This document shows, piece by piece, positions 1-64,000 of a stretch of DNA of 64,000 nt. The stretch covers positions 186,001 to 250,000 of the forward strand of contig NZ_PVTS01000005.1 in assembly GCF_003003035.1 (NCBI RefSeq), written 5' to 3'. Below the pieces are notes generated by a model that did no database searches, was not told the origin of the DNA, and worked only from the letters and a program-made list of their open reading frames with translations. The stretch is from Marinilabilia salmonicolor (GTDB lineage: Bacteria > Bacteroidota > Bacteroidia > Bacteroidales > Marinilabiliaceae). The translations under genes and the position numbers were made by a program. Within the stretch, counting starts at the first letter, position 1; the number at the start of each line of letters is the position of its first letter.

Positions 1-88
1 GGTTGACTGCCACCATAGGTGTGGTTTTGTCGGTATGTACCACAACTCGTAAACCGTTGGAAAGTGTATATTTAAAATATTCTATCAT
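1..88 (-). CDS. M16 (insulinase-like) zinc peptidase, N-terminal fragment
   Basis: Only the first 29 codons are inside the window; the rest lies to the left of base 1. The reading frame begins at an ATG whose complement is at 86-88. The translated start contains the segment YTLSNGLRVVVHTD followed by KTTPMVAVN, which is the typical opening of M16 family peptidases (first beta strand and the turn leading to the HxxEH helix). The catalytic motif itself would lie outside the window. The ATG overlaps the TGA stop of the upstream flavoprotein gene (ATGA at 85-88 on the minus strand), so the two are probably one transcript with coupled translation. Family assignment is inferred from this short N terminus only. 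Confidence 0.7.
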   Translation of the reverse strand, partial: MIEYFKYTLSNGLRVVVHTDKTTPMVAVN

Positions 89-1038
89 CTACAGATGTTT
101 TTCTTTGTTTCCTGAAACTCTTCAAGCAGTGATTTCATGATTTGGCTTACCGGCTTTACGTCTTCAACAAGAGCTGCAACCTGGCCAATTTCCAATTCTC
201 CTTCGTCCAGGTTCCCTTCAAAGATTCCTTTCTTAGCCCGTCCGCGTCCCAGCAGTTCTTTTAGCTCTTCGGGAGAAGCTCCTCTCTGCTGTGCTTCTTC
301 CACCAGTTTAAAGAAGTGGTTTTTCAGAAGCCTTACCGGAGCCAGCTGTTTTAGTGTTAGCATGGTATCTCCCTCTTTTGCATTTACGGCGGTTTCTTTA
401 AAGGCTTTGTGAGCAGAGGACTCTTCCGACAATGCAAACAGAGACCCGATTTGTACCCCATCGGCACCAAGAGCCATGGCTGCCAGTATTTGCTGCCCGC
501 TTCCAATGCCTCCGGCAGCAATCAACGGGAGTGAGGTCACCTTCCGAACCAGCGGTATCAGGTTCATGGTAGTGGTCTCCTCGCGACCTTCATGCCCTCC
601 GGCTTCAAAACCTTCTGCTACGATGGCATCCACTCCGGCATCTTCGCATTTTTTTGCAAGGCGTGAGTTGGCGATTACATGGGCCACTATAATGCCGTGT
701 TCTTTCAGATATGGAGTCCATTTGGCCGGACTGCCGGCGGAGGTAAAGACAATTTTAACTCCTTCGTCCACGATGACCTGCATGAGTTCCTCGATGTCGG
801 GATAGAGTAGCGGCACATTAACGCCCCACGGCTTTTGGGTGGCTTTGTGCATCTTCTGTATGTGTTCTCTAAGTACCTGAGGGTACATACTTCCGGCCCC
901 CAGAAGTCCCAATCCGCCATTGTTGCTAACTGCAGAGGCCAGTTTCCATCCACTGCACCACACCATTCCACCCTGAATAACCGGGTTTTTAATTCTGAAT
1001 AAATCGGTTATACGGTTGTTTGAGAAAGTATTATCCAT
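85..1038 (-). CDS. FabK / nitronate monooxygenase-like FMN enzyme
   Basis: A 317-residue TIM-barrel flavoprotein of the nitronate monooxygenase / enoyl-ACP reductase II (FabK) family. Seen in the sequence: the N-terminal NPVIQGGMVW segment, the central EAGGHEGREETTTMNLIPLV block and the FMN phosphate-binding region AAGGIGSGQQILAAMALGAD followed by VQIGSLF. Members either reduce enoyl-ACP in type II fatty-acid synthesis or oxidise alkyl nitronates. The AGGHEG and AAGGI blocks resemble FabK, but no fatty-acid genes lie next to it, so the substrate is left open. The stop codon overlaps the start of the M16 peptidase. A strong hairpin lies just upstream of its start (1060-1091), so the gene may be separated transcriptionally from the peptidase gene upstream. 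Confidence 0.85.
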   Translation of the reverse strand: MDNTFSNNRITDLFRIKNPVIQGGMVWCSGWKLASAVSNNGGLGLLGAGSMYPQVLREHIQKMHKATQKPWGVNVPLLYPDIEELMQVIVDEGVKIVFTSAGSPAKWTPYLKEHGIIVAHVIANSRLAKKCEDAGVDAIVAEGFEAGGHEGREETTTMNLIPLVRKVTSLPLIAAGGIGSGQQILAAMALGADGVQIGSLFALSEESSAHKAFKETAVNAKEGDTMLTLKQLAPVRLLKNHFFKLVEEAQQRGASPEELKELLGRGRAKKGIFEGNLDEGELEIGQVAALVEDVKPVSQIMKSLLEEFQETKKNICR

Positions 1039-1057
1039 TTTATCTGTTTTTCTTTAC

Positions 1058-1099
1058 AAAAAACCTGTTGACTTGTGTGCCAACAGGTTTTGTTTTTTT
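1058..1099 (-). terminator. Bidirectional rho-independent terminator-like hairpin
   Basis: The stem AAAACCTGTTG / CAACAGGTTTT encloses a short loop and is followed by T runs on both strands. It sits between the repeat downstream of the M49 peptidase gene and the flavoprotein start at 1038. It would end the minus-strand transcript from the peptidase, or act as an attenuator ahead of the flavoprotein. Confidence 0.7.
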
Positions 1100-1120
1100 C
1101 GGCATCTACTGCCTATTTAA

Positions 1121-1483
1121 TATAGTCCTAAACCTTTTATCAAAAGGGATTTCATCCCTTAAACCCTGACCTACTTTAGTTCACGATATAATACCTTTTG
1201 GCGTTCGTGATTTCCGCTGCGCTCCAATTCTTGTCTTGATACAAGAAAGTAGGCAAAGAACTTATTAACATGAATATTGCTGCGTTCGGTATTATCCAAG
1301 CAAGCTTGACTACTGCTCTCACTTATCGCAATATTTCAAGACTGAGGCAGCTTTCACTCTAAAAACTATGGTTCTTTTATCGTAATCGTCAAAACTTATC
1401 TCGTTTGCTTCGTGCACGAGATTTAAACAGAGACGATTATGCGATAAAACAACCTTGTTTTTAGGTTTACCTGCCAAGGTCAG
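1121..1483 (-). repeat. Multi-hairpin interspersed repeat, copy 1 (minus orientation)
   Basis: This intergenic stretch is the reverse complement of the elements at 12040-12355 and 43987-44297. Shared landmarks are the end CTGACCTTGGCAGGTAA, the segment CCTAAAAACAAGGTTGTTTT, an ATCTCGT...ACGAGAT hairpin, the AAGCTTGCTTG region, and AGGGAT-ATCCCT at the other end. This copy is longer and more diverged than the other two. It contains no plausible gene. The remainder of the 1039-1574 gap, outside this element and the terminator, shows nothing recognisable. Confidence 0.85.
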
Positions 1484-1574
1484 TTCCCATTCAGCCAGTC
1501 AACACGTTTAAAATATTTATTTTGGACAGAATGAATTTTTCTATTCACTATTCACTACCTCCTATTCTCTTGTC

Positions 1575-3206
1575 TTACTCCAAACCAACAACCCCGGGGC
1601 CTTGTTCAAAAACGATGTCCACGGGAATTCCGGCATTGTTAATTTTGTCCAGATCTTTCTGCAGGTCAGGTCCGGTTTGGCCCATGGATTCAATCATGGT
1701 CAGCGCTTTGTTATAATCTCCGTTTCCCTGAAGAACCAGAATTTCTTCAGAAAGTTGATTCATGGCCTGTTTCATTTTCTCAAAATCAATTCGGTAAGTT
1801 CCAGATTCAGGCTCTTTTGAAAAGGCGCCGTGCTCCAGAAAATAATTGAAGCGAATCATATTTGCTTTACCGTGGGCACTGCCGGCACCGAAACGGACAG
1901 AGCGAAAAATACCTGCCATAAAAGTTACATAGTTGGTCATCAGGTCCTTTTCTTTTAGTTCTCCGCTTTCTGCCAGTTGTGTGACAATATAAAGTCCGAG
2001 TATGTCGGCCTTACTCTCTTCGATGGCCGAGGCTGTTTTTTTCAGAGCTTCTCTTACGGTTCCTTTGCCGTTGATGGTCTCTTTGATTCCCAGTCCGTGG
2101 GCCACTTCATGAAACATGGTGTTTTCGAAGAAGGCATCGAAATCAATGTATTGTCTTTGAGAAGGGTGTATGACAATGTCGCTGATGGGAACAAGGATCT
2201 TTTCAAATTTGGCCTGCATACTGTTCTTAAGTTGCAGTTTGCGGCTTCCTTTTTTCATTTGCACATCCGGATCGTTGGGCAGGTTGATGGCAATGGTTTT
2301 GCTGGCAGCATTGCAATCGCCTGCATAATAGATGGCATCATATACGTTCAGATCCGAATCACTGCCGGGTGTTTCGGTCTTGTATTCAGCATTCACCGGT
2401 AGATTTGCCTGAAGTTGAGGCAACAGAACCGCAAAACGCTCAAGGCGTGCCGACCAGGCAGTGTCTTTAATCAGGATGTAGGCTTCAAAAGCTGTCTTTG
2501 TGCCTAAAAGACGGTCTTCATAAGTTTCTATGGGGCCAACCACGAAATCAATGAGGTTATCTTTCATGTCCATCCAGCACATATCACTTTTGTAGTAATC
2601 GCCCGATAAGAGTGCATCGGCTCTTTCGTTCAGGTATTTTCTGAATGCTTCATTATCGGCGAGAGTAGCAGCCTGACGAAGATAATCGGCTGCCAGGGTA
2701 AGTTCCTCATTCCATTTTTTGTGGTAGGGAATCACGGTCAGCTTTCCTTTGTCATTTCGTTCAATAAGGGTGTATTGGTTGGCTTTATCGTGATTCGGGA
2801 GTTGGTTAAACTCCTCCATGGTCATATCTTCGGGATATAACTTTGAACCCAGCGGTTTGGGGCCAACCCCTTTAATGAAAGGCTCATGGTTGTTCAGCCG
2901 GTCCCATGGTCCGTAGTTGATTTCTGCATATCGACGCAAGTCAGGGTCATCGATGTTGCTGAGAAAGCTTTCTTTGTCTCCCCAGGCTTGTTTCCAAAAC
3001 AGATTGTCCATGATGTCGGCAGCCTTAAAAAGCAGGGGCAACATCTCTTTTTGGTTGTCGGACAGAATACTCAGATCGGTGGTGAGATGGAAGGTTTCGT
3101 AGGCATTAACCTTTTCGGCAACGTTGGGGATGGCCGCTTCATACCTGTTGTTTTGGCATGCACCAAGAAGTGCGATAACCAGAAGAACGGGGATATACCG
3201 TTTCAT
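1575..3206 (-). CDS. Lipoprotein peptidase of family M49 (dipeptidyl peptidase III type)
   Basis: 543 residues. The N terminus MKRYIPVLLVIALLGAC is a lipoprotein signal with a lipobox ending at Cys17, so the mature protein is probably lipid-anchored facing the periplasm or outer surface. HEVAH at residues 366-370 and EESKAD at 396-401 match the zinc ligands and catalytic Glu pattern of M49 peptidases, which remove dipeptides from the N termini of oligopeptides. Most M49 enzymes carry a hexapeptide HExxGH; this protein has a five-residue HExxH and is much shorter than the usual 650-700 residues, resembling the short bacterial form. It stands alone, with the 3' side leading into the copy 1 repeat. 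Peptide scavenging is an inference. Confidence 0.85.
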   Translation of the reverse strand: MKRYIPVLLVIALLGACQNNRYEAAIPNVAEKVNAYETFHLTTDLSILSDNQKEMLPLLFKAADIMDNLFWKQAWGDKESFLSNIDDPDLRRYAEINYGPWDRLNNHEPFIKGVGPKPLGSKLYPEDMTMEEFNQLPNHDKANQYTLIERNDKGKLTVIPYHKKWNEELTLAADYLRQAATLADNEAFRKYLNERADALLSGDYYKSDMCWMDMKDNLIDFVVGPIETYEDRLLGTKTAFEAYILIKDTAWSARLERFAVLLPQLQANLPVNAEYKTETPGSDSDLNVYDAIYYAGDCNAASKTIAINLPNDPDVQMKKGSRKLQLKNSMQAKFEKILVPISDIVIHPSQRQYIDFDAFFENTMFHEVAHGLGIKETINGKGTVREALKKTASAIEESKADILGLYIVTQLAESGELKEKDLMTNYVTFMAGIFRSVRFGAGSAHGKANMIRFNYFLEHGAFSKEPESGTYRIDFEKMKQAMNQLSEEILVLQGNGDYNKALTMIESMGQTGPDLQKDLDKINNAGIPVDIVFEQGPGVVGLE

Positions 3207-3287
3207 TTGCTTCGTTTTTTGAGGATTATGTAATGCGCCTCAAAGGTAAGCATATTTTGGGAATGAAAATGCCGGTAAGCAGGCCGT

Positions 3288-4718
3288 TCATTTTTCAATA
3301 TTGATGTGCGCAGTTTCGTTATTGATGAGGTGTTTCAGTCGTTCTATCTGTTGTTGTTTGTTTACCTCTCTCAGGTTTTGGGCCGTTTTTGTGAAATACT
3401 GGTGATTCTTGATGAATTTTAATTGCATTTCGTTCCATTCCTGCCATGAGCCAATCATCTCGCGTTCCCTCAGCTCCCGGTAAAGCGTGTTGGAAACCGG
3501 GATAAAGTCAGTACGCCCCAGATAATCCAGATCTGAATCACACATTACTTCTTCCATTTTATCCTGAGGGTTGGGCGGCAGCTTGGTGGCCATTATCAAC
3601 CGACAAATGGTATTGATTCTCCCGGGGGAGAAGTTGTATCGTGGAAGAATTTGTTTTGCCAGCAGCGTTCCCTGATGTTCATGGTGTTTGTAATCCATGA
3701 TGTGACCGGCATCGTGGAACAGGGCTGCCACCTTGAGGAGGAGTATCTCTTCCTCTTGAAGTCCCTCTGCCCATCCGATTAATTCTACCTCGGTAACTAC
3801 ATCAACCGTGTGTTTTACATTGTGGTAGAAAAGGTTTGAGGGTAGGTTTTTCTCCAGGAGATCTAAAATCTTTTCCTGAATGTCCATGAACTGGATGTCG
3901 CCGTATTTGGTGTAAAAAGAGGCATTGGCTTCGAAAGGATTACTTTCTGCACGCAGATTCTCATTCAACCCGTTTACCAGAAACATATTCAGGGCGCCCT
4001 TATATTTTACGGGCATTGAGCCCAGATGGGTGATGTCAAAAAACTCCTTTACCAGTTCGTAGGTCATTTCTGACATGTTAATCTTTCCCGGAGGACATGC
4101 TTCTCCCAGTCGGCAGGTAACATTAATATTGTCCCCGCTGATGGACGAGGGATTGTGTTGCTTTTGTGCGTCGAGAGCGAGCACCGGGCCGGTGTGAATT
4201 CCCATCTTAACCTTCCAGAATGGCGCTTTGTCGGTTTCCCGGGATAATTCGCGTACGGCAGCCTGCATCTTATTGGCAGCTAAAGTGATGTTGATGGGGT
4301 TGGTCCGGTATTCATTATTTAATCCTGCGGCAAAGAGAATGTTGTCACCAAAGCTTTTAATTTTGGAGATATTAAATTCTTCTGCAACCTTATCGATGGA
4401 TATGTAGATTTCGTCAAGTATGTCAATGAGGCCGGATTGATCCTGCATTTGGGGCAGGTTCTCAAAACCTCCTACCGAGATGTATAAAAGAGAAACAGTA
4501 CGCAAATGTTCCACTTTTTTCTCCTGTTTTCGGAGCAGCATGTCACGTGAAGGGGATTCACCTGTTTCGTTGAAACGCGTGAGTAGTTGATTAAACTTCT
4601 CATTTTGTTGTTGGATCTGAGAATACCGACCTACAAGGTTTTGAAGCTGGGCATTCAACTCCTTGTTACGATTGGCCAGGTGCGTAATCCGGTTGATATA
4701 TTCACTGATGTTGTCCAT
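3288..4718 (-). CDS. Degenerate class III nucleotidyl cyclase domain fused to HD domain
   Basis: 476 residues without signal peptide or membrane segment. Residues about 1-70 look like a coiled coil. Residues about 75-250 form a class III adenylate/guanylate cyclase homology domain: KSFGDNILFAAG (Asp125, second metal ligand), KMGIHTGPVL, and GDNINVTCRLGEACPPGKIN, in which Asn199 and Arg203 of the transition-state pair are kept. The first metal Asp is replaced by Ser81 in YISVGGFE. Residues about 290-420 form an HD domain with HNVKHTVDV and the HD doublet at 335-336 (LFHDAGH), similar to cyclic-nucleotide phosphodiesterase or phosphohydrolase domains. The cyclase may be a sensor rather than an enzyme, with the HD part active. 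The 82 bp gap to the peptidase gene allows cotranscription. Confidence 0.75.
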   Translation of the reverse strand: MDNISEYINRITHLANRNKELNAQLQNLVGRYSQIQQQNEKFNQLLTRFNETGESPSRDMLLRKQEKKVEHLRTVSLLYISVGGFENLPQMQDQSGLIDILDEIYISIDKVAEEFNISKIKSFGDNILFAAGLNNEYRTNPINITLAANKMQAAVRELSRETDKAPFWKVKMGIHTGPVLALDAQKQHNPSSISGDNINVTCRLGEACPPGKINMSEMTYELVKEFFDITHLGSMPVKYKGALNMFLVNGLNENLRAESNPFEANASFYTKYGDIQFMDIQEKILDLLEKNLPSNLFYHNVKHTVDVVTEVELIGWAEGLQEEEILLLKVAALFHDAGHIMDYKHHEHQGTLLAKQILPRYNFSPGRINTICRLIMATKLPPNPQDKMEEVMCDSDLDYLGRTDFIPVSNTLYRELREREMIGSWQEWNEMQLKFIKNHQYFTKTAQNLREVNKQQQIERLKHLINNETAHINIEK

Positions 4719-5146
4719 GCAGGTTAATTGTTGTTTGTTCTAAATAGTGCCTTTCCATAAAGTCACGTTTGCTTCGTTACGCCATTTCCGAAAAGTACTC
4801 ATTTACCCAAGTAAACTCCGCATTTTTGGGAATGTCAAGCCCCCGAAAAAAATCGGGGCAGGCTTTGCAAACGCAACTTTCTGAACCGACACAGCTCCAA
4901 TTACCATTTTTCCCGACTTTATAGACGGACTCTAAATAGTACAGTTGTGGGACCAAAAAAGTTGCACTGGAATGCAGATTTTTTAAATCATCAGGCCGGA
5001 TCTAAGGTGGGGTGGGTTAAGCAGTTGTTGTGTGAGGTGTACGGGAGGAGGGGTGAAAGGTGTTTTGATGTTTGATGAATGGCAGTATTTTTCTGATATA
5101 TGTGTAGCATACAGTTGATTGGATGCTACGCGGATTGATTCATTGA
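4719..5146. other. Gap between cyclase-HD gene and miaA
   Basis: No gene is visible. It holds a short GC-rich hairpin, CCCCGA paired with TCGGGG, near 4840-4859, not followed by a T run. The rest is unremarkable sequence containing the probable promoter for the cyclase-HD gene and the trailer of miaA. Confidence 0.5.
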
Positions 5147-6070
5147 TCAGGCTAATAACGTTAAAATGGATTTTACATTTTCACGGATGTCATTTTTTGC
5201 ATCAACCCAGTGAATTTTGTGGCCTTTACGCTCCATTCCGCGAAACCATGTCATTTGACGCTTGGCAAATTGGTGAATGGCAATGTTCAGACTTTCAAAC
5301 ATCTCTTTTTTGGAAATCCGACCGGTTACATACCGGGTGACAAATTTATATTCTAACCCGTAATAGATCAGATCTTCGGGACTGGTTCCCTCTTTGATGA
5401 GCTGTTCCACTTCTTCGATCATTCCCTGCTCCAGACGATCTTTCAACCTTTTGGTGATTTTTTCACGCCTCAGGTCCCGGTCAATATTTACCCCTATGAG
5501 CAAAGGGTTGATTTTGGGCAATTCAACCTCTATTTCCGGATGATTTTGATAATAACTCTCAATTTCAATACTCCGGATGGCCCTTTTTACGGTATCGGTA
5601 TCGGTTGTGTTGTGGAGTTTCTTAAAAGAAGCCAGAATGTTTGAAAGTTCCTGCAGGCTTTTGTCTTTCAGTTGCTCCCGGAGTTCATGATTGGGAGGGA
5701 CATGTACCATCTTGTAACGATCCAAAACAGCTTGTATGTATAAGCCGGTACCACCGCACATTACAGGGAAATGGTTTCGCTCTTTGATCTCTTCAAAAAC
5801 ACGGAAGAAATCGTTTTGATATTCATATACATTGTATTTATATCCCGGTTCACGAATATCGATGAGATGCGCGGGGATGGTTGTGTCGTTGACCCGGTAG
5901 TCGTCATAATCTTTGCCTGTTCCCAGGTCCATTTTACGATAGACCTGTCTGCTGTCGGCACTGATGATCTCTCCATTCAGTTCGCAGGCCAACAGCGAAG
6001 CCAGCCTGGTTTTTCCGCTGGCGGTCGGGCCGGTGATGACGACCAAATCATATGCATTGGGTTTTTCCAT
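5147..6070 (-). CDS. miaA: tRNA dimethylallyltransferase
   Basis: 307 residues, normal length for MiaA. It transfers a dimethylallyl group to N6 of adenosine 37 in tRNAs that read codons starting with U, in the cytoplasm. Seen: the P-loop GPTASGKT at residues 14-21, the DSRQVYRKMDLGTGK segment that contains the catalytic Asp and substrate-binding residues, the CGGTGLYIQAV block, and the C-terminal RQMTWFRG element. The start ATG is followed by a hydrophobic beta strand leading to the P-loop, as expected. It appears to be a single-gene unit, divergent from the Yip1-smpB pair. Confidence 0.95.
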   Translation of the reverse strand: MEKPNAYDLVVITGPTASGKTRLASLLACELNGEIISADSRQVYRKMDLGTGKDYDDYRVNDTTIPAHLIDIREPGYKYNVYEYQNDFFRVFEEIKERNHFPVMCGGTGLYIQAVLDRYKMVHVPPNHELREQLKDKSLQELSNILASFKKLHNTTDTDTVKRAIRSIEIESYYQNHPEIEVELPKINPLLIGVNIDRDLRREKITKRLKDRLEQGMIEEVEQLIKEGTSPEDLIYYGLEYKFVTRYVTGRISKKEMFESLNIAIHQFAKRQMTWFRGMERKGHKIHWVDAKNDIRENVKSILTLLA

Positions 6071-6320
6071 GCGGTAAAATTAGCAAAAAAGGAGGAAGAA
6101 GATTCAAATTGTTGTGACGAGCACCCATAACCGTCGAAGTCTCGGAAGTTCGACAAAACAGGTAAAATAAGTTCCTTTGGCTGTGAGTGGCTAATTGGTA
6201 CATAATCAGATATGTATGTATTGGTTTAAACCATTGGGTTGGTTGGTTGCCCAATTAGAGCATTGTGTTATGGAATTTTATTTTTTTAATTTTGCAGAGT
6301 TGTACCAATAAATATTTCTA

Positions 6321-6908
6321 ATGGAATCAAAACAACCGGTGAATACCGTTCAGATGTATCGTAACCTGGGAGCGAGAATTAAGGGGTTGGTGGTGAGTCC
6401 GGTCGCTGAGTGGCAGAAAATTCACAGGGAGAGTACCACATTCAATGATATCCTGGGGAATTTTGCCCTTCCTTTGATAGGGTTGGTTGCATTGGGGACT
6501 TTCCTGTCTCACATGATTAATCAGCAGGCTTTTATTTTTGAATTTGCGCTCAAGAAGGCGATAATGATATTTTCCGCTCTTTTTGGAGGTACTTTTCTTT
6601 CCTGGTTTCTGGTTTACCGGATGATGAAGTATTTTCGGATGGTTACATCCCGCGAATTGGCAGCTAAGCTAACCATCTACAGCTCTGCTCCGTTATACCT
6701 GGTCTCCCTGATTTCAGTGTTGATACCGGAATTCTTTTTTGTGCATATATTTGTTTTTTACAGCCTGTATTTATGCTACATCGGAGTTCGGGGGCCGGCA
6801 GGTCCTCCTCCGGAGAGACAACTGGGGTTTGCACTTTTTGTATTTGTGGCCCTTGTAATAGTTCCCTATCTGCTTAGAATTGTATTGTTTTATCTGATAA
6901 CTGTTTGA
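6321..6908 (+). CDS. Yip1-domain integral membrane protein
   Basis: 195 residues with an amphipathic N terminus and about five hydrophobic segments: roughly 48-65, 80-100, 118-135, 138-155 and 170-193. The N-terminal run [16 protein letters not shown] is characteristic of bacterial Yip1-family membrane proteins, whose function is not established. Its stop codon is 2 bp before the smpB start, so the two are cotranscribed. No catalytic motif is visible. It could alternatively be described simply as a multipass membrane protein of unknown function. Confidence 0.75.
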
Positions 6909-6910
6909 AT

Positions 6911-7366
6911 ATGTCGGCAACCCGAATAAATATCAAAAATAAAAGAGCATATTTTGATTACGAAATCATCGAGAAATATGTTGCCGGTATTCAGTTATCC
7001 GGAACCGAGATAAAATCCATCCGTGCCGGACGTGCGGGAGTGGTTGATTCCTACTGTTATTTTGTGCGTGGTGAATTGTGGGTCAAAGGAATCAATATTT
7101 CAGAATATTTCTACGGCACTTTCAATAACCATATGCCAACGCGTGAGCGTAAACTTCTTCTGAATAAAAAGGAGTTGTATAAGCTGGAACGAAAAACCAA
7201 AGAGTCCGGACTTACCATCATTCCTTTGCGGATGTTTATCAATGACCGGGGGTTTGCCAAATTGGAAATTGGGCTGGCCAAAGGTAAAAAGCAGCACGAT
7301 AAACGTGAAACCCTGAAGGCTAAAGATTCTAAACGTGAATTGGATCGGGTAAAGAAGAGTTTTTAG
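6911..7366 (+). CDS. smpB: SsrA-binding protein SmpB
   Basis: 151 residues. SmpB binds tmRNA and delivers it to stalled ribosomes for trans-translation. Seen: the N-terminal [14 protein letters not shown] strand, [19 protein letters not shown], the [20 protein letters not shown] loop, and the basic C-terminal tail with [11 protein letters not shown] that enters the mRNA channel. The ATG at 6911 is preferred over an in-frame TTG at 6905, which overlaps the upstream stop, because ATG gives the family-typical N terminus two bases after the Yip1 gene ends. No tmRNA gene was recognised in the window. Confidence 0.95.
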
Positions 7367-7872
7367 AGGGCTTTCGCCCCTTCAGGGCTCCGTTTTGTCC
7401 GTTTGTGTTAACATAGGGCGTTGCCCTATGCTGTTGCTCCCAGGCCGTTGGCCTGTTTGGGATGGTTTTGAGAGGGAAAACGTTGCTCCCGGGAGAATTC
7501 AGACCAATTAAAAACTCAATAAGTAATAATCGAATTAGATTTTTTCTTGCTTGTATTCTTTCGCCCCTGCAGGGCTCCGTTTTGATTACTTTTATTAGCC
7601 CTGGGGCGTTGCCCCAGGCTATTGCTATCAGACCGTTGGTCTGTTGAAATATGGTTTCAAAATGTTCATGTTTTTGATTTCTCAAAAGGTTTAACAACCA
7701 AAAGGGAAATACAATTTTTGACTTCACGAATCTTAACCTGCGATGAAAAATAATTTTGTAACGGGGTTTGATATCCGGCCTGAAGGGGCATAAGTACCAG
7801 CATGGGGCAACGCCCTATGGGCTTGAGTGGTGGAGTTGGATAGAGCCCAGAAGGGGCGAAAGCTTCTCTTCG
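7367..7872. repeat. REP-like palindrome cluster, three units
   Basis: Two direct units (about 7367-7462 and 7555-7650) and one inverted unit (about 7770-7872). Each unit starts TTTCGCCCC...AGGGCTCCGTTTTG and contains the palindrome GGGCGTTGCCC and a second palindrome of the AGGCCGTTGGCCTG or AGACCGTTGGTCTG type, where the two arms differ between units but still pair. The unit next to smpB may double as a terminator. No gene is supported here. Confidence 0.75.
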
Positions 7873-7994
7873 TAAGCCCCGGTTAATTCCTCATCCGAAA
7901 CGATTTTTCACCCTAATCCATTTTTCTCCTCACGCAACCTTTCCATATTTATTTCATCTAAGAATCAAAAAGAGAAGAATTGAGCGCACGCTCT

Positions 7995-8040
7995 TTCCTG
8001 TAATAGTTTGATTGCATTAAATTTGTAAACAGTTTACCAA
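7995..8040 (+). promoter_or_regulatory. Candidate promoter and operator for the ECF sigma gene
   Basis: TAAATTTG at 8018-8025 matches the Bacteroidota -7 box TAnnTTTG, with TTTC about 20 bases upstream as a possible -33 element. It runs into a perfect 6+1+6 inverted repeat GTAAACAGTTTAC at 8025-8037, which may be a binding site for a regulator. The start codon lies about 80 bp downstream. Confidence 0.4.
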
Positions 8041-8116
8041 TATTTTACATTTATCTGATAATCCGCAGATAATTGTTATAATTCAGAATTACAGGGAAAA
8101 TCAGAAAGTAATTTGT

Positions 8117-8680
8117 GTGTCCGGAGCGAACGATATATACGAAATAGTTGTAGCGTGCCAGAAAGGTGAAAGGAGTGCTCAAAAGGCACTTTATGAGCTT
8201 TTTGCACCCAAAATGCTGGGTGTGTGTATGCGTTATGCTTCCAATCGTGAAACTGCGGAGGATTTTTTACAGGATGGTTTTATCAGGGTGTTTGACAATA
8301 TCGAAAAGTTCCGTTTCAAAGGCTCTTTTGAAGGCTGGATGCGAAGAGTAATTGTGAATATGATTATTGAATCTTTCCGAAAAAGAAAAATTGAGACAGA
8401 ACTTACGGATAATTTTCCTGATGGAGACGGTGAGGTGCCGGGAGAGGGCATAGAAGACCAGGTTCCCTCGCTTGGTGAATTACTGGGGCTTATCCAGCAG
8501 TTGCCCGAGCGGTACCGGATGGTTTTTAACCTCTATGTACTGGAAGAACGAACACATGAACAGATTGCTGAGGAATTAGGTATTTCTGTAGGTACCAGTA
8601 AGTCTAATTTGTCGAGAGCACGGAAGTGGCTTCAGGAGAGGTTAAGAAATGCAAAGAAAATGGAGGCTGCCAAAATATGA
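8117..8680 (+). CDS. ECF-family RNA polymerase sigma factor
   Basis: 187 residues, typical of ECF sigma factors. Region 2 spans about residues 25-92 (ALYELFAPKMLGVCMRYASN through SFEGWMRRVIVNMIIESFRK), and region 4 about residues 125-180, with LPERYRMVFNLYVLEERTHE and the helix-turn-helix QIAEELGISVGTSKSNLSRA. The start is GTG, as no ATG fits the N terminus. The stop TGA overlaps the ATG of the next gene by ATGA at 8677-8680, indicating translational coupling with a membrane-anchored partner that probably controls its activity. Confidence 0.92.
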   Translation: MSGANDIYEIVVACQKGERSAQKALYELFAPKMLGVCMRYASNRETAEDFLQDGFIRVFDNIEKFRFKGSFEGWMRRVIVNMIIESFRKRKIETELTDNFPDGDGEVPGEGIEDQVPSLGELLGLIQQLPERYRMVFNLYVLEERTHEQIAEELGISVGTSKSNLSRARKWLQERLRNAKKMEAAKI

Positions 8681-10071
8681 TGATGTCCGAAGAACATACA
8701 GATAAATTGTTTAAAGAACTCAACCGGCTTGAGGTGCAGCCATCAGATCAGGTGTGGGCAAATATTGATGCACGTTTAAGTCAGAAGAAAAAAAGAGTTG
8801 TACCCTTATTCTGGCGTTGGGGAATGGCTGCTTCTGTATTATTGCTGGTCGGATTGTTTTTGATGATGCCCGGGGAAGAGGTGCGTGAGACCGCCCACCT
8901 GACCGGTAAATCAAATGCATCAGAAAATAAAGAGTTGCAACCGTTGATGGAAAAGCCCGAAGATCCCGAAAGTGCAGAAGAGGTTGTGGTGGCGTCATCA
9001 GGATCGGAGAGACATGAATTACAGGAAGTGTCAGGTGAAACTGAAGCAAAAATAGAAGATTCTGACGAGACTGTTGATGCTCCGCATCTGATGGCATCAT
9101 TGTCAGAGCCGGTGATGGCTGCTGAAGATTTATCATCCGTAGATGAAGATCAGCAAAGGAGTCCATTGCAAAAAATTCGTTCCAATACACATGTAAGACT
9201 TTCCGAATCCTCTGTGGCTCCGGGCGAATTAGTGAAATTATCCGATAGCAATGTTCCGGAGTATTTTGGGTTAAGCTTGCCACCCCGGGATTTGCCTGAG
9301 AAATCTTCAGGAGGTGTTGTTCTGAGTGGTGAGTATTCTCCCACCTATGTTTATCGGGATGTATCCGGGTCTGCTGTCTCAGGCATGAATGAATCAGGCC
9401 TCATGACTTCCGGTGGCGGGTTCAATGTGGCGGTAAAAATGAATGCGCGCTGGCAAATTGAGACCGGGGTGAAATATGCTATGCTGGGGCAGGAGGTAAC
9501 ACCGCAAACAGAGGGGAGAACCATGTATGGCATGGCAGATTTTTCAGCCGAGAACAGTGTGACTTTGCAGGAGGTTAAACTCAACAATTCACTGGGCGTT
9601 ATTGAGCGTGATGTTTCGCCGGCGATGAATTCAGACGTCAGAGAATTTCAAAATGCCTCCAATGCAATCGTGGAGATGAAATCGGAATTATCTTATACCA
9701 ATGAATCTTCAGTGTTGGAGCAAAATATCAGTTACCTGCAGGTGCCTTTTACCTTGCGCTATCAGTTGTTGCAACAGGGGCCGGTCTTATTGTCATTGGC
9801 TGGTGGTGTGGGAGCCAACTGGCTGGTGGATAATGCTGCCTATCTGGAAATGGGTGGGCAGCGACAGAATGTTGGACAAACAGGTGGGGTTGCCGACTTA
9901 AGCTTTAGTACGCATGCAGGAGTTGCGGTGTCGGTGCTTCTGTACAGGGGACTGGGTGTCCGGATGGAGCCACGGTTCAATTATTTCTTGTCGGATATCA
10001 GTGAAGATTCGCCCGGGAAATTCCGACCCTACTCCTTCGGGGTCTTTACGGGGTTGTTTTATGAGTGGTAG
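8677..10071 (+). CDS. Single-pass membrane protein with C-terminal outer-membrane-type beta-barrel domain; probable sigma partner
   Basis: 464 residues from the first of three consecutive in-frame ATGs (8677, 8680, 8683). The open frame continues upstream to 8626, but that part overlaps the sigma gene and is unlikely to be translated. Residues 1-47 are a charged cytoplasmic segment (HTDKLFKELNRLEVQPSDQV), 48-64 a transmembrane helix, 65-205 an acidic low-complexity linker, and 208-464 a Gly/aromatic beta-rich region resembling PorT/OMP_b-brl barrels, ending in an aromatic residue. The layout suggests an inner-membrane anti-sigma-like protein with a periplasmic barrel-type domain. No zinc-binding HxxxCxxC anti-sigma motif is seen. 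The role as regulator is inferred from the overlap with the sigma gene. Confidence 0.7.
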   Translation: MMMSEEHTDKLFKELNRLEVQPSDQVWANIDARLSQKKKRVVPLFWRWGMAASVLLLVGLFLMMPGEEVRETAHLTGKSNASENKELQPLMEKPEDPESAEEVVVASSGSERHELQEVSGETEAKIEDSDETVDAPHLMASLSEPVMAAEDLSSVDEDQQRSPLQKIRSNTHVRLSESSVAPGELVKLSDSNVPEYFGLSLPPRDLPEKSSGGVVLSGEYSPTYVYRDVSGSAVSGMNESGLMTSGGGFNVAVKMNARWQIETGVKYAMLGQEVTPQTEGRTMYGMADFSAENSVTLQEVKLNNSLGVIERDVSPAMNSDVREFQNASNAIVEMKSELSYTNESSVLEQNISYLQVPFTLRYQLLQQGPVLLSLAGGVGANWLVDNAAYLEMGGQRQNVGQTGGVADLSFSTHAGVAVSVLLYRGLGVRMEPRFNYFLSDISEDSPGKFRPYSFGVFTGLFYEW

Positions 10072-10143
10072 TGAGCTGATGAACTGATTATCAGGTAGTA
10101 TCACTACTCATTAATCCCTTAATCATTGATCATTGATAATTAA

Positions 10144-11844
10144 TCATTGCTTCAGCGATTCCACCATACTGTAAAACGTCCCTTCTTTTTGCAACAACTC
10201 CTCATAATGGCCCTCTTCCACGATCTGATGTCCATCGAGTACAATGATCCGGTCGGCCATTTTGATGGTGGAGAGTCGGTGACTGATGATGACAGCCGTT
10301 CGGTTTTCGGTGATGGTCTTGATGTATTTCAGCAGTTTGGCTTCCGAAAAAGCATCCAGGGCGCTGGTAGGTTCATCCAGCAAAACAATTTGCGACTGGT
10401 TGAAAAATGAACGTGCGAGAGCCAGCCGTTGCCATTGTCCGGGACTTAATTGTTCGCTGTTTTCAAAGAGGGTTCCCAGCGTGGTTTCGTAACCATCAGC
10501 AAAATCATCAATGATTTCGTGAATGCCTGCCTGGCGAGCCGCATCAGTGATTTTATCATCTGAGGATTCCCGTCTTACATTTCCAAACCAGATGTTTTCA
10601 CGAGCCGTTACGTTGTAAAGCATGAAATCCTGATAGATCACACTGATGTTATCGACCCGTTCCTTCCACTTTATATGATCGATGGGGATTCCGTCAATCC
10701 GGATCTCTCCTTCAACCGGTTTGTAAAGACCGCAGAGTAATTTCACCAAAGTGGTTTTGCCGGCACCGTTGATGCCTACTAAGGCTACTGTTTCGCCGGC
10801 ATTGACCGAAAAAGATGCATTGCGCACGACCCACCGGTCGTTTACGGGGTAATGAAACCCTACATTGTGAAATCGGATGCCTTCTTTCATACGGGCAGGG
10901 AAGGGGTAGCGTTCCTCTTCTCTCAGCGGGGGACGGGATTCTCTCAGGTGCAGGAATTCAAACAGGTTGTTCAGGAAGAGCGAATCCTCATACAATCCCG
11001 ATATGCGTCCCAGGAATTCCTGAAGGTAAGCATAGCCCCGCTGCAAAGCCATAAAATAAAGCACCACATCGCCGATGGAGAGTTGACCCTGAAATGCCCG
11101 GTAGGCGATAAGGCCATAAACCGAAAAAACGGCAATGGCTGCCAGTACCTGAACAGCTACTTCCCGAATGGTTTTGCTTTTCAGCATCCGGTACTGGTTT
11201 TGTCGCCAGTCGTTTTTTTGTTCGTGGTACCGTTTCCTGAAAAGCGGCCCCAGATCAAAGGTTCTTAATTCTTTTGCGTATTCTCGGGAAGTCAGCAGTC
11301 GGTTGTAGTAGTTGACTTTTCTTTCCCGATCTGTATTTTCGCGTTTAAAATTGAAAAGTGACCGTGCATAGCGCAACCGGATAAAAGTAACTGGCAGAGT
11401 TACCACCAGCAAAACAATGGAAACCGACCAATGAACCATCAGTAAGATACCGCCCATTACAGTGAGTGTGATGAGGTTTTGCAGCAATCCGATGATGCCG
11501 TAAAATATCCGTGACGGACGAAAAGAGGCTTCATTCAGCGCTCTGAAAAATACATTCTGATATTTGGGATGTTCAAAAAATCCGTAATCGATGCGTGTGG
11601 TTTTGTTGTGGATGAGGTTGTCGAAGTAGTCGGAGATGACAAACGACTGTCGTTCACGTACCAGCGCACCCAAAGAGGCAGTCAAAGCATTGGTTAGGAA
11701 AACCACCGCAGCAATGATCAATAAAGCGATCAAGTGATTAAGGGCATCCTCACCTCCCGGATTGGTGGCAACCACTTGTATCTCATCCACCAGCAGTTTT
11801 ACCAGGTAAAGCAGTAGCAGCGGTAAGACACCCCGCACAAGCAA
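10144..11844 (-). CDS. ABC-type exporter, fused permease and ATPase (5' end unclear)
   Basis: 566 residues from a TTG at 11844. Transmembrane segments occupy residues about 1-20, 35-60, 115-155 and 230-270. The ATPase has Walker A GINGAGKTT at 357-365, the signature LSPGQ at 466-470 (usual form LSGGQ), Walker B IVLLDEP at 486-492 and the switch ISHR. It exports a lipid, peptide or drug; the substrate is not evident. The same frame remains open upstream to about 11970 and encodes a family-like stretch (YRQIITILRYIW, SSPGWTLLNG) that has no start codon. A single-base change in an A4 run at 11938-11941 would join it to an ATG at 11965. The annotated start is therefore probably too short. Confidence 0.85.
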   Translation of the reverse strand: MLVRGVLPLLLLYLVKLLVDEIQVVATNPGGEDALNHLIALLIIAAVVFLTNALTASLGALVRERQSFVISDYFDNLIHNKTTRIDYGFFEHPKYQNVFFRALNEASFRPSRIFYGIIGLLQNLITLTVMGGILLMVHWSVSIVLLVVTLPVTFIRLRYARSLFNFKRENTDRERKVNYYNRLLTSREYAKELRTFDLGPLFRKRYHEQKNDWRQNQYRMLKSKTIREVAVQVLAAIAVFSVYGLIAYRAFQGQLSIGDVVLYFMALQRGYAYLQEFLGRISGLYEDSLFLNNLFEFLHLRESRPPLREEERYPFPARMKEGIRFHNVGFHYPVNDRWVVRNASFSVNAGETVALVGINGAGKTTLVKLLCGLYKPVEGEIRIDGIPIDHIKWKERVDNISVIYQDFMLYNVTARENIWFGNVRRESSDDKITDAARQAGIHEIIDDFADGYETTLGTLFENSEQLSPGQWQRLALARSFFNQSQIVLLDEPTSALDAFSEAKLLKYIKTITENRTAVIISHRLSTIKMADRIIVLDGHQIVEEGHYEELLQKEGTFYSMVESLKQ

Positions 11845-11937
11845 TAGCAGTCCGTTGAGAAGCGTCCATCCGGGAGAGCTTCTCCAGATGTAGCGGAGTA
11901 TGGTGATTATTTGACGGTAGTTTTTGATGGTGGTTGA

Positions 11938-11941
11938 TTTT
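11938..11941 (-). other. Homopolymer site where the ABC exporter frame breaks
   Basis: On the minus strand, ATG at 11965 reads MAPMRLHLK and then runs out of frame. Removing one A from the A4 run continues directly as STTIKNYRQII and into the exporter. This may be a real mutation, a regulatory slip site or a sequencing error. Confidence 0.5.
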
Positions 11942-12039
11942 AAGATGAAGACGCATTGGCGCCATGGGTTGTTTGAGTTTTTTCAAACTTTCCCTGTCCA
12001 AAATAATTAATTTAACAGAACTGGCGGGCTTGTAGGGTG

Positions 12040-12355
12040 CTGACCTTGGCAGGTAAGCCTAAAAACAAGGTTGTTTTATCGTAAAATCGTCTCTGTTTGA
12101 ACCTCGTGCGCGCAGCAAGCGAGATGAGTTTTGACGATTACGATGAAAGAATCGTAGTTTTTAGAGCGAAAGCTGGCTAAGTCTTGACTTATTGCGTTTA
12201 GTGAGAACAATATCAAGCTTGCTTGAATATTGTCGAGCGGAGCAATAATCATGTAATAATTTTTTATGATTACTTTTTTTGTGTCAAAACAAAAAAAAGT
12301 AATTCAGGGTTTAAGGGATGAAATCCCTTTTGGGAAAATGTTTAGGATACTATTG
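12040..12355 (+). repeat. Multi-hairpin interspersed repeat, copy 2
   Basis: About 316 bp, nearly identical to 43987-44297. It can fold into a long interrupted stem (CCTAAAAAC pairing with GTTTTTAG, GGTTGTTTTATCG with the CGAT...AATC arm, and AAATCGTC with GACGATT), then an ACAATAT-CAAGC / GCTTG-ATATTGT hairpin, then a T/A hairpin ATTACTTTTTTT / AAAAAAAGTAAT, and a small AGGGAT-GAA-ATCCCT hairpin. It lies between the ABC exporter and the toxin gene and has no coding content. Confidence 0.9.
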
Positions 12356-12442
12356 TTTTCAAATATAAAACAAATTTTCAATGTTCAATAATCAATTATC
12401 AATGAGCAATGAAATGTTGTTGATGTGGAGTTGCTCCGCAAC

Positions 12443-12745
12443 TTATTTCCTCATCTTCTGTGGGTTTTGTCGATTATCAAATAAAGAAATGATATGAATT
12501 TCGGTTGATGTGATGCGGTAGAAGATAGAAACTTGTTTTGAGATAACAGCTTTTCTTAAATTATGCAGCGCCGGGTCTTTTGGGTATAGAAATGGATTTT
12601 TTAGGAGTAAGTTCAAATGTTTGTCGAGTAATCTGGCAAATTTTTTTATTTCTGTTTGCGTCCAATTTGCTTCCAGATATTCAATGATTTCTTTTAGGCT
12701 CAGTAAGGCTTCATTTGCCCAGATGAGTTTATAGATATTTTGCAT
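12443..12745 (-). CDS. RelE/ParE-superfamily toxin
   Basis: 100 residues from ATG 12745; a longer open frame exists upstream, but it overlaps the antitoxin gene. The sequence starts YKLIWANEALLSLKEIIEYL, followed by a helical middle, RKAVISKQVSIFYRITSTEI and IHIISLFDNRQNP, the classic pattern of ParE/RelE toxins (helix pair and four-strand sheet ending in a Phe-Asp-x-Arg-Gln-Asn-Pro run). ParE members poison gyrase and RelE members cleave ribosome-bound mRNA; the NRQNP ending is closer to ParE. It follows the antitoxin gene with a 17 bp overlap. The operon is intact here, in contrast to the toxin loci at 36-37 kb. Confidence 0.8.
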   Translation of the reverse strand: MQNIYKLIWANEALLSLKEIIEYLEANWTQTEIKKFARLLDKHLNLLLKNPFLYPKDPALHNLRKAVISKQVSIFYRITSTEIHIISLFDNRQNPQKMRK

Positions 12746-12962
12746 AAATATCACGAGCCTTTTGATGGGAATGTGTGTTGTTATTATCAAAATCCTCTAA
12801 ACCTCTCCTTATGGAGTCTCTTTCTCCCTGATTGGGGGGTAATGTGGTTTTATTTTGGTTTAAAGAATCCTCTTTAAGCTGTTTTATCTTATAGAGAACT
12901 GATGGATCTTCTACTTTTAAAATCCATTCAATTAGATTCTTTTTTTCATCCTGAATATCCAT
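12729..12962 (-). CDS. Antitoxin partner of the ParE-type toxin
   Basis: 77 residues from ATG 12962; the open frame extends upstream, but the internal Met gives the family-like N terminus MDIQDEKKNLIEWILKVEDP. This start is typical of small Bacteroidota antitoxins that precede RelE/ParE toxins: an N-terminal helical dimer region, then a polar, disordered C-terminal arm (LPPNQGERDSIRRGLEDFD, YAKYL) that wraps the toxin. It overlaps the toxin gene by 17 bp. As in other such modules it probably represses its own promoter with the toxin, which is inference. Confidence 0.75.
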   Translation of the reverse strand: MDIQDEKKNLIEWILKVEDPSVLYKIKQLKEDSLNQNKTTLPPNQGERDSIRRGLEDFDNNNTHSHQKARDIYAKYL

Positions 12963-13124
12963 AAGTGTTTTGTTTTTCACAAAGATAATTAGATTACCTG
13001 GGAAGCAGCAAATGTTTGTATTGTTTCTTATGAATTCGGGAACGATGTCCAAAATTAGACCTTGTATGGTTTTCAATCCCGAAAAATGGGAAATTGGGAT
13101 TGTTAGACGCACGATCGTGCGTCT

Positions 13125-13577
13125 CTATCTAATCTGCAATCCCCAACTCACAACTCTCCCTGCGAACCAGAATAGTCTTCCCGTCACCGGCCCTGTCCAC
13201 ACCAGAAAACGGTCAATCTTTGTGTTTATGCTCCAGGCAAACGGCGACCGGGTCTTGATGACTTTGGTAATGATACCTTTGGCTCTGTCTGCATCCACCG
13301 GTGCATCATTGTATGGGAGGCCGTCGCCACGGGTGATGAGTGTTTGATTCTTCGTTGTTTTTTTCACCAGTCTGTGAGCCACCCATTGCCCGTTTTGCTC
13401 AAAAACCAAAACATGACCTGGCTTCATATCCTCAAAGGCGATGCGTTTGATTTGCACCGTGTCGCGCGGCATCAGTATTGGGAACATGCTCATGCCGTAA
13501 ACCGGCACCTGCACGGTTCGGCCTTCATCGAGCAACTGGTCGATCCACTGGCGGTACTGTTTGATGTTTGTAGTCAT
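13125..13577 (-). CDS. S26-type (signal peptidase-like) serine peptidase
   Basis: 150 residues. PVYGMSMFPILMPRDTVQ around residues 25-42 holds the nucleophile Ser30. The second catalytic position is in WVAHRLVKK, where His68 takes the place of the Lys of standard bacterial signal peptidase I, as in the SipW/archaeal/ER subfamily. RGDG at 83-86 is the third family block. The C-terminal region (RFLVWTGPVTGRLFWFAGRVV) is hydrophobic and may anchor the protein. Such short S24/S26 proteins in Bacteroidota often accompany PqqD and HprK-like genes, which are present in this window at 61.7-63 kb but not adjacent. The substrate is unknown. Confidence 0.75.
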   Translation of the reverse strand: MTTNIKQYRQWIDQLLDEGRTVQVPVYGMSMFPILMPRDTVQIKRIAFEDMKPGHVLVFEQNGQWVAHRLVKKTTKNQTLITRGDGLPYNDAPVDADRAKGIITKVIKTRSPFAWSINTKIDRFLVWTGPVTGRLFWFAGRVVSWGLQIR

Positions 13578-13613
13578 GATGGTGGTTTGGTGCTAAGATA
13601 GGGAAAAATACGG

Positions 13614-13670
13614 CGCCCTAAATCCCCCAAAGGGGAAAGAAAGCCCCCTAAATCCCCCAAGGGGGACTTT
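13614..13670 (+). repeat. CCCCCTAAATCCCCC palindromic repeat, two adjacent copies
   Basis: Two units, 13614-13636 and 13643-13670, of a repeat also found at 20821, 23866, 34967, 35678 and 38076. The core is CCCCCTAAATCCCCC followed by AAGGGGGACTTT. It is found in many Bacteroidota genomes in gene gaps. Confidence 0.8.
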
Positions 13671-13696
13671 GGGAAGTGTTTTGGGGATGTGGGAAT

Positions 13697-13759
13697 TAAA
13701 GCTTGGTAGGATCAAAGAGGTTTCCTACTACGCTAAAGCTTGGTAGGATCAAAGAGGTT
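13697..13759 (+). repeat. Perfect 26-bp direct repeat
   Basis: The same 26 bases, beginning TAAAGCTTGGTAGGATC, occur at 13697-13722 and 13734-13759, separated by 11 bases. Origin unknown. Confidence 0.8.
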
Positions 13760-13976
13760 AAGACTAAGGTTGAGGTTCAGGTAATTCTTTCAAATTTGAG
13801 AGAAACATAGCCTGAAGCCGGCTTATGGTTATAGCTTTCGCAAAATATAGCATATCGACGATGAAAGTGTCGAATGCATTGGTGAACTCGGGGCAAAATA
13901 TCTCCTTAACCCTAACCTGGCATAGCCAGAACCAAATAAATAAAAGAAAATCAAATGAGAATTAGCTGGATAAGCT

Positions 13977-14020
13977 AATTGCTTCGCAATTACTTTTTTG
14001 TCCACGAATTTTACGAATTT
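13977..14020 (+). repeat. Hairpin plus GTCCACGAATTTTACGAATTT box, copy 1
   Basis: The hairpin AATTGC-TTC-GCAATT is followed by ACTTTTTTGTCCACGAATTT and a further ACGAATTT. Related units occur at 21061-21097 and, inverted, at 21156-21216. Just downstream lies a small hairpin, ACGGC-TTC-GCCGT, followed by a T run, at about 14043-14060. Confidence 0.65.
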
Positions 14021-14875
14021 TGGTTGCGCTTGAAGTACGACATTAACGGCTTCGCCGTTTTTCAAAAAAGCTGTTGCTTGGCTATGAGAATAGCCCCCTG
14101 CTTCAGCGGGGGGACTCTTATGCAGCACAAAATTCCGGAATAGCCGGCTGCAGAAGACTATTTCCCGGTTACCGATATGACCCGGCTAAAGCGTGGGTAA
14201 TAAACTCATGTTGTTTAGAAGTACCTCCGAAGAACGAAATTAAAAACCCAAGGCTTTTTCGAATACTGTTTTTTTCTTATGCTGAAATTAATGCCTCTTC
14301 GATACCTCTTTGAGGCTTCTCCGATCCTCCGTCGTACCTCGTTCGTCCCTGCTTCGAGTGTTTTTCGACTGCTGTTACACTCTATAGAGTCGGAGAAAAG
14401 CCGAAGAAGAGTCGCAGAAGCCCCGAATAAGACTCGAAAAATGGTTGAATGAATTATTTTAATAAATTTATTTCAGTGATTTGAGTGGTTTATTTGATGG
14501 GTTGTGAGCTTCTTTGAATAGTTATTAGACTCCTAAGGTGTGTTCTGTCTGTTAAGTTCGTTTCAACCTCAGCCTTAATCTTAGCCTCAATCTAATCCCT
14601 ACCCATCCTCATGCTCTTCTGACTCCTCCTCCCTTTTTGTGAGATTCACTTATGTGTCTAATTGTCAGTATTACAGTTGGTTTTGGTTGTTTTTTGTACA
14701 AAAAAGTATATAAATGTTATGTGTACTTTTATCCGCATATTTTGATTATTCATCAATATTCTGCGTTCATTGCTCAAAGGTATTTAACCAAATCCTCTTG
14801 CGCGTGTATATATTGCTAAGCGATTCCCGAAATGGGAATGATTTACTTTTTGACAGGGTTAAAAAAATGAGTGAT
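14021..14875. other. Long gene-free region ahead of the first surface protein gene
   Basis: No protein gene is supported. Contents: a GCCCCCTG-CTTC-AGCGGGGG hairpin near 14091-14114; a GC-rich segment 14134-14180 in which AGCCGG and CCCGGCT can pair and which may be a structured RNA; a segment with several CTTCTCCG/TCGGAGAAG complements (14310-14400); and an AT-rich stretch. A small inverted repeat ATTCCC-GAAAT-GGGAAT at 14823-14839 lies 37 bp ahead of the start codon. The promoter for the large gene should be within the last 250 bp, but no box is convincing. Confidence 0.4.
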
Positions 14876-17800
14876 ATGAAGAAGTTTTACATAGTATTGA
14901 TAGGGCTGTTGATAGGGTCGAGTGTTGGATTTGAGGCGCTTGGACAGATTGATTTGCCATATGCCAAGGCTGATGATGGGGGCTGGATTCAACGCGCTTA
15001 CGATAAGAAAAATGCTTCCAAGCTTTTGTGGAGTCTCTCAGGGGATGGTTTGTCGATTGGTGTCGGCAATGGAGATGGACAATCAGGCGAACGGGTCTCG
15101 GAAGATTGGGCCATTTCTCCTGCACTTCAATTAAAGGATGTTAGTAATTTTCTGGAGTATTCTGATGTCAGAGGTGCTCGAAGTGGATCTGCTTTTGCCG
15201 TTATGATTGCTCAGGGTGATGGAGTTACAGTTCCTGATGTTTCCGATTTTGTAACTGTTGAACAGTGGACTTCCTTGCAAACTATCGAAACACCTCAACG
15301 GGTGGATTTGACTCCGTGGAGTGGACAAATTGTCCATGTCGCATTTTTACGAACCAATGAGCTTGGAGGTAGTTGGACAATTAATAACATTGAGGTAATT
15401 GGTTCTGACTTGGCTGAAGTGGAAAACTTTAAAGTTTCAGAAATTACCAATGGTTCAATTTCACTTTCATGGACTGAGCCCGAAAATAATTTAGAGTACC
15501 TGATTGTAGGTGCTGCCGGAGAAATTGATTTCGTCCCTCAAACCGGTATCAGTTATGCAGTAACTGATCCTGCCGGGAGTAATACAGGCATCGTTTTGAT
15601 GAGTGGAACCGGTATTTCTTTTACTGAGTCGGGACTGGATGAGTTCCAGACTCGCTACTATAAGATTTGGAGTTACGATCCCATCACTCATGAATATGCC
15701 CTGGCTGGACAAACGGCTAATGGTACTACGATTGGAGCATCTACTGTTTTTTATGAGGATTTTGAAGGGACAAATTTAATAACAGATATTACACAGGGAA
15801 CACCGGATCAGGCCACATGGACGAGTACAAAATATAATTGGACAATAGAGTCATTGAATATTGACAACGGAGATTTTTGGTTGCCCAATGGAACTGAAAC
15901 TTCTTATCGGGGTAGTCAATCAGCACATATTGTTCAAAAAGGTGCAACGCCTGCTATACCCGTTTATGCCGAAAATACAGGAGATTCTTTTGAGGAGTCT
16001 ATTCTGGTAAATATTTCTGCGGCTGACCTTGATAAAAATAAATACAAAAGTGCAGAACTGAGCTTTTTCTGGAAAGCCGGAGGAAAAGCCGGATACGATT
16101 ATGGTGATGTCTATATTAATGGTACACGAATGACAGCTGGAGGGTTGTCGGGGCAAACCAAATGGAAAGAGGAAGTCATTGATATCACTTCTGAGCTCAG
16201 CCATGATATTACTCTTGAGTTTTATTGGAAAAACGATCCATCCTACACCGGGGTTCACGAACCTTCATTCTGTGTGGATGAGGTAATGATCACAGGTAAG
16301 TCGGTAGAGCGACCTGCATCCTTTTCTGCCACAGTAATAAATGTGAGTCAGATTGATTTGTCATGGGAAAAAAATTCTGAAAGCCAGGATGTCCTTATCG
16401 CTTATTCTCCCTCCGGAACATTAGGTTCGCCAGATGAAAATGCAGTTTATGCCGAAGGAGATATCCTACCTGGCGGAGGAGAAGTAATATACAAAGGTGC
16501 AGCAACAACCTTTAGCCATGATATAGAAGGCGAAAGCAGGGCCAATTATAAAATCTGGTCAGTTTCTACAGCGAATACTTACAGTACTGCGTTATCAGCT
16601 TCCACAGTATTGCCGGGCAGTTTACCATTTTTTGATGGTTTTGAAGAAGGTTTTGACTGGAATACGGAGCCTTTTAGAAATAACGATTGGTACGCCGGAC
16701 AAGCAAAGGCCAAAGATGGAAATTATTCTGCTTATGTTTCCAATAACGGAGGTTTTACCACTGATTGGTCTGTAAATAGTGGTAGTAATGCTCCAACAAT
16801 ATTAGAACTTCCTGTAAATCTCGCAGGTTTTACAGATATATCGGTTAGTTTTGATTATTTGATAGGAGGACGTATGAATTCTGCTCCAGATAATTACGAT
16901 ATCAATAATGCAAAAGTATTTCTTGAGAATGGTGGAGTGTCAGAGGAATTGACTTTTTCTGGATTTGTGGATCAATCTACATGGAATAGTGCATCAGGGG
17001 ATTTTAGTACTTCAACACTATTTGGTGCTTCGTCATTATTAAGATTTAACTTGTATGATGATTCAAACTTCTCAACGTTAAGTTTTGTTGTTGACAACGT
17101 CAGTATAACCGGAACACTAAGCCCTGTCGCTGATGTTTTAGTAGAAAATAATGGAGGACTGAAAAATAATATTTCCTGGACTAATGCAGCTGAAAATTTG
17201 GAAGTTGTCATAGTTTCCGGAATCAATAATGAACCTCTTGGAGAATTAACAAGTGGAGATACCTATTTTGTGGGAGACATTCTTGATGGAGGGGGAAAAG
17301 TGGTTTATGTCGGAACAGGTGTAAGTCATAATGACGAAAACGTAATGCCCGGGCAGACCTATGAGTATAAGGTCTTCCAGAAAAATGGACTGACTTATTC
17401 TATGGGTGTTGTTGGTAATACTACTGTTACTGTCCCGGATAATGTTAGTTTCTTTGAGGACTTTGAAGGAGATTTGACAGGTTGGAATAAGGGTTCTGCT
17501 GGGGCTAATGTTTGGTTTGTAGGTAAACCTGTTAATGATAATGGCAATACTTCTAATGTTGCTTTTATTTCGGATAATGGAGGTGCAAATGCTCAATTTT
17601 CTCAGGTTATTGTTGGGAAGAACGATCCTCTTCCGACTTTGACGTTGAGTAAAAATATTATCGGCCCTGCGTTTTCAAATGGTACTTTTTTGCAATTTGA
17701 CTATTTGTTTTATAAAGGTAGTAGTACAGAAAGTAGTATCACTGTAAATGTTATAGATAACAATTCGGCTTCAGAATGGAATTATTCTTCACTTGCAAGT

Positions 17801-20767
17801 ACCAACTCATCATGGACCACGACTATGACACCTGAAGCTATTTCACCTACTGCCGTTGATGGAAATATTGATGTTACCTTAGAATTTGTTGCCACAATAG
17901 AGGGTGTGAATAATAACCCAGCTACCATATCTCCCGGTTTCTTAATCGATAATGTGTCCATTACAGGCTCCTACGACAATACCTCAACTGTTTCAAATGG
18001 AGCCGGTGGAGTTGCTTCACTAAGTTCACTAAAAGAAACCGAGGCTGAAGCTGTTGAGGTATTTACTTTTGATATAAAAGATGCTAGTTCAGGAGATGCA
18101 AAACCAACAGACATTCATCAGATGACCATTACCCCGGGCACTGAGAATTTGCTGACCAACTGGCGTGAAGTAATAGGAGGAGCAGCTTTGTATGATGCTT
18201 CTGATGCACTAATTGCCTATGGTTCAATTCAGACACAAGGCATTTTCTTCGATCAGGAAAATATGATTAGTGTGGCAGACGATGGAACCGAAAACTTTAA
18301 ATTGAAAATATGGCTTCGGGAATCTCTGGATACATCTGTGGATAACGGGGTGCTGGATTTTCAGTTATTCGGAAGTGATATAGTCGCTTACAATGGTTCT
18401 TCATTTGATGCCTCAAGTACCAATAAGGCAGAGAGCAATACCAGTACAGTAACAATTGATGCAACAGAACTTCGATGGAGTCAGCATCCATCGGTCAATG
18501 CAGTTGAAGGTACTGTTTTATCTACACAACCGGTTGTGCTCGCTACCGATGCCAATGGGAATATTGACAATGATTATATTTCTGATGTTTCGTTGACGTC
18601 AACTCCTGCAGGGGTTAGCGGTACTTTTCCTGGGACATCAGTTGCCGGAGTGACTACATTCACTGATATTGTTTTTGGAACTGTAGGAACTTATGTTTTA
18701 GAGGCTACTTCGGGTGTTTTGGCATCGGTAACCTCACAGGATATAACTGTTTCTGAGGATAACGGAGTTTCTTTGGGAGGTTTGCAACACATTGGCGCCG
18801 TGAAACTGGCTGGTATTGAGAATTATACATACGAAAGATCAGCCGGAGGTTATGGTTTGTTTCTGGATCAAGAGGCCCGTATGACCAAAGGAATGTCCTA
18901 TGAAATGTATGTGTACGTTTCTGGTGGAGCTAACCTAAAAGTTTATGTTGACTTTGACAAGGATGGTTCTTTTGAAGTTTCAGAGATGATAAAGGATTTT
19001 AGTTGGAAACAAGATCAGGTTGCTCAGGGATTTGTTTCTATCCCCACTGATGTTGCAACAGGAACCTACCATTTAAGGGTTGAGTTTTTGAATGGTACAG
19101 ATGGCGAAATTGAAGATTACACAGTAATTGCAACAGACAATCAATGGACCGGCTACACCCCCGAGTGGGACGTGACAGCCAACTGGAGCAGTGAACAGGT
19201 TCCGACCGATAAAGTATATATTCCAGGAAATCCTGTGGATGGTAATTTCTTCCCGGTGATAAAAGAGGACAAAACCATTAACGAACTTATTCTTGAGAGT
19301 GGTTCAAATATCACTGTAAAACCGGGTGTTGCCTTTACCATCGCCAACGATGTAACCAACAACGGCCAGTTTGTATTAGAATCAACAGCCGACAATCTCT
19401 CGTCATTAATGTTGCCTTCAAATGCTACCAAGGTTGGGGATGCTAATGTGAAGCTGGAGGTTCCGAAGAATCATTACTGGTACTTAAGTACACCGCTAGC
19501 AAATGCCAGAGCCGAATGGTTTGGAAATTTGAATAGTGATCCAAACGCAGAGGACTGGGTGTTTGTACTGCGAGAAAGCGGAGGAAAGAATAAATGGTTG
19601 AGAGTTGTTGGAGATATTCCATTGAATCCACTTGAAGGAGTAAGTACGTGGTATTACAATCAGGATAAACAATTGGATTATTCTGGTACTTTAAACCAGG
19701 GAGATATATCTTTTACTTATGGGCAACCGGATTATTACCTGCTTGGTAACCCCTATGCAACTTCAATTGACTGGGATGTTTTAGAGGCTGAGAACCGTGA
19801 TGGTTTGGACTTCGCACAAACAATGTGGTTTAGGGTTAGTCGAACAGGATTTGATGGAGAGACTTACAGAACTTGGCAGACCTATAATACATTTTTTTCA
19901 GCAATAGATCCAGAGGAACTCGGCTATTCAATAGAGAACGAAAGTTATATTGCCCCTTATCAAACTGTTTGGATTAAGGCGGATGTAAGCAATGCTACTT
20001 TTACTGTATCGGAGAATTCCAAAGTAAAGCATACCGGAGCATTACCGTTAAAGAGTGCAGGATCCTCTAATAATTCAGAAATGGATGTATTAAGAATTAA
20101 GGCGGTAAACGATAAAACAGTAGATGGAGCGGTAATTTTCTTTAACAATGCTGGAGATTCAGGTAGAGATAGTTTTGATAGTGATAAACGGTTTAATGAT
20201 TCAAAAGCGATTCCGGAGTTATATACCATGCTAAATAGCACTCCTCTTGCAATTAACAGTTTGCCACAGCTCTCAGGAACCGCTTATTCCATTCCATTAA
20301 GTGTTCGTAACCGGATAGAAGGAGAAGTTAAGTTGTCTGTTGATGTAAGGGAATTTACAGATGCTTATGATGTGGTGCTTGAAGATAAAGAGTTAAGCTC
20401 ATGGATTAATATGAGAGATGTGAGCGAGTATGCTTATAATCCTCGTATCATGGGGGATGATCATGACCGGTTTGTATTGCATTTATCCAAAGTTCAAAAA
20501 GTTCCTACTGATATTGAAGAGTCCGTTGACGATGCATCAAATATTCAAATAATTGGGAAAAAGGACTATGCTGCGGTAAGGATCAGTCCTGAATTGCTTC
20601 AATCTTCAGAAGCAGTCATTCATGTATTGGATGTTAACGGCCGGCAGATTACCAATAAGAATACCCGAGATACAGAAACGGAAATAGCGTTGCCTTCAGA
20701 GAATGGCGTTTATGTGGTTCGTGTAAATGCCGGAGGTACTGTTAAGACCCAAAAGGTTGTTAGGTAA
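14876..20767 (+). CDS. Giant T9SS-secreted surface protein A (jelly-roll/FN3-like repeats, GEVED, shared C-terminal module)
   Basis: 1963 residues from ATG 14876, chosen because the bases before it (ACAGGGTTAAA...AGTGAT) match those before the second surface protein. Residues 1-22 are a signal peptide (KKFYIVLIGLLIGSSVG). Residues about 30-1060 alternate choice-of-anchor-J-like jelly rolls (FYEDFEG, FFDGFEEG, FFEDFEGD segments) with FN3-like strands (ISLSWTEPEN, IDLSWEKNS). Residues about 1300-1420 are a GEVED-type domain ending GEIEDYTV. Residues 1422-1963 are a module shared with the two following proteins, whose last 75 residues are a T9SS type A sorting domain (VLDVNGRQ, NGVYVVRVNAGGTVKTQKVV). 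Export across the outer membrane by T9SS and display or release at the surface are inferred. It probably binds glycans or peptides; no catalytic motif is seen. Confidence 0.9.
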   Translation: MKKFYIVLIGLLIGSSVGFEALGQIDLPYAKADDGGWIQRAYDKKNASKLLWSLSGDGLSIGVGNGDGQSGERVSEDWAISPALQLKDVSNFLEYSDVRGARSGSAFAVMIAQGDGVTVPDVSDFVTVEQWTSLQTIETPQRVDLTPWSGQIVHVAFLRTNELGGSWTINNIEVIGSDLAEVENFKVSEITNGSISLSWTEPENNLEYLIVGAAGEIDFVPQTGISYAVTDPAGSNTGIVLMSGTGISFTESGLDEFQTRYYKIWSYDPITHEYALAGQTANGTTIGASTVFYEDFEGTNLITDITQGTPDQATWTSTKYNWTIESLNIDNGDFWLPNGTETSYRGSQSAHIVQKGATPAIPVYAENTGDSFEESILVNISAADLDKNKYKSAELSFFWKAGGKAGYDYGDVYINGTRMTAGGLSGQTKWKEEVIDITSELSHDITLEFYWKNDPSYTGVHEPSFCVDEVMITGKSVERPASFSATVINVSQIDLSWEKNSESQDVLIAYSPSGTLGSPDENAVYAEGDILPGGGEVIYKGAATTFSHDIEGESRANYKIWSVSTANTYSTALSASTVLPGSLPFFDGFEEGFDWNTEPFRNNDWYAGQAKAKDGNYSAYVSNNGGFTTDWSVNSGSNAPTILELPVNLAGFTDISVSFDYLIGGRMNSAPDNYDINNAKVFLENGGVSEELTFSGFVDQSTWNSASGDFSTSTLFGASSLLRFNLYDDSNFSTLSFVVDNVSITGTLSPVADVLVENNGGLKNNISWTNAAENLEVVIVSGINNEPLGELTSGDTYFVGDILDGGGKVVYVGTGVSHNDENVMPGQTYEYKVFQKNGLTYSMGVVGNTTVTVPDNVSFFEDFEGDLTGWNKGSAGANVWFVGKPVNDNGNTSNVAFISDNGGANAQFSQVIVGKNDPLPTLTLSKNIIGPAFSNGTFLQFDYLFYKGSSTESSITVNVIDNNSASEWNYSSLASTNSSWTTTMTPEAISPTAVDGNIDVTLEFVATIEGVNNNPATISPGFLIDNVSITGSYDNTSTVSNGAGGVASLSSLKETEAEAVEVFTFDIKDASSGDAKPTDIHQMTITPGTENLLTNWREVIGGAALYDASDALIAYGSIQTQGIFFDQENMISVADDGTENFKLKIWLRESLDTSVDNGVLDFQLFGSDIVAYNGSSFDASSTNKAESNTSTVTIDATELRWSQHPSVNAVEGTVLSTQPVVLATDANGNIDNDYISDVSLTSTPAGVSGTFPGTSVAGVTTFTDIVFGTVGTYVLEATSGVLASVTSQDITVSEDNGVSLGGLQHIGAVKLAGIENYTYERSAGGYGLFLDQEARMTKGMSYEMYVYVSGGANLKVYVDFDKDGSFEVSEMIKDFSWKQDQVAQGFVSIPTDVATGTYHLRVEFLNGTDGEIEDYTVIATDNQWTGYTPEWDVTANWSSEQVPTDKVYIPGNPVDGNFFPVIKEDKTINELILESGSNITVKPGVAFTIANDVTNNGQFVLESTADNLSSLMLPSNATKVGDANVKLEVPKNHYWYLSTPLANARAEWFGNLNSDPNAEDWVFVLRESGGKNKWLRVVGDIPLNPLEGVSTWYYNQDKQLDYSGTLNQGDISFTYGQPDYYLLGNPYATSIDWDVLEAENRDGLDFAQTMWFRVSRTGFDGETYRTWQTYNTFFSAIDPEELGYSIENESYIAPYQTVWIKADVSNATFTVSENSKVKHTGALPLKSAGSSNNSEMDVLRIKAVNDKTVDGAVIFFNNAGDSGRDSFDSDKRFNDSKAIPELYTMLNSTPLAINSLPQLSGTAYSIPLSVRNRIEGEVKLSVDVREFTDAYDVVLEDKELSSWINMRDVSEYAYNPRIMGDDHDRFVLHLSKVQKVPTDIEESVDDASNIQIIGKKDYAAVRISPELLQSSEAVIHVLDVNGRQITNKNTRDTETEIALPSENGVYVVRVNAGGTVKTQKVVR

Positions 20768-20820
20768 TCACGACATTTTGATGTTGTTAAATTGATCAAT
20801 ACAATAAAAGCTTCCGGAAA

Positions 20821-20847
20821 AGTTCCCCTTGGGGGGATTTAGGGGGC
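20821..20847 (+). repeat. CCCCTTGGGGGGATTTAGGGGGC repeat unit
   Basis: First of three units placed immediately before the terminators of the three surface protein genes. It reads as the reverse complement of the units at 13614 and 35678. Confidence 0.8.
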
Positions 20848-20879
20848 CACCTCATCACAATTAACCCTGTGAAGTTAAG

Positions 20880-20917
20880 AAGCCCCGCTCCAAAACGTTG
20901 GAAGCGGGGCTTTTTTA
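20880..20917 (+). terminator. Rho-independent terminator of surface protein A
   Basis: Stem AAGCCCCGCT / AGCGGGGCTT extended by a CC-GG pair, with an 8-base loop, followed by TTTTTT. The preceding CCCTGTGAAGTTAAG is nearly identical ahead of the other two surface protein terminators. Confidence 0.9.
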
Positions 20918-21464
20918 GGATTTGTGATTTCTTTGTCAAAAACAAAAGGGTGAAACCTAAACTCTAATTTTACGGCTTCTTCTGCTTATTTATCTTATTA
21001 TAAGAATGCGTACCTAACAGATTATTTAAGTAAGGATTTACTTGAAAAATTTCTAAGTATAATTGCTTTGCAATTATTTTTTAGTCCACAAATTTAAAAC
21101 CTGTTAAAGCTTTTATTATATGGTGTTGCCGTTTTTAGTTGCACCAAAGGTGTGACAAAATTCGTTTAATTCGTAAAATTCGTGGACAAAAGAAAAAGAA
21201 ATGGCTTAAGCCATTTTTATTTTCATGAATTATGTGATAAACTTTTTTAGGTATACACTATTATGATGATCCACTTTTCTTAATCCCACAACTTTAAGTT
21301 ATTAAAAGTTCTCTTTACTTTTATCCAAAAAAGATTTCCATTCATCAAGAGTGTCACAGCAGTTCGTCAAAGCTTCTCAACAAACACTAATGATCCCTGT
21401 ATAACTACACAGAAACCTCAATAACGAGGTGAAATTTTTGAACAGGGTTAAATTTAGTGATATT
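20918..21464. other. Intergenic region between surface proteins A and B
   Basis: No gene. It holds two units of the hairpin plus GTCCAC box repeat: 21061-21097 (AATTGC-TTT-GCAATT stem) and the inverted 21156-21216, whose stem is the 18-base palindrome AAATGGCTTAAGCCATTT. The 40 bases before the next gene contain ACAGGGTTAAA and AGTGAT, as in front of surface protein A. Confidence 0.6.
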
Positions 21465-23792
21465 ATGAAACGTTTTTACTACACATTAATTGGGTTAATT
21501 TTTGTTGGAGCTTTGAACATCAATGCCAAACCAGGTGGCGATTACGAAACTGAGCGTAATGCTGATGGTGATTTTGAGCAAACTGATGTATGGAAAAAGG
21601 GTAACGCACCCTCTGCTGATGGTATTGTGGATAAAAGAATGACCATCAATGGCAGTATAACAAGAAACGGAGAACTCAATCCGGTAGATGTTGTCGTCAA
21701 CGGAACTTTTATTGTTACAGAAAACTATTACAATAATAATTGGAGCGGACTGACAGTTACCAAAGACGGGTATGTTGAGATTTTTGGTAATCTGGAAGGT
21801 TCTGCCGGAATTCAGGTTGATAAAGGGGGTATTTTAATTGTACATGGTAATCTTTCATCTACCGGAAGTAACCTGAAATCAAATGGAGATATCATCGTGA
21901 AAGGTGACTTTTCAACCTCTTCTAATACCCATGTACAGAATAAAGGTAACCTTATTGTTGGTGGAGACTTCTCGCATTCAGGAGGAGGGCTCAAAGCCAA
22001 ACCTGATGATTTATACATTATCAATCCCGATGCCGAAATTTCTTATCCTGAAGGAAGTATTTTAGAAAATGACAATTCTTACGGGGATATGGATGATCTC
22101 TTGAATAGCGGTGAAGATGGCGATCTTAAAGATCTTATTGAAAGTATTGGAATGTTAAATCCGGTAATCTCATGGATTGGTTCAGAAAATGCTGATTGGT
22201 CTAATCCGGATAACTGGAAAGGAAATAAACTGCCAAAGTTTGATTCTTCAGTGAAAATTGAAATATCAGGAAATGTTCCTCAAATTAATAGTGATATTAC
22301 ACTTTCAAATCTTACGATTGCAGAGGGTGCTAAGTTGGTAATAAATCCCGGTGCTTCGCTTGAGGTTACAGAAGATGTATCTAATAACGGTCAGTTTGTT
22401 TTAGAGTCAGAAGCAGATCAACTGGCTTCTTTAATGCTCCCTGAAAATGCAACCAAAGTAGGAGAGGCCAATGTGAAACTTAAAGTTCCTGAGAATAACT
22501 ATTGGTATCTGAGTACGCCATTGGCTAACGCAAGGGCAGACTGGTTTGGCAGTCTTAATAATGACACAAAAGCGAAAGACTGGGTTTTTGTTCTCAGAGA
22601 AAGTAATGGTAAGAATAAGTGGTTAAGGGTTGTTGGAGATATTGCTTTAAATCCCCTTGAGGGTGTGAGTACCTGGTACTATGATGAAGAAAAGCAGCTA
22701 GATTATACAGGAGAATTGAATGCAGGAGATATCTCTGCGACTTATGGTCAGCCTGACTATTATTTGCTAGGAAACCCTTATGCAACTTCTATCGATTGGG
22801 ATGTGCTGGAAGAAGAGAATCGTGACGGAACGGAATTCTCGCAAACTATGTGGTTTCGGGTTACCCGCAAGGGCTTTGATGGAAAAACATACAGAACCTG
22901 GCAAACTTACAATACTTTCTTTTCTGCCATTGATCCTGAAGTGTTGGGGTATTCAAAAGAAAATGAAAGTTTTATTGCTCCATATCAGACAGTCTGGATT
23001 AAAGCAGAAAAAAGTAATGCAACCTTTACTGTTTCCGAAAATTCAAAAGTGAAAGCCAAAGGATCTTTACCTCTTAAGAATGCCAGTTCGCAGAATCATT
23101 CCGAAATGAATGTTTTAAGAATAAAGGCTGCCAATGATAAAATAGATGACGGAACGGTGATATTCTTTAATAATAATGGGGCAAGTGGCTATGATAGTTT
23201 TGATGGAGATAAGAGGTTCAATGACTCAAAGGCTTTTCCTGAATTATATACAAGAGTAGATGATAAGCCACTTGCCATTAATAGTCTTCCATCGCTTTCA
23301 GCTTCCAATTATTCGATCCCTTTCAGCGTTCGCAACCGAACTGAAGGAGAAGTAAAACTTTCGATTGACCTTGAGGAGTTCACTAATAATTATGAGGTCG
23401 TTCTGGAAGATAGAGAAACAGGCTCCTATACAAATATGGGAGATGTTGCTGTGTATTCTTATACTCCCCGTCAGATGGGAGATGATCATGACCGCTTTGT
23501 GTTGCACCTTTCAAAAGTGCAGTCGGTAGCAACATCCATCGAGGAGGAAACCCAAACTGATGAGCAGATATCTATTTTGGGACAAAAGGAAGATGTATTG
23601 GTACGCATTAGTTCTGAGTTGCTTCGCATTGAACCAGCAACCATTGAAGTGCTGGACATGAGTGGACGTTTGCTGAATACTGTTAATACCATAAGTTCAG
23701 AAACTGAAGTTTCACTGCCTGTTGTCCATGGTGTTTATGTGGTTCGTGTTATTGCCGGCGGTACCATTAAAACTGAAAAGGTTGCCAGATAG
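21465..23792 (+). CDS. T9SS-secreted surface protein B (short beta-helix plus shared C-terminal module)
   Basis: 775 residues from ATG 21465; an in-frame ATG at 21429 is also open, but its extra residues do not resemble a signal peptide. Residues 1-23 are a signal peptide (MKRFYYTLIGLIFVGALNINA). Residues about 60-190 are short strand-turn repeats (DGYVEIFGNLEGS, KGGILIVHGNLSS, NGDIIVKGDFSTS, KGNLIVGGDFSHS), which form a right-handed beta-helix-like stack. Residues 235-775 are the shared module: SENADWSNPDNWKG start, YWYLSTPLANARADWFG, WVFVLRESNGKNKWLRVVGD, YYLLGNPYATSIDWDVLEE, RTWQTYNTFFSAIDP, and a T9SS sorting domain ending GVYVVRVIAGGTIKTEKVA. This is the smallest of the three and may approximate the ancestral form. 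Function is unknown beyond surface display. Confidence 0.9.
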   Translation: MKRFYYTLIGLIFVGALNINAKPGGDYETERNADGDFEQTDVWKKGNAPSADGIVDKRMTINGSITRNGELNPVDVVVNGTFIVTENYYNNNWSGLTVTKDGYVEIFGNLEGSAGIQVDKGGILIVHGNLSSTGSNLKSNGDIIVKGDFSTSSNTHVQNKGNLIVGGDFSHSGGGLKAKPDDLYIINPDAEISYPEGSILENDNSYGDMDDLLNSGEDGDLKDLIESIGMLNPVISWIGSENADWSNPDNWKGNKLPKFDSSVKIEISGNVPQINSDITLSNLTIAEGAKLVINPGASLEVTEDVSNNGQFVLESEADQLASLMLPENATKVGEANVKLKVPENNYWYLSTPLANARADWFGSLNNDTKAKDWVFVLRESNGKNKWLRVVGDIALNPLEGVSTWYYDEEKQLDYTGELNAGDISATYGQPDYYLLGNPYATSIDWDVLEEENRDGTEFSQTMWFRVTRKGFDGKTYRTWQTYNTFFSAIDPEVLGYSKENESFIAPYQTVWIKAEKSNATFTVSENSKVKAKGSLPLKNASSQNHSEMNVLRIKAANDKIDDGTVIFFNNNGASGYDSFDGDKRFNDSKAFPELYTRVDDKPLAINSLPSLSASNYSIPFSVRNRTEGEVKLSIDLEEFTNNYEVVLEDRETGSYTNMGDVAVYSYTPRQMGDDHDRFVLHLSKVQSVATSIEEETQTDEQISILGQKEDVLVRISSELLRIEPATIEVLDMSGRLLNTVNTISSETEVSLPVVHGVYVVRVIAGGTIKTEKVAR

Positions 23793-23865
23793 ATATTATT
23801 CCTGTTCTTAAGGCATGGGCCAAATGTGTAAAGAGAACTTGTAAATTAACCATGTGTATTCCCAG

Positions 23866-23894
23866 AAGTCCCCCTTGGGGGGGATTTAGGGGGC
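23866..23894 (+). repeat. AGTCCCCCTTGGGGGGGATTTAGGGGGC repeat unit
   Basis: Second of the three units preceding the surface protein terminators; it carries one extra G in the loop-side run compared with the others. Confidence 0.8.
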
Positions 23895-23929
23895 TCCAAT
23901 CAGTATCACTTCATTACCCTGTGAAGATA

Positions 23930-23965
23930 AAGCCCTGTTCCATATTTTTGGAACGGGGCTTTTTA
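23930..23965 (+). terminator. Rho-independent terminator of surface protein B
   Basis: Stem AAGCCCTGTTCC / GGAACGGGGCTT around an ATATTTTT loop, followed by TTTT. Preceded by CCCTGTGAAGATAAAG, matching the flank of the other two. Confidence 0.9.
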
Positions 23966-24247
23966 GTTAGGAAGGCTGGTTTCGATAAAAATTCTTTTTT
24001 TTTTGATCTACCACCCCTCAACACCCTGCAAAGATCCGTCATTGCGAACGTAGTGAAGCAATCTCAATTTATTAACCGGACACCAATGAAAATCTATGAT
24101 TTAATGTCATTAGTCAATGTTTTGAACAGGTTAGTGTAATAGTTCCAACTTGGTTGATTTATGTTGGGTATAAAAGTCCAGATGTGCCCTAATTTTGCCT
24201 GCTAAAATAAGTAAAAACAGAATTCTGATTATTTAGATAATAAAGTT
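23966..24247. other. Intergenic region before surface protein C
   Basis: No gene. GTCATTGCGAACGTAGTGAA followed by GCAATCT (24036-24063) is a copy of a short repeat widespread in bacterial genomes (usually written as ATTGCGAGCGAAGCGAAGCAA). The last 60 bases are AT-rich and probably hold the promoter. Confidence 0.5.
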
Positions 24248-27200
24248 ATGATACAGCTTTACCCCGCATTTTTTGTTGGTTTAAAAAAGAAAGAAGTTAA
24301 TAATTTCTTTTTGCGAATTATCGCCTTAATGCTTTTGTTGCTGGCTTTCACCTTTGGTGCTAAAGCCCAGGATATAACCGAAACCTACACATCAAATGGT
24401 ACTTTTGTTGTACCCGCGGGTGTAACAGAAATTACGGTTGAAGCCTGGGGCGCCGGCGGTGGAGGTGGTAACAGAACCAGTAGAGGAGAAGCCGGTGGCG
24501 GTGGCGGTGGTGCTTATGCCAAAAGTGATTTAACTGTGGAGCCTGAAGTCTCCTACGATATTGTTGTTGGAGAAGGAGGGAATTCTGGAACAAATGGAGG
24601 GAATTCTTCATTTGCAGTGAATATGGTAGTTGCTGACGGAGGGAAAAGTGTTCCTGTTAACAATGAAAATGGAGGTGCTGGTGGTTCTGTTGCAAATTCC
24701 ATTGGTGATGTTGTTTATTCAGGTGGAAATGGTGGAAAAGCTGGAGATACCGGAGGTTGGAGGCCAACGTATTATTCAGGCGGTGGCGGTGGCGCTGCTG
24801 GTAGTACTGGAAACGGGAACTCTGCATCTGGTCAAACAGGCGGTGCTGAAAAAGAAGAGCATGGAGGTGCTGGAGCAGATGGTGTGACAAATAATTCTGA
24901 TGGTGGTGATGGATTGCAATATGGTGGTGGAGGAAGTGGTGCAAAAAGAGGATGGTTTGGGAATAATGATGGAGGCTTAGGTGCAAGTGGTTTTATTCGT
25001 ATAACTTATACACCTCCCTACCGTTCCGAGTTTAGCTCAGCGAATATAGGCGACCCGGTCTGGGGTATCGGAGAAACCCGTACAGTTTCTGTTACAGTAA
25101 AAAATACCGGTCAGGCAACCTGGACAGACAGCAATCCCGATATCAATATAGGTGTTAAGTGGAATGAGGAGCCTGACTACATGGTACGTGTTGACGCCAA
25201 TGATCTGGCCCCGGGCGCTGAAAGGACTTATAATTTGGAGATTACAGCGCCAGCAACAATGGGCGCCAATAACCTTACTTTCGATGTGGTAAATGAAGGG
25301 AATTTTTGGTTTGGCGATACTGACCATAGCACAGCAATTGTTTCTGAAGAAATATCCATCGTTCCCGATGTTAACAAATACTACTCCTACCGTTCGGGCG
25401 ACTGGAACGAACCCACCATTTGGACACACGACCCCAGTGGAACAACCCAGGTGGGCAACAGTGTTCCCGAAAGTTACGATGAGGTTTATATCCTTTCTGG
25501 GCGTAAAGTTAGTTTATCCAATGATATTGATGTTGATAATCTGAGAGTTGCCATTAATGAAGGTGGTGTATTAGATCTTTCAGGTAACCAATTTGCATCG
25601 GGGCTTTTTTCTTTGAAAGGTCAGGGAACCCTCAAAATCGCCTCTGCCTATTTCCCGTCGGTGAGTGATATAAACACTTTTGTGGAAGTCAATGGCGGTA
25701 CAACCGAGTATTATAATGCGTCTAATTTTCAGCTGCCTCAAAGTCAAAGTGTTTACAATAATCTGTTGATTAATACTTCCGGGGCAAGGGCAACTCAAAG
25801 AAACAACATTATCCTCAATGGCGATTTACATGTTAAATCCGGGATTTACAGGATAAACAATAACAGTGCAACCAACAGACTTTCTCTCGAAATTAATGGA
25901 GATGTTATTGTTGAGGAAAATGGTTTTATTTCTGTAGGTGAAGGAAATACTGTGACAAATGACACCAATGGAGGGACGGCTCCCTTTATTGACTATTACA
26001 ATAACAATTCCCATATCGTTGTTGTGAAAGGTGATTTCACCAATAACGGTACCGTGCGTTTTACCAACCAGGATGCACCCGACTTCAACAGTTTTCCCAA
26101 TAACGGAATTGCGACTGTCTATTTTAAGGGGGCTTCCGATAATGTGTTGTACGCTAATGGACAAACCGACTTCTATAACCTGGTGTTGGACAAAGGAAGT
26201 GACCAGACTTACAAACTCACTGTTCAATCGACTGCCTATAGCAACTTCCGGTTGTTTGGCCGGAATGATTTAGGTGGTGAAGGTGGCGGTGCCAATCCCA
26301 ACTTGCGAAAAGCCCTGTGGTTGCGCACCGGAACCATGGTGCTTGATGGGTTGGCAGTTATTCCAACTTTAACAGAAGCCAGTACAGGTGGTTCCCCCAA
26401 TGGTGATTTTTACATTCCTGCTAATGCAGCACTTGAACTGAAAGGGCCAGAAGTAATAGTATTGACTACCGCCGATTCGTATCAGGAAATTAATGCTGCA
26501 TATGGGACTTCTTTGGGCAGTGATGATGAAGCCGGTGTTCGTGCTTCCGGCGGAACTCAATCTTTCTCTGTTTACGGTAAACTAAGCATAAACGATGGCT
26601 ATTTCTCTACCCGTGAATCGGGCGGTATCATTACCTGGGATGTGGCTTCAGGTCAGTTGGAAATTGGTGGTGGTTATTTAGATGCTAAGCAAATTAGGGC
26701 TGCGGGTGGTAATAACGGGTTAGCCTCTTATCAGCAAACAGGTGGAGTTGTGGCTTTACGCGGACGGTTTCAGCGGCAACCGAACCAATATAACTCGCCG
26801 GTAGATTTGAGAGCTGAAGGTTTGGCAACTATTGACACCGACCGAGAAACAGGTGGGCTTGACGGGAGTATGGGAACTTTCAACATCAACGATGCGTCCA
26901 ACGTATTTATGATGGCCGGTGGTAAAGTACAGATCTTCGATGCTTGCGGTAACAACGGGTATGCCGTTGATATTTTTGCAGGTGCCAATAACATAAATGT
27001 AACGGGCGGTGCATTTGAGATTCTCCCGATGGATGGCAATAATGACTTAATTGTCAGAACAAATGCGCCATTGGGGAATTTTGTAGTCAACCGCTCAGGT
27101 GGAGGTTCCGACGTGGTGTTGGGCAATAATTTTCCGCTTACGGTACTCAAAAACCTGAGTTTAACCAATGGAGAGTTCGATGCCAATGATATGGATGTTA

Positions 27201-30200
27201 CAGTTGGTGGGGATTTTACGGTTGCAGCAGATGGTTCGTACAATTCCGGTTCCAATACCACCTTATTTAATGGCAAAGATGACCAGACGTTTACAATTGA
27301 TGGAATAGTAGATAATGGTTCGGGTGGATTGAATGTTTTTTCAATTAACAAATCCAGCGGTATTATTGACTTGGACGGAGCTGTCACCAGCTTGAATGTT
27401 GCCGGAGATATGCGATTACAAAATGGTATTTTTGACGATGGTGGCAAAGTTGTATATGTTCAGGGTAATCTTGCCTGTGGAGGAATTCATGCGGGTGAAG
27501 GACACATTGAACTCAATGGAGCAAACGTACAAACAATTGAAGGAGGAGGAGTGCTGGGCAATCTGCATCTAAACAACAATAATGGTTCTCTTGCACCAAT
27601 TGTGTTGAATTCCGACATCCGAGTGAATGGTACCATTACGTTTTTGCGAGATAAACTTTTTAATATCGGTTCGAATAACCTAGAGCTGGGCCCTGATGCG
27701 ACTTTTGTCAATTCAGGTGACAATCGGTTTGTGCAAATAACCGGTCAATCAGGTGATAAGGGGATAACTAAAAACTGCGCAGCTCCCGGAGAATTTGTTT
27801 TTCCCGTTGGAGTAGATTATTATACTCCGGCTACAATTACCCTTAATGGTGTTCCTGCCTCGTATGGAAGCATTTCAGTCGTGCCTGTTGATGCTGAACA
27901 CCCTAATTCTACAGAGGAAGACAGGTCATTGGCCTATCACTGGCGGGTTAAATCCAATGGCCTTAATTTGGGAGGAGCAACTGTAACTCATGAATATTTA
28001 TACCACGACTCCTATGTGGCAAGTCAGGGTAGCGTTAATGAAGATGAATATGTTCCTGCTCGTTATTTATCCGATTCATTTAGTTGGTCAACAGGAGATG
28101 CAATTGATGTGGATGAAGATAATAATATCATTGGGGGAAGCTTTTTGACTAATGTGGATTTCATAGAGGGTGACTATACGGCGGGGGATAACACACCCAC
28201 CAATCCTTTTGGCGAATCAGAAATATTTTACAGTCGACAAAATGGTAAGTGGAACAACAATCACACCTGGTCATTAAGTGGGCATGCCAAAGATGACAGA
28301 CCGTCTCAGGCTCCCGGTGCAGGTGATATAGTGGTGATAGGAAACGGGCATGAAGTGACATTGGAGTCAAATGCGACTTCACCTGATAGGGATGTTCAGA
28401 ATTGTGCCAGTTTACAGATTGAAGAGGGATCTGTCCTGGATGTTGGATACAATCCCGGTAGTACATTCAGCATTGTTCGTTCGCATCCAAATGGCAATGG
28501 ACTCCTAAGAGTAAGGCCATCGGAAAATTCAGGTAGTACCTTTGAATTTCCAAATGGAGATTTCTCTGAGTTTAATACCGAAATGGGAACTACAGAGTTA
28601 TATACGACCAACCCAGAGGCAGGAACCACTTATTGGTTGGCCAATGATGTAACCAGCTATGGTAATCTCATCATCTCTCCGGTTGGGGGTTCTAATATTA
28701 TTTTCGGGAACACCGATCTTACCATTTATGGAGATTTAACCACTAAGGGGCAGAACTCCGAGTCATGGTTTTTGCCTACCTGGGATTCGAATTATCCTAC
28801 AGCTCCCACGCAAAGAAGAGCTAAGACGATTACGATTAAAGGCGATTTTAATATTGTGGGGGGAGCATTGATTTATTATGGGAACAGGGATTTAGCTCAG
28901 GATATTGTAGTAGAAGGGAATTTAGTTGTTAGCTACGGTGCAGGAATTCAGGTTTATAGTCGAGCCAACAACCAAAGCATCAGTATTGGAGGAAGTTTAA
29001 TTAATAATGCTTCATTTGGAAATGGAGTTGATGAATACGCTGGTTGCGATTTCACCGATATTCCGGTTACTTTCTTTGGTGATAATGATGCAAAAATTAC
29101 CAATACATCAGGTACACCCGATACACGTTTTGATGAAGTGACCATTAATAAAGGCAATTCCCAGGAAACCAAACTCACCATCGATATTACCGGTAATCTG
29201 GAAACACCTGACGACAACTGGCTTACCTTACAAAACGGAACCCTGGAGTTTAAAAGAGACAATACCAATCAGGATTTCACTATTACCACCCAAAGTTCGT
29301 TTACCATTCCTTCAACGGCCGGATTGCTCGTTGATTATGATAACTCCAACGGAGCTCGTGTGCTTATGGGGAATGACAATACCAACAACAACGACTTATT
29401 CCTGAATGGTAAACTCACTATTGTAAATGGGGATGTTTTCGTAGGTGCACCATACAGTCCCGATAATAATAACGACATTGAGTATGCCGGTGGTGGCGCT
29501 TCTGCCATCGAGGTTCAGGGCGGTCAACTGGTGGTGAACGGCCAGGTTCGTCGCAATCCTGCTACTACAAGTGGGATCCTCAGCTATTCACAGAGTGGTG
29601 GTGAGGTAGTTATAAATGGCCGCAATGCCAACGCTACCAATGCCAAACTGGAAGTCCTCAATCAGGGCAGTGAATTTAATATGTCGGGAGGTACGCTAAC
29701 CATTGTTCGTGGTGGAGGCGGAAACAGCTATGGAGACCTTTACCTGCGTCCCGAATCTTCCAATGTAACAGACGGAGATATTGTTTTTGATAATGAAGAG
29801 AGTGGTAATGATGAACAGTACCAATTAGATGCCAATGTGCCTTTGAATAATCTTACTATAACAGGTCATTCCGGCTATAATGCTACGGTTAAATTGCTGG
29901 TGAGTCCGCTAACACTGAACGGTAATCTTAATATTGACAATGAAAACAGCATTTTTGATGCCAATAATGAAAATAATATCAACCTGACCGTTAATGGCGA
30001 CTTTATCAATAATGGTACCTATAATCATTATGAAAACCTTACTACTTTCAATGGTGGAGAACAAACCATTGAAGGATCAACGGCAACTGATTTCTATGAC
30101 CTGAAAATTAATCCTGTTACATCAGTTTCTCTTATTCGTGATGTTACAGTTCGGGATAATCTGGAGCTGGCTTCAGGACAGTTATTGGTTGATGACTTTA

Positions 30201-33200
30201 CTGTAACGGTAAATGGTGATCTTATCAACAATGCTACTTATATTAATGGTGCAGTATCCGGTGGTGTTGTGCTTTCAGGAGGAGAAGAGGAGCATCAGAT
30301 TTCCGGAACAGGGGCTTATGGTCGTTTGGAACTCAACGATGGGCATGGTGCCCGATTGCTTAACGATGTAACTCTGAAGAATGACTTCGTTCTGACCAAC
30401 GGTGTTTTGAACATTAATCAGTATCTCTTTACCCTTAATTCGGATGCATATATTTTGGGAGATGATTTTGGTTCCGGTAAAATGATTTCTTCAGACGGCG
30501 TTTTTAGCAACCAGGGAATGAAAAAGTATTTCTCTGCAAACAGTGCCGGAACTGAGTTTACTTATCCGATGGGTATTGGTGATAAATATACACCGGTGCA
30601 AGTGAAATTTACCGGCAATAACCAGGCCGGGGCTATCAGAGTCAATGCTATTAATGCAAAACATCCATCATCTAAAGATCCATATCGTGTTCTTGATTGT
30701 TATTGGGAAGTTGAGCATTCAGGACTGGATGGTTTTCAGGGCGATGTAGATTTTTATTATAGCGATGATGATGTATTGCAGGTCGTAAGCGATGAAGCAA
30801 ATTATATTGCAGCAAGGCTTAATCCCGTTGATTACAACTGGTTTAAGTATTCAGCAGATGAGGTTGTTGAAGATGAGAATATCATTCACATTAACATTGG
30901 AAGCGCTACCAATATTAGTGGTGAATATATGGCCGGCGTTGATGATGATATTCCTAACGATGTGCCGGTTTACAGATCGATCTCAAATGGTAGTTGGTCC
31001 AATCCGGCTATCTGGCAGCCGGTAGGCGATGCACCGGCTTGTTCGGATGAAGGTCCACAGGGTGCTGTCGTTATTATAGACAGCGAAGTAACAATCGATG
31101 AAAATTATCGATTCTCCTATAAAACGACCATTAATGATAAACTCAAAGTAGATCAAATAACTTATGGGCATAATCTCGGAAAAATCGACGGAGAAGGTAC
31201 TTTATATGTAGAAGACGCATTAATGCCTGCCGGTAAATACGATGATTTCCTTGGTTGTGGCAACAATTCTACGCTTGAATTTGGTGGAAATGGTGACTAT
31301 AATATTGTAGCTGATTTGTTTACTTCCATATCAAATTTAAAAGTTTCAGGAAGTGGAAGTAGATTTTTGCCTGCTAAGACATTAAGCATTTGTAATAGTC
31401 TGGTGATTGATGGAGCTACCCTTGATAATAGTGTGAACAATGAAACTCTAATTATTGAGGGAACCATGGAGCGATATAACAGTGGTCGCTTTATCGCCGG
31501 GTCAGGTGCTAATGCAACCGTTAGTTTTGCCGGTGATGCAGAGCAAATGCTAGGGGGGACTAACGGAGGTTTTAGCGGAGTCAATGCTTTCAATAATCTG
31601 GAGATTGATAATGCCAGTGGTCTGTCCATTCAAGGTGCAACGGAAGTTACTGGTACGTTGATGTTGACGGACGGGATCATAAATACCTCGGAGACTAAAT
31701 CTCTTACCATTACGAATACCTCTTACAATAGTGTAACGCCTGCTGGTGGTCATTCCGGTTCTTTCGTGAACGGCCCGCTGGTTAAGCGAATTCTACAGGG
31801 AGGATCATTTACTTTCCCGGTAGGAAAAGATGGGGTACTTGGTAATAAGCTCACAGTTGCAGCAACTCAGGGGGGAACCATCGACTGGTCCGTGGAGTAT
31901 TTTACCCCTAACAGTACTTATGCGCAGTATAGCGATCCGGTGACTTATGTGAATTCCAAAGAATATTGGAGAGTCAGTGCACCGGATGGAAGTAAATCCC
32001 GAATTGGCATCAACTGGGATGGTTCAAGTGATGTTACTCCCCTGATGACCATGAACGGACTTATTGACTTGTTGGTTGCCAACTATGATGATAACGTGGG
32101 TGAATGGATTGATATTGAATCCTCAGCAAGTGGTGATAATAATTACGGTACTGTTGTTACCGATGACCGGATCACCATTTCTGCCGAAGGACAAAAGGAC
32201 TTTACCACAGCTACGCAAAATGCAGTGAAAGCAAAAGCAAAACTGACACCTGCCGGTGTATTGTGTGGAACCGAAGCTGGTATCCCTGTTACTTTTACAT
32301 CATCGACACCCATTCCATTTAATTACGAGTTGGTTTATACCATTGATGGTGTTGAGCAAACACCTGTAACAGTTACTTCAGTGCCTTTCACGCTTCCCAC
32401 GCCTCAGGCAGGTGAGTACCAGTTGACAGGTTTTACCTATAATAATGGAACCGGAACAGGTGTGGTTGATGAAGAGATCGTCACGGTTTATGCTTCACCA
32501 ACAACAGCTGATGCTGGTGCTAATCAGTCAAATTGCGGTGGTTCTTCAGTTGAATTAGAAGGAAATACTGCCGATGTAGGCGTTGGTTTATGGACTATTG
32601 TTTCAGGTGACGGAGGAAGTTTTGATGCACCTACTTCACCAACCAGTAATTTTTCAGGAACAAACGGTTCTGCTTATACGCTTCGATGGTCAATTAGCAA
32701 TGGTGAGTGTATTTCAGCTGATGAGGTTACCATTACTTTCCCGGTTCTGGCAGATCAACCCGGTGAGTTTTCCGAGTACGACACTGAAGTTTGTCAGGGA
32801 GCGAACAATGTGGTTTTCACCGTTCCGTTGGATGTAACCATATCGAATTATAACTGGAGTTATTCCGGTGAGGATGTAACCATAAATGGCACCGGAAATT
32901 CTGTTTCGCTTTCCTTTGGTATTTCAGCTACAAGTGGCACTCTTTCCGTTACAGCTGAAAATAATTGCGGAGAGAGTGATCCGAGAGAAATTGCAATTAC
33001 AGTAAATGAAGCCATATCCGGCGTCACATTGGAGTCAAATATTGAAGGTTCCCTGTGTGTGAACAATAGTCCCGTATTTACAGCCATTCCTGCCAAAACA
33101 ATAACCGGTTTGAGCTATGAATTCTTTGTTAACGGAGTCTCCGGGCAAAATGGAGCTTCTGAAACATTTGAACCCGTTAATCTTATGGATGCAGACGTTG

Positions 33201-34912
33201 TGAATGTGGTTGCCACTTCAGCAGATGGTTGCAGCACGACTTCGAATGATATAACAGTTTCTGTTGTTGCCACTGATGGTTTGTGGATGGGAACAGAGGA
33301 TGCCGACTGGAACAATGTTGCCAACTGGTGCGCGAATGTTGTTCCTTCGACAGGTGATATTACTATTTCCGGTAATAGTGTTCATGCGCCGGAGGTTACC
33401 GCCGATATGGATCTTACCTGGCTTACCATTGAGGAGAATGCCAACCTTGTTGTGAAGCCCGGGGTGATGCTTGAAGTTACAGGAGATGTGGTAAATGATG
33501 GAAAGATAACCCTTGAAAGTGACGCAGATGCATTGGCTGCTTTGTATTTGCCGGAATCACCAACTAAAGCAGGAATCGGGAATGTAGTTATGAATATGCC
33601 AAAGAACTATTACTGGTATATCGGTTCTCCTTTGCGTTCTGAAGTTGATGGAAAAGCAAAAGCTTCATGGTTTGGGGATTTGAATAATGACCCGAATTCG
33701 ATTGATTGGGTATTTGTTCTTCGCTACAAGAATGGACGAAACCAGTGGTTGAGAGTAGTTGGAGATATTGACTTAACCGAGATGGAAGGTGTTAGTACCT
33801 GGTATTATCAGAATAAAGTATTGGATTATGAAGGAGAGATTAATGTTGGTGAGTTTTCAAGAACTTTTGCAGAAATTGACCATCATTTGTTTGCCAATCC
33901 ATATCCAACGGCTATAGACTGGGAAGATCCTGCTGGTTGGGGAAGAAGTGATTTTGGTAATACCATGTGGAACCGGGTGACTTTTGGTGGAGAGCGTACC
34001 TGGCAAACTTACAACAACGGTGGTGATGATGATCCGGGAGTGTATGCTTTGCCTCCCGAAGCGTTTGGTCAAACTGCAGAAAATGTAAGTTATATTCCGC
34101 CTTATCAGACTGTTTGGATTAAGGCTGAAAAAGAAAATTCTACATTGACGGTTTCACCGGAAACAAGGGTTAAGGATAATAGTGTTGGATTGAAGAGTGC
34201 AGGGACTGATGAATCGCAGAAAGTTAATATCATACGTCTGCAAATTAGTAATTCAAAAGCCCTGGATGGAACAGTCATCTATTTTTCGGGTAATTTCATG
34301 GATGAAAAGGGGAGAGAGGATTCTGAAAAGCGGTTTAATGATTCCAAAAATATTCCTGAAATCTATACCCGCATTGGAGGAAATGCTTATAGTATTAACG
34401 GGAAATCCTTGTTGACTGAGGCTGCATATTCTTTGCCTGTAAGCGTTAGAACCCGTATTATTGAGGAGACACAGATTTCGGTTAATTTGTCCCGCTTTCA
34501 AGCCAATTATGATGTATTTCTGGAGGATAAGGAAACAGGAGCGTGGGTGAATATGAAGGAAAATCCGGAATATGTGTTTGTTCCTGTTCATCAGGGGCAT
34601 GAGCATAACAGGTTTGTGCTCCACCTGGAGAAAACTCAGGAAATACCAACCAATCTTAACAATTCTAATGAGTATGTGCCTGGAGATATTTCGATTATTG
34701 GAAGGACTGAATATGCACTTGTGAGAATTAGTTCGGACTTGCTGCAGCCTTCAGGTGCTCTTATTGAAGTGTTGGATGTGAATGGTCGTTTGATTAGTCG
34801 CATGCGAACAATTGGATCCAGCACCGAAGTTGATTTGCCTGATAATAGCGGTGTTTATGTGGTTCGTGTTAATGCCGGAGGAACCATGAAAACAGGAAAA
34901 GTGGTAAGATAA
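24248..34912 (+). CDS. Giant T9SS-secreted surface protein C (Gly-rich head, three long beta-helix superrepeats, Ig-like stalk, shared module)
   Basis: 3554 residues. A signal peptide ends at about residue 41 (FFLRIIALMLLLLAFTFGAK, AQ). Residues about 60-255 are a Gly-rich domain (runs such as GGGGGNRTSRGEAGGGGGG). Residues about 260-375 are an Ig-like domain. Three superrepeats of about 930 residues begin at about 377 (YRSGDWNEPTIW), 1326 (SRQNGKWNNNHTW) and 2238 (SISNGSWSNPAIW); each has a Trp-rich cap, a long parallel beta-helix with NGDL/GDF-type rungs, and a FPVG/YPMG closing domain. Residues 2660-3010 are Ig/PKD-like domains. Residues 3011-3554 are the shared C-terminal module with a T9SS sorting domain. 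The frame is intact for 10.7 kb. An adhesin or matrix protein is the most likely role, by architecture only. Confidence 0.9.
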   Translation: MIQLYPAFFVGLKKKEVNNFFLRIIALMLLLLAFTFGAKAQDITETYTSNGTFVVPAGVTEITVEAWGAGGGGGNRTSRGEAGGGGGGAYAKSDLTVEPEVSYDIVVGEGGNSGTNGGNSSFAVNMVVADGGKSVPVNNENGGAGGSVANSIGDVVYSGGNGGKAGDTGGWRPTYYSGGGGGAAGSTGNGNSASGQTGGAEKEEHGGAGADGVTNNSDGGDGLQYGGGGSGAKRGWFGNNDGGLGASGFIRITYTPPYRSEFSSANIGDPVWGIGETRTVSVTVKNTGQATWTDSNPDINIGVKWNEEPDYMVRVDANDLAPGAERTYNLEITAPATMGANNLTFDVVNEGNFWFGDTDHSTAIVSEEISIVPDVNKYYSYRSGDWNEPTIWTHDPSGTTQVGNSVPESYDEVYILSGRKVSLSNDIDVDNLRVAINEGGVLDLSGNQFASGLFSLKGQGTLKIASAYFPSVSDINTFVEVNGGTTEYYNASNFQLPQSQSVYNNLLINTSGARATQRNNIILNGDLHVKSGIYRINNNSATNRLSLEINGDVIVEENGFISVGEGNTVTNDTNGGTAPFIDYYNNNSHIVVVKGDFTNNGTVRFTNQDAPDFNSFPNNGIATVYFKGASDNVLYANGQTDFYNLVLDKGSDQTYKLTVQSTAYSNFRLFGRNDLGGEGGGANPNLRKALWLRTGTMVLDGLAVIPTLTEASTGGSPNGDFYIPANAALELKGPEVIVLTTADSYQEINAAYGTSLGSDDEAGVRASGGTQSFSVYGKLSINDGYFSTRESGGIITWDVASGQLEIGGGYLDAKQIRAAGGNNGLASYQQTGGVVALRGRFQRQPNQYNSPVDLRAEGLATIDTDRETGGLDGSMGTFNINDASNVFMMAGGKVQIFDACGNNGYAVDIFAGANNINVTGGAFEILPMDGNNDLIVRTNAPLGNFVVNRSGGGSDVVLGNNFPLTVLKNLSLTNGEFDANDMDVTVGGDFTVAADGSYNSGSNTTLFNGKDDQTFTIDGIVDNGSGGLNVFSINKSSGIIDLDGAVTSLNVAGDMRLQNGIFDDGGKVVYVQGNLACGGIHAGEGHIELNGANVQTIEGGGVLGNLHLNNNNGSLAPIVLNSDIRVNGTITFLRDKLFNIGSNNLELGPDATFVNSGDNRFVQITGQSGDKGITKNCAAPGEFVFPVGVDYYTPATITLNGVPASYGSISVVPVDAEHPNSTEEDRSLAYHWRVKSNGLNLGGATVTHEYLYHDSYVASQGSVNEDEYVPARYLSDSFSWSTGDAIDVDEDNNIIGGSFLTNVDFIEGDYTAGDNTPTNPFGESEIFYSRQNGKWNNNHTWSLSGHAKDDRPSQAPGAGDIVVIGNGHEVTLESNATSPDRDVQNCASLQIEEGSVLDVGYNPGSTFSIVRSHPNGNGLLRVRPSENSGSTFEFPNGDFSEFNTEMGTTELYTTNPEAGTTYWLANDVTSYGNLIISPVGGSNIIFGNTDLTIYGDLTTKGQNSESWFLPTWDSNYPTAPTQRRAKTITIKGDFNIVGGALIYYGNRDLAQDIVVEGNLVVSYGAGIQVYSRANNQSISIGGSLINNASFGNGVDEYAGCDFTDIPVTFFGDNDAKITNTSGTPDTRFDEVTINKGNSQETKLTIDITGNLETPDDNWLTLQNGTLEFKRDNTNQDFTITTQSSFTIPSTAGLLVDYDNSNGARVLMGNDNTNNNDLFLNGKLTIVNGDVFVGAPYSPDNNNDIEYAGGGASAIEVQGGQLVVNGQVRRNPATTSGILSYSQSGGEVVINGRNANATNAKLEVLNQGSEFNMSGGTLTIVRGGGGNSYGDLYLRPESSNVTDGDIVFDNEESGNDEQYQLDANVPLNNLTITGHSGYNATVKLLVSPLTLNGNLNIDNENSIFDANNENNINLTVNGDFINNGTYNHYENLTTFNGGEQTIEGSTATDFYDLKINPVTSVSLIRDVTVRDNLELASGQLLVDDFTVTVNGDLINNATYINGAVSGGVVLSGGEEEHQISGTGAYGRLELNDGHGARLLNDVTLKNDFVLTNGVLNINQYLFTLNSDAYILGDDFGSGKMISSDGVFSNQGMKKYFSANSAGTEFTYPMGIGDKYTPVQVKFTGNNQAGAIRVNAINAKHPSSKDPYRVLDCYWEVEHSGLDGFQGDVDFYYSDDDVLQVVSDEANYIAARLNPVDYNWFKYSADEVVEDENIIHINIGSATNISGEYMAGVDDDIPNDVPVYRSISNGSWSNPAIWQPVGDAPACSDEGPQGAVVIIDSEVTIDENYRFSYKTTINDKLKVDQITYGHNLGKIDGEGTLYVEDALMPAGKYDDFLGCGNNSTLEFGGNGDYNIVADLFTSISNLKVSGSGSRFLPAKTLSICNSLVIDGATLDNSVNNETLIIEGTMERYNSGRFIAGSGANATVSFAGDAEQMLGGTNGGFSGVNAFNNLEIDNASGLSIQGATEVTGTLMLTDGIINTSETKSLTITNTSYNSVTPAGGHSGSFVNGPLVKRILQGGSFTFPVGKDGVLGNKLTVAATQGGTIDWSVEYFTPNSTYAQYSDPVTYVNSKEYWRVSAPDGSKSRIGINWDGSSDVTPLMTMNGLIDLLVANYDDNVGEWIDIESSASGDNNYGTVVTDDRITISAEGQKDFTTATQNAVKAKAKLTPAGVLCGTEAGIPVTFTSSTPIPFNYELVYTIDGVEQTPVTVTSVPFTLPTPQAGEYQLTGFTYNNGTGTGVVDEEIVTVYASPTTADAGANQSNCGGSSVELEGNTADVGVGLWTIVSGDGGSFDAPTSPTSNFSGTNGSAYTLRWSISNGECISADEVTITFPVLADQPGEFSEYDTEVCQGANNVVFTVPLDVTISNYNWSYSGEDVTINGTGNSVSLSFGISATSGTLSVTAENNCGESDPREIAITVNEAISGVTLESNIEGSLCVNNSPVFTAIPAKTITGLSYEFFVNGVSGQNGASETFEPVNLMDADVVNVVATSADGCSTTSNDITVSVVATDGLWMGTEDADWNNVANWCANVVPSTGDITISGNSVHAPEVTADMDLTWLTIEENANLVVKPGVMLEVTGDVVNDGKITLESDADALAALYLPESPTKAGIGNVVMNMPKNYYWYIGSPLRSEVDGKAKASWFGDLNNDPNSIDWVFVLRYKNGRNQWLRVVGDIDLTEMEGVSTWYYQNKVLDYEGEINVGEFSRTFAEIDHHLFANPYPTAIDWEDPAGWGRSDFGNTMWNRVTFGGERTWQTYNNGGDDDPGVYALPPEAFGQTAENVSYIPPYQTVWIKAEKENSTLTVSPETRVKDNSVGLKSAGTDESQKVNIIRLQISNSKALDGTVIYFSGNFMDEKGREDSEKRFNDSKNIPEIYTRIGGNAYSINGKSLLTEAAYSLPVSVRTRIIEETQISVNLSRFQANYDVFLEDKETGAWVNMKENPEYVFVPVHQGHEHNRFVLHLEKTQEIPTNLNNSNEYVPGDISIIGRTEYALVRISSDLLQPSGALIEVLDVNGRLISRMRTIGSSTEVDLPDNSGVYVVRVNAGGTMKTGKVVR

Positions 34913-34966
34913 ACAGGACATCTTACGCTATTAACTTTAATCAATATTAGAAAGAAAGGTTCTCAC

Positions 34967-34995
34967 AAAGTCCCCCTTGGGGGGATTTAGGGGGC
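34967..34995 (+). repeat. AAAGTCCCCCTTGGGGGG-type repeat unit
   Basis: Third unit placed between a surface protein stop codon and its terminator. Confidence 0.8.
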
Positions 34996-35026
34996 TGTAA
35001 TATCACAATTAACCCTGTGAAGTTAA

Positions 35027-35066
35027 GAAGCCCTGTTCTGAAATGTCGGAACGGGGCTTCTTTTTT
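35027..35066 (+). terminator. Rho-independent terminator of surface protein C
   Basis: Stem GAAGCCCTGTTC / GAACGGGGCTTC with loop TGAAATGTCG, followed by TTTTTT. Preceded by CCCTGTGAAGTTAA as after protein A. Confidence 0.9.
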
Positions 35067-35106
35067 AGGCTTATAGCACGTTATTTCTCAAGGTTAAAAT
35101 AAATAA

Positions 35107-35143
35107 AAAGGCTGAAATTCCCTTTTCAGGAGTCTCAGCCTTT
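35107..35143 (-). terminator. Terminator of the small peptide gene
   Basis: On the minus strand, AAAGGCTGA ... TCAGCCTTTTTATTTATTT forms a stem followed by a T-rich tail, about 54 bp after the peptide stop codon. It faces the plus-strand terminator of surface protein C. Confidence 0.75.
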
Positions 35144-35196
35144 GAAGATTATTAAGCTTCTTTTTTAATTTGTGGATGTCGTTTTTGAGAGAATTA

Positions 35197-35454
35197 TTAC
35201 CTCTGATACGTGGGAGATCCTCCACCAAAAGGATTCTCCTTTGGGTAGTCGGGTTGCGTTGGGAGCTCTGTGCTTGGGAAGTTTGAGGCATTCGTCGTTT
35301 CATAGTTTTCTCCTCCAGGTCCTCCCGGCGGGCCAGGGTCTCCAGGTGATGGATCCTGTAGCAGAACCACCCGATCAATCTCCACCACCTCCAACACCGG
35401 TTTCCGGTAGGCCTTTTTATTACTTGTAGTATGTATGTTATTCCCGATTTTCAT
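35197..35454 (-). CDS. Small Pro/Gly-rich protein with leader-like YxxPxL motif
   Basis: 85 residues, no signal peptide or membrane segment. The N-terminal half reads NKKAYRKPVLEVVEIDRVVL; Tyr-x-x-Pro-x-Leu followed by alternating hydrophobics is the motif that PqqD-like recognition domains bind in lasso-peptide leaders, and it also occurs in many uncharacterised short Bacteroidota proteins. The C-terminal half is rich in Pro and Gly (DPSPGDPGPPGGPGG, NPFGGGSPTYQR). It has its own terminator and faces the surface protein C gene, so it is monocistronic. It could be a precursor peptide for the PqqD/HprK pair at 61.7 kb, but no cyclase or protease of a known peptide pathway is nearby, so this is a hypothesis; a small structural or regulatory protein is as likely. 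Confidence 0.55.
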   Translation of the reverse strand: MKIGNNIHTTSNKKAYRKPVLEVVEIDRVVLLQDPSPGDPGPPGGPGGENYETTNASNFPSTELPTQPDYPKENPFGGGSPTYQR

Positions 35455-35989
35455 TCAGGTCAAATCGCTGTTTGGTGTAATTTATAGTAATATATCTCTC
35501 TCCTTACGGGTTGTGGGTGCTAAAGGTTTCGCGGGGTGGTATTTATCTATCACGCATAAGACCTGTTTCCCCTTCTCCCTTTATACTAATTTTCAATGCG
35601 CAAAGATTGCAAAAAATGAGGAAACAGCCTACAGGATTGGATAAATAGGGGAATTTCTTTGATGAAAGGAGAGAGTAGCCCCCTAAATCCCCCCAAGGGG
35701 GACTTTGAGTTGCGCTGTGTGGGGGGGGAGGAGGGTTCGGGGTTTTAGGTTCTGGGTTTTAGGTTTTGTGGGTTGGCGGTTCCCCCTTCAGGGGGTTAGG
35801 GGGTAGTGCGGCTGGGGGATATTAGGGTTTTGGGTTCAGTGTTCCGTGTTTGAGTTGCGGGTTCTGCGTTGAGCGTTGGTTTCGGGTTATATCGTGTTTT
35901 GAGTTGGGTGTTGAGTTATGTGTTGGTTGAGAGTTTTTCAAGTAAATTATTAAATAAGTCTGAACTTGAGAAGGTAAATTATCAACAAC
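35455..35989. other. Repeat-rich, G/T-rich gene-free region
   Basis: Upstream of the small peptide gene. It contains a CCCCCTAAATCCCCCC unit at 35678-35706, a G-run cluster at 35721-35757 that could form a G-quadruplex, a further CCCCCTTCAGGGGG unit near 35783, and imperfect repeats of GGGTTTTAGGTT, GTTTTGAGTT and similar G/T words up to about 35935. An open frame from 35869 runs into the next repeat and has no recognisable protein features in its first half. Confidence 0.5.
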
Positions 35990-36215
35990 TTACTGGTAAA
36001 GAGCATGTTTTATCTTTGAATGAGTTTTACTGTTTAAAAGGCGGGGAGGCCCGTTCGTTTTCCGGGCCGGCGGTTGGCGAGAAGGCTTAATGGGCGACTT
36101 CAAGGCCTTGCGTGTCAGCCGGAAATTAAGCCTGATGCGGGCGGATAGGTTTAAACGGACTAGACTTTTTTGTTTCCTTTTTGGGGCAATGCCAAAAAGA
36201 AAATTGATAAAGAAA
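35990..36215 (+). repeat. GC-rich structured element, copy 1
   Basis: Closely similar to 49808-50120 but without its 103 bp insertion. Shared blocks include CCGGCGGTTGGCG, AGGCTTAATGGGCGAC, CAAGGCCTTGCG, GGAAATTAAGCCTGA, GCGGGCGGATAGGTTTAAAC and GGACTAGACTTTTTT. AGGCTTAAT pairs with ATTAAGCCT across 40 bases, and the end forms a CTTTTTGG...CCAAAAAG hairpin. A short frame ending FSGPAVGEKA is kept in both copies (FSGPAVGGKA in the second). Confidence 0.75.
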
Positions 36216-36224
36216 TCAAAAATT

Positions 36225-36249
36225 GGCCTGCTGACCTTTTCAGCAGGCC
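36225..36249. terminator. Perfect hairpin downstream of the structured element
   Basis: GGCCTGCTGA and TCAGCAGGCC with a 5-base loop. No T run follows on the plus strand; on the minus strand it is followed by AATTTTTGATT, so it would terminate leftward transcription if any. Confidence 0.5.
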
Positions 36250-36279
36250 CTAATTAATGATTTGCTGATAATGATTTTG

Positions 36280-36287
36280 TATATTTG
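36280..36287 (+). promoter_or_regulatory. Candidate -7 box of the antitoxin operon
   Basis: TATATTTG fits TAnnTTTG and lies 28 bp before the antitoxin start codon; a TTTG sits 15 bases upstream, slightly closer than usual. Confidence 0.35.
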
Positions 36288-36315
36288 TGTTACCAACTCT
36301 GTAAATTTTAGATAT

Positions 36316-36543
36316 ATGAACAGGCAGGTGTTAATAGACAATACAGTAAATAAAATCAGACAATTACCTGATACAAAAATTCAGGAAATTAATGACTTTG
36401 CTGAATTTTTATTGAGTAAGATTGATGATAGGATTATGTCAGAGAACATTCAAAAGTTGACATCCGATTCAAAAGCGTTTGATTTTTTAAAAGACGAAGA
36501 GGATTTGTACGATGTGAATGATTTAAAAGAAAGATACAAATGA
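36316..36543 (+). CDS. Antitoxin (DUF2281/VapB-like) of a MazF-type module
   Basis: 75 residues from ATG 36316; an upstream in-frame ATG at 36262 precedes the probable promoter and is rejected. The sequence RQVLIDNTVNKIRQLPDTKI and INDFAEFLLSKIDD is the helical N terminus of small antitoxins of the DUF2281 type; the C-terminal tail (LKDEEDLYDVNDLKERYK) is acidic and would occupy the toxin. The stop codon overlaps the toxin start codon (ATGA at 36540-36543). The gene is intact while its toxin is disrupted, so it may survive as a stand-alone regulator or simply as a remnant. Confidence 0.75.
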   Translation: MNRQVLIDNTVNKIRQLPDTKIQEINDFAEFLLSKIDDRIMSENIQKLTSDSKAFDFLKDEEDLYDVNDLKERYK

Positions 36544-36872
36544 AGAAAGGAGATGTGATATTAATTCCTTTTTCCTTTTACTGATTTGTCCGGCAGTAAA
36601 AAAGACCTGCAATAGTCTTGATTGATTCAGAGGACGATGTGACTATATGTTTTATTACCACTCAGTTAAAATGGCAATCAGAATATGATATATCCATTGA
36701 TCCATCATTTGCAAATGGATTAAAAAAGACCTCTTTGGTAAGATTAAATAAAATTGCAACCATAGATAAAAATTTAATCATAGGATTGTTGGGATGTCTT
36801 GATGAAGAGAATTTTTCTAAACTTGACAAAAATCTGATAAGGATTTTTCAATTACAAGATTGGGGAGCATGA
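36540..36872 (+). pseudogene. MazF/PemK-family mRNA interferase, frame broken twice
   Basis: Begins MKKGDVILIPFSF, then meets TGA and TAA in the starting frame at about 36582 and 36597, and resumes in the same frame as KRPAIVLIDSEDDVTICFIT through RIFQLQDWGA. The lost piece, read one frame over, is TDLSGSKK, exactly what the family has between Pro-Phe-Pro-Phe and Arg-Pro-Ala. Thus one T too many in CCTTTTTCC and one A too few in the A6 run near 36598-36603 explain the break. MazF toxins cleave mRNA at short sequences. Two compensating single-base changes in homopolymers could be real decay or sequencing error; about nine residues are affected, next to the RPA substrate-binding loop. Confidence 0.8.
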
Positions 36873-36902
36873 GCCCTGTTCACCCAATTATTTCTGTTTA
36901 TC

Positions 36903-37304
36903 TCAGCTTATTTCAAGATGTTTTTTTATCCTGGCAATAAATGACTTCATCTCGTCAAACATTTCCGAAACCACATCTTTATCAAAATCTACATATACAT
37001 CGTAATCACCTTTGGTGCGACGATTAAATGCTTTATTAATCATTTTTCCATATTCCGGCTCAATTTTTTCAGGATGGATAAAATTCTTATTGAACCAGCC
37101 AATTAGTTGAGCATGTTTAGAGGTTTCAAACTCATAAACCAATCCAAGTGCTAATAATTAATAAAACATTCCGTAATAAATCCTGTTGACGGCTGCTCGC
37201 AATCTTGCGTTGTCAATCAGAAGTTTTACATCTTCAATTGTTTCTTCTGCTTCTTGAATTCGATGGCGTATCAGGTTATCTATTTCGTCACTGTTTTTAT
37301 TCAT
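36903..37304 (-). pseudogene. HEPN-domain toxin of an MNT-HEPN module, interrupted by a stop codon
   Basis: Reading from ATG 37304: MNKNSDEIDNLIRHRIQEAE, KLLIDNARLRAAVNRIYYGMFY, then TAA at 37158-37160, then LLALGLVYEFETSKHAQLIG, WFNKNFIHPEKIEPEYGKMI, and KGDYDVYVDFDKDVVSEMFD to the end. The stop occupies a position where the family normally has a small residue in a hydrophobic helix (FYALLAL-type). The downstream 79-codon part has its own ATG at 37142. HEPN proteins of this type are RNases inhibited by the partner nucleotidyltransferase. The start overlaps the MNT stop codon. As written, the toxin would be truncated after about 47 residues, unless translation restarts. Confidence 0.75.
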
Positions 37305-37621
37305 GCGTATAATCCTGTATTTAAGGCTTTGGTATAAATTGGTTGCTTTCCGCGTCCGGAATTGAGTTCTTTAATTGACAACAAATGAACATCCAGTAAA
37401 ATATTATATTTTAAATCAATATCGTAACACAAGTCGAGAATTTTGTTTTCGTCTTTACCTGTGTAGTCTGTATTTAAAATAATGAGAATATCATAATCAG
37501 AATATTCATTTGAATTACCCTTTACCCTGGATCCAAATAATACCACATCTCTTATAGAATCCCCGTAACTTTTCTGAAGGTGCTTTTTTAATTGAGTTAA
37601 TATTTGCTGATTGTTAATCAT
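37301..37621 (-). CDS. MNT-domain nucleotidyltransferase antitoxin
   Basis: 106 residues of the minimal nucleotidyltransferase family. The catalytic pattern is GS at residues 30-31 in VVLFGSRVKGNSNEYSDYDI, with the two metal-binding acids in SDYDILI (Asp42 and Asp44). In MNT-HEPN modules this protein neutralises the HEPN RNase, in studied cases by adding AMP to it. Its gene comes first and its TGA overlaps the HEPN ATG (37301-37304). It is intact, while the toxin gene behind it carries a nonsense codon. Confidence 0.85.
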   Translation of the reverse strand: MINNQQILTQLKKHLQKSYGDSIRDVVLFGSRVKGNSNEYSDYDILIILNTDYTGKDENKILDLCYDIDLKYNILLDVHLLSIKELNSGRGKQPIYTKALNTGLYA

Positions 37622-38108
37622 TGATTTCTATTTTGTTTTCAATTTACAAGAATAGTCTGAAAAGGAGATGTAACTTTTGTTAATATCCTCATCCGTGCGG
37701 ATTTGTAATTTCTAACAAATATAACGATATTTTCAGACTTTGGTTGGCCCCTTTAGTGCAGATTTATCGCTCGGTTTTGCCACCTTGGTATCATAAAATC
37801 GTACCTACCCCTTGTTTCCGAACAAGGGGGGGTCACTCGTCTCCGACGAGAAAAGCGCATGTCGGGTTGTTTAAAGAAGAAAAGAATAGGTCTTTGTGAA
37901 GATTTTTTGTTTTTGCTTTATCGTAGGGAGACGACGGTCTAAGTTCCCCTCGTGCGGAAACGAGGGGGAGAAAAGCTTATCATATAGTGGAATATCCCAT
38001 TTTACGAGCATTCTCTCAGCCTTAGCCTCTTTCATTCTACCAAACCTCAACTCCCACATCCCCTACACACTTCCCAAAGTCCCCCTTGGGGGATTTAGGG
38101 GGCCAGAC
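37622..38108. other. Gap between the toxin-antitoxin loci and the acyl-CoA synthetase
   Basis: No gene. Hairpins: CCCCTTGTTTCCGAACAAGGGG (37811-37832) and CCCCTCGTGCGGAAACGAGGGG (37946-37967), both enclosing a TTCCG or CGGAA loop, and GTCTCCGACGAG-type pairs. A unit of the CCCCCTTGGGGG-ATTTAGGGGG family is at 38076-38103, directly at the end of the acyl-CoA synthetase gene. Confidence 0.6.
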
Positions 38109-40169
38109 CTATTTCTCAACCCGTATTCTCCCGTCCACCGCTATTATTTCATCTTTATTCCCGATCAGCGGATTCAGGTCGATCTCTTTGATTTCGGTGG
38201 CATACCGAAGTAGTGTGGAGAGGCGAACGATGATTTCCACATATTTGTCCTCATTGATGCCCTCTTTACCGCGTGCTCCTTTGATTACCGGATAGGCTTT
38301 GAGGCTACGAACCATGGAACGGGCTTCCTCAAAAGTAAGGGGCGCCAGACCGTAGGAGGTATCGCCCAGGGATTCAACGAATATGCCGCCCAGGCCACAG
38401 AGGATTACGTGGCCAAAAGTGGGTTCATACTTGGCGCCGATGAAAAGTTCGGTGCCGGTTTGCATCTTTTGAACAAGCACGGATTTCACCCCTTTGATTT
38501 TGCGCATCCGGCGGTATTCGGAGAGGAGGTGTGTTTCTGATTTGATGTTGAGGGTAACGCCGCCCACGTCTGATTTATGCACAGGCCCGATGACTTTAAG
38601 TGCCAGGGGAAAGCCAAGTCTTTGGGCCAGAGCGGTCAGCTCTTTTTTGGAAGTAGCGATTCCTTCTTCCACAATGGGGATACCCGCTGCTTCCAGTAGT
38701 TCGTTGTTGGTGGCGGGATCCAGGAAGCCTTCAGGGGCATGTTTTATGACGGTTCGGATGGCTTGAATATCAATTCCTTCTGTGAAAATCTCTTCCTCCG
38801 CCGGAGCGGGTGTCTGGTTGATGCTTGTTAGGGCTCTGGCCAGCACTACTTCGTCGGGGAAGTTGATGTGACCGTGCGAAAGGAAAAATTCCACCTCTTC
38901 ACGGGCACTGCTGATAGAGGGAAGAATGGGGAATACCGGCTTTCGGCACTGCTTCATCTTTTGGTCTATCATCTCGTAGGCATCAAATACCCGTGAGAGT
39001 CCGGTGCTGCCAAAAATCACAATCATCCCGTGAATATTGTCCATTTGTGTGTCACAATATTCAATGACCTGTCCCAGTTGTTCGGCGGTGCCGGTGGCCA
39101 GTATGTCAATGGGGTTGGAGGCTGATGAGCCGGGATTCAGGATATTCAGAATGTCATCATGAGCTTTGCCTTCAATGGCGGGAATGTTCAGGCCTCCGCC
39201 CGAGAGCGCATCGGTAAGCATCACCCCTGCGCCTCCGGCATGGGTAATGATAGCCAGATTTTTACCTTCCAGTTTTGGGTAATTAAAAACGGAGGCAACC
39301 GTAGTGAGCTCTTCCCGACCAAAGCAGCGCACAATCCCTGCTTTCCTGAAAAGTGCCTCAACAGCAGAATCTGAGCTGGCCAAAGCCCCCGTATGCGAGG
39401 CGGTGGCTCGTTGTCCGGCATCGGTAATTCCAGATTTAATGGCTGCAATGCGGCATCCTTTGCGAATGAGAGAAGAGGCATGCTTTAGCAGCTTGTCCGG
39501 ATTTTTGATGTTTTCGACGTAGATCAGTTTGATATTGGAACTTTTGCCGGGAATGTATGACTCATCCCAGTATTCCAGCACCTCTTCAATTCCTGTCTGG
39601 GCACTGTTGCCAACTGTAACAAGCGATGAGAAAGTCAATCCTTTTGGCAGGGCTGATTCCAGAATGAATACGGCAGTGGATCCTGATCCGGAGACAAAAT
39701 CGCATCCCTTTGGATCCAGTTTAGGCACGGGACTGGTGAAAATTCCGCTATAGGTGGGAGTGAGCATTCCGATGCAGTTGGGCCCTATGAGTGCCCCGTC
39801 AACATCTTCAACTGCTTTTTTAAGTTCTTCTTCAAGTTGAGCTCCTTCCGGACCGTCTTCACTAAACCCTGCTGATATGACGATAAAAGCCCGGGTGCTT
39901 TTGGTTTTTGCCAGTTCCTTCACCGCAGGCACACAATGTTGTGCAGCGATGGCCAAAATGGCCAGATCAATCTTTTCAGGAAGGTCAGCCACGGTTTTAA
40001 AGCATCGAATGCCCTGTACCGTCTCCTTTTTAGGATTGATGACCGATAATTCTCCCTGAAAACCGCCATCTAAGATATTTTTCAGTAGTTTACCTCCCGG
40101 TTTGCTAATGTCGTCCGATCCGCCAACAACAACAATGCTTTGGGGATTCAGCAGGCTCTCATTCATCAT
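38109..40169 (-). CDS. ADP-forming acyl-CoA synthetase (acetate-CoA ligase type), fused alpha-beta
   Basis: 686 residues from ATG 40169; the frame is open to 40268, but the added residues come from repeat sequence. Order of domains: CoA-binding Rossmann domain (SIVVVGGSDDISKPGGK), two ligase-CoA domains with the phospho-acceptor His in RATASHTGALASSD (about residue 255), and a C-terminal ATP-grasp domain (PLALKVIGPVHKSDVGGVTL, SVLVQKMQTGTELFIG, EIDLNPL). It converts acyl-CoA, ADP and phosphate to the free acid, CoA and ATP, conserving energy in fermentation of amino acids and sugars. It would suit the product of the 2-oxoacid:ferredoxin oxidoreductase at 53.9-56.7 kb, but the two are 13 kb apart. 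Confidence 0.9.
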   Translation of the reverse strand: MMNESLLNPQSIVVVGGSDDISKPGGKLLKNILDGGFQGELSVINPKKETVQGIRCFKTVADLPEKIDLAILAIAAQHCVPAVKELAKTKSTRAFIVISAGFSEDGPEGAQLEEELKKAVEDVDGALIGPNCIGMLTPTYSGIFTSPVPKLDPKGCDFVSGSGSTAVFILESALPKGLTFSSLVTVGNSAQTGIEEVLEYWDESYIPGKSSNIKLIYVENIKNPDKLLKHASSLIRKGCRIAAIKSGITDAGQRATASHTGALASSDSAVEALFRKAGIVRCFGREELTTVASVFNYPKLEGKNLAIITHAGGAGVMLTDALSGGGLNIPAIEGKAHDDILNILNPGSSASNPIDILATGTAEQLGQVIEYCDTQMDNIHGMIVIFGSTGLSRVFDAYEMIDQKMKQCRKPVFPILPSISSAREEVEFFLSHGHINFPDEVVLARALTSINQTPAPAEEEIFTEGIDIQAIRTVIKHAPEGFLDPATNNELLEAAGIPIVEEGIATSKKELTALAQRLGFPLALKVIGPVHKSDVGGVTLNIKSETHLLSEYRRMRKIKGVKSVLVQKMQTGTELFIGAKYEPTFGHVILCGLGGIFVESLGDTSYGLAPLTFEEARSMVRSLKAYPVIKGARGKEGINEDKYVEIIVRLSTLLRYATEIKEIDLNPLIGNKDEIIAVDGRIRVEK

Positions 40170-40599
40170 GGTTGTCTCTGTTTTATATTTCAAAGTTAAG
40201 TTTTCCTGAACAGATTTTCTTTGAGTTTTGTCAGGGAAATTTGGCAAAGAGCATGGAGCAAGGGGCATGGGGCAAAGTAGCTGTTAGCTCTTGGCTCTTA
40301 GGAAGAGGACCGCTTTGAGGGAGTGTAAACCCGATTGAGTCAGCGTAGGGTATTTGCGGGCGGCGACCAATTGGCGTTTTAGCGTGGCGACTTTCGGGTA
40401 TTTGAAAGCAGTCCCTGAAAGGGGCCAATTTGAGTAATCCCGAGTGCAACTCGGGGCAGCTGGTGCAAATGAATCGAGTTCCCGAATGGGGGCAACTCTC
40501 TAATGTTATGAGAGTTTTAAGATTTACAAATAGCCCGGATACAACATTTCTCCTTTTTTCTTATTATTTTCGAGGAAATAAAAGTTAAAACAATCCTCA
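40170..40599. other. Gap with a REP-like unit before hydE
   Basis: The segment 40408-40500 repeats that at 41961-42052: GTCCCTGAAAGGGGCCAATT, TGAGTAATCCCGAGTGCAAC, TCGGGGCAG and GTTCCCGAATGGGGGCAACT. It contains the palindromes CCCGAGTGCAACTCGGG and CCCGAATGGGGG. The 60 bases before hydE are AT-rich and probably contain its promoter. Confidence 0.6.
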
Positions 40600-41688
40600 T
40601 TGAAAAGTACGATTCGAAATATAATATCAACTGCTGACTGGACGGCGGAAAATCTTGAGAAACTCCTGGCCTTGAGGGGAGAAGAACAAAAGGAGTTGTT
40701 GGGCATGGGGGGAGAGACACTTCTCAACAAACGTGGCAATGAAGTTTATTACCGCGGATTGGTGGAGTTTTCCAATGTCTGTACCAAAGATTGTTATTAT
40801 TGTGGTATCCGTAAGAGCAATCGTAACACCGAGCGTTATGACCTGTCGGATGACGCCATTCTGGAGGCAGCCCGTTTTGCTCATGAGCACAAGTATGGTT
40901 CATTGGTTTTGCAGTCCGGAGAACGTGACGACCCTGCATTTGTGGAGCGAATCGATCAGTTGCTGAAGAAAATTAAGTCTGAAACCAACGGAGAATTGGG
41001 AATCACACTTTCGTTGGGGGAGCAGTCAGCGGAGACCTATCGGCGTTGGTTTGAAAGTGGGGCCCATCGTTATCTCTTAAGAATTGAAACTTCTGATGAA
41101 AGCCTTTATCATCAGTTACATCCGAACGATGAGAAGCATGATTTTAAAAAGAGGCTGCAATGTCTGAGGGATTTACAAAAAGCCGGCTATCAAACCGGTA
41201 CAGGTGTAATGATTGGAGTGCCTGGCCAAACGTTGAAACATCTGGCGGCTGATCTCCTTTTTATGAAAAATTTTGACATCGATATGGTGGGAATGGGACC
41301 TTATATTGAACATGAGGAAACCCCGTTGTATGTGAAAAAAAATCAGCTGTGGCCTCTTCAGGAGCGTTTTCTGACATCTCTTAATATGGTGGCGCTCTTG
41401 CGGTTGATGATGCCGGACATCAATATTGCTGCAACTACAGCGATGCAGACAATTGATCCCGTGGGCAGGGAAAAGGCCATGCAGGCAGGAGCCAATGTTA
41501 TTATGCCAAATATTACTCCATCGAACCAGCGGCGCAATTATTTGTTGTATCAAAACAAACCCTGCACCGATGAAGGAGCTGATGATTGCAGCAACTGCCT
41601 CTCTATTCGGCTCGAAATGATTGGAAGGGTTCCCGGATATGATCAATGGGGGGATTCGGAACATTTTTTCCGGAGGACGAAGAGTTAA
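40600..41688 (+). CDS. hydE: [FeFe]-hydrogenase maturase HydE (radical SAM)
   Basis: 362 residues from a TTG start; no ATG fits. The radical SAM site is CTKDCYYCGI at Cys61, Cys65 and Cys68. Other family blocks: SLVLQSGERDDPAF, the RIETSDESLYHQLHP segment, GVMIGVPGQT, DMVGMGPYIEHEETPL, and NVIMPNITPSNQRRNYLLYQ. Cysteines near the C terminus (KPCTDEGADDCSNC) match the second, non-essential cluster site in HydE. With HydF and HydG it builds the 2Fe subcluster of the H-cluster of [FeFe] hydrogenase. Neither partner nor hydrogenase is in the window. BioB/PylB-like relatives are the alternative, but the block order favours HydE. Confidence 0.9.
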   Translation: MKSTIRNIISTADWTAENLEKLLALRGEEQKELLGMGGETLLNKRGNEVYYRGLVEFSNVCTKDCYYCGIRKSNRNTERYDLSDDAILEAARFAHEHKYGSLVLQSGERDDPAFVERIDQLLKKIKSETNGELGITLSLGEQSAETYRRWFESGAHRYLLRIETSDESLYHQLHPNDEKHDFKKRLQCLRDLQKAGYQTGTGVMIGVPGQTLKHLAADLLFMKNFDIDMVGMGPYIEHEETPLYVKKNQLWPLQERFLTSLNMVALLRLMMPDINIAATTAMQTIDPVGREKAMQAGANVIMPNITPSNQRRNYLLYQNKPCTDEGADDCSNCLSIRLEMIGRVPGYDQWGDSEHFFRRTKS

Positions 41689-41691
41689 CCT

Positions 41692-41865
41692 GAATAATTC
41701 ATAAATAATTTATTACGATGATCAACCAACTGCGAAGTATGAACGTCCTCGATAAAATTGATTTGAAAATAGTTCACTATTTCCTTCATCAATTTCATCT
41801 GCGGTTGTCCATATTTCTTGCTGTTTGACCATCTCATCACAAAAATTCATGAATTAATCAGGGTA
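41692..41865 (+). repeat. 165-170 bp element with terminal inverted repeats, copy A
   Basis: About 93 percent identical by eye to 56836-57006. The ends are GAATAATTCAT and ATGAATTAATC, complementary apart from one base. An internal hairpin, AAATAGT-TC-ACTATTT, lies mid-element. A 36-codon frame starts at ATG 41718 (MINQLRSMNVLDKIDL...) and ends in TGA at the same site as in copy B, with a handful of amino-acid changes and no indels. Confidence 0.8.
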
Positions 41866-41960
41866 AGTGATTGAATTTTCGTCTCCGGTGGATGAACTGA
41901 ATAATACAGATGCCTGATCCAAGGGAGTATGGAAAGCAATGTGTTAATAATTGTATTGGC

Positions 41961-42052
41961 AGGTCCCTGAGAGGGGCCAATTTGAGTAACCCCGAGTGCA
42001 ACTCGGGGCAGTCGGCGCGAAAGGGCCGGTCCCCGAATGGGGGCCAACTCTG
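41961..42052 (+). repeat. REP-like unit, second copy of the CCCCGAGTGCAACTCGGGG type
   Basis: Matches 40408-40500, with a fully complementary stem here (CCCCGAG-TGCAA-CTCGGGG). Confidence 0.75.
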
Positions 42053-42179
42053 TTTTTGGGCGAGTAAAGCAGCCAGGGTGAACGTAAACTCACTTCTGTG
42101 CGGATAAAACAAACAGAAATTGCTTCACTGAGTTACTAATGGCAGATTTATGTGAAAAAATAAAATCTCGGACAACTAA

Positions 42180-42290
42180 TAGTTGGCCCCCTTCGGGGAC
42201 CAGGTTTATTTTATTTACCTTGGCTACCCAGGGTTGTCCACCCGGGGTTATTCAAGTTAGCCCCCTCCGGGGCCATATCCGGTCTGGTAT
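42180..42290 (-). repeat. REP-like unit, inverted and diverged
   Basis: AGTTGGCCCCCTTCGGGGAC and, about 80 bases on, AGTTAGCCCCCTCCGGGGCC are the complements of the ends of the previous units, with a CACCCGGGGTTATTCAAG middle. The rest of the gap to zwf shows nothing else. Confidence 0.55.
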
Positions 42291-42419
42291 AGATGCATTG
42301 TTCCTCAGGTTCTTTGAGGTATTTACCAGTGATTCCCGGAGTTTTGCATAGTCGGTGGCTGGGAGAAGCAATATTAAATAATTAAAAATCTAATTCCATC
42401 AGGAAAACTAAATAAAATA

Positions 42420-43934
42420 ATGAGAAAACCACAAAACCACATACTGGTCATATTCGGAGCTTCAGGCGATTTGACCAAACGAAAATTAATACCGGCCTTG
42501 GCCGATCTTTACCATCAGGAACTGTTGCCCGAAAATTTTGCTGTGCTGGGATTGGGCCGCACAGAGTTGTCCGATGAGCAGTTCAGAGATAAAATGAGTG
42601 ACGGGGTAAAAGAGTTTGCCTCCAAGAAGGAGCGGGAACACAATGATTTTCTGGATCAACTCTATTATTACTCTTTCAATACAAAAGAAGGAAGCGAATA
42701 CGAAGGATTCCGTAACCGGCTGGAAGAGTTAGATAAGGAAGTTGGTTCGGAAGGTAACTTTATATTTTATCTGGCCACACCACCTAGTATGTATCCCCTG
42801 GTACCTAAGTTTTTGGCAGAGCAGGGACTGAACAAAAGCGATTCCGGTTTTCGCCGTCTGATTGTGGAGAAGCCTTTCGGGTATGATCTGGAGAGTGCTC
42901 AGCAATTGAACTGTGATCTGTTGAAGTACTTCCATGAAGAACAAATTTACCGGATTGATCACTATCTGGGAAAAGAGACCGTTCAAAATCTTTTGGTCAC
43001 CCGTTTTTCCAACGGGATATTTGAGCCGTTGTGGAACCGAAACTTCATCCATCATGTGGAGGTCACGTCCTCCGAGGATATTGGTGTTGGCGGACGCGGT
43101 GGCTATTATGATGATTCAGGTGCCATGCGTGACATGGTTCAGAATCATTTGTTGCTGCTGACCAGTCTGGTAGCGATGGAACCACCTACTTTGGTTAATG
43201 CGGAAAGCATTCGTAATGAAATTGTGAAAGTGTTGCAGTCACTGAGGCCCATTCCGAAAGATAAAGTGGAGGACTTTGTGATTCGTGGTCAATATACGGA
43301 ATCAAAAGTTCGGGGGGAAGATGTAAAAGGCTATCGTCAGGAGGAGGGTGTAGATCCCAAATCGCGCACGGAGACTTTTGTGGCCATGAAGTTCTTTATC
43401 GACAACTGGCGTTGGGCAGGTGTCCCGTTTTATATTCGAACCGGCAAGATGTTACCAACACGTGTGACTGAGATTGTGATTCATTTTCAGCCCACTCCGC
43501 ATCACCTGTTTTCTGAGGATAAAGAGATTCTTCGACAACAAAATCAGATGGTTATCAGGATACAACCAGATGAAGGTTTGTTGATGAAATTTGGCATGAA
43601 AGTGCCGGGGGCCGGTTTCAGGGTGCAGGATGTGAATATGGATTTCCATTACTCAGAGCTGGGTGATACTTATTTGCCTTCTGCCTACGAGCGTTTGTTG
43701 CTGGATTGTATGCTGGGTGATCCTACTCTTTATTCCCGCGGCGATGCCGTGGAGGCAGCCTGGAAGTTTATTGATCCCATTTTAAAGGCCTGGAAAGAAA
43801 ACCCCTGCATCAAAGTACATGGTTATCCCGGTGGGACATGGGGACCCGATGTGAGCGATGATCTGATCGAAGGAAATATGACCTGGAGATATCCGTGTAA
43901 GAATTTATCAGACGGGCTTTACTGTGAGCTGTAG
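42420..43934 (+). CDS. zwf: Glucose-6-phosphate 1-dehydrogenase
   Basis: 504 residues, normal for the family. It oxidises glucose 6-phosphate to 6-phosphogluconolactone with reduction of NADP (or NAD), first step of the oxidative pentose phosphate pathway. Seen: the dinucleotide-binding GASGDL at 13-18, EKPFG at 150-154, the substrate-binding RIDHYLGKE at 178-186, SSEDIGVGGRGGYYDDSGAM and RDMVQNHLLLLTSLVAMEPP, and the FYIRTGKMLPTRVTEIVI block. pgl follows in the same direction, but 373 bp away, with a structured repeat between them. No 6-phosphogluconate dehydrogenase gene is adjacent. Confidence 0.96.
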   Translation: MRKPQNHILVIFGASGDLTKRKLIPALADLYHQELLPENFAVLGLGRTELSDEQFRDKMSDGVKEFASKKEREHNDFLDQLYYYSFNTKEGSEYEGFRNRLEELDKEVGSEGNFIFYLATPPSMYPLVPKFLAEQGLNKSDSGFRRLIVEKPFGYDLESAQQLNCDLLKYFHEEQIYRIDHYLGKETVQNLLVTRFSNGIFEPLWNRNFIHHVEVTSSEDIGVGGRGGYYDDSGAMRDMVQNHLLLLTSLVAMEPPTLVNAESIRNEIVKVLQSLRPIPKDKVEDFVIRGQYTESKVRGEDVKGYRQEEGVDPKSRTETFVAMKFFIDNWRWAGVPFYIRTGKMLPTRVTEIVIHFQPTPHHLFSEDKEILRQQNQMVIRIQPDEGLLMKFGMKVPGAGFRVQDVNMDFHYSELGDTYLPSAYERLLLDCMLGDPTLYSRGDAVEAAWKFIDPILKAWKENPCIKVHGYPGGTWGPDVSDDLIEGNMTWRYPCKNLSDGLYCEL

Positions 43935-43986
43935 TGAGTTTTGAGTTCCGGGTGTTGAGTTTTGAAACTAAATGACATGGCTGGGA

Positions 43987-44297
43987 CTGACCTTGGCAGG
44001 TAAGCCTAAAAACAAGGTTGTTTTATCGTAAAATCGTCTCTGTTTGAATCTCGTGCGCACAGCAAACGAGATGAGTTTTGACGATTTCGATAAAAGAACC
44101 GTAGTTTTTAGAGCGTAAGCTGGCTAAGTCTTGACTTATTGCGTTTAGTGAGAACAATATCAAGCTTGCTTGAATATTGTCGAGCGGAGCAATAATCATG
44201 TAATAATTTTTTTGATTACTTTTTTGTATCAAGACAAAAAAGTAATTCAGGGTTTAAGGGATGAAATCCCTATTGTGAAATGTTTTGGAAACTAATG
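43987..44297 (+). repeat. Multi-hairpin interspersed repeat, copy 3, between zwf and pgl
   Basis: About 311 bp, starts CTGACCTTGGCAGGTAAGCC like copy 2 and ends 10 bp before the pgl start codon. Its hairpins are nearly perfect: ATCTCGT...ACGAGAT, ACAATAT-CAAGC / GCTTG-ATATTGT, ATTACTTTTTTGT / ACAAAAAAGTAAT and AGGGAT-GAA-ATCCCT. It fills the gap between two genes that should be cotranscribed. Confidence 0.9.
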
Positions 44298-44307
44298 ATA
44301 ACAAATC

Positions 44308-45009
44308 ATGGAAACAAAAATTTTTTACTCAAAACAACAATTGGCTCGTTTCTTCGGCGATTATCTTTCCACGCTGACACAGGAGAATGAGCAGATCAAC
44401 ATAGCACTCTCGGGAGGCAGTACTCCGGAGACCATTTTTGATGTTTTGTCGCAGGAATACAGCAATTCTGTTAACTGGGAAAAGCTACGGTTTTTCTGGG
44501 GCGATGAACGATGTGTCCCCCCTGATGATGCGGAAAGTAACTTTAATATGACGCATCAGCATCTCTTTTCTCTGTTGCCCGTCCCTGAAACCAATATTTT
44601 CAGGATAAAGGGAGAATTGGCCCCCGAAGAGGCCCTCAGGGATTATCGGGAGGTTATTGACAAAGAATTGCCCAAAAAAGATGGATTGCCCTTTTTTGAT
44701 ATTGTTTTGTTGGGAATGGGTGATGATGGTCATACTGCTTCAATATTTCCCCACGAAATAGAATTGTGGGATTCGTCAGAACTTTGCGAGTTAGGTACCC
44801 ATCCAACATCTGGACGGAAAAGAGTTACACTTACCGGAAAGGTCATCAACAATGCCCGTGAAGTTATTTTTCTGGTCACCGGAAAGAATAAAGCAGAGAA
44901 AGTGGACGAAATCCTTAATGAGAAAGATGATTACATGAAATATCCTGCGGCACGGGTCAATCGGGATAAAAGTCTCTGGCTGTTGGATCAGGAGGCTGTA
45001 GGGAGTTGA
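44308..45009 (+). CDS. pgl: 6-phosphogluconolactonase (DevB/Pgl type)
   Basis: 233 residues. It hydrolyses 6-phosphogluconolactone made by Zwf. Seen: INIALSGGSTPETIFDVL near residue 31, KLRFFWGDERCVPPDDAESN with the family motif GDERCVPP, and the block LLGMGDDGHTASIFP, which holds the catalytic His. Length is normal. The start ATG lies 10 bp after a structured repeat and has no Shine-Dalgarno sequence. The C-terminal AARVNRDKSLWLLDQEA is also conserved in the family. Confidence 0.95.
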   Translation: METKIFYSKQQLARFFGDYLSTLTQENEQINIALSGGSTPETIFDVLSQEYSNSVNWEKLRFFWGDERCVPPDDAESNFNMTHQHLFSLLPVPETNIFRIKGELAPEEALRDYREVIDKELPKKDGLPFFDIVLLGMGDDGHTASIFPHEIELWDSSELCELGTHPTSGRKRVTLTGKVINNAREVIFLVTGKNKAEKVDEILNEKDDYMKYPAARVNRDKSLWLLDQEAVGS

Positions 45010-45016
45010 CAGTGGC

Positions 45017-45056
45017 CAATGATCAATGATCAATTACCAATGATCATTGATCATTG
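45017..45056. terminator. Perfect 16-bp inverted repeat between convergent genes pgl and tamB
   Basis: CAATGATCAATGATCA and TGATCATTGATCATTG are complementary, with an 8-base spacer, and are followed by TTTT on the plus strand. It overlaps the last codons of tamB. A weaker relative built of ATCATTGATCATTGATAATT lies between the convergent genes at 10121-10148. Confidence 0.6.
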
Positions 45057-48000
45057 TTTTTCCCGGTAAGAGCTTTCCAGTATTTGAGCAACAGGTCCGT
45101 AAATTTGTCAAACTCCTCTTTGAATGTGAGTCCGATTCCCTGCGTAGTGGGCGATGTTTCGTAGATGATGTCATCGTTGGATCGCGTGTAAGCCTTTGCC
45201 CTGATGGTGCCGCTGGGATTGAGTTTTACATCCATGTCGAAATCACCCACCATTTTACTGGTGTTGGTCTGATATTTTCCATAGCCCACATTGCCGTTGA
45301 TGCTTACGCGATTGTTAAACATCTGCGTGGATAATGCAACCTCAATCTCTTCACTTGAGATATTGTCTTCGGGGCGGTAACTGACACCTATATCCACATC
45401 ATTACTGATGTTGGAGAGCCATCGGCTAAGCTGATTGGACAACATTTCAGTGGTGGTAACTAATGCTGCATTGTTAGTCTGCAGTCCGGGATCACTTCCC
45501 ATACGCATGTATTCGGGGGTGTAGAATCTGTTCAAAACCAGCAGGGAGAGTACCTGCCTGTTCATCTCATCTTCCGTCGAAATAAAGTCAAGAATATAGC
45601 TTTCCCGGCTCTCAGTGAGGGTTGGTGCTTCTAATCCGAATCTGATTCCGGGTTTTTCCAGAGGACCGTTGAGCATGAGGTTACAGTTGATGGGGATGCG
45701 TCGCTGAAGATCTCCGGATTCTTCACTCCCCGAATTGCCTGCCATGGGACCTATCAGGTCTGAGAGTGAAGCTTTAACTTTGTAAACTGCAGTGAGATCG
45801 ATTCTTGCATCGTAAGGATCTCCCTGCCAGGAGACGATACCTCCTTTGTTGATATCAAATTTTTTGTTGACCAGATTTTGCAGAGAAAAAAGATATTCTC
45901 CCCTGTCGATGATGTAATCTCCGAAAAAGCTGATGTTCCCCTGTCTGTCGATCTGAATCTGGATGTTTCCGTCTCCGGAAGCACTCAGCAGGTCACCCAG
46001 GGTGGAATCGAAAATTATTTCGATGCGTGCCTGAGGGGTAACATTGATTTCCATATTCAGGGACAAGCCGGTAAGATCCACTTTATATTCGTCAATGGCG
46101 GTATTGATGGTTATTTGTTCTTCGGTTTCCTGATCGCCCGTGAATTGTATAAACTTACTCTGTACCGCTTCCTCTTTATTGGCCATGGGTATGAAAAACC
46201 GCGTGTTTTCCAGTGTTTCACCTTCAATGGTCAGTTCAACATTCTGTGTGGTTCCGGTAACCATCATCTGACCATCGGCATAAACCGTTCCGTAATAGTA
46301 GGGGTTGTCTTTAAGTCTGGTGTCCAGTACCAACATATCATTTACATCCATTTGCAGGTTGTAAACCATGTTGGAAAAGCTTTCGTGATAAATGGATCCT
46401 CTGAAATTTCCCTCTTTGCCATGTCTGTCTTTTACAGTCAGGTCCCGAAACCTGATTTCGTTGGGGTAAAACCATACTGAGTCCTTGATCTCATAGCTTG
46501 TCTGCAGCAGATCCACATTAAATGTGCCCTCATCCACATTGATTTTTCCCGAAAGCATTGGCTTTGTGAGTTGTCCTGCAAGATAGAGGTTGCCTGATGC
46601 AGTCCCGTCCAGATCCTGAAGAATATTGCCTATGAAGGTGCTGAGAAAATTTATTTCAAGATGGTCCAGTTGCAAATCAATGTCCATCTTGTTTTCTGTG
46701 GGGTTGATGTATCCTGATCCCACCAATGGTCTGTGGTCGTCTTTCAGCACGGAAGTGTTCACCTCCAGTTCACTTTTATCGGCATCCCACCTGGAACCAA
46801 GTGTAAAAAAGCCGATGGTGTCGTTGTTGAAACTAAACTGATCAATGGAGAAATTGGCAGTCCAGAGTGGTGTCCGGTAAAAGTTTTTGAGTTCAATGCT
46901 GCCATCAGCCGTTCCACCAAACCGATGCTTAAAAGTGCTTGATTCGCCTATGAACTGGGCCAGATCAATATTGTCCATCTCCAGGCGCATTCCGTCCATC
47001 GATTTTTTGTGCAAAAACCCGTTGAGACCTAACCGCTGGCTGCCATGGGTGATCTCCAATCCCTGAATGCTCATGGAGGCTGGGGTAAGCATCGCCCGGG
47101 CTTCACTGATATTCCACACCGAATCCTGCAAAATGATGGTTGAGGGAGCCAGACGGATGTCGGAATAAAATTTTTTGTTTTTATCTCTTCTGAATGAAGT
47201 GCTTGTGTAGATGGCGCCGCTGTTGGTTACTTTGTCCCAGTTGTTCCAGAAAATATTCACATCCAGCGTATCCCGGGAAGCTTTGTTGTGAACAGAAAAG
47301 TTGTACAGCGCTACCGTGTTGTCTCTTTCAATTCTTGAGGTTCTCAGGATAACCTCCATCTCTTTGCTGTTGTGACTGTTGGCATGCAGTTCAATGTCTG
47401 ATGCAGAGATACCCTTGTATCCGATCTTTTCAAAACCGGCATCTATGTTTAGGATTTTATTTTCGGAATCAACATTTCCTTTTAAGGTGCCTGAGGCCGC
47501 GGCATTTAGCCCGGGTAGGATGATGGCTGCCGCCCTGTCGAAGCCGTTTAGGTTAAATTCAAAATCAAAAATGTTTTTCGGTAAATCCCTTCCCGGTTCC
47601 CGGTTGGTAAGTGAAGGAACAAAATGAGAAGCCATATCAAGAAATGACTGGCGGAACCTCGAGAAGTTGTAAAGGCCGGAAATTTTGCCGTCTATAAAGT
47701 CTGACTGAAGTTCAATTTTTTTGATGGTGTCTTCACGGAAGGCATGAAGAGAAAATGAATCCAGCGAAAGCGATGTTTCGGGAGTGTAAATCAGACCTTC
47801 TGTAATGTTAATCTTTCCAGCCAGGTTGTCAATGTTATCGCCCCGAAAGTTTGCAGCAGCGGAGAGGGTCACTACGGCATCTTTCATGGAAGGGACCAGT
47901 TTGAGCCTGTCGGGCATTACATTTTTCAACTCGGCATTAAAAAGGAATGCCGGAATCTCTCCGGATGCATCAATTTCTCCATCAAAACGGAAGAATCCGT

Positions 48001-49381
48001 TGGGGTCCTGCATCTCTACTGATCCGTCGAATCGCTGGTAGGTAAACAGTCCGTTGATGTTGATATCCTGATAGATGTATTTGTTCCATTCAAGAGAGTT
48101 GATGTCGCCCATCAGGTAGGCAAAATAACTTTTCTTGTTTTTCCAGAAACCGTTGATCTCCAAGTCCATATTCAGGTTTCCGGGGTTGTTTTTATTGCCG
48201 AGCGCCGTTCCTGCCCGGAGATTGTTGGTTGAGAGCGCTCCACTAAAGGAAATGCCATCTTCCGTATTGAACTTGACTCCGATATCGGTGCTCAGGGAGC
48301 CAAATTCCGTATCAAATGTTCCAAAGGCCACCATATCGCTGAAGAAACCCGTCAGATTGCCTGAATAATGAATCATACCCAGATTCTCAAGGACTGCAGG
48401 TGGATTGTCCGTTTTCCGGGTGAAACGGAGTATGTCTTCTGAAGTGGTCTGAAGTTGATCAATCTTCATGAAAATAAAGGTTTCCCGAAAATCGCTCAGG
48501 TCTGTCAGGTCAAATGATGTTTTAAGTCGTGTGCGTCGCCCGGCTGAGACCTGGATGTTTCTGCCTTTGATGTTGCGTAGTGATCCGGAAATATCCCCGG
48601 AGAGTATCAATGGATGATTGGTAACCGGGATCCCATTGAGATAAAGGGCAATTTCTTTTGGTGAGATGAGCAGCTTATCCAGTTTGGTGTGAAAACGTTG
48701 CTCTGCCGAAGGGCCTGTTTCCGATGGGTTTCGTGTAAACTCCAGCTCTTTGATGCTCAGGTCTGACCTGTCCGTGGTCAGAAAGAAATCCTTTATGCTT
48801 ATTCGGTCTTCCCGAATTTTTCCTTCAGCACCTGCTCCTGTAATTTTTAGTCCGTTTTGTTCTGTGAGGCTCAGATTTTCAAGATCAAAATTGAGTGAGT
48901 CATTCACCGTTGAAGTTCTTGTGGCACTGAGGTTTAATTCGGAAAAGGTGAGTTTGTCCACTTTAAAGGATTCATTCTTAAAGATGTTGTTGGCCAGGGA
49001 AACTTTTCCATCTTCTATGTCCACACCGCGAACTGAATAGTGCCAGGTAATGGTATCCGGGCGATTTTTTTTCAGTGAGTCGAGTAAAAAGGTGAAGTTC
49101 ATGGCGTCGCCTTCCTGCTTGAGATTGAGGATGGGAGAGGTGATTTTGACCCGTCCAAGGAAGATGTGTTTTTTAAAAAAGGAAAAGTAATCAATCTCAG
49201 AATGAACGTGCGGGGCAAACATCAGGGTGTCGTTGTGAAGGTCGCGAATCAAAAAATCATTCAGACGGATGCCTGAAAACGGGAGAGCCTGGATCCGTCC
49301 GATGGAGATTTCTGTATTCAAATCGTGACTAAGGCGGTTGGTCACACTTGTTACAACACGGGTTTGCACTCCGGGCAACAT
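45044..49381 (-). CDS. tamB: TamB-like translocation/assembly protein
   Basis: 1445 residues from ATG 49381. The bulk is a long series of amphipathic beta strands (AsmA/TamB-like), and the last 400 residues are the TamB (DUF490) domain, with EINVTPQARIEIIFDSTLGD, SASGDGNIQIQIDRQGNISF, GDYIIDRGEYLFSLQNLVNK and GGIVSWQGDPYDARIDLTAV. TamB spans the periplasm and, with a BamA-like partner, moves lipids or outer-membrane proteins. The expected N-terminal membrane helix is missing from the ATG start, but is encoded directly upstream in the same frame (IIYIILLVIIGLPILGSLIF) with no ATG, GTG or TTG before the in-frame TAA at 49472-49474. The true start is therefore unresolved. Confidence 0.88.
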   Translation of the reverse strand: MLPGVQTRVVTSVTNRLSHDLNTEISIGRIQALPFSGIRLNDFLIRDLHNDTLMFAPHVHSEIDYFSFFKKHIFLGRVKITSPILNLKQEGDAMNFTFLLDSLKKNRPDTITWHYSVRGVDIEDGKVSLANNIFKNESFKVDKLTFSELNLSATRTSTVNDSLNFDLENLSLTEQNGLKITGAGAEGKIREDRISIKDFFLTTDRSDLSIKELEFTRNPSETGPSAEQRFHTKLDKLLISPKEIALYLNGIPVTNHPLILSGDISGSLRNIKGRNIQVSAGRRTRLKTSFDLTDLSDFRETFIFMKIDQLQTTSEDILRFTRKTDNPPAVLENLGMIHYSGNLTGFFSDMVAFGTFDTEFGSLSTDIGVKFNTEDGISFSGALSTNNLRAGTALGNKNNPGNLNMDLEINGFWKNKKSYFAYLMGDINSLEWNKYIYQDININGLFTYQRFDGSVEMQDPNGFFRFDGEIDASGEIPAFLFNAELKNVMPDRLKLVPSMKDAVVTLSAAANFRGDNIDNLAGKINITEGLIYTPETSLSLDSFSLHAFREDTIKKIELQSDFIDGKISGLYNFSRFRQSFLDMASHFVPSLTNREPGRDLPKNIFDFEFNLNGFDRAAAIILPGLNAAASGTLKGNVDSENKILNIDAGFEKIGYKGISASDIELHANSHNSKEMEVILRTSRIERDNTVALYNFSVHNKASRDTLDVNIFWNNWDKVTNSGAIYTSTSFRRDKNKKFYSDIRLAPSTIILQDSVWNISEARAMLTPASMSIQGLEITHGSQRLGLNGFLHKKSMDGMRLEMDNIDLAQFIGESSTFKHRFGGTADGSIELKNFYRTPLWTANFSIDQFSFNNDTIGFFTLGSRWDADKSELEVNTSVLKDDHRPLVGSGYINPTENKMDIDLQLDHLEINFLSTFIGNILQDLDGTASGNLYLAGQLTKPMLSGKINVDEGTFNVDLLQTSYEIKDSVWFYPNEIRFRDLTVKDRHGKEGNFRGSIYHESFSNMVYNLQMDVNDMLVLDTRLKDNPYYYGTVYADGQMMVTGTTQNVELTIEGETLENTRFFIPMANKEEAVQSKFIQFTGDQETEEQITINTAIDEYKVDLTGLSLNMEINVTPQARIEIIFDSTLGDLLSASGDGNIQIQIDRQGNISFFGDYIIDRGEYLFSLQNLVNKKFDINKGGIVSWQGDPYDARIDLTAVYKVKASLSDLIGPMAGNSGSEESGDLQRRIPINCNLMLNGPLEKPGIRFGLEAPTLTESRESYILDFISTEDEMNRQVLSLLVLNRFYTPEYMRMGSDPGLQTNNAALVTTTEMLSNQLSRWLSNISNDVDIGVSYRPEDNISSEEIEVALSTQMFNNRVSINGNVGYGKYQTNTSKMVGDFDMDVKLNPSGTIRAKAYTRSNDDIIYETSPTTQGIGLTFKEEFDKFTDLLLKYWKALTGKNNDQ

Positions 49382-49807
49382 GAATATGAGGGAGCCGAGA
49401 ATGGGTAATCCGATGATTACAAGGAGAATGATGTAAATTATTTTGTTGTAACTTTTGATGTCTTTCGGGCTTTAATATTGATGTTTTTTGAATGGTTTGG
49501 GGCAGGATTCTTGAATTCTGTGTTATATATACAAAAATAGTGCAAACACATAAAGTTTTCTAATAAAAAGGAAGATAGATTTGAAAAAAAATGGATCCTG
49601 TGAAGATATGATTAAGTTTAGAATTGCCTGTATCCCGGGAAATGTTAATCTATTTTAGGATTGGCTGAAATGGACTTAAAAAATTAGTAATTAGTTATTT
49701 AAAGCTTGTGTCTTTATTTCCTTTGCAAGGATTTTTAGGCAAATCCTTTAAAAAGCCTGCACCAGCAAAGGTGAATTGTCAACATATCACTGTTCAAAGG
49801 AATGTTA
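49382..49807. other. Upstream region of tamB
   Basis: Bases 49382-49471 are very likely coding for the tamB membrane helix (see that entry). The rest holds an AAGGATTT...AAATCCTTT complementary pair near 49725-49755, and nothing else recognisable. Confidence 0.5.
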
Positions 49808-50120
49808 TTATAGTGAATGACTGTTACTATTTGAAAGGCGCGGTGGCCTGTCCGTTTTCCGGACCGGCGGTTGGCGGGAAGGCTTAATGGGCGACATTAA
49901 TACGGATAAATATTTCTTTTTAAGGTCGTATTGAACTCGCAAATATTTCCAATAGAAAGCCTTTATGCTGGGTTGAGAAATCACAGCTATGCTCTCGTTT
50001 CAAGGCCTTGCGCAATGGCGGAAATTAAGCCTGACGCGGGCGGATAGGTTTAAACGGACTAGACTTTTTTTGTTCCTTTTTGGGCGATGCCAAAAAGAAC
50101 AATAAGAAATGAAACGAGCA
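49808..50120 (+). repeat. GC-rich structured element, copy 2, with 103-bp insertion
   Basis: Matches 35990-36215 on both sides of an insertion at 49896-49998. The insertion begins right after GGGCGAC and ends before TTCAAGGCC, with CTCTCGTTTC at its end complementary to GAAACGAG found after the element. The closing hairpin is GTTCCTTTTTGG / CCAAAAAGAAC, terminator-like. The remaining gap to the ACT-domain gene (50121-50636) shows nothing I recognise. Confidence 0.75.
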
Positions 50121-50636
50121 TGGCAACGATTGCCCCGGGAGAATATGTAAAAATTCTTGCATGCGAGTTCCATCATACCAATAACATAGTTTAATTATAT
50201 ACTGATGAAGCCAGCATGGAACACGACCCGAACATGCGGTACTCGTTTCCTCCAAAATTATTTTTTCGAGTACCCATATTTCTTGACCATTTTATGACGC
50301 GAGCTCATGTATCATAGATAGACTAACTTATAAACCAGGATAAAGAAAAACCTCTTTTGTTCAATAAAAGTTGTTAAAAATTTGTAATTTCCCCAACATT
50401 TTTAACCTACCTGGTCATTTCAATTTTGTCCGGTAACTGTTCTGCAATCCGGAAAGTAAAACCGAAGTATTTGGGTGGTTCGGAGATTTAATGTTCGCTG
50501 TCAATGCTTTCCGTGGTGCCAAAACAGTTGGTTGTTGAATTGGGAGTGCAAAAGTAAAAAATCTCTTATTTCGGTATCTTTTTGATTCCACCGAGATGGG
50601 CAACTATGAAAGAATCAGGCCTAAAAAAACAAAATT

Positions 50637-51062
50637 ATGATCATTGAACAACTGTCGGTTTTTCTGGAAAATCGCTCAGGGAGATTGCATGAAGTATTTG
50701 AAATACTCGGAAAAGCTAATATTAATGTATCTGCCTGCAGCATGGCTGACACTTCCGAATTCGGTATTCTTCGGTTGATCCCTTCTGACCCTGCCGGGGC
50801 AAGGGAAATCCTTAAAAATAATCTGTTCTCAGTGAATGTGAGTGAGGTCATTTCATTTGCAGCTCCCAACTCTCCCGGAGCACTTTCCAAAGCTCTGAAG
50901 ATTTTGGCTGATGCCAATATCGGAATTGAATATCTGTACGGGTTTTCTCCCGGCGACAAATCATTTATTGTTTTGCGTCCTGATGATGCTCAAAAAGCTG
51001 TGGAAGAATTTCAGAAACATGAAATGGAGTTGATATCGGCAAGTGACCTCTATAAATTTTAA
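50637..51062 (+). CDS. Tandem ACT-domain protein
   Basis: 141 residues: two ACT domains, about 1-70 ([34 protein letters not shown]) and 71-141 ([34 protein letters not shown]). ACT domains bind amino acids and control enzymes. It is placed 7 bp before the arylacetate-CoA ligase gene, a pairing that recurs in anaerobes and suggests control of the ligase or of the amino-acid breakdown pathway by aromatic or branched amino acids. That role is inferred from context. Confidence 0.85.
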
Positions 51063-51069
51063 GATTCTT

Positions 51070-52380
51070 ATGAAAATATCGATATGGAACCGGCATTTTG
51101 AAACCATGCCGAGAGAGCAGATGAAAGCCGTTCAGAGTGAGCGTTTAAGAGAAGTGGTGGAGCGGGTCTATTATAATGTGCCCTATTATAGAGCTAAGAT
51201 GCAGGAACAGGGAATAGGTCCTGAACATATTCAGTCGCTGGATGATTTGCAAAAACTTCCTTTTACAACCAAGCAGGATTTACGCGACAATTACCCTTTT
51301 GGTCTGTTTGCGCTGCCCATGAGCGAAATTATTCGCCTGCATGCCAGCTCCGGAACTACCGGTCGCCCCACAGTTGTTGGGTATTCACGACGTGATATTG
51401 CCGTTTGGTCTGAGGTAATGGCGCGTACACTTACTGCAGCCGGTGTAAGCAATAAGGATTTTATCCAGATTGCTTATGGTTACGGGTTGTTTACCGGTGG
51501 ATTGGGGCTTCATTACGGAGGTGAAAAGGTGGGCGCATCGGTTATTCCTATTTCCGGAGGGAATACCAGAAAACAACTTCAGTTGATGAATGATTTCGGA
51601 TCTACGGTGCTGGCTTGCACCCCTTCTTATGCATCGTATCTGGCAGAGGCTATTGATGAAAGTGATATCAGACGGGAAGATCTGAAGTTGCGGGTGGGGA
51701 TTTTTGGTGCCGAGCCCTGGACGGATAATATGCGAAAGGAGATAGAAAAAAAGTTGAAAATTAAAGCTTTTGATATCTATGGGTTAAGTGAAATTATCGG
51801 ACCCGGAGTATCTTTCGATTGTGAATATCAGAATGGTTTGCACATCAATGAGGATCACTTTATTCCTGAAATTATTGATCCCGAAACACTGGAGCCGCTT
51901 CAGGAAGGTGAGTTGGGTGAACTGGTTTTTACGACCGTAACCAAAGAGGGATTGCCCATTATTCGTTACCGCACCCGTGACCTTACACGCTTGCATTATG
52001 AGACTTGCAAATGCGGCAGAACCCTTGTGAGAATGGAGAAATGCACCGGCAGAAGCGACGATATGCTTATTATTCGGGGAGTGAATCTTTTTCCCTCACA
52101 GATTGAAAGTGTGCTGTTGGAAATGGACGAAACCACACCTCACTATTTACTGGTGGTTGACAGGATAAACAATCTGGATACACTGGAACTTCATGTGGAA
52201 GTGGAAGATCGCTTCTATCAGGATAAAATCAGTGAACTTCAGAATCTTGGTAAAAAGATTAAACACCAGATTGAGAGTACCATTGGTTTGAGTGTGAATG
52301 TGAAGCTGGTGGAGCCAAAAACCATAGAACGCAGTGAAGGAAAAGCCAAACGAGTAATTGATAAAAGAACACTGAAATGA
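51070..52380 (+). CDS. paaK: Phenylacetate-CoA ligase-like AMP-forming enzyme
   Basis: 436 residues from ATG 51070; an in-frame upstream start overlaps the ACT gene and is not needed. It belongs to the adenylate-forming family: P-loop SSGTTGRP at 93-100, [35 protein letters not shown], the aryl-adenylate site [10 protein letters not shown], the cysteine-rich ETCKCGRT, and [20 protein letters not shown]. The C-terminal lysine in [13 protein letters not shown] is in place. It links an aryl or related acid to CoA with ATP. The substrate is probably phenylacetate or indoleacetate. Its stop overlaps the aminotransferase start (ATGA). Confidence 0.88.
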
Positions 52381-53699
52381 CACAAAACACTCCTTTTCCG
52401 GTTTCTGAAGAGACAATGCAGGAATTGCGTCAGGAACTGGGCATTGAAAGTCTTGCTTATTGTACCATCAGGCAGATTGTGCAACTGGTGAACCGCTTGC
52501 AGGAGATAAGCGGAGAGTCCTACATCAGAACAGAGATGGGCGTGCCGGGACTTAAAACACCTCAGGTTGGGGTGCTTGCTGAAATTGCGGCTATGGAAGA
52601 GGGGGTAACATCGGTCTATCCGCCCATTGAAGGCCGGCCGGAATTAAAAAAGGAACTTTCCCGTTTTGCCCGGCTCTTTCTGGATGTCGGGATACATGCC
52701 GCATCCTGTATTCCTACCGTAGGTTCTATGCAATCGTCGTTTGTGACTTTTATGGTGGCCAATAAGCGGGATCCGCAGAAAGACACCACTTTGTTTATCG
52801 ACCCGGGGTTTCCGGTTCATAAGCGGCAGATTGTCGTTCAGGGGATGAAATATGAGAGTTTTGATATCTATAATTACAGGGGAGAAAAGCTTCGTGAGAA
52901 ACTGGAAAGCTACCTTAAAAAGGGGAATATCAGTACTTTTCTTTATTCCAATCCCAACAATCCGGCCTGGATCTGTTTTACCGAAAGGGAATTGAAGATC
53001 ATTGGGGATCTGGCTAATGAGTATGATGTGATTGTGATGGAGGATCTGGCTTATTTTGGTATGGATTTTCGCCACAATTACGGTGTTCCGGGTAAGCCAC
53101 CGCATCAGCCCACTGTTGCCCGATACACAGATAATTATGTATTGCTTTTTTCCAGCTCAAAGATATTTAGTTATGCCGGACAGCGGATCGGCGGCTTGTT
53201 GATTTCAGATGCTTTGTTTGGAAAAACTTTTCCTCATCTTGGAAAAGTCTTTAATTCGGATCGTTTTGGTACAGCCATTCTGCAGGATGCACTTTACTGT
53301 ACCACTGCCGGAACTGCTCATTCTCCGCAACTTGGTTTTGCTGCACTATTGAAGGCTGTCAATGATGGTGATTTTGATTTTCGCAGTTATGTGAAGGAAT
53401 ATGGCGAGCGGGCTGCGATAATGAAAAAGCACTTCCTGGACAATGGTTTTCAATTGGTTTACGATAAAGATGAGGAGCAGGATGTGGCCGATGGTTTCTA
53501 TTTTACCATCAGTTATCCCGGCATGACGGGGGAGGAGCTTTTAGGAGAGTTGCTTCGCTATGGGATAAGCGCTATAACGCTCGATACAACAGGAAGTTCG
53601 CGTAAGGAGGGACTGCGTATTTGCGTGTCACATACCTCTAAAGAAAGATTGGGAGATCTTGCCAAACGTTTGCAACAGTTTTCATCTGTCCGGACATAG
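52377..53699 (+). CDS. PLP-dependent aminotransferase, class I/II
   Basis: 440 residues. Fold type I blocks: the [16 protein letters not shown] segment after the Asn that contacts [17 protein letters not shown] holding the PLP-binding Asp/Tyr pair, and the Schiff-base Lys in [18 protein letters not shown] at about residue 262. A late Arg in [12 protein letters not shown] binds the substrate carboxylate. It moves the amino group between an amino acid and a 2-oxoacid. Its overlap with paaK and position upstream of the ferredoxin oxidoreductase suggest that it feeds 2-oxoacids to that enzyme; aromatic or branched-chain amino acids are likely but not shown. Confidence 0.88.
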
Positions 53700-53881
53700 G
53701 TGGGGCAGGCAATATAGAATGTATATAAACAAGAATCTTAACTCTCTGATTTTCGATAAACTTACAAATTGTAATGCATTATATTCGCTTTGTTTATAGG
53801 AAATAATGACGAGAATCATGAAGCTTAATTACAATTTTTCTCTAAATTCGTAATATAGTTTTAAGAAAAACAAATTTTGTT

Positions 53882-54115
53882 ATGGCAAAAATGATTGGAG
53901 CAATAGAGGTGGACATCGAGACCTGTAAAGGTTGTTCGCTTTGCGTCGAAGCCTGCCCGACAGATGTAATCGCCCTGGCAGACGAGGTGAACGGGAAGGG
54001 GTATAATTATGCATATATGGCAAATCCGGATGCTTGCAACGGGTGTACCAATTGTGCGTTGGTTTGTCCGGATAGTTGTATTACAGTTTATCGTAAAAAA
54101 GTTGAAATGGCCTGA
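53882..54115 (+). CDS. 2-oxoacid:ferredoxin oxidoreductase, 4Fe-4S (delta) subunit
   Basis: 77 residues with two 4Fe-4S motifs, CKGCSLCVEACP and CNGCTNCALVCP, in a ferredoxin-like fold. It carries electrons from the TPP site of the catalytic subunits to ferredoxin. It is the first gene of a four-gene set in one direction, with 41 bp to the next. A separate promoter is likely in the 182 bp before it, as the aminotransferase gene ends there and the gap is AT-rich. Confidence 0.9.
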   Translation: MAKMIGAIEVDIETCKGCSLCVEACPTDVIALADEVNGKGYNYAYMANPDACNGCTNCALVCPDSCITVYRKKVEMA

Positions 54116-54156
54116 TTTGTTAACAATCCGGTCAGAATCAAAGAAATATTAAGCAA

Positions 54157-55239
54157 ATGAGTGAACTAAGGTTAATGAAAGGCAATGAAGCCATTGCCGA
54201 GGCAGCAATTCGCTGTGGAGCCGATGGGTATTTCGGATATCCCATTACCCCGCAATCGGAGGTGATGGAGAAATTGATGGAATTGCAACCATGGAATTCC
54301 ACCGGAATGGTCGTTCTCCAGGCTGAAAGTGAAACTGCCTCAATTAATATGTTGTATGGGGGGGCAGGTTGCGGAAAAAGGGTGATGACCTCTTCTTCCA
54401 GTCCGGGTATCAGTCTCATGCAGGAAGGATTATCATACATGGCCGGTGCAGAACTTCCCTGTCTGGTGGTCAACGTTGTACGCGGAGGACCGGGACTGGG
54501 CACCATACAGCCTTCTCAGTCCGATTATTTCCAATCGGTCAAAGGAGGTGGTCATGGTGACTACAAGCTTATAGTGCTGGCACCGGCATCAGTTCAGGAA
54601 ATGGCAGATTTTGTGGAACTTGGTTTTGACCTGGCATTCAAATACCGCAATCCTGCGATGATTTTGTCTGACGGAATGATTGGTCAGATGATGGAAAAAG
54701 TGGAGCTGAAACCTCAGCAAAAACGCTGGACCGATGAAGAGGTTGCACAAATGCATCCCTGGGCTACCACCGGAAAACCCGAATCGCGCGATTACAATAT
54801 TATTACTTCTGTTGAGCTCGATTCTGAGGCTCACGAGAAGTTTAATCACCGACTTCAGGTAAAATACCGTGAACTGGAGGAAAAAGAGGTGCGTTTTGAA
54901 ACAACAGATGTGGATGACGCAGATTATCTGATTGTTGCCTATGGAAGCAGCGCCCGTATTTCTGCTGCAGCCATCGAAATACTCCGGGAAAAGGGTATCA
55001 AAGTTGGGCTTTTGCGTCCCATAACACTTTATCCATTCCCCACAAAGGAGATTCAGCGACTGGGTGCAAAGATGAAAGGTATTTTGTCTGTGGAGATGAG
55101 TAGCGGACAAATGGTGGAAGATGTAAGGCTGGCAGTAGAAGGAAAAGTAAAAGTAGAGCACTTTGGACGTTACGGCGGAGTTGTTCATTCGCCCGATGAG
55201 GTTGCCGAGGCTCTGGAACAAAAACTGATTGGAGGATAA
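54157..55239 (+). CDS. vorB: 2-oxoacid:ferredoxin oxidoreductase, alpha subunit (VorB/KorA-like)
   Basis: 360 residues. Seen: LMKGNEAIAEAAIRCGADGY, FGYPITPQSEVMEKL, LQAESETASINMLYGGAGCG, TSSSSPGISLMQEGLSYMAG, and RGGPGLGTIQPSQSDYFQ. These make up the pyrimidine-binding domain with the catalytic Glu of thiamine-diphosphate-dependent oxidoreductases. The second half is a transketolase-C-like domain. With the other subunits it converts a 2-oxoacid plus CoA to acyl-CoA, CO2 and reduced ferredoxin. The VorB subtype is closest to branched-chain 2-oxoacid enzymes; 2-oxoglutarate is the main alternative. Confidence 0.9.
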   Translation: MSELRLMKGNEAIAEAAIRCGADGYFGYPITPQSEVMEKLMELQPWNSTGMVVLQAESETASINMLYGGAGCGKRVMTSSSSPGISLMQEGLSYMAGAELPCLVVNVVRGGPGLGTIQPSQSDYFQSVKGGGHGDYKLIVLAPASVQEMADFVELGFDLAFKYRNPAMILSDGMIGQMMEKVELKPQQKRWTDEEVAQMHPWATTGKPESRDYNIITSVELDSEAHEKFNHRLQVKYRELEEKEVRFETTDVDDADYLIVAYGSSARISAAAIEILREKGIKVGLLRPITLYPFPTKEIQRLGAKMKGILSVEMSSGQMVEDVRLAVEGKVKVEHFGRYGGVVHSPDEVAEALEQKLIGG

Positions 55240-55243
55240 GACA

Positions 55244-56011
55244 ATGGCTGAAATAACTGAAGATATCAAAGTAGCGGAGAACATCGTTCATAAAAAAAGC
55301 AGTGTTCTGACCGATAAAGTAATGCACTATTGTCCGGGCTGTAGCCATGGTGTTGTTCATAAACTTCTGGCTGAAGTCATTGAGGAGATGGGTATTCAGG
55401 ACAAAACCATTGGAGTTGCTCCGGTGGGTTGCTCCGTGTTTATCTACAACTACCTGGCCATCGACTGGCAGGAGGCTGCCCACGGGCGGGCACCCGCTTT
55501 GGGAACAGCCATCTCAAGGTTGCGTCCCGATCGTTATGTGGTGACCTACCAGGGAGATGGAGACCTTGCAGCCATTGGTACGGCTGAAACCATTCACGCC
55601 TGTAACCGTGGTGAGAATATGGTAATGATATTTATCAATAACGGTATCTACGGGATGACCGGTGGTCAGATGGCTCCGACCACTCTGGAAGGAATGAAAG
55701 CTTCCACCTGTCCGTTTGGGCGTGACCCCAAAACGGATGGTAATCCTCTCAAAATCACCGAGATTGTTGCTCAGCTTCCCGGAACCAACTTTGTTACCCG
55801 GCAGGCAGTGCATACTGCTGCTGCTGTAAGACGGACAAAAAAGGCCATCCGGAAAGCTTTTGAGAAACAAAAGGACAAGACCGGAACTTCATTTGTTGAA
55901 GTGGTTTCCACCTGCAACTCAGGCTGGAAGATGAATCCTGTGGATTCCAACAACTGGATGGAAGAGAATATGTTCCCGTTTTATCCACTTGGTGATATTA
56001 AAGACGTTTAA
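55244..56011 (+). CDS. 2-oxoacid:ferredoxin oxidoreductase, beta (TPP-binding) subunit
   Basis: 255 residues from ATG 55244; an in-frame TTG at 55229 overlaps the previous gene and is rejected. Seen: MHYCPGCSHGVVHKLLAEV, the AHGRAPALGTAISRLRPD loop, and the TPP diphosphate/Mg motif GDGDLAAIGTAETIHACNR through FINNGIYGMTGGQMAPTT (GDG...NN). The order alpha then beta is typical for Vor/Kor complexes. Located 4 bp after the alpha subunit, so translation is linked. Confidence 0.92.
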   Translation: MAEITEDIKVAENIVHKKSSVLTDKVMHYCPGCSHGVVHKLLAEVIEEMGIQDKTIGVAPVGCSVFIYNYLAIDWQEAAHGRAPALGTAISRLRPDRYVVTYQGDGDLAAIGTAETIHACNRGENMVMIFINNGIYGMTGGQMAPTTLEGMKASTCPFGRDPKTDGNPLKITEIVAQLPGTNFVTRQAVHTAAAVRRTKKAIRKAFEKQKDKTGTSFVEVVSTCNSGWKMNPVDSNNWMEENMFPFYPLGDIKDV

Positions 56012-56125
56012 GAGACGGGATAATTAACCGACACAATGTTTAACAGAACATTTGTGGTTCTCCGCGACTTGTCTGAGGTGTTTGATTGACGGATGGTTGT
56101 GGAGATTCATAAAAAACAGTTTGTT

Positions 56126-56683
56126 ATGAAGGAAGAAATAATAATAGCAGGATTTGGTGGCCAGGGCGTTTTGTCTATGGGAAAAATCCTTGCCTATTCA
56201 GGCGTGATGCAGGGGCAGGAGGTAACATGGATGCCTTCTTACGGACCTGAAATGCGGGGCGGAACAGCCAATGTTACGGTTGTTTTGAGCGATAACCGCA
56301 TCAGTTCGCCGATTTTGCATGCTTTCGATACTGCCATCATCCTGAATCAGCAATCAATGGATAAGTTTGAACCACTGGTGAAACCTGGTGGTCTGTTGTT
56401 GTACGATCCCAATGGAATTACCCGTCATCCGGAAAGAGATGACATCAATATCTATAAAATTGAAGCTGCTGAAGAGGCTGCTCAGTTGAAATCAGCCAAA
56501 ACTTTTAATATGATTGTTTTGGGAGCTTTCCTTAAGGTTAAGCCTGTGGTTGAGATGGAGAACGTTCTTAAAGGATTGAAGAAATCACTTCCCGAACGCC
56601 ATCATCATCTGATTCCGATGAATGAAAAAGCCATTCAACGAGGCGGAGAAATTGTTAAGGAAGTAACTCTGGTTAAGGCCTGA
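56126..56683 (+). CDS. 2-oxoacid:ferredoxin oxidoreductase, gamma subunit
   Basis: 185 residues from ATG 56126 (family-typical KEEIIIAGFGGQGVLSMGK); the frame is open back to 56093. Other blocks: VTWMPSYGPEMRGGTANVTV and a central DTAIILNQQSMDKFEPLV. The gamma domain holds the coenzyme A contacting region and completes the catalytic complex. It ends the operon; a gap with a weak terminator follows. Confidence 0.9.
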   Translation: MKEEIIIAGFGGQGVLSMGKILAYSGVMQGQEVTWMPSYGPEMRGGTANVTVVLSDNRISSPILHAFDTAIILNQQSMDKFEPLVKPGGLLLYDPNGITRHPERDDINIYKIEAAEEAAQLKSAKTFNMIVLGAFLKVKPVVEMENVLKGLKKSLPERHHHLIPMNEKAIQRGGEIVKEVTLVKA

Positions 56684-56708
56684 GATTTTTAGCCTGATAA
56701 GATTTTTC

Positions 56709-56798
56709 AAAGACACGAAAAGTGCGGTAATTACAACTTTACACTGATTTTTTAAGTGTTGGGTTGGAGAGACCGTGTTTTTCGTGTTTTTTTTTGAA
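56709..56798 (+). terminator. Probable terminator of the oxidoreductase operon
   Basis: ACACGAAAA and TTTTCGTGT pair over a long loop that contains TTTACACTGATTTTTTAAGTG; the right arm is followed by TTTTTTTT. The long loop makes it less certain than the surface protein terminators. Confidence 0.5.
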
Positions 56799-56835
56799 AA
56801 AAATAGTATCTTGAAACAGCGCTATCCACTAAAAC

Positions 56836-57006
56836 TGATTAATTCATAAATAATTTAATACGATGATCAACCACCTGCGAAATATGAACGTCCTCGATAA
56901 AATAGATTTGAAAATAGTTTACTATTTCCCTCATCAATTTCATCTGCGGTTGTCCATATTTCTATCTGTTTGACCATCTCATCACAATGATTCATGAATT
57001 AATCAG
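56836..57006 (+). repeat. 165-170 bp element with terminal inverted repeats, copy B
   Basis: Ends GATTAATTCAT and ATGAATTAATC are exactly complementary, and pairing continues for several bases. Internal hairpin AAATAGT-TT-ACTATTT. The 36-codon frame (ATG 56863, MINHLRNMNVLDKIDL...) is open. It lies 15 bp upstream of the next gene, so it may carry that gene's promoter. Confidence 0.8.
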
Positions 57007-57020
57007 GTAAAACAAACGTT

Positions 57021-57392
57021 ATGAAGGAAGGAAAAATACATCTTATCGATCTCGATTTTGAGTATAAAATGTGGAAGAATCACCTGGAGTGGTTTCTTCG
57101 TGATTTGAAAATCATCAGAGATCGCAACAATGAAATAGCCGGCGGGCAGGGCAAAAAAGAGCTTAATGCTGTGGAAGAGATGATTCTGGACGAGTGGGAA
57201 GATCAGATAAAAAAGATGATGGGCCGTATTAAAACTCAGGAACAGGAGCTTCAATACTACAATAAGGATTTTCCGATTACTGCGGACCATCAATACTTCG
57301 ATGAGCATTTGGGACTAAGACAAAGGATGGAAAAGCTGTCGAATAATGTGATTGCCAAGATTTCAGATTTAATAAAAGAGTTGAGTGTATAA
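57021..57392 (+). CDS. Hypothetical helical protein
   Basis: 123 residues, no signal peptide or membrane segment. The composition is charged, with heptad-like helices: about 15-45 (WKNHLEWFLRDLKIIRDRNN), 50-80 (EEMILDEWEDQIKKMMGRIK) and 95-123. I do not recognise a family. It stands between the 2-oxoacid oxidoreductase operon and the APC permease gene, 124 bp from the latter. Codon use and start (ATG after an AT-rich stretch) look like a real gene. Confidence 0.6.
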   Translation: MKEGKIHLIDLDFEYKMWKNHLEWFLRDLKIIRDRNNEIAGGQGKKELNAVEEMILDEWEDQIKKMMGRIKTQEQELQYYNKDFPITADHQYFDEHLGLRQRMEKLSNNVIAKISDLIKELSV

Positions 57393-57515
57393 TGCGGATT
57401 TGTGTTAATCGGACGAATCCCGTTCATTTAATTATTGTGATGAACCAAATATATTTTTCATTTGAACGGAGAACAATAACGTTCTTTCAGCGGTTTAACT
57501 GAATAAACAATTTAT

Positions 57516-59627
57516 ATGGAAGGGAAAAAGAAGCTGACAAAAGAGTTGGGATTGTTTGATGTTTTTGCCATCAGCACCGGTGCTATGTTTAGTTCCGGTT
57601 TTTTTCTTTTGCCCGGCCTTGCTTCGCAATATACCGGACCTTCTGTATTTGTTGCCTACCTGGTCTCGGGTTTGCTTATTTTACCCGCCATGTTTAGCAT
57701 GGCCGAGATTGCTACAGCACTGCCCCGAGCCGGAGGGGCCTATTTCTTCCTGGATCGGAGTCTTGGACCGCTAATGGGAACCATCGGGGGACTGGGAACT
57801 TATCTTTCGTTGGTTTTTAAGACTGCTTTTGCGATTATTGGTATCGGGGCATATGCGGCCATTTTCTGGGATGTTCCGGTTCAGTTGGTGGCGGTGGCGG
57901 CCACGATGGTCTTTACAGGGCTCAATCTTATTGGAGCCAAAAAAACATCCGGCCTTCAGAACTTCTTCATTATTTTCCTCCTGGTGGTTTTGGGAGGCTT
58001 TGTTTTTGAAGGGTTATATACTGTATTCTTTACCGAGAGGATCGAAGGACCGTCGGCAAATGAACATTTCACTCCGTTTTTCACCAATGGCATCGAAGGG
58101 ATAATTACCACTGCCGGTTTTGTCTTCGTTTCATATCTTGGATTGACCAAAGTGGCCAGTGTGGCTGAGGAGATCAAAAACCCTGAACGGAATATTCCAT
58201 TGGGTATGTTGTTGTCACTGGTTATTACCAGCGTCATTTATTTCCTGGGTGTGTTTGTGATGGTTGCCCTGATTGATCCGAAAGATTTTGCCAATGAGTT
58301 GGCACCGGCGGCAACTGCGGCCAAACAGCTTTTTAAATGGATGCCTGGTCAGACAGGTGCTTACCTGATGGTCGGGGCGGCCATGGCTGCCTTTGCCTCC
58401 ACCGGAAATGCCGGGTTGCTCTCGTCATCGCGATACCCCTTTGCCATGGCCAGAGATAAACTTTTCCCTCCCCGGTTTGCCAGGGTTGGAAAATCCGGTA
58501 CTCCGATACTTTCCATATTGTTCACTTCGGGGTTGGTGCTTTTTCTCATACTTGTGGTATCGGAAGAGGGCATTGCCAAACTTGCCAGTGCTTTTCAGCT
58601 TTTTATTTTTATGCTGATCAATTTTTCTGTAATTGTATTCCGAAAGAGCAACATAGAATCATACGATCCCGGATATAAATCGCCCTGGTACCCGGGGATG
58701 CAGATTGCAGGCATTTTTGTGTCCCTGGTGTTGATTGTTTATATGGGGTGGATGGCAGTTATCTTCAGTGGTATTGTAACACTTTTATCTTTTTTATGGT
58801 ACTATTATTACGCCCGTGAAAAGGTTAAACGTGAGGGGGCTATTTTTCACTGGTTTGCACTACTGGGTAAGTATCAGTATTCCGAGCTGGAAAATGAGTT
58901 TATGACCATCCTAAAGGAGAAAGGACTCCGGCAGGGGGATCCCTTTGATGAGACCATCACGAGAGCCAGAATTACTTCTTTGGAGAAAGATGTGGAATTT
59001 GATGATTTGGTAGCACATGTGGCAGAGGTGTTCTCTACCGAGATGCACGCCAGCAAAGAGACATTGATCAATGAGTTTATGACCACCTCCGCCATAGAGC
59101 CGGCACTGATTATTCCGGAAGTCTCTATCTTATATGCCAAAAGTGAAGGGGTTGATCATCCCTCTCTGCATATTGTTTTGTCGAGCAGAGGAATTCGGAA
59201 GCCTGTTGGCAAAGGAGGAATCTCTTCGGAGGATTATATCCGCATATTCTTTTTCCTGGTTAATCCGCCCAGTGACTCACGTCAGCAACTGAGGATGCTT
59301 TCGAGGCTTGTGGACATTATCGAACGGGAAGAATTTGTGGAAGAGATGTTCGATCATAAGAGTCATAGAAAAATTAAGGAATATTTGTTGCACAACGAGC
59401 GTTTCTTTACCGTGAGGTTGTTGCCTCAGTCCGCTCAGTTTGAACTGGTGGGAAAAAAGCTAAAAGAGATATCTCTTCCGCCTGATGTGCTTGTTGCTTT
59501 GATAGAACGTGATTCGGAAACATTTGCTCCGCATGGAGATACGGTACTGGAAGAACATGATGCATTGACTTTGATAGGAGAACCAAAGTCAATAGCGCAA
59601 CTGTTCGATAAGTATCTGAAACAATAA
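57516..59627 (+). CDS. APC-family amino-acid permease with EIIA-like and TrkA-C-like cytoplasmic domains
   Basis: 703 residues. Residues 1-435 have about 12 membrane helices of the APC type: the opening GLFDVFAISTGAMFSSGFFL with the Gly-rich helix 1, ALPRAGGAYFFLDRSLGPL, and SYLGLTKVASVAEEIKNPER. Residues about 470-635 resemble a PTS EIIA type 2 domain (ASKETLINEFMTT, IPEVSILYAKSEGVDHP, RIFFFLVNPPSDSRQQLR). The spot where active EIIA has IPH carries IPE (about residue 533), so phosphotransfer is unlikely. Residues about 640-703 look like a TrkA-C (RCK_C) ligand-binding domain. Uptake of an amino acid or polyamine gated by the tail is inferred. Confidence 0.8.
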   Translation: MEGKKKLTKELGLFDVFAISTGAMFSSGFFLLPGLASQYTGPSVFVAYLVSGLLILPAMFSMAEIATALPRAGGAYFFLDRSLGPLMGTIGGLGTYLSLVFKTAFAIIGIGAYAAIFWDVPVQLVAVAATMVFTGLNLIGAKKTSGLQNFFIIFLLVVLGGFVFEGLYTVFFTERIEGPSANEHFTPFFTNGIEGIITTAGFVFVSYLGLTKVASVAEEIKNPERNIPLGMLLSLVITSVIYFLGVFVMVALIDPKDFANELAPAATAAKQLFKWMPGQTGAYLMVGAAMAAFASTGNAGLLSSSRYPFAMARDKLFPPRFARVGKSGTPILSILFTSGLVLFLILVVSEEGIAKLASAFQLFIFMLINFSVIVFRKSNIESYDPGYKSPWYPGMQIAGIFVSLVLIVYMGWMAVIFSGIVTLLSFLWYYYYAREKVKREGAIFHWFALLGKYQYSELENEFMTILKEKGLRQGDPFDETITRARITSLEKDVEFDDLVAHVAEVFSTEMHASKETLINEFMTTSAIEPALIIPEVSILYAKSEGVDHPSLHIVLSSRGIRKPVGKGGISSEDYIRIFFFLVNPPSDSRQQLRMLSRLVDIIEREEFVEEMFDHKSHRKIKEYLLHNERFFTVRLLPQSAQFELVGKKLKEISLPPDVLVALIERDSETFAPHGDTVLEEHDALTLIGEPKSIAQLFDKYLKQ

Positions 59628-59651
59628 TCCAGGTTAGCCCGGACTCATAAA

Positions 59652-60146
59652 TTATTCCAGAATTTTCTCATAGATCACCACATCCAGTAACTCGTTGAAC
59701 TTTTGTCCAACCTGCCTGAAGTGGGCGCATTTTTCGAATCCGCACTTGGCAAAGAGGCGGATGCTGTTTTCATTGGTTCCGGTAATGGTGCCCAGTAAAA
59801 CTTTTATGTCACGTTTTAGGGCTTCTTTTTCCAAAAAATTCACTGTTTGAAAACCAATGCCCTGACCGCAATATTCCGGCTTCAGATAAACTGTTGCCTC
59901 AGCTGTTCTGTCATATGCCTGACGCTTTTTAAACTGGCACAGATAGCAGTATCCGGCTGTTTTTCCATCGGCTTTTACAATGAAAGAAGGATATTTCTTG
60001 TTATGGAAAGGGATTATTTCTCTGAGTTCCTCAAAACTCACCGGATGAGTATGAAAGGTAGCAGTAGTCTCAGTAATATAATAGTCGTATATCTCTTTTA
60101 TGGCCACCAGGTCATTGAGGGTGGCTTTCTCGAATTTAATTTCCAT
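59652..60146 (-). CDS. GNAT N-acetyltransferase (phosphinothricin acetyltransferase-like)
   Basis: 164 residues. Seen: the N-terminal FEKATLNDLVAIKEIYDYYI and ETTATFHTHPVSFEEL, the motif A strand AEATVYLKPEYCGQGIGFQT (acetyl-CoA pyrophosphate loop, with Gln-Gly-Ile-Gly), and the NENSIRLFAKCGFEKCAHFR ending. This is the Pat/MnaT branch, which acetylates methionine sulfone, phosphinothricin or similar compounds. The substrate here is unknown. It converges on the APC permease gene with 25 bp between stops. Confidence 0.85.
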   Translation of the reverse strand: MEIKFEKATLNDLVAIKEIYDYYITETTATFHTHPVSFEELREIIPFHNKKYPSFIVKADGKTAGYCYLCQFKKRQAYDRTAEATVYLKPEYCGQGIGFQTVNFLEKEALKRDIKVLLGTITGTNENSIRLFAKCGFEKCAHFRQVGQKFNELLDVVIYEKILE

Positions 60147-60161
60147 AGTTGATATCGTTGT

Positions 60162-60425
60162 CTATTTGTGGTTAATTCTTTTGTTAAAAAGACCTACTCT
60201 TTTGGATTCTTTTTTGCTTTCCAGAAACCCGTTTAAAAAGAGCACTGTTCCAAAACCCATAAAACAACCTGACCATAAAAAGGAGATGTCGGTTAGGTGG
60301 GCTGAACACAATGCCAGCAAAACAATTATTATTCCGGGTATAATATTTTTGTAGTGCGGTTTCTTTTTAAATCGCATGCCAGTGATTATTTCTTGATTTT
60401 TGAAGTCCTCATTGCAATAATTCAT
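60162..60425 (-). CDS. Small two-helix membrane protein, hypothetical
   Basis: 87 residues. Two hydrophobic segments, IIPGIIIVLLALCSAH (about 28-44) and FLWSGCFMGFGTVLFLNGFL (about 49-68), flanked by lysine-rich ends that suggest both termini are cytoplasmic. It ends 15 bp before the acetyltransferase start, so they may share a transcript. No family recognised. Confidence 0.55.
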   Translation of the reverse strand: MNYCNEDFKNQEIITGMRFKKKPHYKNIIPGIIIVLLALCSAHLTDISFLWSGCFMGFGTVLFLNGFLESKKESKRVGLFNKRINHK

Positions 60426-60632
60426 GGTTAAAACAGTTTAAAGATAATGAATTTGTAATGTGAATGGTTATTTTTTGTGTCAATTTTTTTGTTCACTTTT
60501 TCAATCTACCCGAATTCAACGGGAGCTTTTTTGACGGGGAGGTTTATTCCGGTCAATGCAAATCGTCACCATTCTTTCCACCGGCTTATTTTCATTATCT
60601 TTATCGCCCCAAACAAAAAAATCAAGGACATC

Positions 60633-61652
60633 ATGAATCCCATCATACTAGGTATTGAATCTTCCTGCGATGATACCTCCGCAGCAATCATAAAAGGCGA
60701 TACCATTCTTTCGAATGTTATAGCCGGACAGAAGGTGCATGAGGAGTATGGTGGTGTTGTCCCCGAACTGGCATCCAGGGCGCATCAGCAGAATATCATT
60801 CCGGTGGTGCATAAGGCTATGAAGGATGCCAAAGTGACTCCGGAGGAAATATCTGCAGTCGCTTTTACCAGGGGGCCCGGACTGATGGGATCGTTATTGG
60901 TGGGTACCAGTTTTGCAAAAGGGTTTGCACTGGCCCGGAAGATCCCCTTGATCGAGGTTAACCATTTGCAGGCACATGTGCTCGCTCATTTTATTCAGGA
61001 GTCGGACAGCAAACATGAGGTGCCGGAATTTCCCTTTCTGTGTTTGCTCGTTTCCGGAGGAAACAGTCAGATAGTTCTGGTGAAAGACCACCTGGAGATG
61101 GAAATTATCGGTCAGACCATAGATGATGCTGCCGGAGAGGCCTTTGATAAGTGTGCCAAGGTGATGGGGCTTCCCTATCCCGGGGGGCCACTGATAGATC
61201 AGTTTTCCAAAGATGGCAATCCGGATGCCTTTCAGTTTTCCAAACCCCGTATTGCTGATTTTGATTACAGCTTTAGCGGCTTGAAGACCTCTTTCCTCTA
61301 TTTTTTAAAGGATCACATTAAGAAAGAGCCCGACTTTATTGAAAATAACAAAAATGACCTGTGCGCTTCCCTTCAGAAAACCATAGTGGATATTCTGATG
61401 GATAAGCTTATTGCGGCGTCCAAAAAGACAGGGATTAAAGAAATAGCGCTTGCAGGAGGAGTTTCTGCCAATTCAGGATTGCGTCAGGCTTTTGTGGATG
61501 GCCGTGAGAAGTATGGCTGGAACATCTATATTCCTGAGTTTTCATATACCACCGACAATGCTGCTATGATTGCCATTACCGGACTTTTTAAATTTCGAAA
61601 GCAGGAGTTTGTGGGGCAGGAGGTGGCCCCGTATGCCAGGATGGGGATTTGA
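60633..61652 (+). CDS. tsaD: tRNA N6-threonylcarbamoyladenosine transferase TsaD
   Basis: 339 residues from ATG 60633; the frame is open upstream to 60477, but those 52 residues are not family-like. TsaD moves the threonylcarbamoyl group onto A37 of tRNAs reading ANN codons. Seen: ILGIESSCDDTSAAII, EYGGVVPELASRAHQQNIIP, RGPGLMGSLLVGTSFAKG, the metal-binding HLQAHVLAH (His111, His115), LLVSGGNSQIVLV, DDAAGEAFDKCAKVMGLPYP, the GGVSANSGLR loop, and SYTTDNAAMIA with the last metal Asp. Single gene; no terminator is evident before the next gene. Confidence 0.96.
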   Translation: MNPIILGIESSCDDTSAAIIKGDTILSNVIAGQKVHEEYGGVVPELASRAHQQNIIPVVHKAMKDAKVTPEEISAVAFTRGPGLMGSLLVGTSFAKGFALARKIPLIEVNHLQAHVLAHFIQESDSKHEVPEFPFLCLLVSGGNSQIVLVKDHLEMEIIGQTIDDAAGEAFDKCAKVMGLPYPGGPLIDQFSKDGNPDAFQFSKPRIADFDYSFSGLKTSFLYFLKDHIKKEPDFIENNKNDLCASLQKTIVDILMDKLIAASKKTGIKEIALAGGVSANSGLRQAFVDGREKYGWNIYIPEFSYTTDNAAMIAITGLFKFRKQEFVGQEVAPYARMGI

Positions 61653-61751
61653 AAAGGTTGAGGATGAGACTAAGATTGAGGTTAATGCTAAGGTTAAGAG
61701 TGAGAGAGTGTGTTGATTCTACGTAACTTTTTTATCACAAAACGGAACCCA

Positions 61752-62057
61752 ATGAGTGAGGAGCAACAAGAAATACGGTATCGGGTAAACGGAGCTGATT
61801 TTGTAACCCGACAGATGGGCAATGAGATGGTTATGGTGCCGCTTACCGATAAGGTGGCAGATATGACCAGTGTGCTTACACTTAATGAAGTTGGTGCAGA
61901 TATTTTGAGGCTTCTTGAAACACCCCAGACTAAAGAAGAATTGATTCGTCAGATGTTGGACCTTTATGATGTTGATGAGTCCACCCTGATAGAAGATGTA
62001 GAAGCGTTTATAGCTGAAGCTACTCAAAAAAATGTAATTGAGATTATTCAACCCTGA
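61752..62057 (+). CDS. PqqD-family peptide-binding protein
   Basis: 101 residues from ATG 61752; the upstream in-frame ATG at 61710 is unlikely. Pattern of PqqD-like domains: short strands (YRVNGADFVTRQMGNEMVMV), then LTLNEVGADILRLLETPQTK and the helices EELIRQMLDLYDVDESTLIE and VEAFIAEATQ. Such domains bind the leader of a precursor peptide and hold it for modifying enzymes. Its TGA overlaps the start of the next gene (shared A at 62057), so the two act together. Confidence 0.85.
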   Translation: MSEEQQEIRYRVNGADFVTRQMGNEMVMVPLTDKVADMTSVLTLNEVGADILRLLETPQTKEELIRQMLDLYDVDESTLIEDVEAFIAEATQKNVIEIIQP

Positions 62058-62968
62058 TGAGAGAAGAATCAAAAAATACTGAAGGAATTGTAATATTTCT
62101 ACCGGGTTTGAAGCTGGATTTCTCCTGTACTTCAGCTGATGTAAAACTGGTGCCTCTGGGAAGTTCTTTGTTTAATGATTCACTAACAGAAGGAAATCAA
62201 TTATTTCATGTTTCCTATTCAACAACAGAATCGGTTGATACTTCCGGATTTTCCAGAGCCCTTTCCGGTGAATCCTTTCCCGGCGCTGAAATTCCCTATA
62301 CATGGACAATTTTGCGAAAGGATCATCAGGTGGGGATTCATATTGATTTCGATGACGATTTACAATTAGAGGAGGTATTTGGTGTTATTGATTTTTCCCA
62401 AAATACGATTTCAGCCGCACTTGTGCCCGGGGATGGCGTTCAGGAAATTTCCATTGATCCGCTCTTTCAACCTTTTGGCTCTGTATTGATGGTGGTGCTG
62501 GCCCATTATCAGGATGATGTCCTGGTTCATGCATCCGGGGTGCTGGAGAACGTGAAAGGGCGACTCTTCACGGCTGTCTCGGGGACCGGAAAAAGTACCA
62601 TGGCGGGTATCTGGAAAAGCGAAGGGGCCACCGTTATTAATGACGACCGGTTGTGGTTGCGAAAGATTGGTGACAGGTGGTATATGTTCAATACTCCGAT
62701 GCCTTATTATGCACAGAAACCTTTGATGGCCCCGCTAAATGAAATATTTCTTATCCGGCAGTCGCCGGACAATGAAGTAACCAAACTTGCCGGGATCAAT
62801 GCTGCCATGCGCTTTATGGCCAACGGTATTCAGCATTTTTACGATAAAGAGATGACCGGCCGTCATCTCGATCGCATCCTGGATATTGCCTCTCAGGTCC
62901 CCATTTATGACTGTGGGTTTAAACTTTCTAATGATATTGTGAGGGAAATAAAAGGGTTAAGGGATTAG
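62057..62968 (+). CDS. HPr-kinase/PEP carboxykinase-like P-loop protein
   Basis: 303 residues. The C-terminal half resembles the catalytic domain of HprK: LVHASGVLENVKGRLFTA, the P-loop SGTGKST at 175-181, and INDDRLWLRKI (NDDR 195-198). The N-terminal half has no recognised fold. Proteins of this type are found beside PqqD-like proteins, and in some lasso-peptide clusters they phosphorylate the peptide tail. Whether it acts on a peptide here is not known. The one-base overlap with the PqqD gene indicates tight coupling. Confidence 0.8.
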   Translation: MREESKNTEGIVIFLPGLKLDFSCTSADVKLVPLGSSLFNDSLTEGNQLFHVSYSTTESVDTSGFSRALSGESFPGAEIPYTWTILRKDHQVGIHIDFDDDLQLEEVFGVIDFSQNTISAALVPGDGVQEISIDPLFQPFGSVLMVVLAHYQDDVLVHASGVLENVKGRLFTAVSGTGKSTMAGIWKSEGATVINDDRLWLRKIGDRWYMFNTPMPYYAQKPLMAPLNEIFLIRQSPDNEVTKLAGINAAMRFMANGIQHFYDKEMTGRHLDRILDIASQVPIYDCGFKLSNDIVREIKGLRD

Positions 62969-63347
62969 TGAATAGCCAGTAGTTAGTAGAGAATAGAAGG
63001 AGGTTTGGAAGGCAGAAGGGATGAGGGATGAGAGTTGAGGGGGACTTTTCTCTGAAGCTGGATTTCTGGCATGATTGTGTTTTTTTCAATTTATAGGTGG
63101 TACTAATTATTGTTTGATTTTTCCTTTTTATGGTGGACCAGCCCCGGCGGGGCGACAGTTTGGTAGCAATGGAATTGAAATGCAAGAGAAAAGCCCCGGC
63201 AGGGGTGACACCTTTTCCTGACCAGGTAGCAATGATTCTTCCTCCTTCGTTTCCTCTTTCCCCTCTGCCCCTTCGCTTCCGCACGAGGTGCTTGTATCCC
63301 GTCGTCTCCTGACGACTATTAACCCGACAAAACTCATAACCCAAAAC
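62969..63347. other. Gap with REP-like units at the right end
   Basis: AGCCCCGGCGGGGCGACA (63140-63157) and AAGCCCCGGCAGGGGTGACA (63190-63209) are two related palindromic units 50 bp apart. The segment 63270-63315 has CGCACGAG-type and GTCGTCTCCTGACGAC hairpins. No gene supported. Confidence 0.5.
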
Positions 63348-64000
63348 TCACATCCTGTACTTCTCCCATCTTCGTTTTTCTCCCTGCATGAACTGCTCAA
63401 ATTTATGAGGAGGATCAATTTTAATACTTATTGGTTCACCGGAAAAGGGGTGGGGAAATGCCACTTGCGTTGCACAAAGAAACAATCCTTTGCCTTTCAG
63501 GATTAACCCTTCTTTGCCATACATTTTATCACCGAGAATGGGGGTTCCGGCTTCCGAAAGATGTTTTCTGATTTGATGTGTCCGACCAGTTAATGGCTTC
63601 GCTTCGACCATGGTAAGTGTCTCACTTCGCAGCGAAGGAACTGTCCTGATTTTTCTGAAAAGGGTGGTTGACGGTTTTTCATCCACCGGTGTTTCCGAAC
63701 TCCATGATTCTTGTGTTTCTCCAATAACCAAAGCCTGGTAGGTTTTATGAATCTCTTTTTGCTCCATCAGACGGGAGAGTTTCACACGGGCTGCGGCAGT
63801 TTTGGCAATAATGATGAGACCACTGGTGGGGGCGTCGAGCCGGTGGATGGCTTTTGGAGAAGCCAGTGCATCCGTATGTGAAGATGGTTCTAGGTGCAGG
63901 GGAAGTGCATTTTCAAGTGTCCTGAATTGATTTCCGCTAACGACCACACCCGCCGGTTTATTTACCACACCCAGCGTTTCATCTTCATACACTACTTCGA
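63348..64000 (-). CDS. RluA-family pseudouridine synthase, 5'-truncated by the window
   Basis: The frame is open to base 64000, so the start lies outside; at least 217 residues are present. Seen: EVVYEDETLGVVNKPAGVVV at the right edge, the catalytic block KAIHRLDAPTSGLIIIAKTA with the active Asp, RTHQIRKHLSEAGTPILGDK and the end segment AFPHPFSGEPISIKID. It converts specific uridines in rRNA or tRNA to pseudouridine; the target (RluA, RluC, RluD or TruC-like) cannot be decided from this fragment. No S4 domain is visible in the part seen. Confidence 0.88.
   Translation of the reverse strand, partial: EVVYEDETLGVVNKPAGVVVSGNQFRTLENALPLHLEPSSHTDALASPKAIHRLDAPTSGLIIIAKTAAARVKLSRLMEQKEIHKTYQALVIGETQESWSSETPVDEKPSTTLFRKIRTVPSLRSETLTMVEAKPLTGRTHQIRKHLSEAGTPILGDKMYGKEGLILKGKGLFLCATQVAFPHPFSGEPISIKIDPPHKFEQFMQGEKRRWEKYRM

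Follow-up and report, generated by a model that had tools for sequence, protein, structure and literature searches.

RemA, a gliding adhesin of Flavobacterium johnsoniae, and its homologue RemZ are cargo proteins of the type IX secretion system (T9SS). They share a C-terminal region and a type A sorting domain with the three proteins described here (A, B and C), but their remaining parts, the heads, differ from those of A, B and C. PMC12618676 describes in RemA a lectin domain, as well as a sorting domain that gives both surface anchoring and release. In RemZ, the sorting domain alone is well resolved in the translocon. No mention of homogenisation of the RemA or RemZ tails was found in the portions of the literature searched.

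C-terminal adhesin modules are likewise shared and rearranged among the gingipains and HagA, T9SS surface proteins of Porphyromonas gingivalis, and repeats broke the assemblies of that species too, according to PMC5266723. The shared units there are cleaved-adhesin and DUF2436 domains in few genes of one species, whereas here the unit is a different, 450-residue tail with its 3' flank, which appears homogenised per genome, occurs in several genera and is joined to many heads that are wholly different. Mfa5, the tip of the P. gingivalis minor fimbrium, is a fimbrial protein in which only the first half of the module finds a match. In the S-layer proteins of the sapA locus of Campylobacter fetus, the conserved shared end binds LPS. 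Exchange of homologues within that one locus likewise changes the surface, as stated in PMC3887049; however, the proteins, the secretion route and the phylum are different, and the present comparison took one genome per species. The literature searched for the head and tail pattern yielded domain exchange in P. gingivalis and nothing that names this pattern. A paper on F. psychrophilum was rejected as a precedent, because the term gene conversion stands in its reference list only. For Marinilabilia, no statement of gliding was found in the excerpts of the literature searched.

Three adjacent genes share a C-terminal module

The window, which is the whole stretch of 64,000 nucleotides analysed, is part of contig C5 of a 4.8 Mb genome and contains three large genes in a row:

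14876-20767, plus strand: gene A, signal-peptide-like start, GEVED head and shared tail (ORF, Pfam)
21465-23792, plus strand: gene B, signal-peptide-like start, short beta-solenoid head and shared tail (ORF, AlphaFold2 model)
24248-34912, plus strand: gene C, with a glycine-rich start, then a long head, a domain of PKD-like type and the shared tail (ORF, Pfam)
20591-20767, plus strand: T9SS type A sorting domain of A, end of the tail (TIGR04183, 2.4e-08)
23625-23792, plus strand: T9SS type A sorting domain of B (TIGR04183, 2.3e-07)
34742-34912, plus strand: T9SS type A sorting domain of C (TIGR04183, 2e-05)

The open reading frames span 14714-20767 (A), 21429-23792 (B) and 24248-34912 (C), and the earlier note had placed the starts of A and B at 14876 and 21465. 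For A, Met55 of the reading frame (14876), which precedes a hydrophobic stretch, is the likelier start than 14714. A hydrophobic N-terminal start was seen by eye in the three proteins, with a helix at residues 10-25 in the model of B. Upstream of gene A, on the minus strand, lies a peptidase S24-like gene (13125-13577), which we take to be of the LexA/UmuD type.

The NCBIfam model of the T9SS type A sorting domain (TIGR04183) matched A, B and C with 33.8, 30.7 and 24.4 bits, above its 23-bit cut-off, and the same genome encodes the T9SS translocon protein SprA (2784 bits, above cut-off) and GldJ (461.6 bits against a cut-off of 458.2). Pfam identified GEVED in A (2.4e-08; fn3 reached merely 0.065), and Gly_rich_2 (3.8e-14) and PKD_6 (4.7e-11) in C; in the module, it gave weak sorting-domain matches below cut-off and a weak match to Amnionless in B (0.0024). 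Pfam gave no lectin family for any of the three proteins up to an E-value of 1, in contrast to the lectin domain that PMC12618676 reports for RemA.

The C-terminal ~540 residues of the three proteins align along their entire length, as the earlier note had described, with identities of 369/550 (67%) between A and B, 268/536 (50%) between A and C, and 270/535 (50%) between B and C, and the motifs listed in that note are present in all three modules. It had also held the heads to be unrelated. No match among the heads of A, B and C was found at an E-value of 1e-10, although weak matches appear at lower stringency: between A and B at the signal peptides, between B and C with E-values of 0.002-0.09, and between A and C as an extension of the alignment ~200-250 residues upstream of the module (40% identity across 823 columns overall). 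The module comprises a Trp-rich start and a RemA-type tail:

19124-19411, plus strand: Trp-rich start of the A module (identity to the head relative G003_C135 is 88% for the block ending at -500 and drops to 22-34% within the tail)
22140-22436, plus strand: Trp-rich beta-solenoid start of the B module (alignment; model strands up to 336)
33266-33556, plus strand: Trp-rich start of the C module (alignment)
19412-20764, plus strand: RemA-type tail of A, with a putative recombination edge near 19460 (97.5% DNA identity to M. salmonicolor JCM 21150)
22437-23789, plus strand: RemA-type tail of B (alignment, between-genome comparison; tail-only model with pLDDT 84.1)
33557-34909, plus strand: RemA-type tail of C (alignment, between-genome comparison)

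Homology and predicted structure of the module

The claim that the first 450 residues of the module correspond to no described domain holds as regards a curated name, but RemA and RemZ have C-terminal regions homologous to it. In scans of the whole proteins and of 38 tails with Pfam and NCBIfam, no entry covers the tail, and the matches were sorting-domain entries and stray ones. Three Pfam and four NCBIfam entries were matched by the 38 tails, the sorting domain foremost; NCBIfam entries NF038113 and NF052644 matched 11 and five members, respectively. A profile of 41 relatives matched RemA (8gl6 chain D) at residues 890-1434 (E 3e-48, 6-534 of 537 positions) and RemZ (8gl8 chain D) at residues 577-1112 (E 4e-39, 18-534 of 537 positions), and the tail alone still matched both (6e-32 and 2e-30, respectively). 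In Mfa5 (6to1), residues 645-966 match the first half of the module (2e-13), and the second half has no match. Since the module aligns end to end with RemA and RemZ, it is, by sequence homology, the C-terminal region of the RemA family, uncurated in Pfam and NCBIfam.

Structure prediction, named in the earlier note as a check on the module, yielded models but no fold match in the PDB beyond the sorting domain. The AlphaFold2 model of B (pLDDT 82.9, 41 sequences) shows a beta-solenoid head and then a second short solenoid at the Trp-rich start, with strands up to 336; after it, as read from the strands, a central beta domain is predicted, followed by a beta-sandwich and finally the sorting domain. 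The tail-only AlphaFold2 model obtained a pLDDT of 84.1. Foldseek searches of the PDB with whole B and with the tail alone gave top-ranked matches with query TM-scores of at most 0.15, and the sorting domain was the sole usable match (8qb1, target TM-score 0.68); an S-layer structure, 7ptp, was not accepted as a fold match to B or the tail. For the remainder of the module, no solved structure is known to us.

Distribution of the module

Six module matches were found in the window genome: A, B, C, a half-module gene on contig C1 and two distant genes on contig C17. The module is present in 31 of 41 genomes (that of the window and 40 relatives) and, at an E-value of 1e-10, in 107 of 149 Bacteroidia genomes, the window's included. 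The closest named relative found was M. salmonicolor JCM 21150, with 88% identity in its copy of the B module; a contig search gave this one long relative plus three short matches of 32-33%. Genome G004 was taken as M. salmonicolor JCM 21150, and the genus and family names of the other G genomes were derived from this assignment. The gene on C1 (L040:1713-2552) encodes 280 residues with the second half of the module only; it has orthologues in G001, G002, G003, G004, G016 and G021, and its evolution is ordinary.

Heads and tails have different histories in related genomes

Our sample consisted of 32 chosen stretches from 18 of the 31 matching genomes. It gave 43 full-module genes from 15 genomes and 50 genes with a head from 18 genomes, leaving aside modules truncated at the end of a contig. 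Head types recur across genomes: types A, B, C, D, E and F were found in several genera, the B head has orthologues in several relatives, and the C-type head of G011 shares 76% identity with its G009 counterpart and 74% with the one in G024. In L069 (contig 241 of G003), around 1823-2800, an E-type gene is split in its tail into two overlapping frames, by a frameshift or a sequencing error.

The tree of the 43 modules groups by genome and not by head, also when repeated on the last 440 residues. On this tree the genome label changes 15 times (minimum 12, shuffled mean 30.6) and the head label 19 times (minimum 6, shuffled 21.5). Nine of the 13 genome groups form one clade each. In the last-440 tree, bootstrap values are 100 for G001 (four genes), G009 (four), G023 (seven), G024 (three), G005, G011 and G021, and 87 for G012; the two out-of-cluster genes on C17, without orthologues in this tree, also form one clade. 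The remaining four groups mix as close species, the window cluster with G004 and G002 with G003. Cluster tails range between 35 and 95% identity across all clusters. Among 41 in-cluster pairs, 29 show no head match at 1e-10 and 12 have related heads (27-77%), including the G011 pair and the G001 pair that shares an exact tract (see below).

For each gene, the closest tail was sought using only in-cluster paralogues without a head match on one side, and on the other head relatives with at least 60% of the head covered, of which the most similar tail was used. Of the 30 genes that allowed this comparison, 23 have a tail most similar to that of an in-cluster paralogue whose head is unrelated; paralogues are thus more alike than orthologues, which is the pattern of concerted evolution. 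An orthologue tail is closer in the other seven: four between the window and M. salmonicolor, two of G003 and a near tie in G012 (37 v 36). Window B and C do not follow the pattern against M. salmonicolor. As a control, all 18 out-of-cluster module genes examined had their best match in an orthologue of another genome. On these alignments, the ~450-residue tail, usually together with 50-260 nt of flank, is shown to evolve in concert in the tandem clusters of the relatives, and the heads of these clusters to follow their type or be replaced, independently of the tails.

An ordinary conserved domain, with tails alike through constraint and not recombination, would be in line with the wide occurrence of the tail in Bacteroidia and with its nearly invariant residues. 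This is contradicted by the tail being less conserved than the head in nine of ten chosen head-orthologue pairs (in one by a single point), and copies outside the clusters share only 24-46% identity with the cluster in the same genome (a G016 gene has no full cluster module for comparison); we regard constraint as scarcely tenable.

Of 13 other Bacteroidia stretches, 11 yielded a total of 20 within-stretch module pairs, of which three have partial tails. Where the tails are full length they are 38-63% identical, and the heads have no match in 12 of the 20, in one case because the head is too short to compare. This within-stretch pattern would fit the head and tail picture.

The switch between head and tail

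Sliding identity changes ~450 residues before the end in most of nine protein comparisons. Window A and G003_C135 fall from 88% in the block ending at -500 to 22-34% from -400 to -200, and identity between window A and window B rises from 26% and 48% to 78%. No switch is seen in G002/G003 or in window C/G004, where head and tail both correspond. At the DNA level, the main homology begins 180-340 nt into the module in nine of 14 paralogue pairs; in the others it starts upstream, with similar heads (three pairs), or is patchy (window A/C and B/C). It stops 50-260 nt past the stop codon in most pairs, and before it in G021 and G024. The recombining unit would not be the whole 540 residues, as had been proposed, but the last ~450, mostly with this stretch past the stop. 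Since homology switches near -450, the Trp-rich start (the first ~95 residues of the proposed module) goes with the heads, and in the model of B the switch point falls where the second solenoid meets the central domain.

Sharp-edged tracts were found in G001 and at the A locus, with an edge near 19460, and not among A, B and C. In G001, two genes with related heads (40% identical) have an exact 1,211-nt run in common within their tails; around it, identity is 40-79% across 1.5 kb upstream and 87-98% from the tract to the stop. In G006, G010 and G016, contigs terminate within or close to modules and have exact runs of 32-148 nt in common, because repeats break short-read assemblies, and these ends, in draft genomes, would suit an assembly artefact in which collapsed repeats cause the likeness of the tails. 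However, collapse would yield 100% identity and not differences of 24-40% at fourfold sites, the clusters of the window, G001, G009, G011, G023 and G024 each lie on one contig with distinct tails, and B and C are consistent between the window and M. salmonicolor. An artefact is therefore very unlikely.

Divergence at fourfold sites

Tails within one genome differ at 5-29% of fourfold sites in G001, 24-40% in G009 and 37% in G011; those of G021 (53%) and G024 (65%) are not young. Between G009 and G011, the C heads differ at 57% and SprA at 69%. In ten chosen head pairs, the heads differ at 53-71% and SprA at 58-75%, near saturation, which limits the case for vertical descent of the heads. At the protein level, heads match the pace of SprA in three C-type pairs only, and the other seven are more diverged. 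Since heads look about as old as SprA at fourfold sites and in-genome tails are younger in G001, G009 and G011, homogenisation by gene conversion seems to account for a large part of the pattern; in these three genomes the genes seem older than their tails, which would favour conversion over fresh duplication. Window A, B and C tails differ mutually at 62-73% of fourfold sites, which is saturated. In the window genome these tails separated long ago and show no recent event; recent conversion is visible in relatives.

Plain duplication would mean that one module-plus-terminator unit was duplicated in tandem in each lineage and joined to new heads, with no later homogenisation. It would explain the shared 3' flank and terminator, the single clade formed by the tails of most genomes, the head exchange at the A locus and the mutual relatedness of several in-cluster heads. 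It fits poorly with head types that are the same in several genera and look as old as SprA at fourfold sites, and with the apparent excess of gene age over tail age in G001, G009 and G011; furthermore, the exact G001 tract spans part of the tail with sharp edges, as conversion would leave. We give it a small chance of being right. From the duplication with new heads put forward in the earlier note, a tail and terminator unit separate from the heads is retained, whereas homogenisation seems to be a major process and head replacement is clear only at A.

Comparison with M. salmonicolor

At the A locus, the heads of the window and M. salmonicolor are unrelated, and the DNA is 97.5% identical over 19460-20916; on the 5' side, a 71% match over 14142-14918 covers the gene start and the upstream region. 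Fourfold differences between both genomes are 6% for the A tail, 31% for the B tails, 28% for the C tails, 10% for the B heads and 60% for the C heads, with 46% for SprA, and the genes neighbouring the cluster have a DNA identity of 83-88%. Since the B heads are alike, the C heads are not and the A tail is near-identical, the cluster looks like a mosaic, recombining between the window species and M. salmonicolor. By this DNA comparison, head replacement is clearly shown at one locus, A.

Head replacement at A would also follow if heads were transferred horizontally into resident tails, the tails being vertical and paralogues not converting. Such transfer agrees with the A, B, C, D, E and F head types common to several genera, and with a cluster that, the C head excepted, is closer than SprA at fourfold sites between the window and M. 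salmonicolor. Nevertheless, it leaves unexplained the 1,211-nt exact tract between two G001 tails, and the heads do not look recent (53-71% fourfold differences in ten pairs, a comparison limited by saturation). Transfer without conversion seems to us rather doubtful.

A dispersed repeat of ~300-400 bp is located at window positions 1119-1481, 12023-12418 and 43989-44294. Numerous partial copies of it occur in M. salmonicolor, several of them lying at the ends of contigs, and it could be a small mobile element.

The 3' flanks

The genes are followed by flanks of the same layout, one part of which is dispersed:

20768-20916, plus strand: 3' flank of A (GC-rich dispersed repeat, CCCTGTGAAG tag, terminator hairpin 20879-20913)
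23793-23971, plus strand: 3' flank of B (layout as in the A flank, hairpin 23929-23962)
34913-35064, plus strand: 3' flank of C (layout as in the A flank, hairpin 35025-35062)
13613-13658, 20832, 23879, 34980, 35678 and 38088: GC-rich dispersed repeat GCCCCCTAAATCCCCC

The flanks align among window A, B, C and three M. salmonicolor copies, and that of the A locus is nearly identical in M. salmonicolor. Each of the three window flanks has a strong terminator, with folding energies of -23.8 to -27.7 kcal/mol and z-scores of -5.1 to -6.6, and the stem of the A terminator is kept despite letter changes on both sides. The CCCCCTTGGGGG...GGGGGC repeat (GGGGGATTTAGGGGGC, GCCCCCTAAATCCCCC) is found as 16 exact 16-mers in the genome, on both strands.

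The tag AACCCTGTGAAG..AA was sought with its context in nine genomes, allowing at most one mismatch. All seven zero-mismatch matches lie just past a module gene or fragment, and they occur in all five genomes of the window genus searched. Four matches have one mismatch: in G003 one lies ~520 nt downstream of a module gene, in G002 one is next to a half-module gene of the opposite strand, and two are elsewhere. The backward control of the tag gave three matches. The copy in the B flank differs from the pattern by two letters. Tandem-repeat and promoter scans added nothing.

The 3' cassette described in the earlier note is upheld in that the flanks align, the terminators are strong and the tag is module-linked, but its GC-rich repeat is dispersed genome-wide. 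The genome count of module plus flank suggested there gave the six module matches, but 13 of the 16 copies of the GGGGGATTTAGGGGGC repeat do not follow A, B or C, three of those lying elsewhere in the window.

Discussion

We consider it probable that these genes carry interchangeable heads on a RemA-type T9SS tail that is homogenised by recombination. A, B and C would be large surface proteins exported by the T9SS, each with a different head on a common tail made up of the predicted central beta domain, the beta-sandwich and the type A sorting domain. The tail would guide export and then either retain the head on the cell surface or release it, as reported for the sorting domain of RemA; by analogy with RemA, whose own reported behaviour is mixed, we infer that heads may be held there. 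Any head joined to a resident tail would be displayed at once, and the tail would double as a handle on the protein and as a tract of identical DNA through which new heads can enter. RecA-type homologous recombination, through gene conversion and head exchange, would be the driver, and varied heads on display would presumably give a benefit.

More tentatively, we entertain the broader idea that the tail is a dual-purpose recombination handle, kept uniform in each cluster by gene conversion, through which whole heads, ~200 to 4,800 residues long, are exchanged both between strains and within them. This would be a head-exchange display system in free-living Bacteroidia, possibly with a lineage tail matched to its own surface partner.

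What is new here is how the module evolves: heads correspond between genomes, and the last ~450 residues group by genome. In practice, assemblies of such clusters from short reads can be broken or misleading. The exchange edge is predicted at a predicted domain border, and the natural combinations of heads and tails are a resource on the role of the ~350 residues before the T9SS sorting domain. The finding ties the gliding adhesin RemA to a process that would renew surface proteins, with a uniform tail per genome and differing heads.
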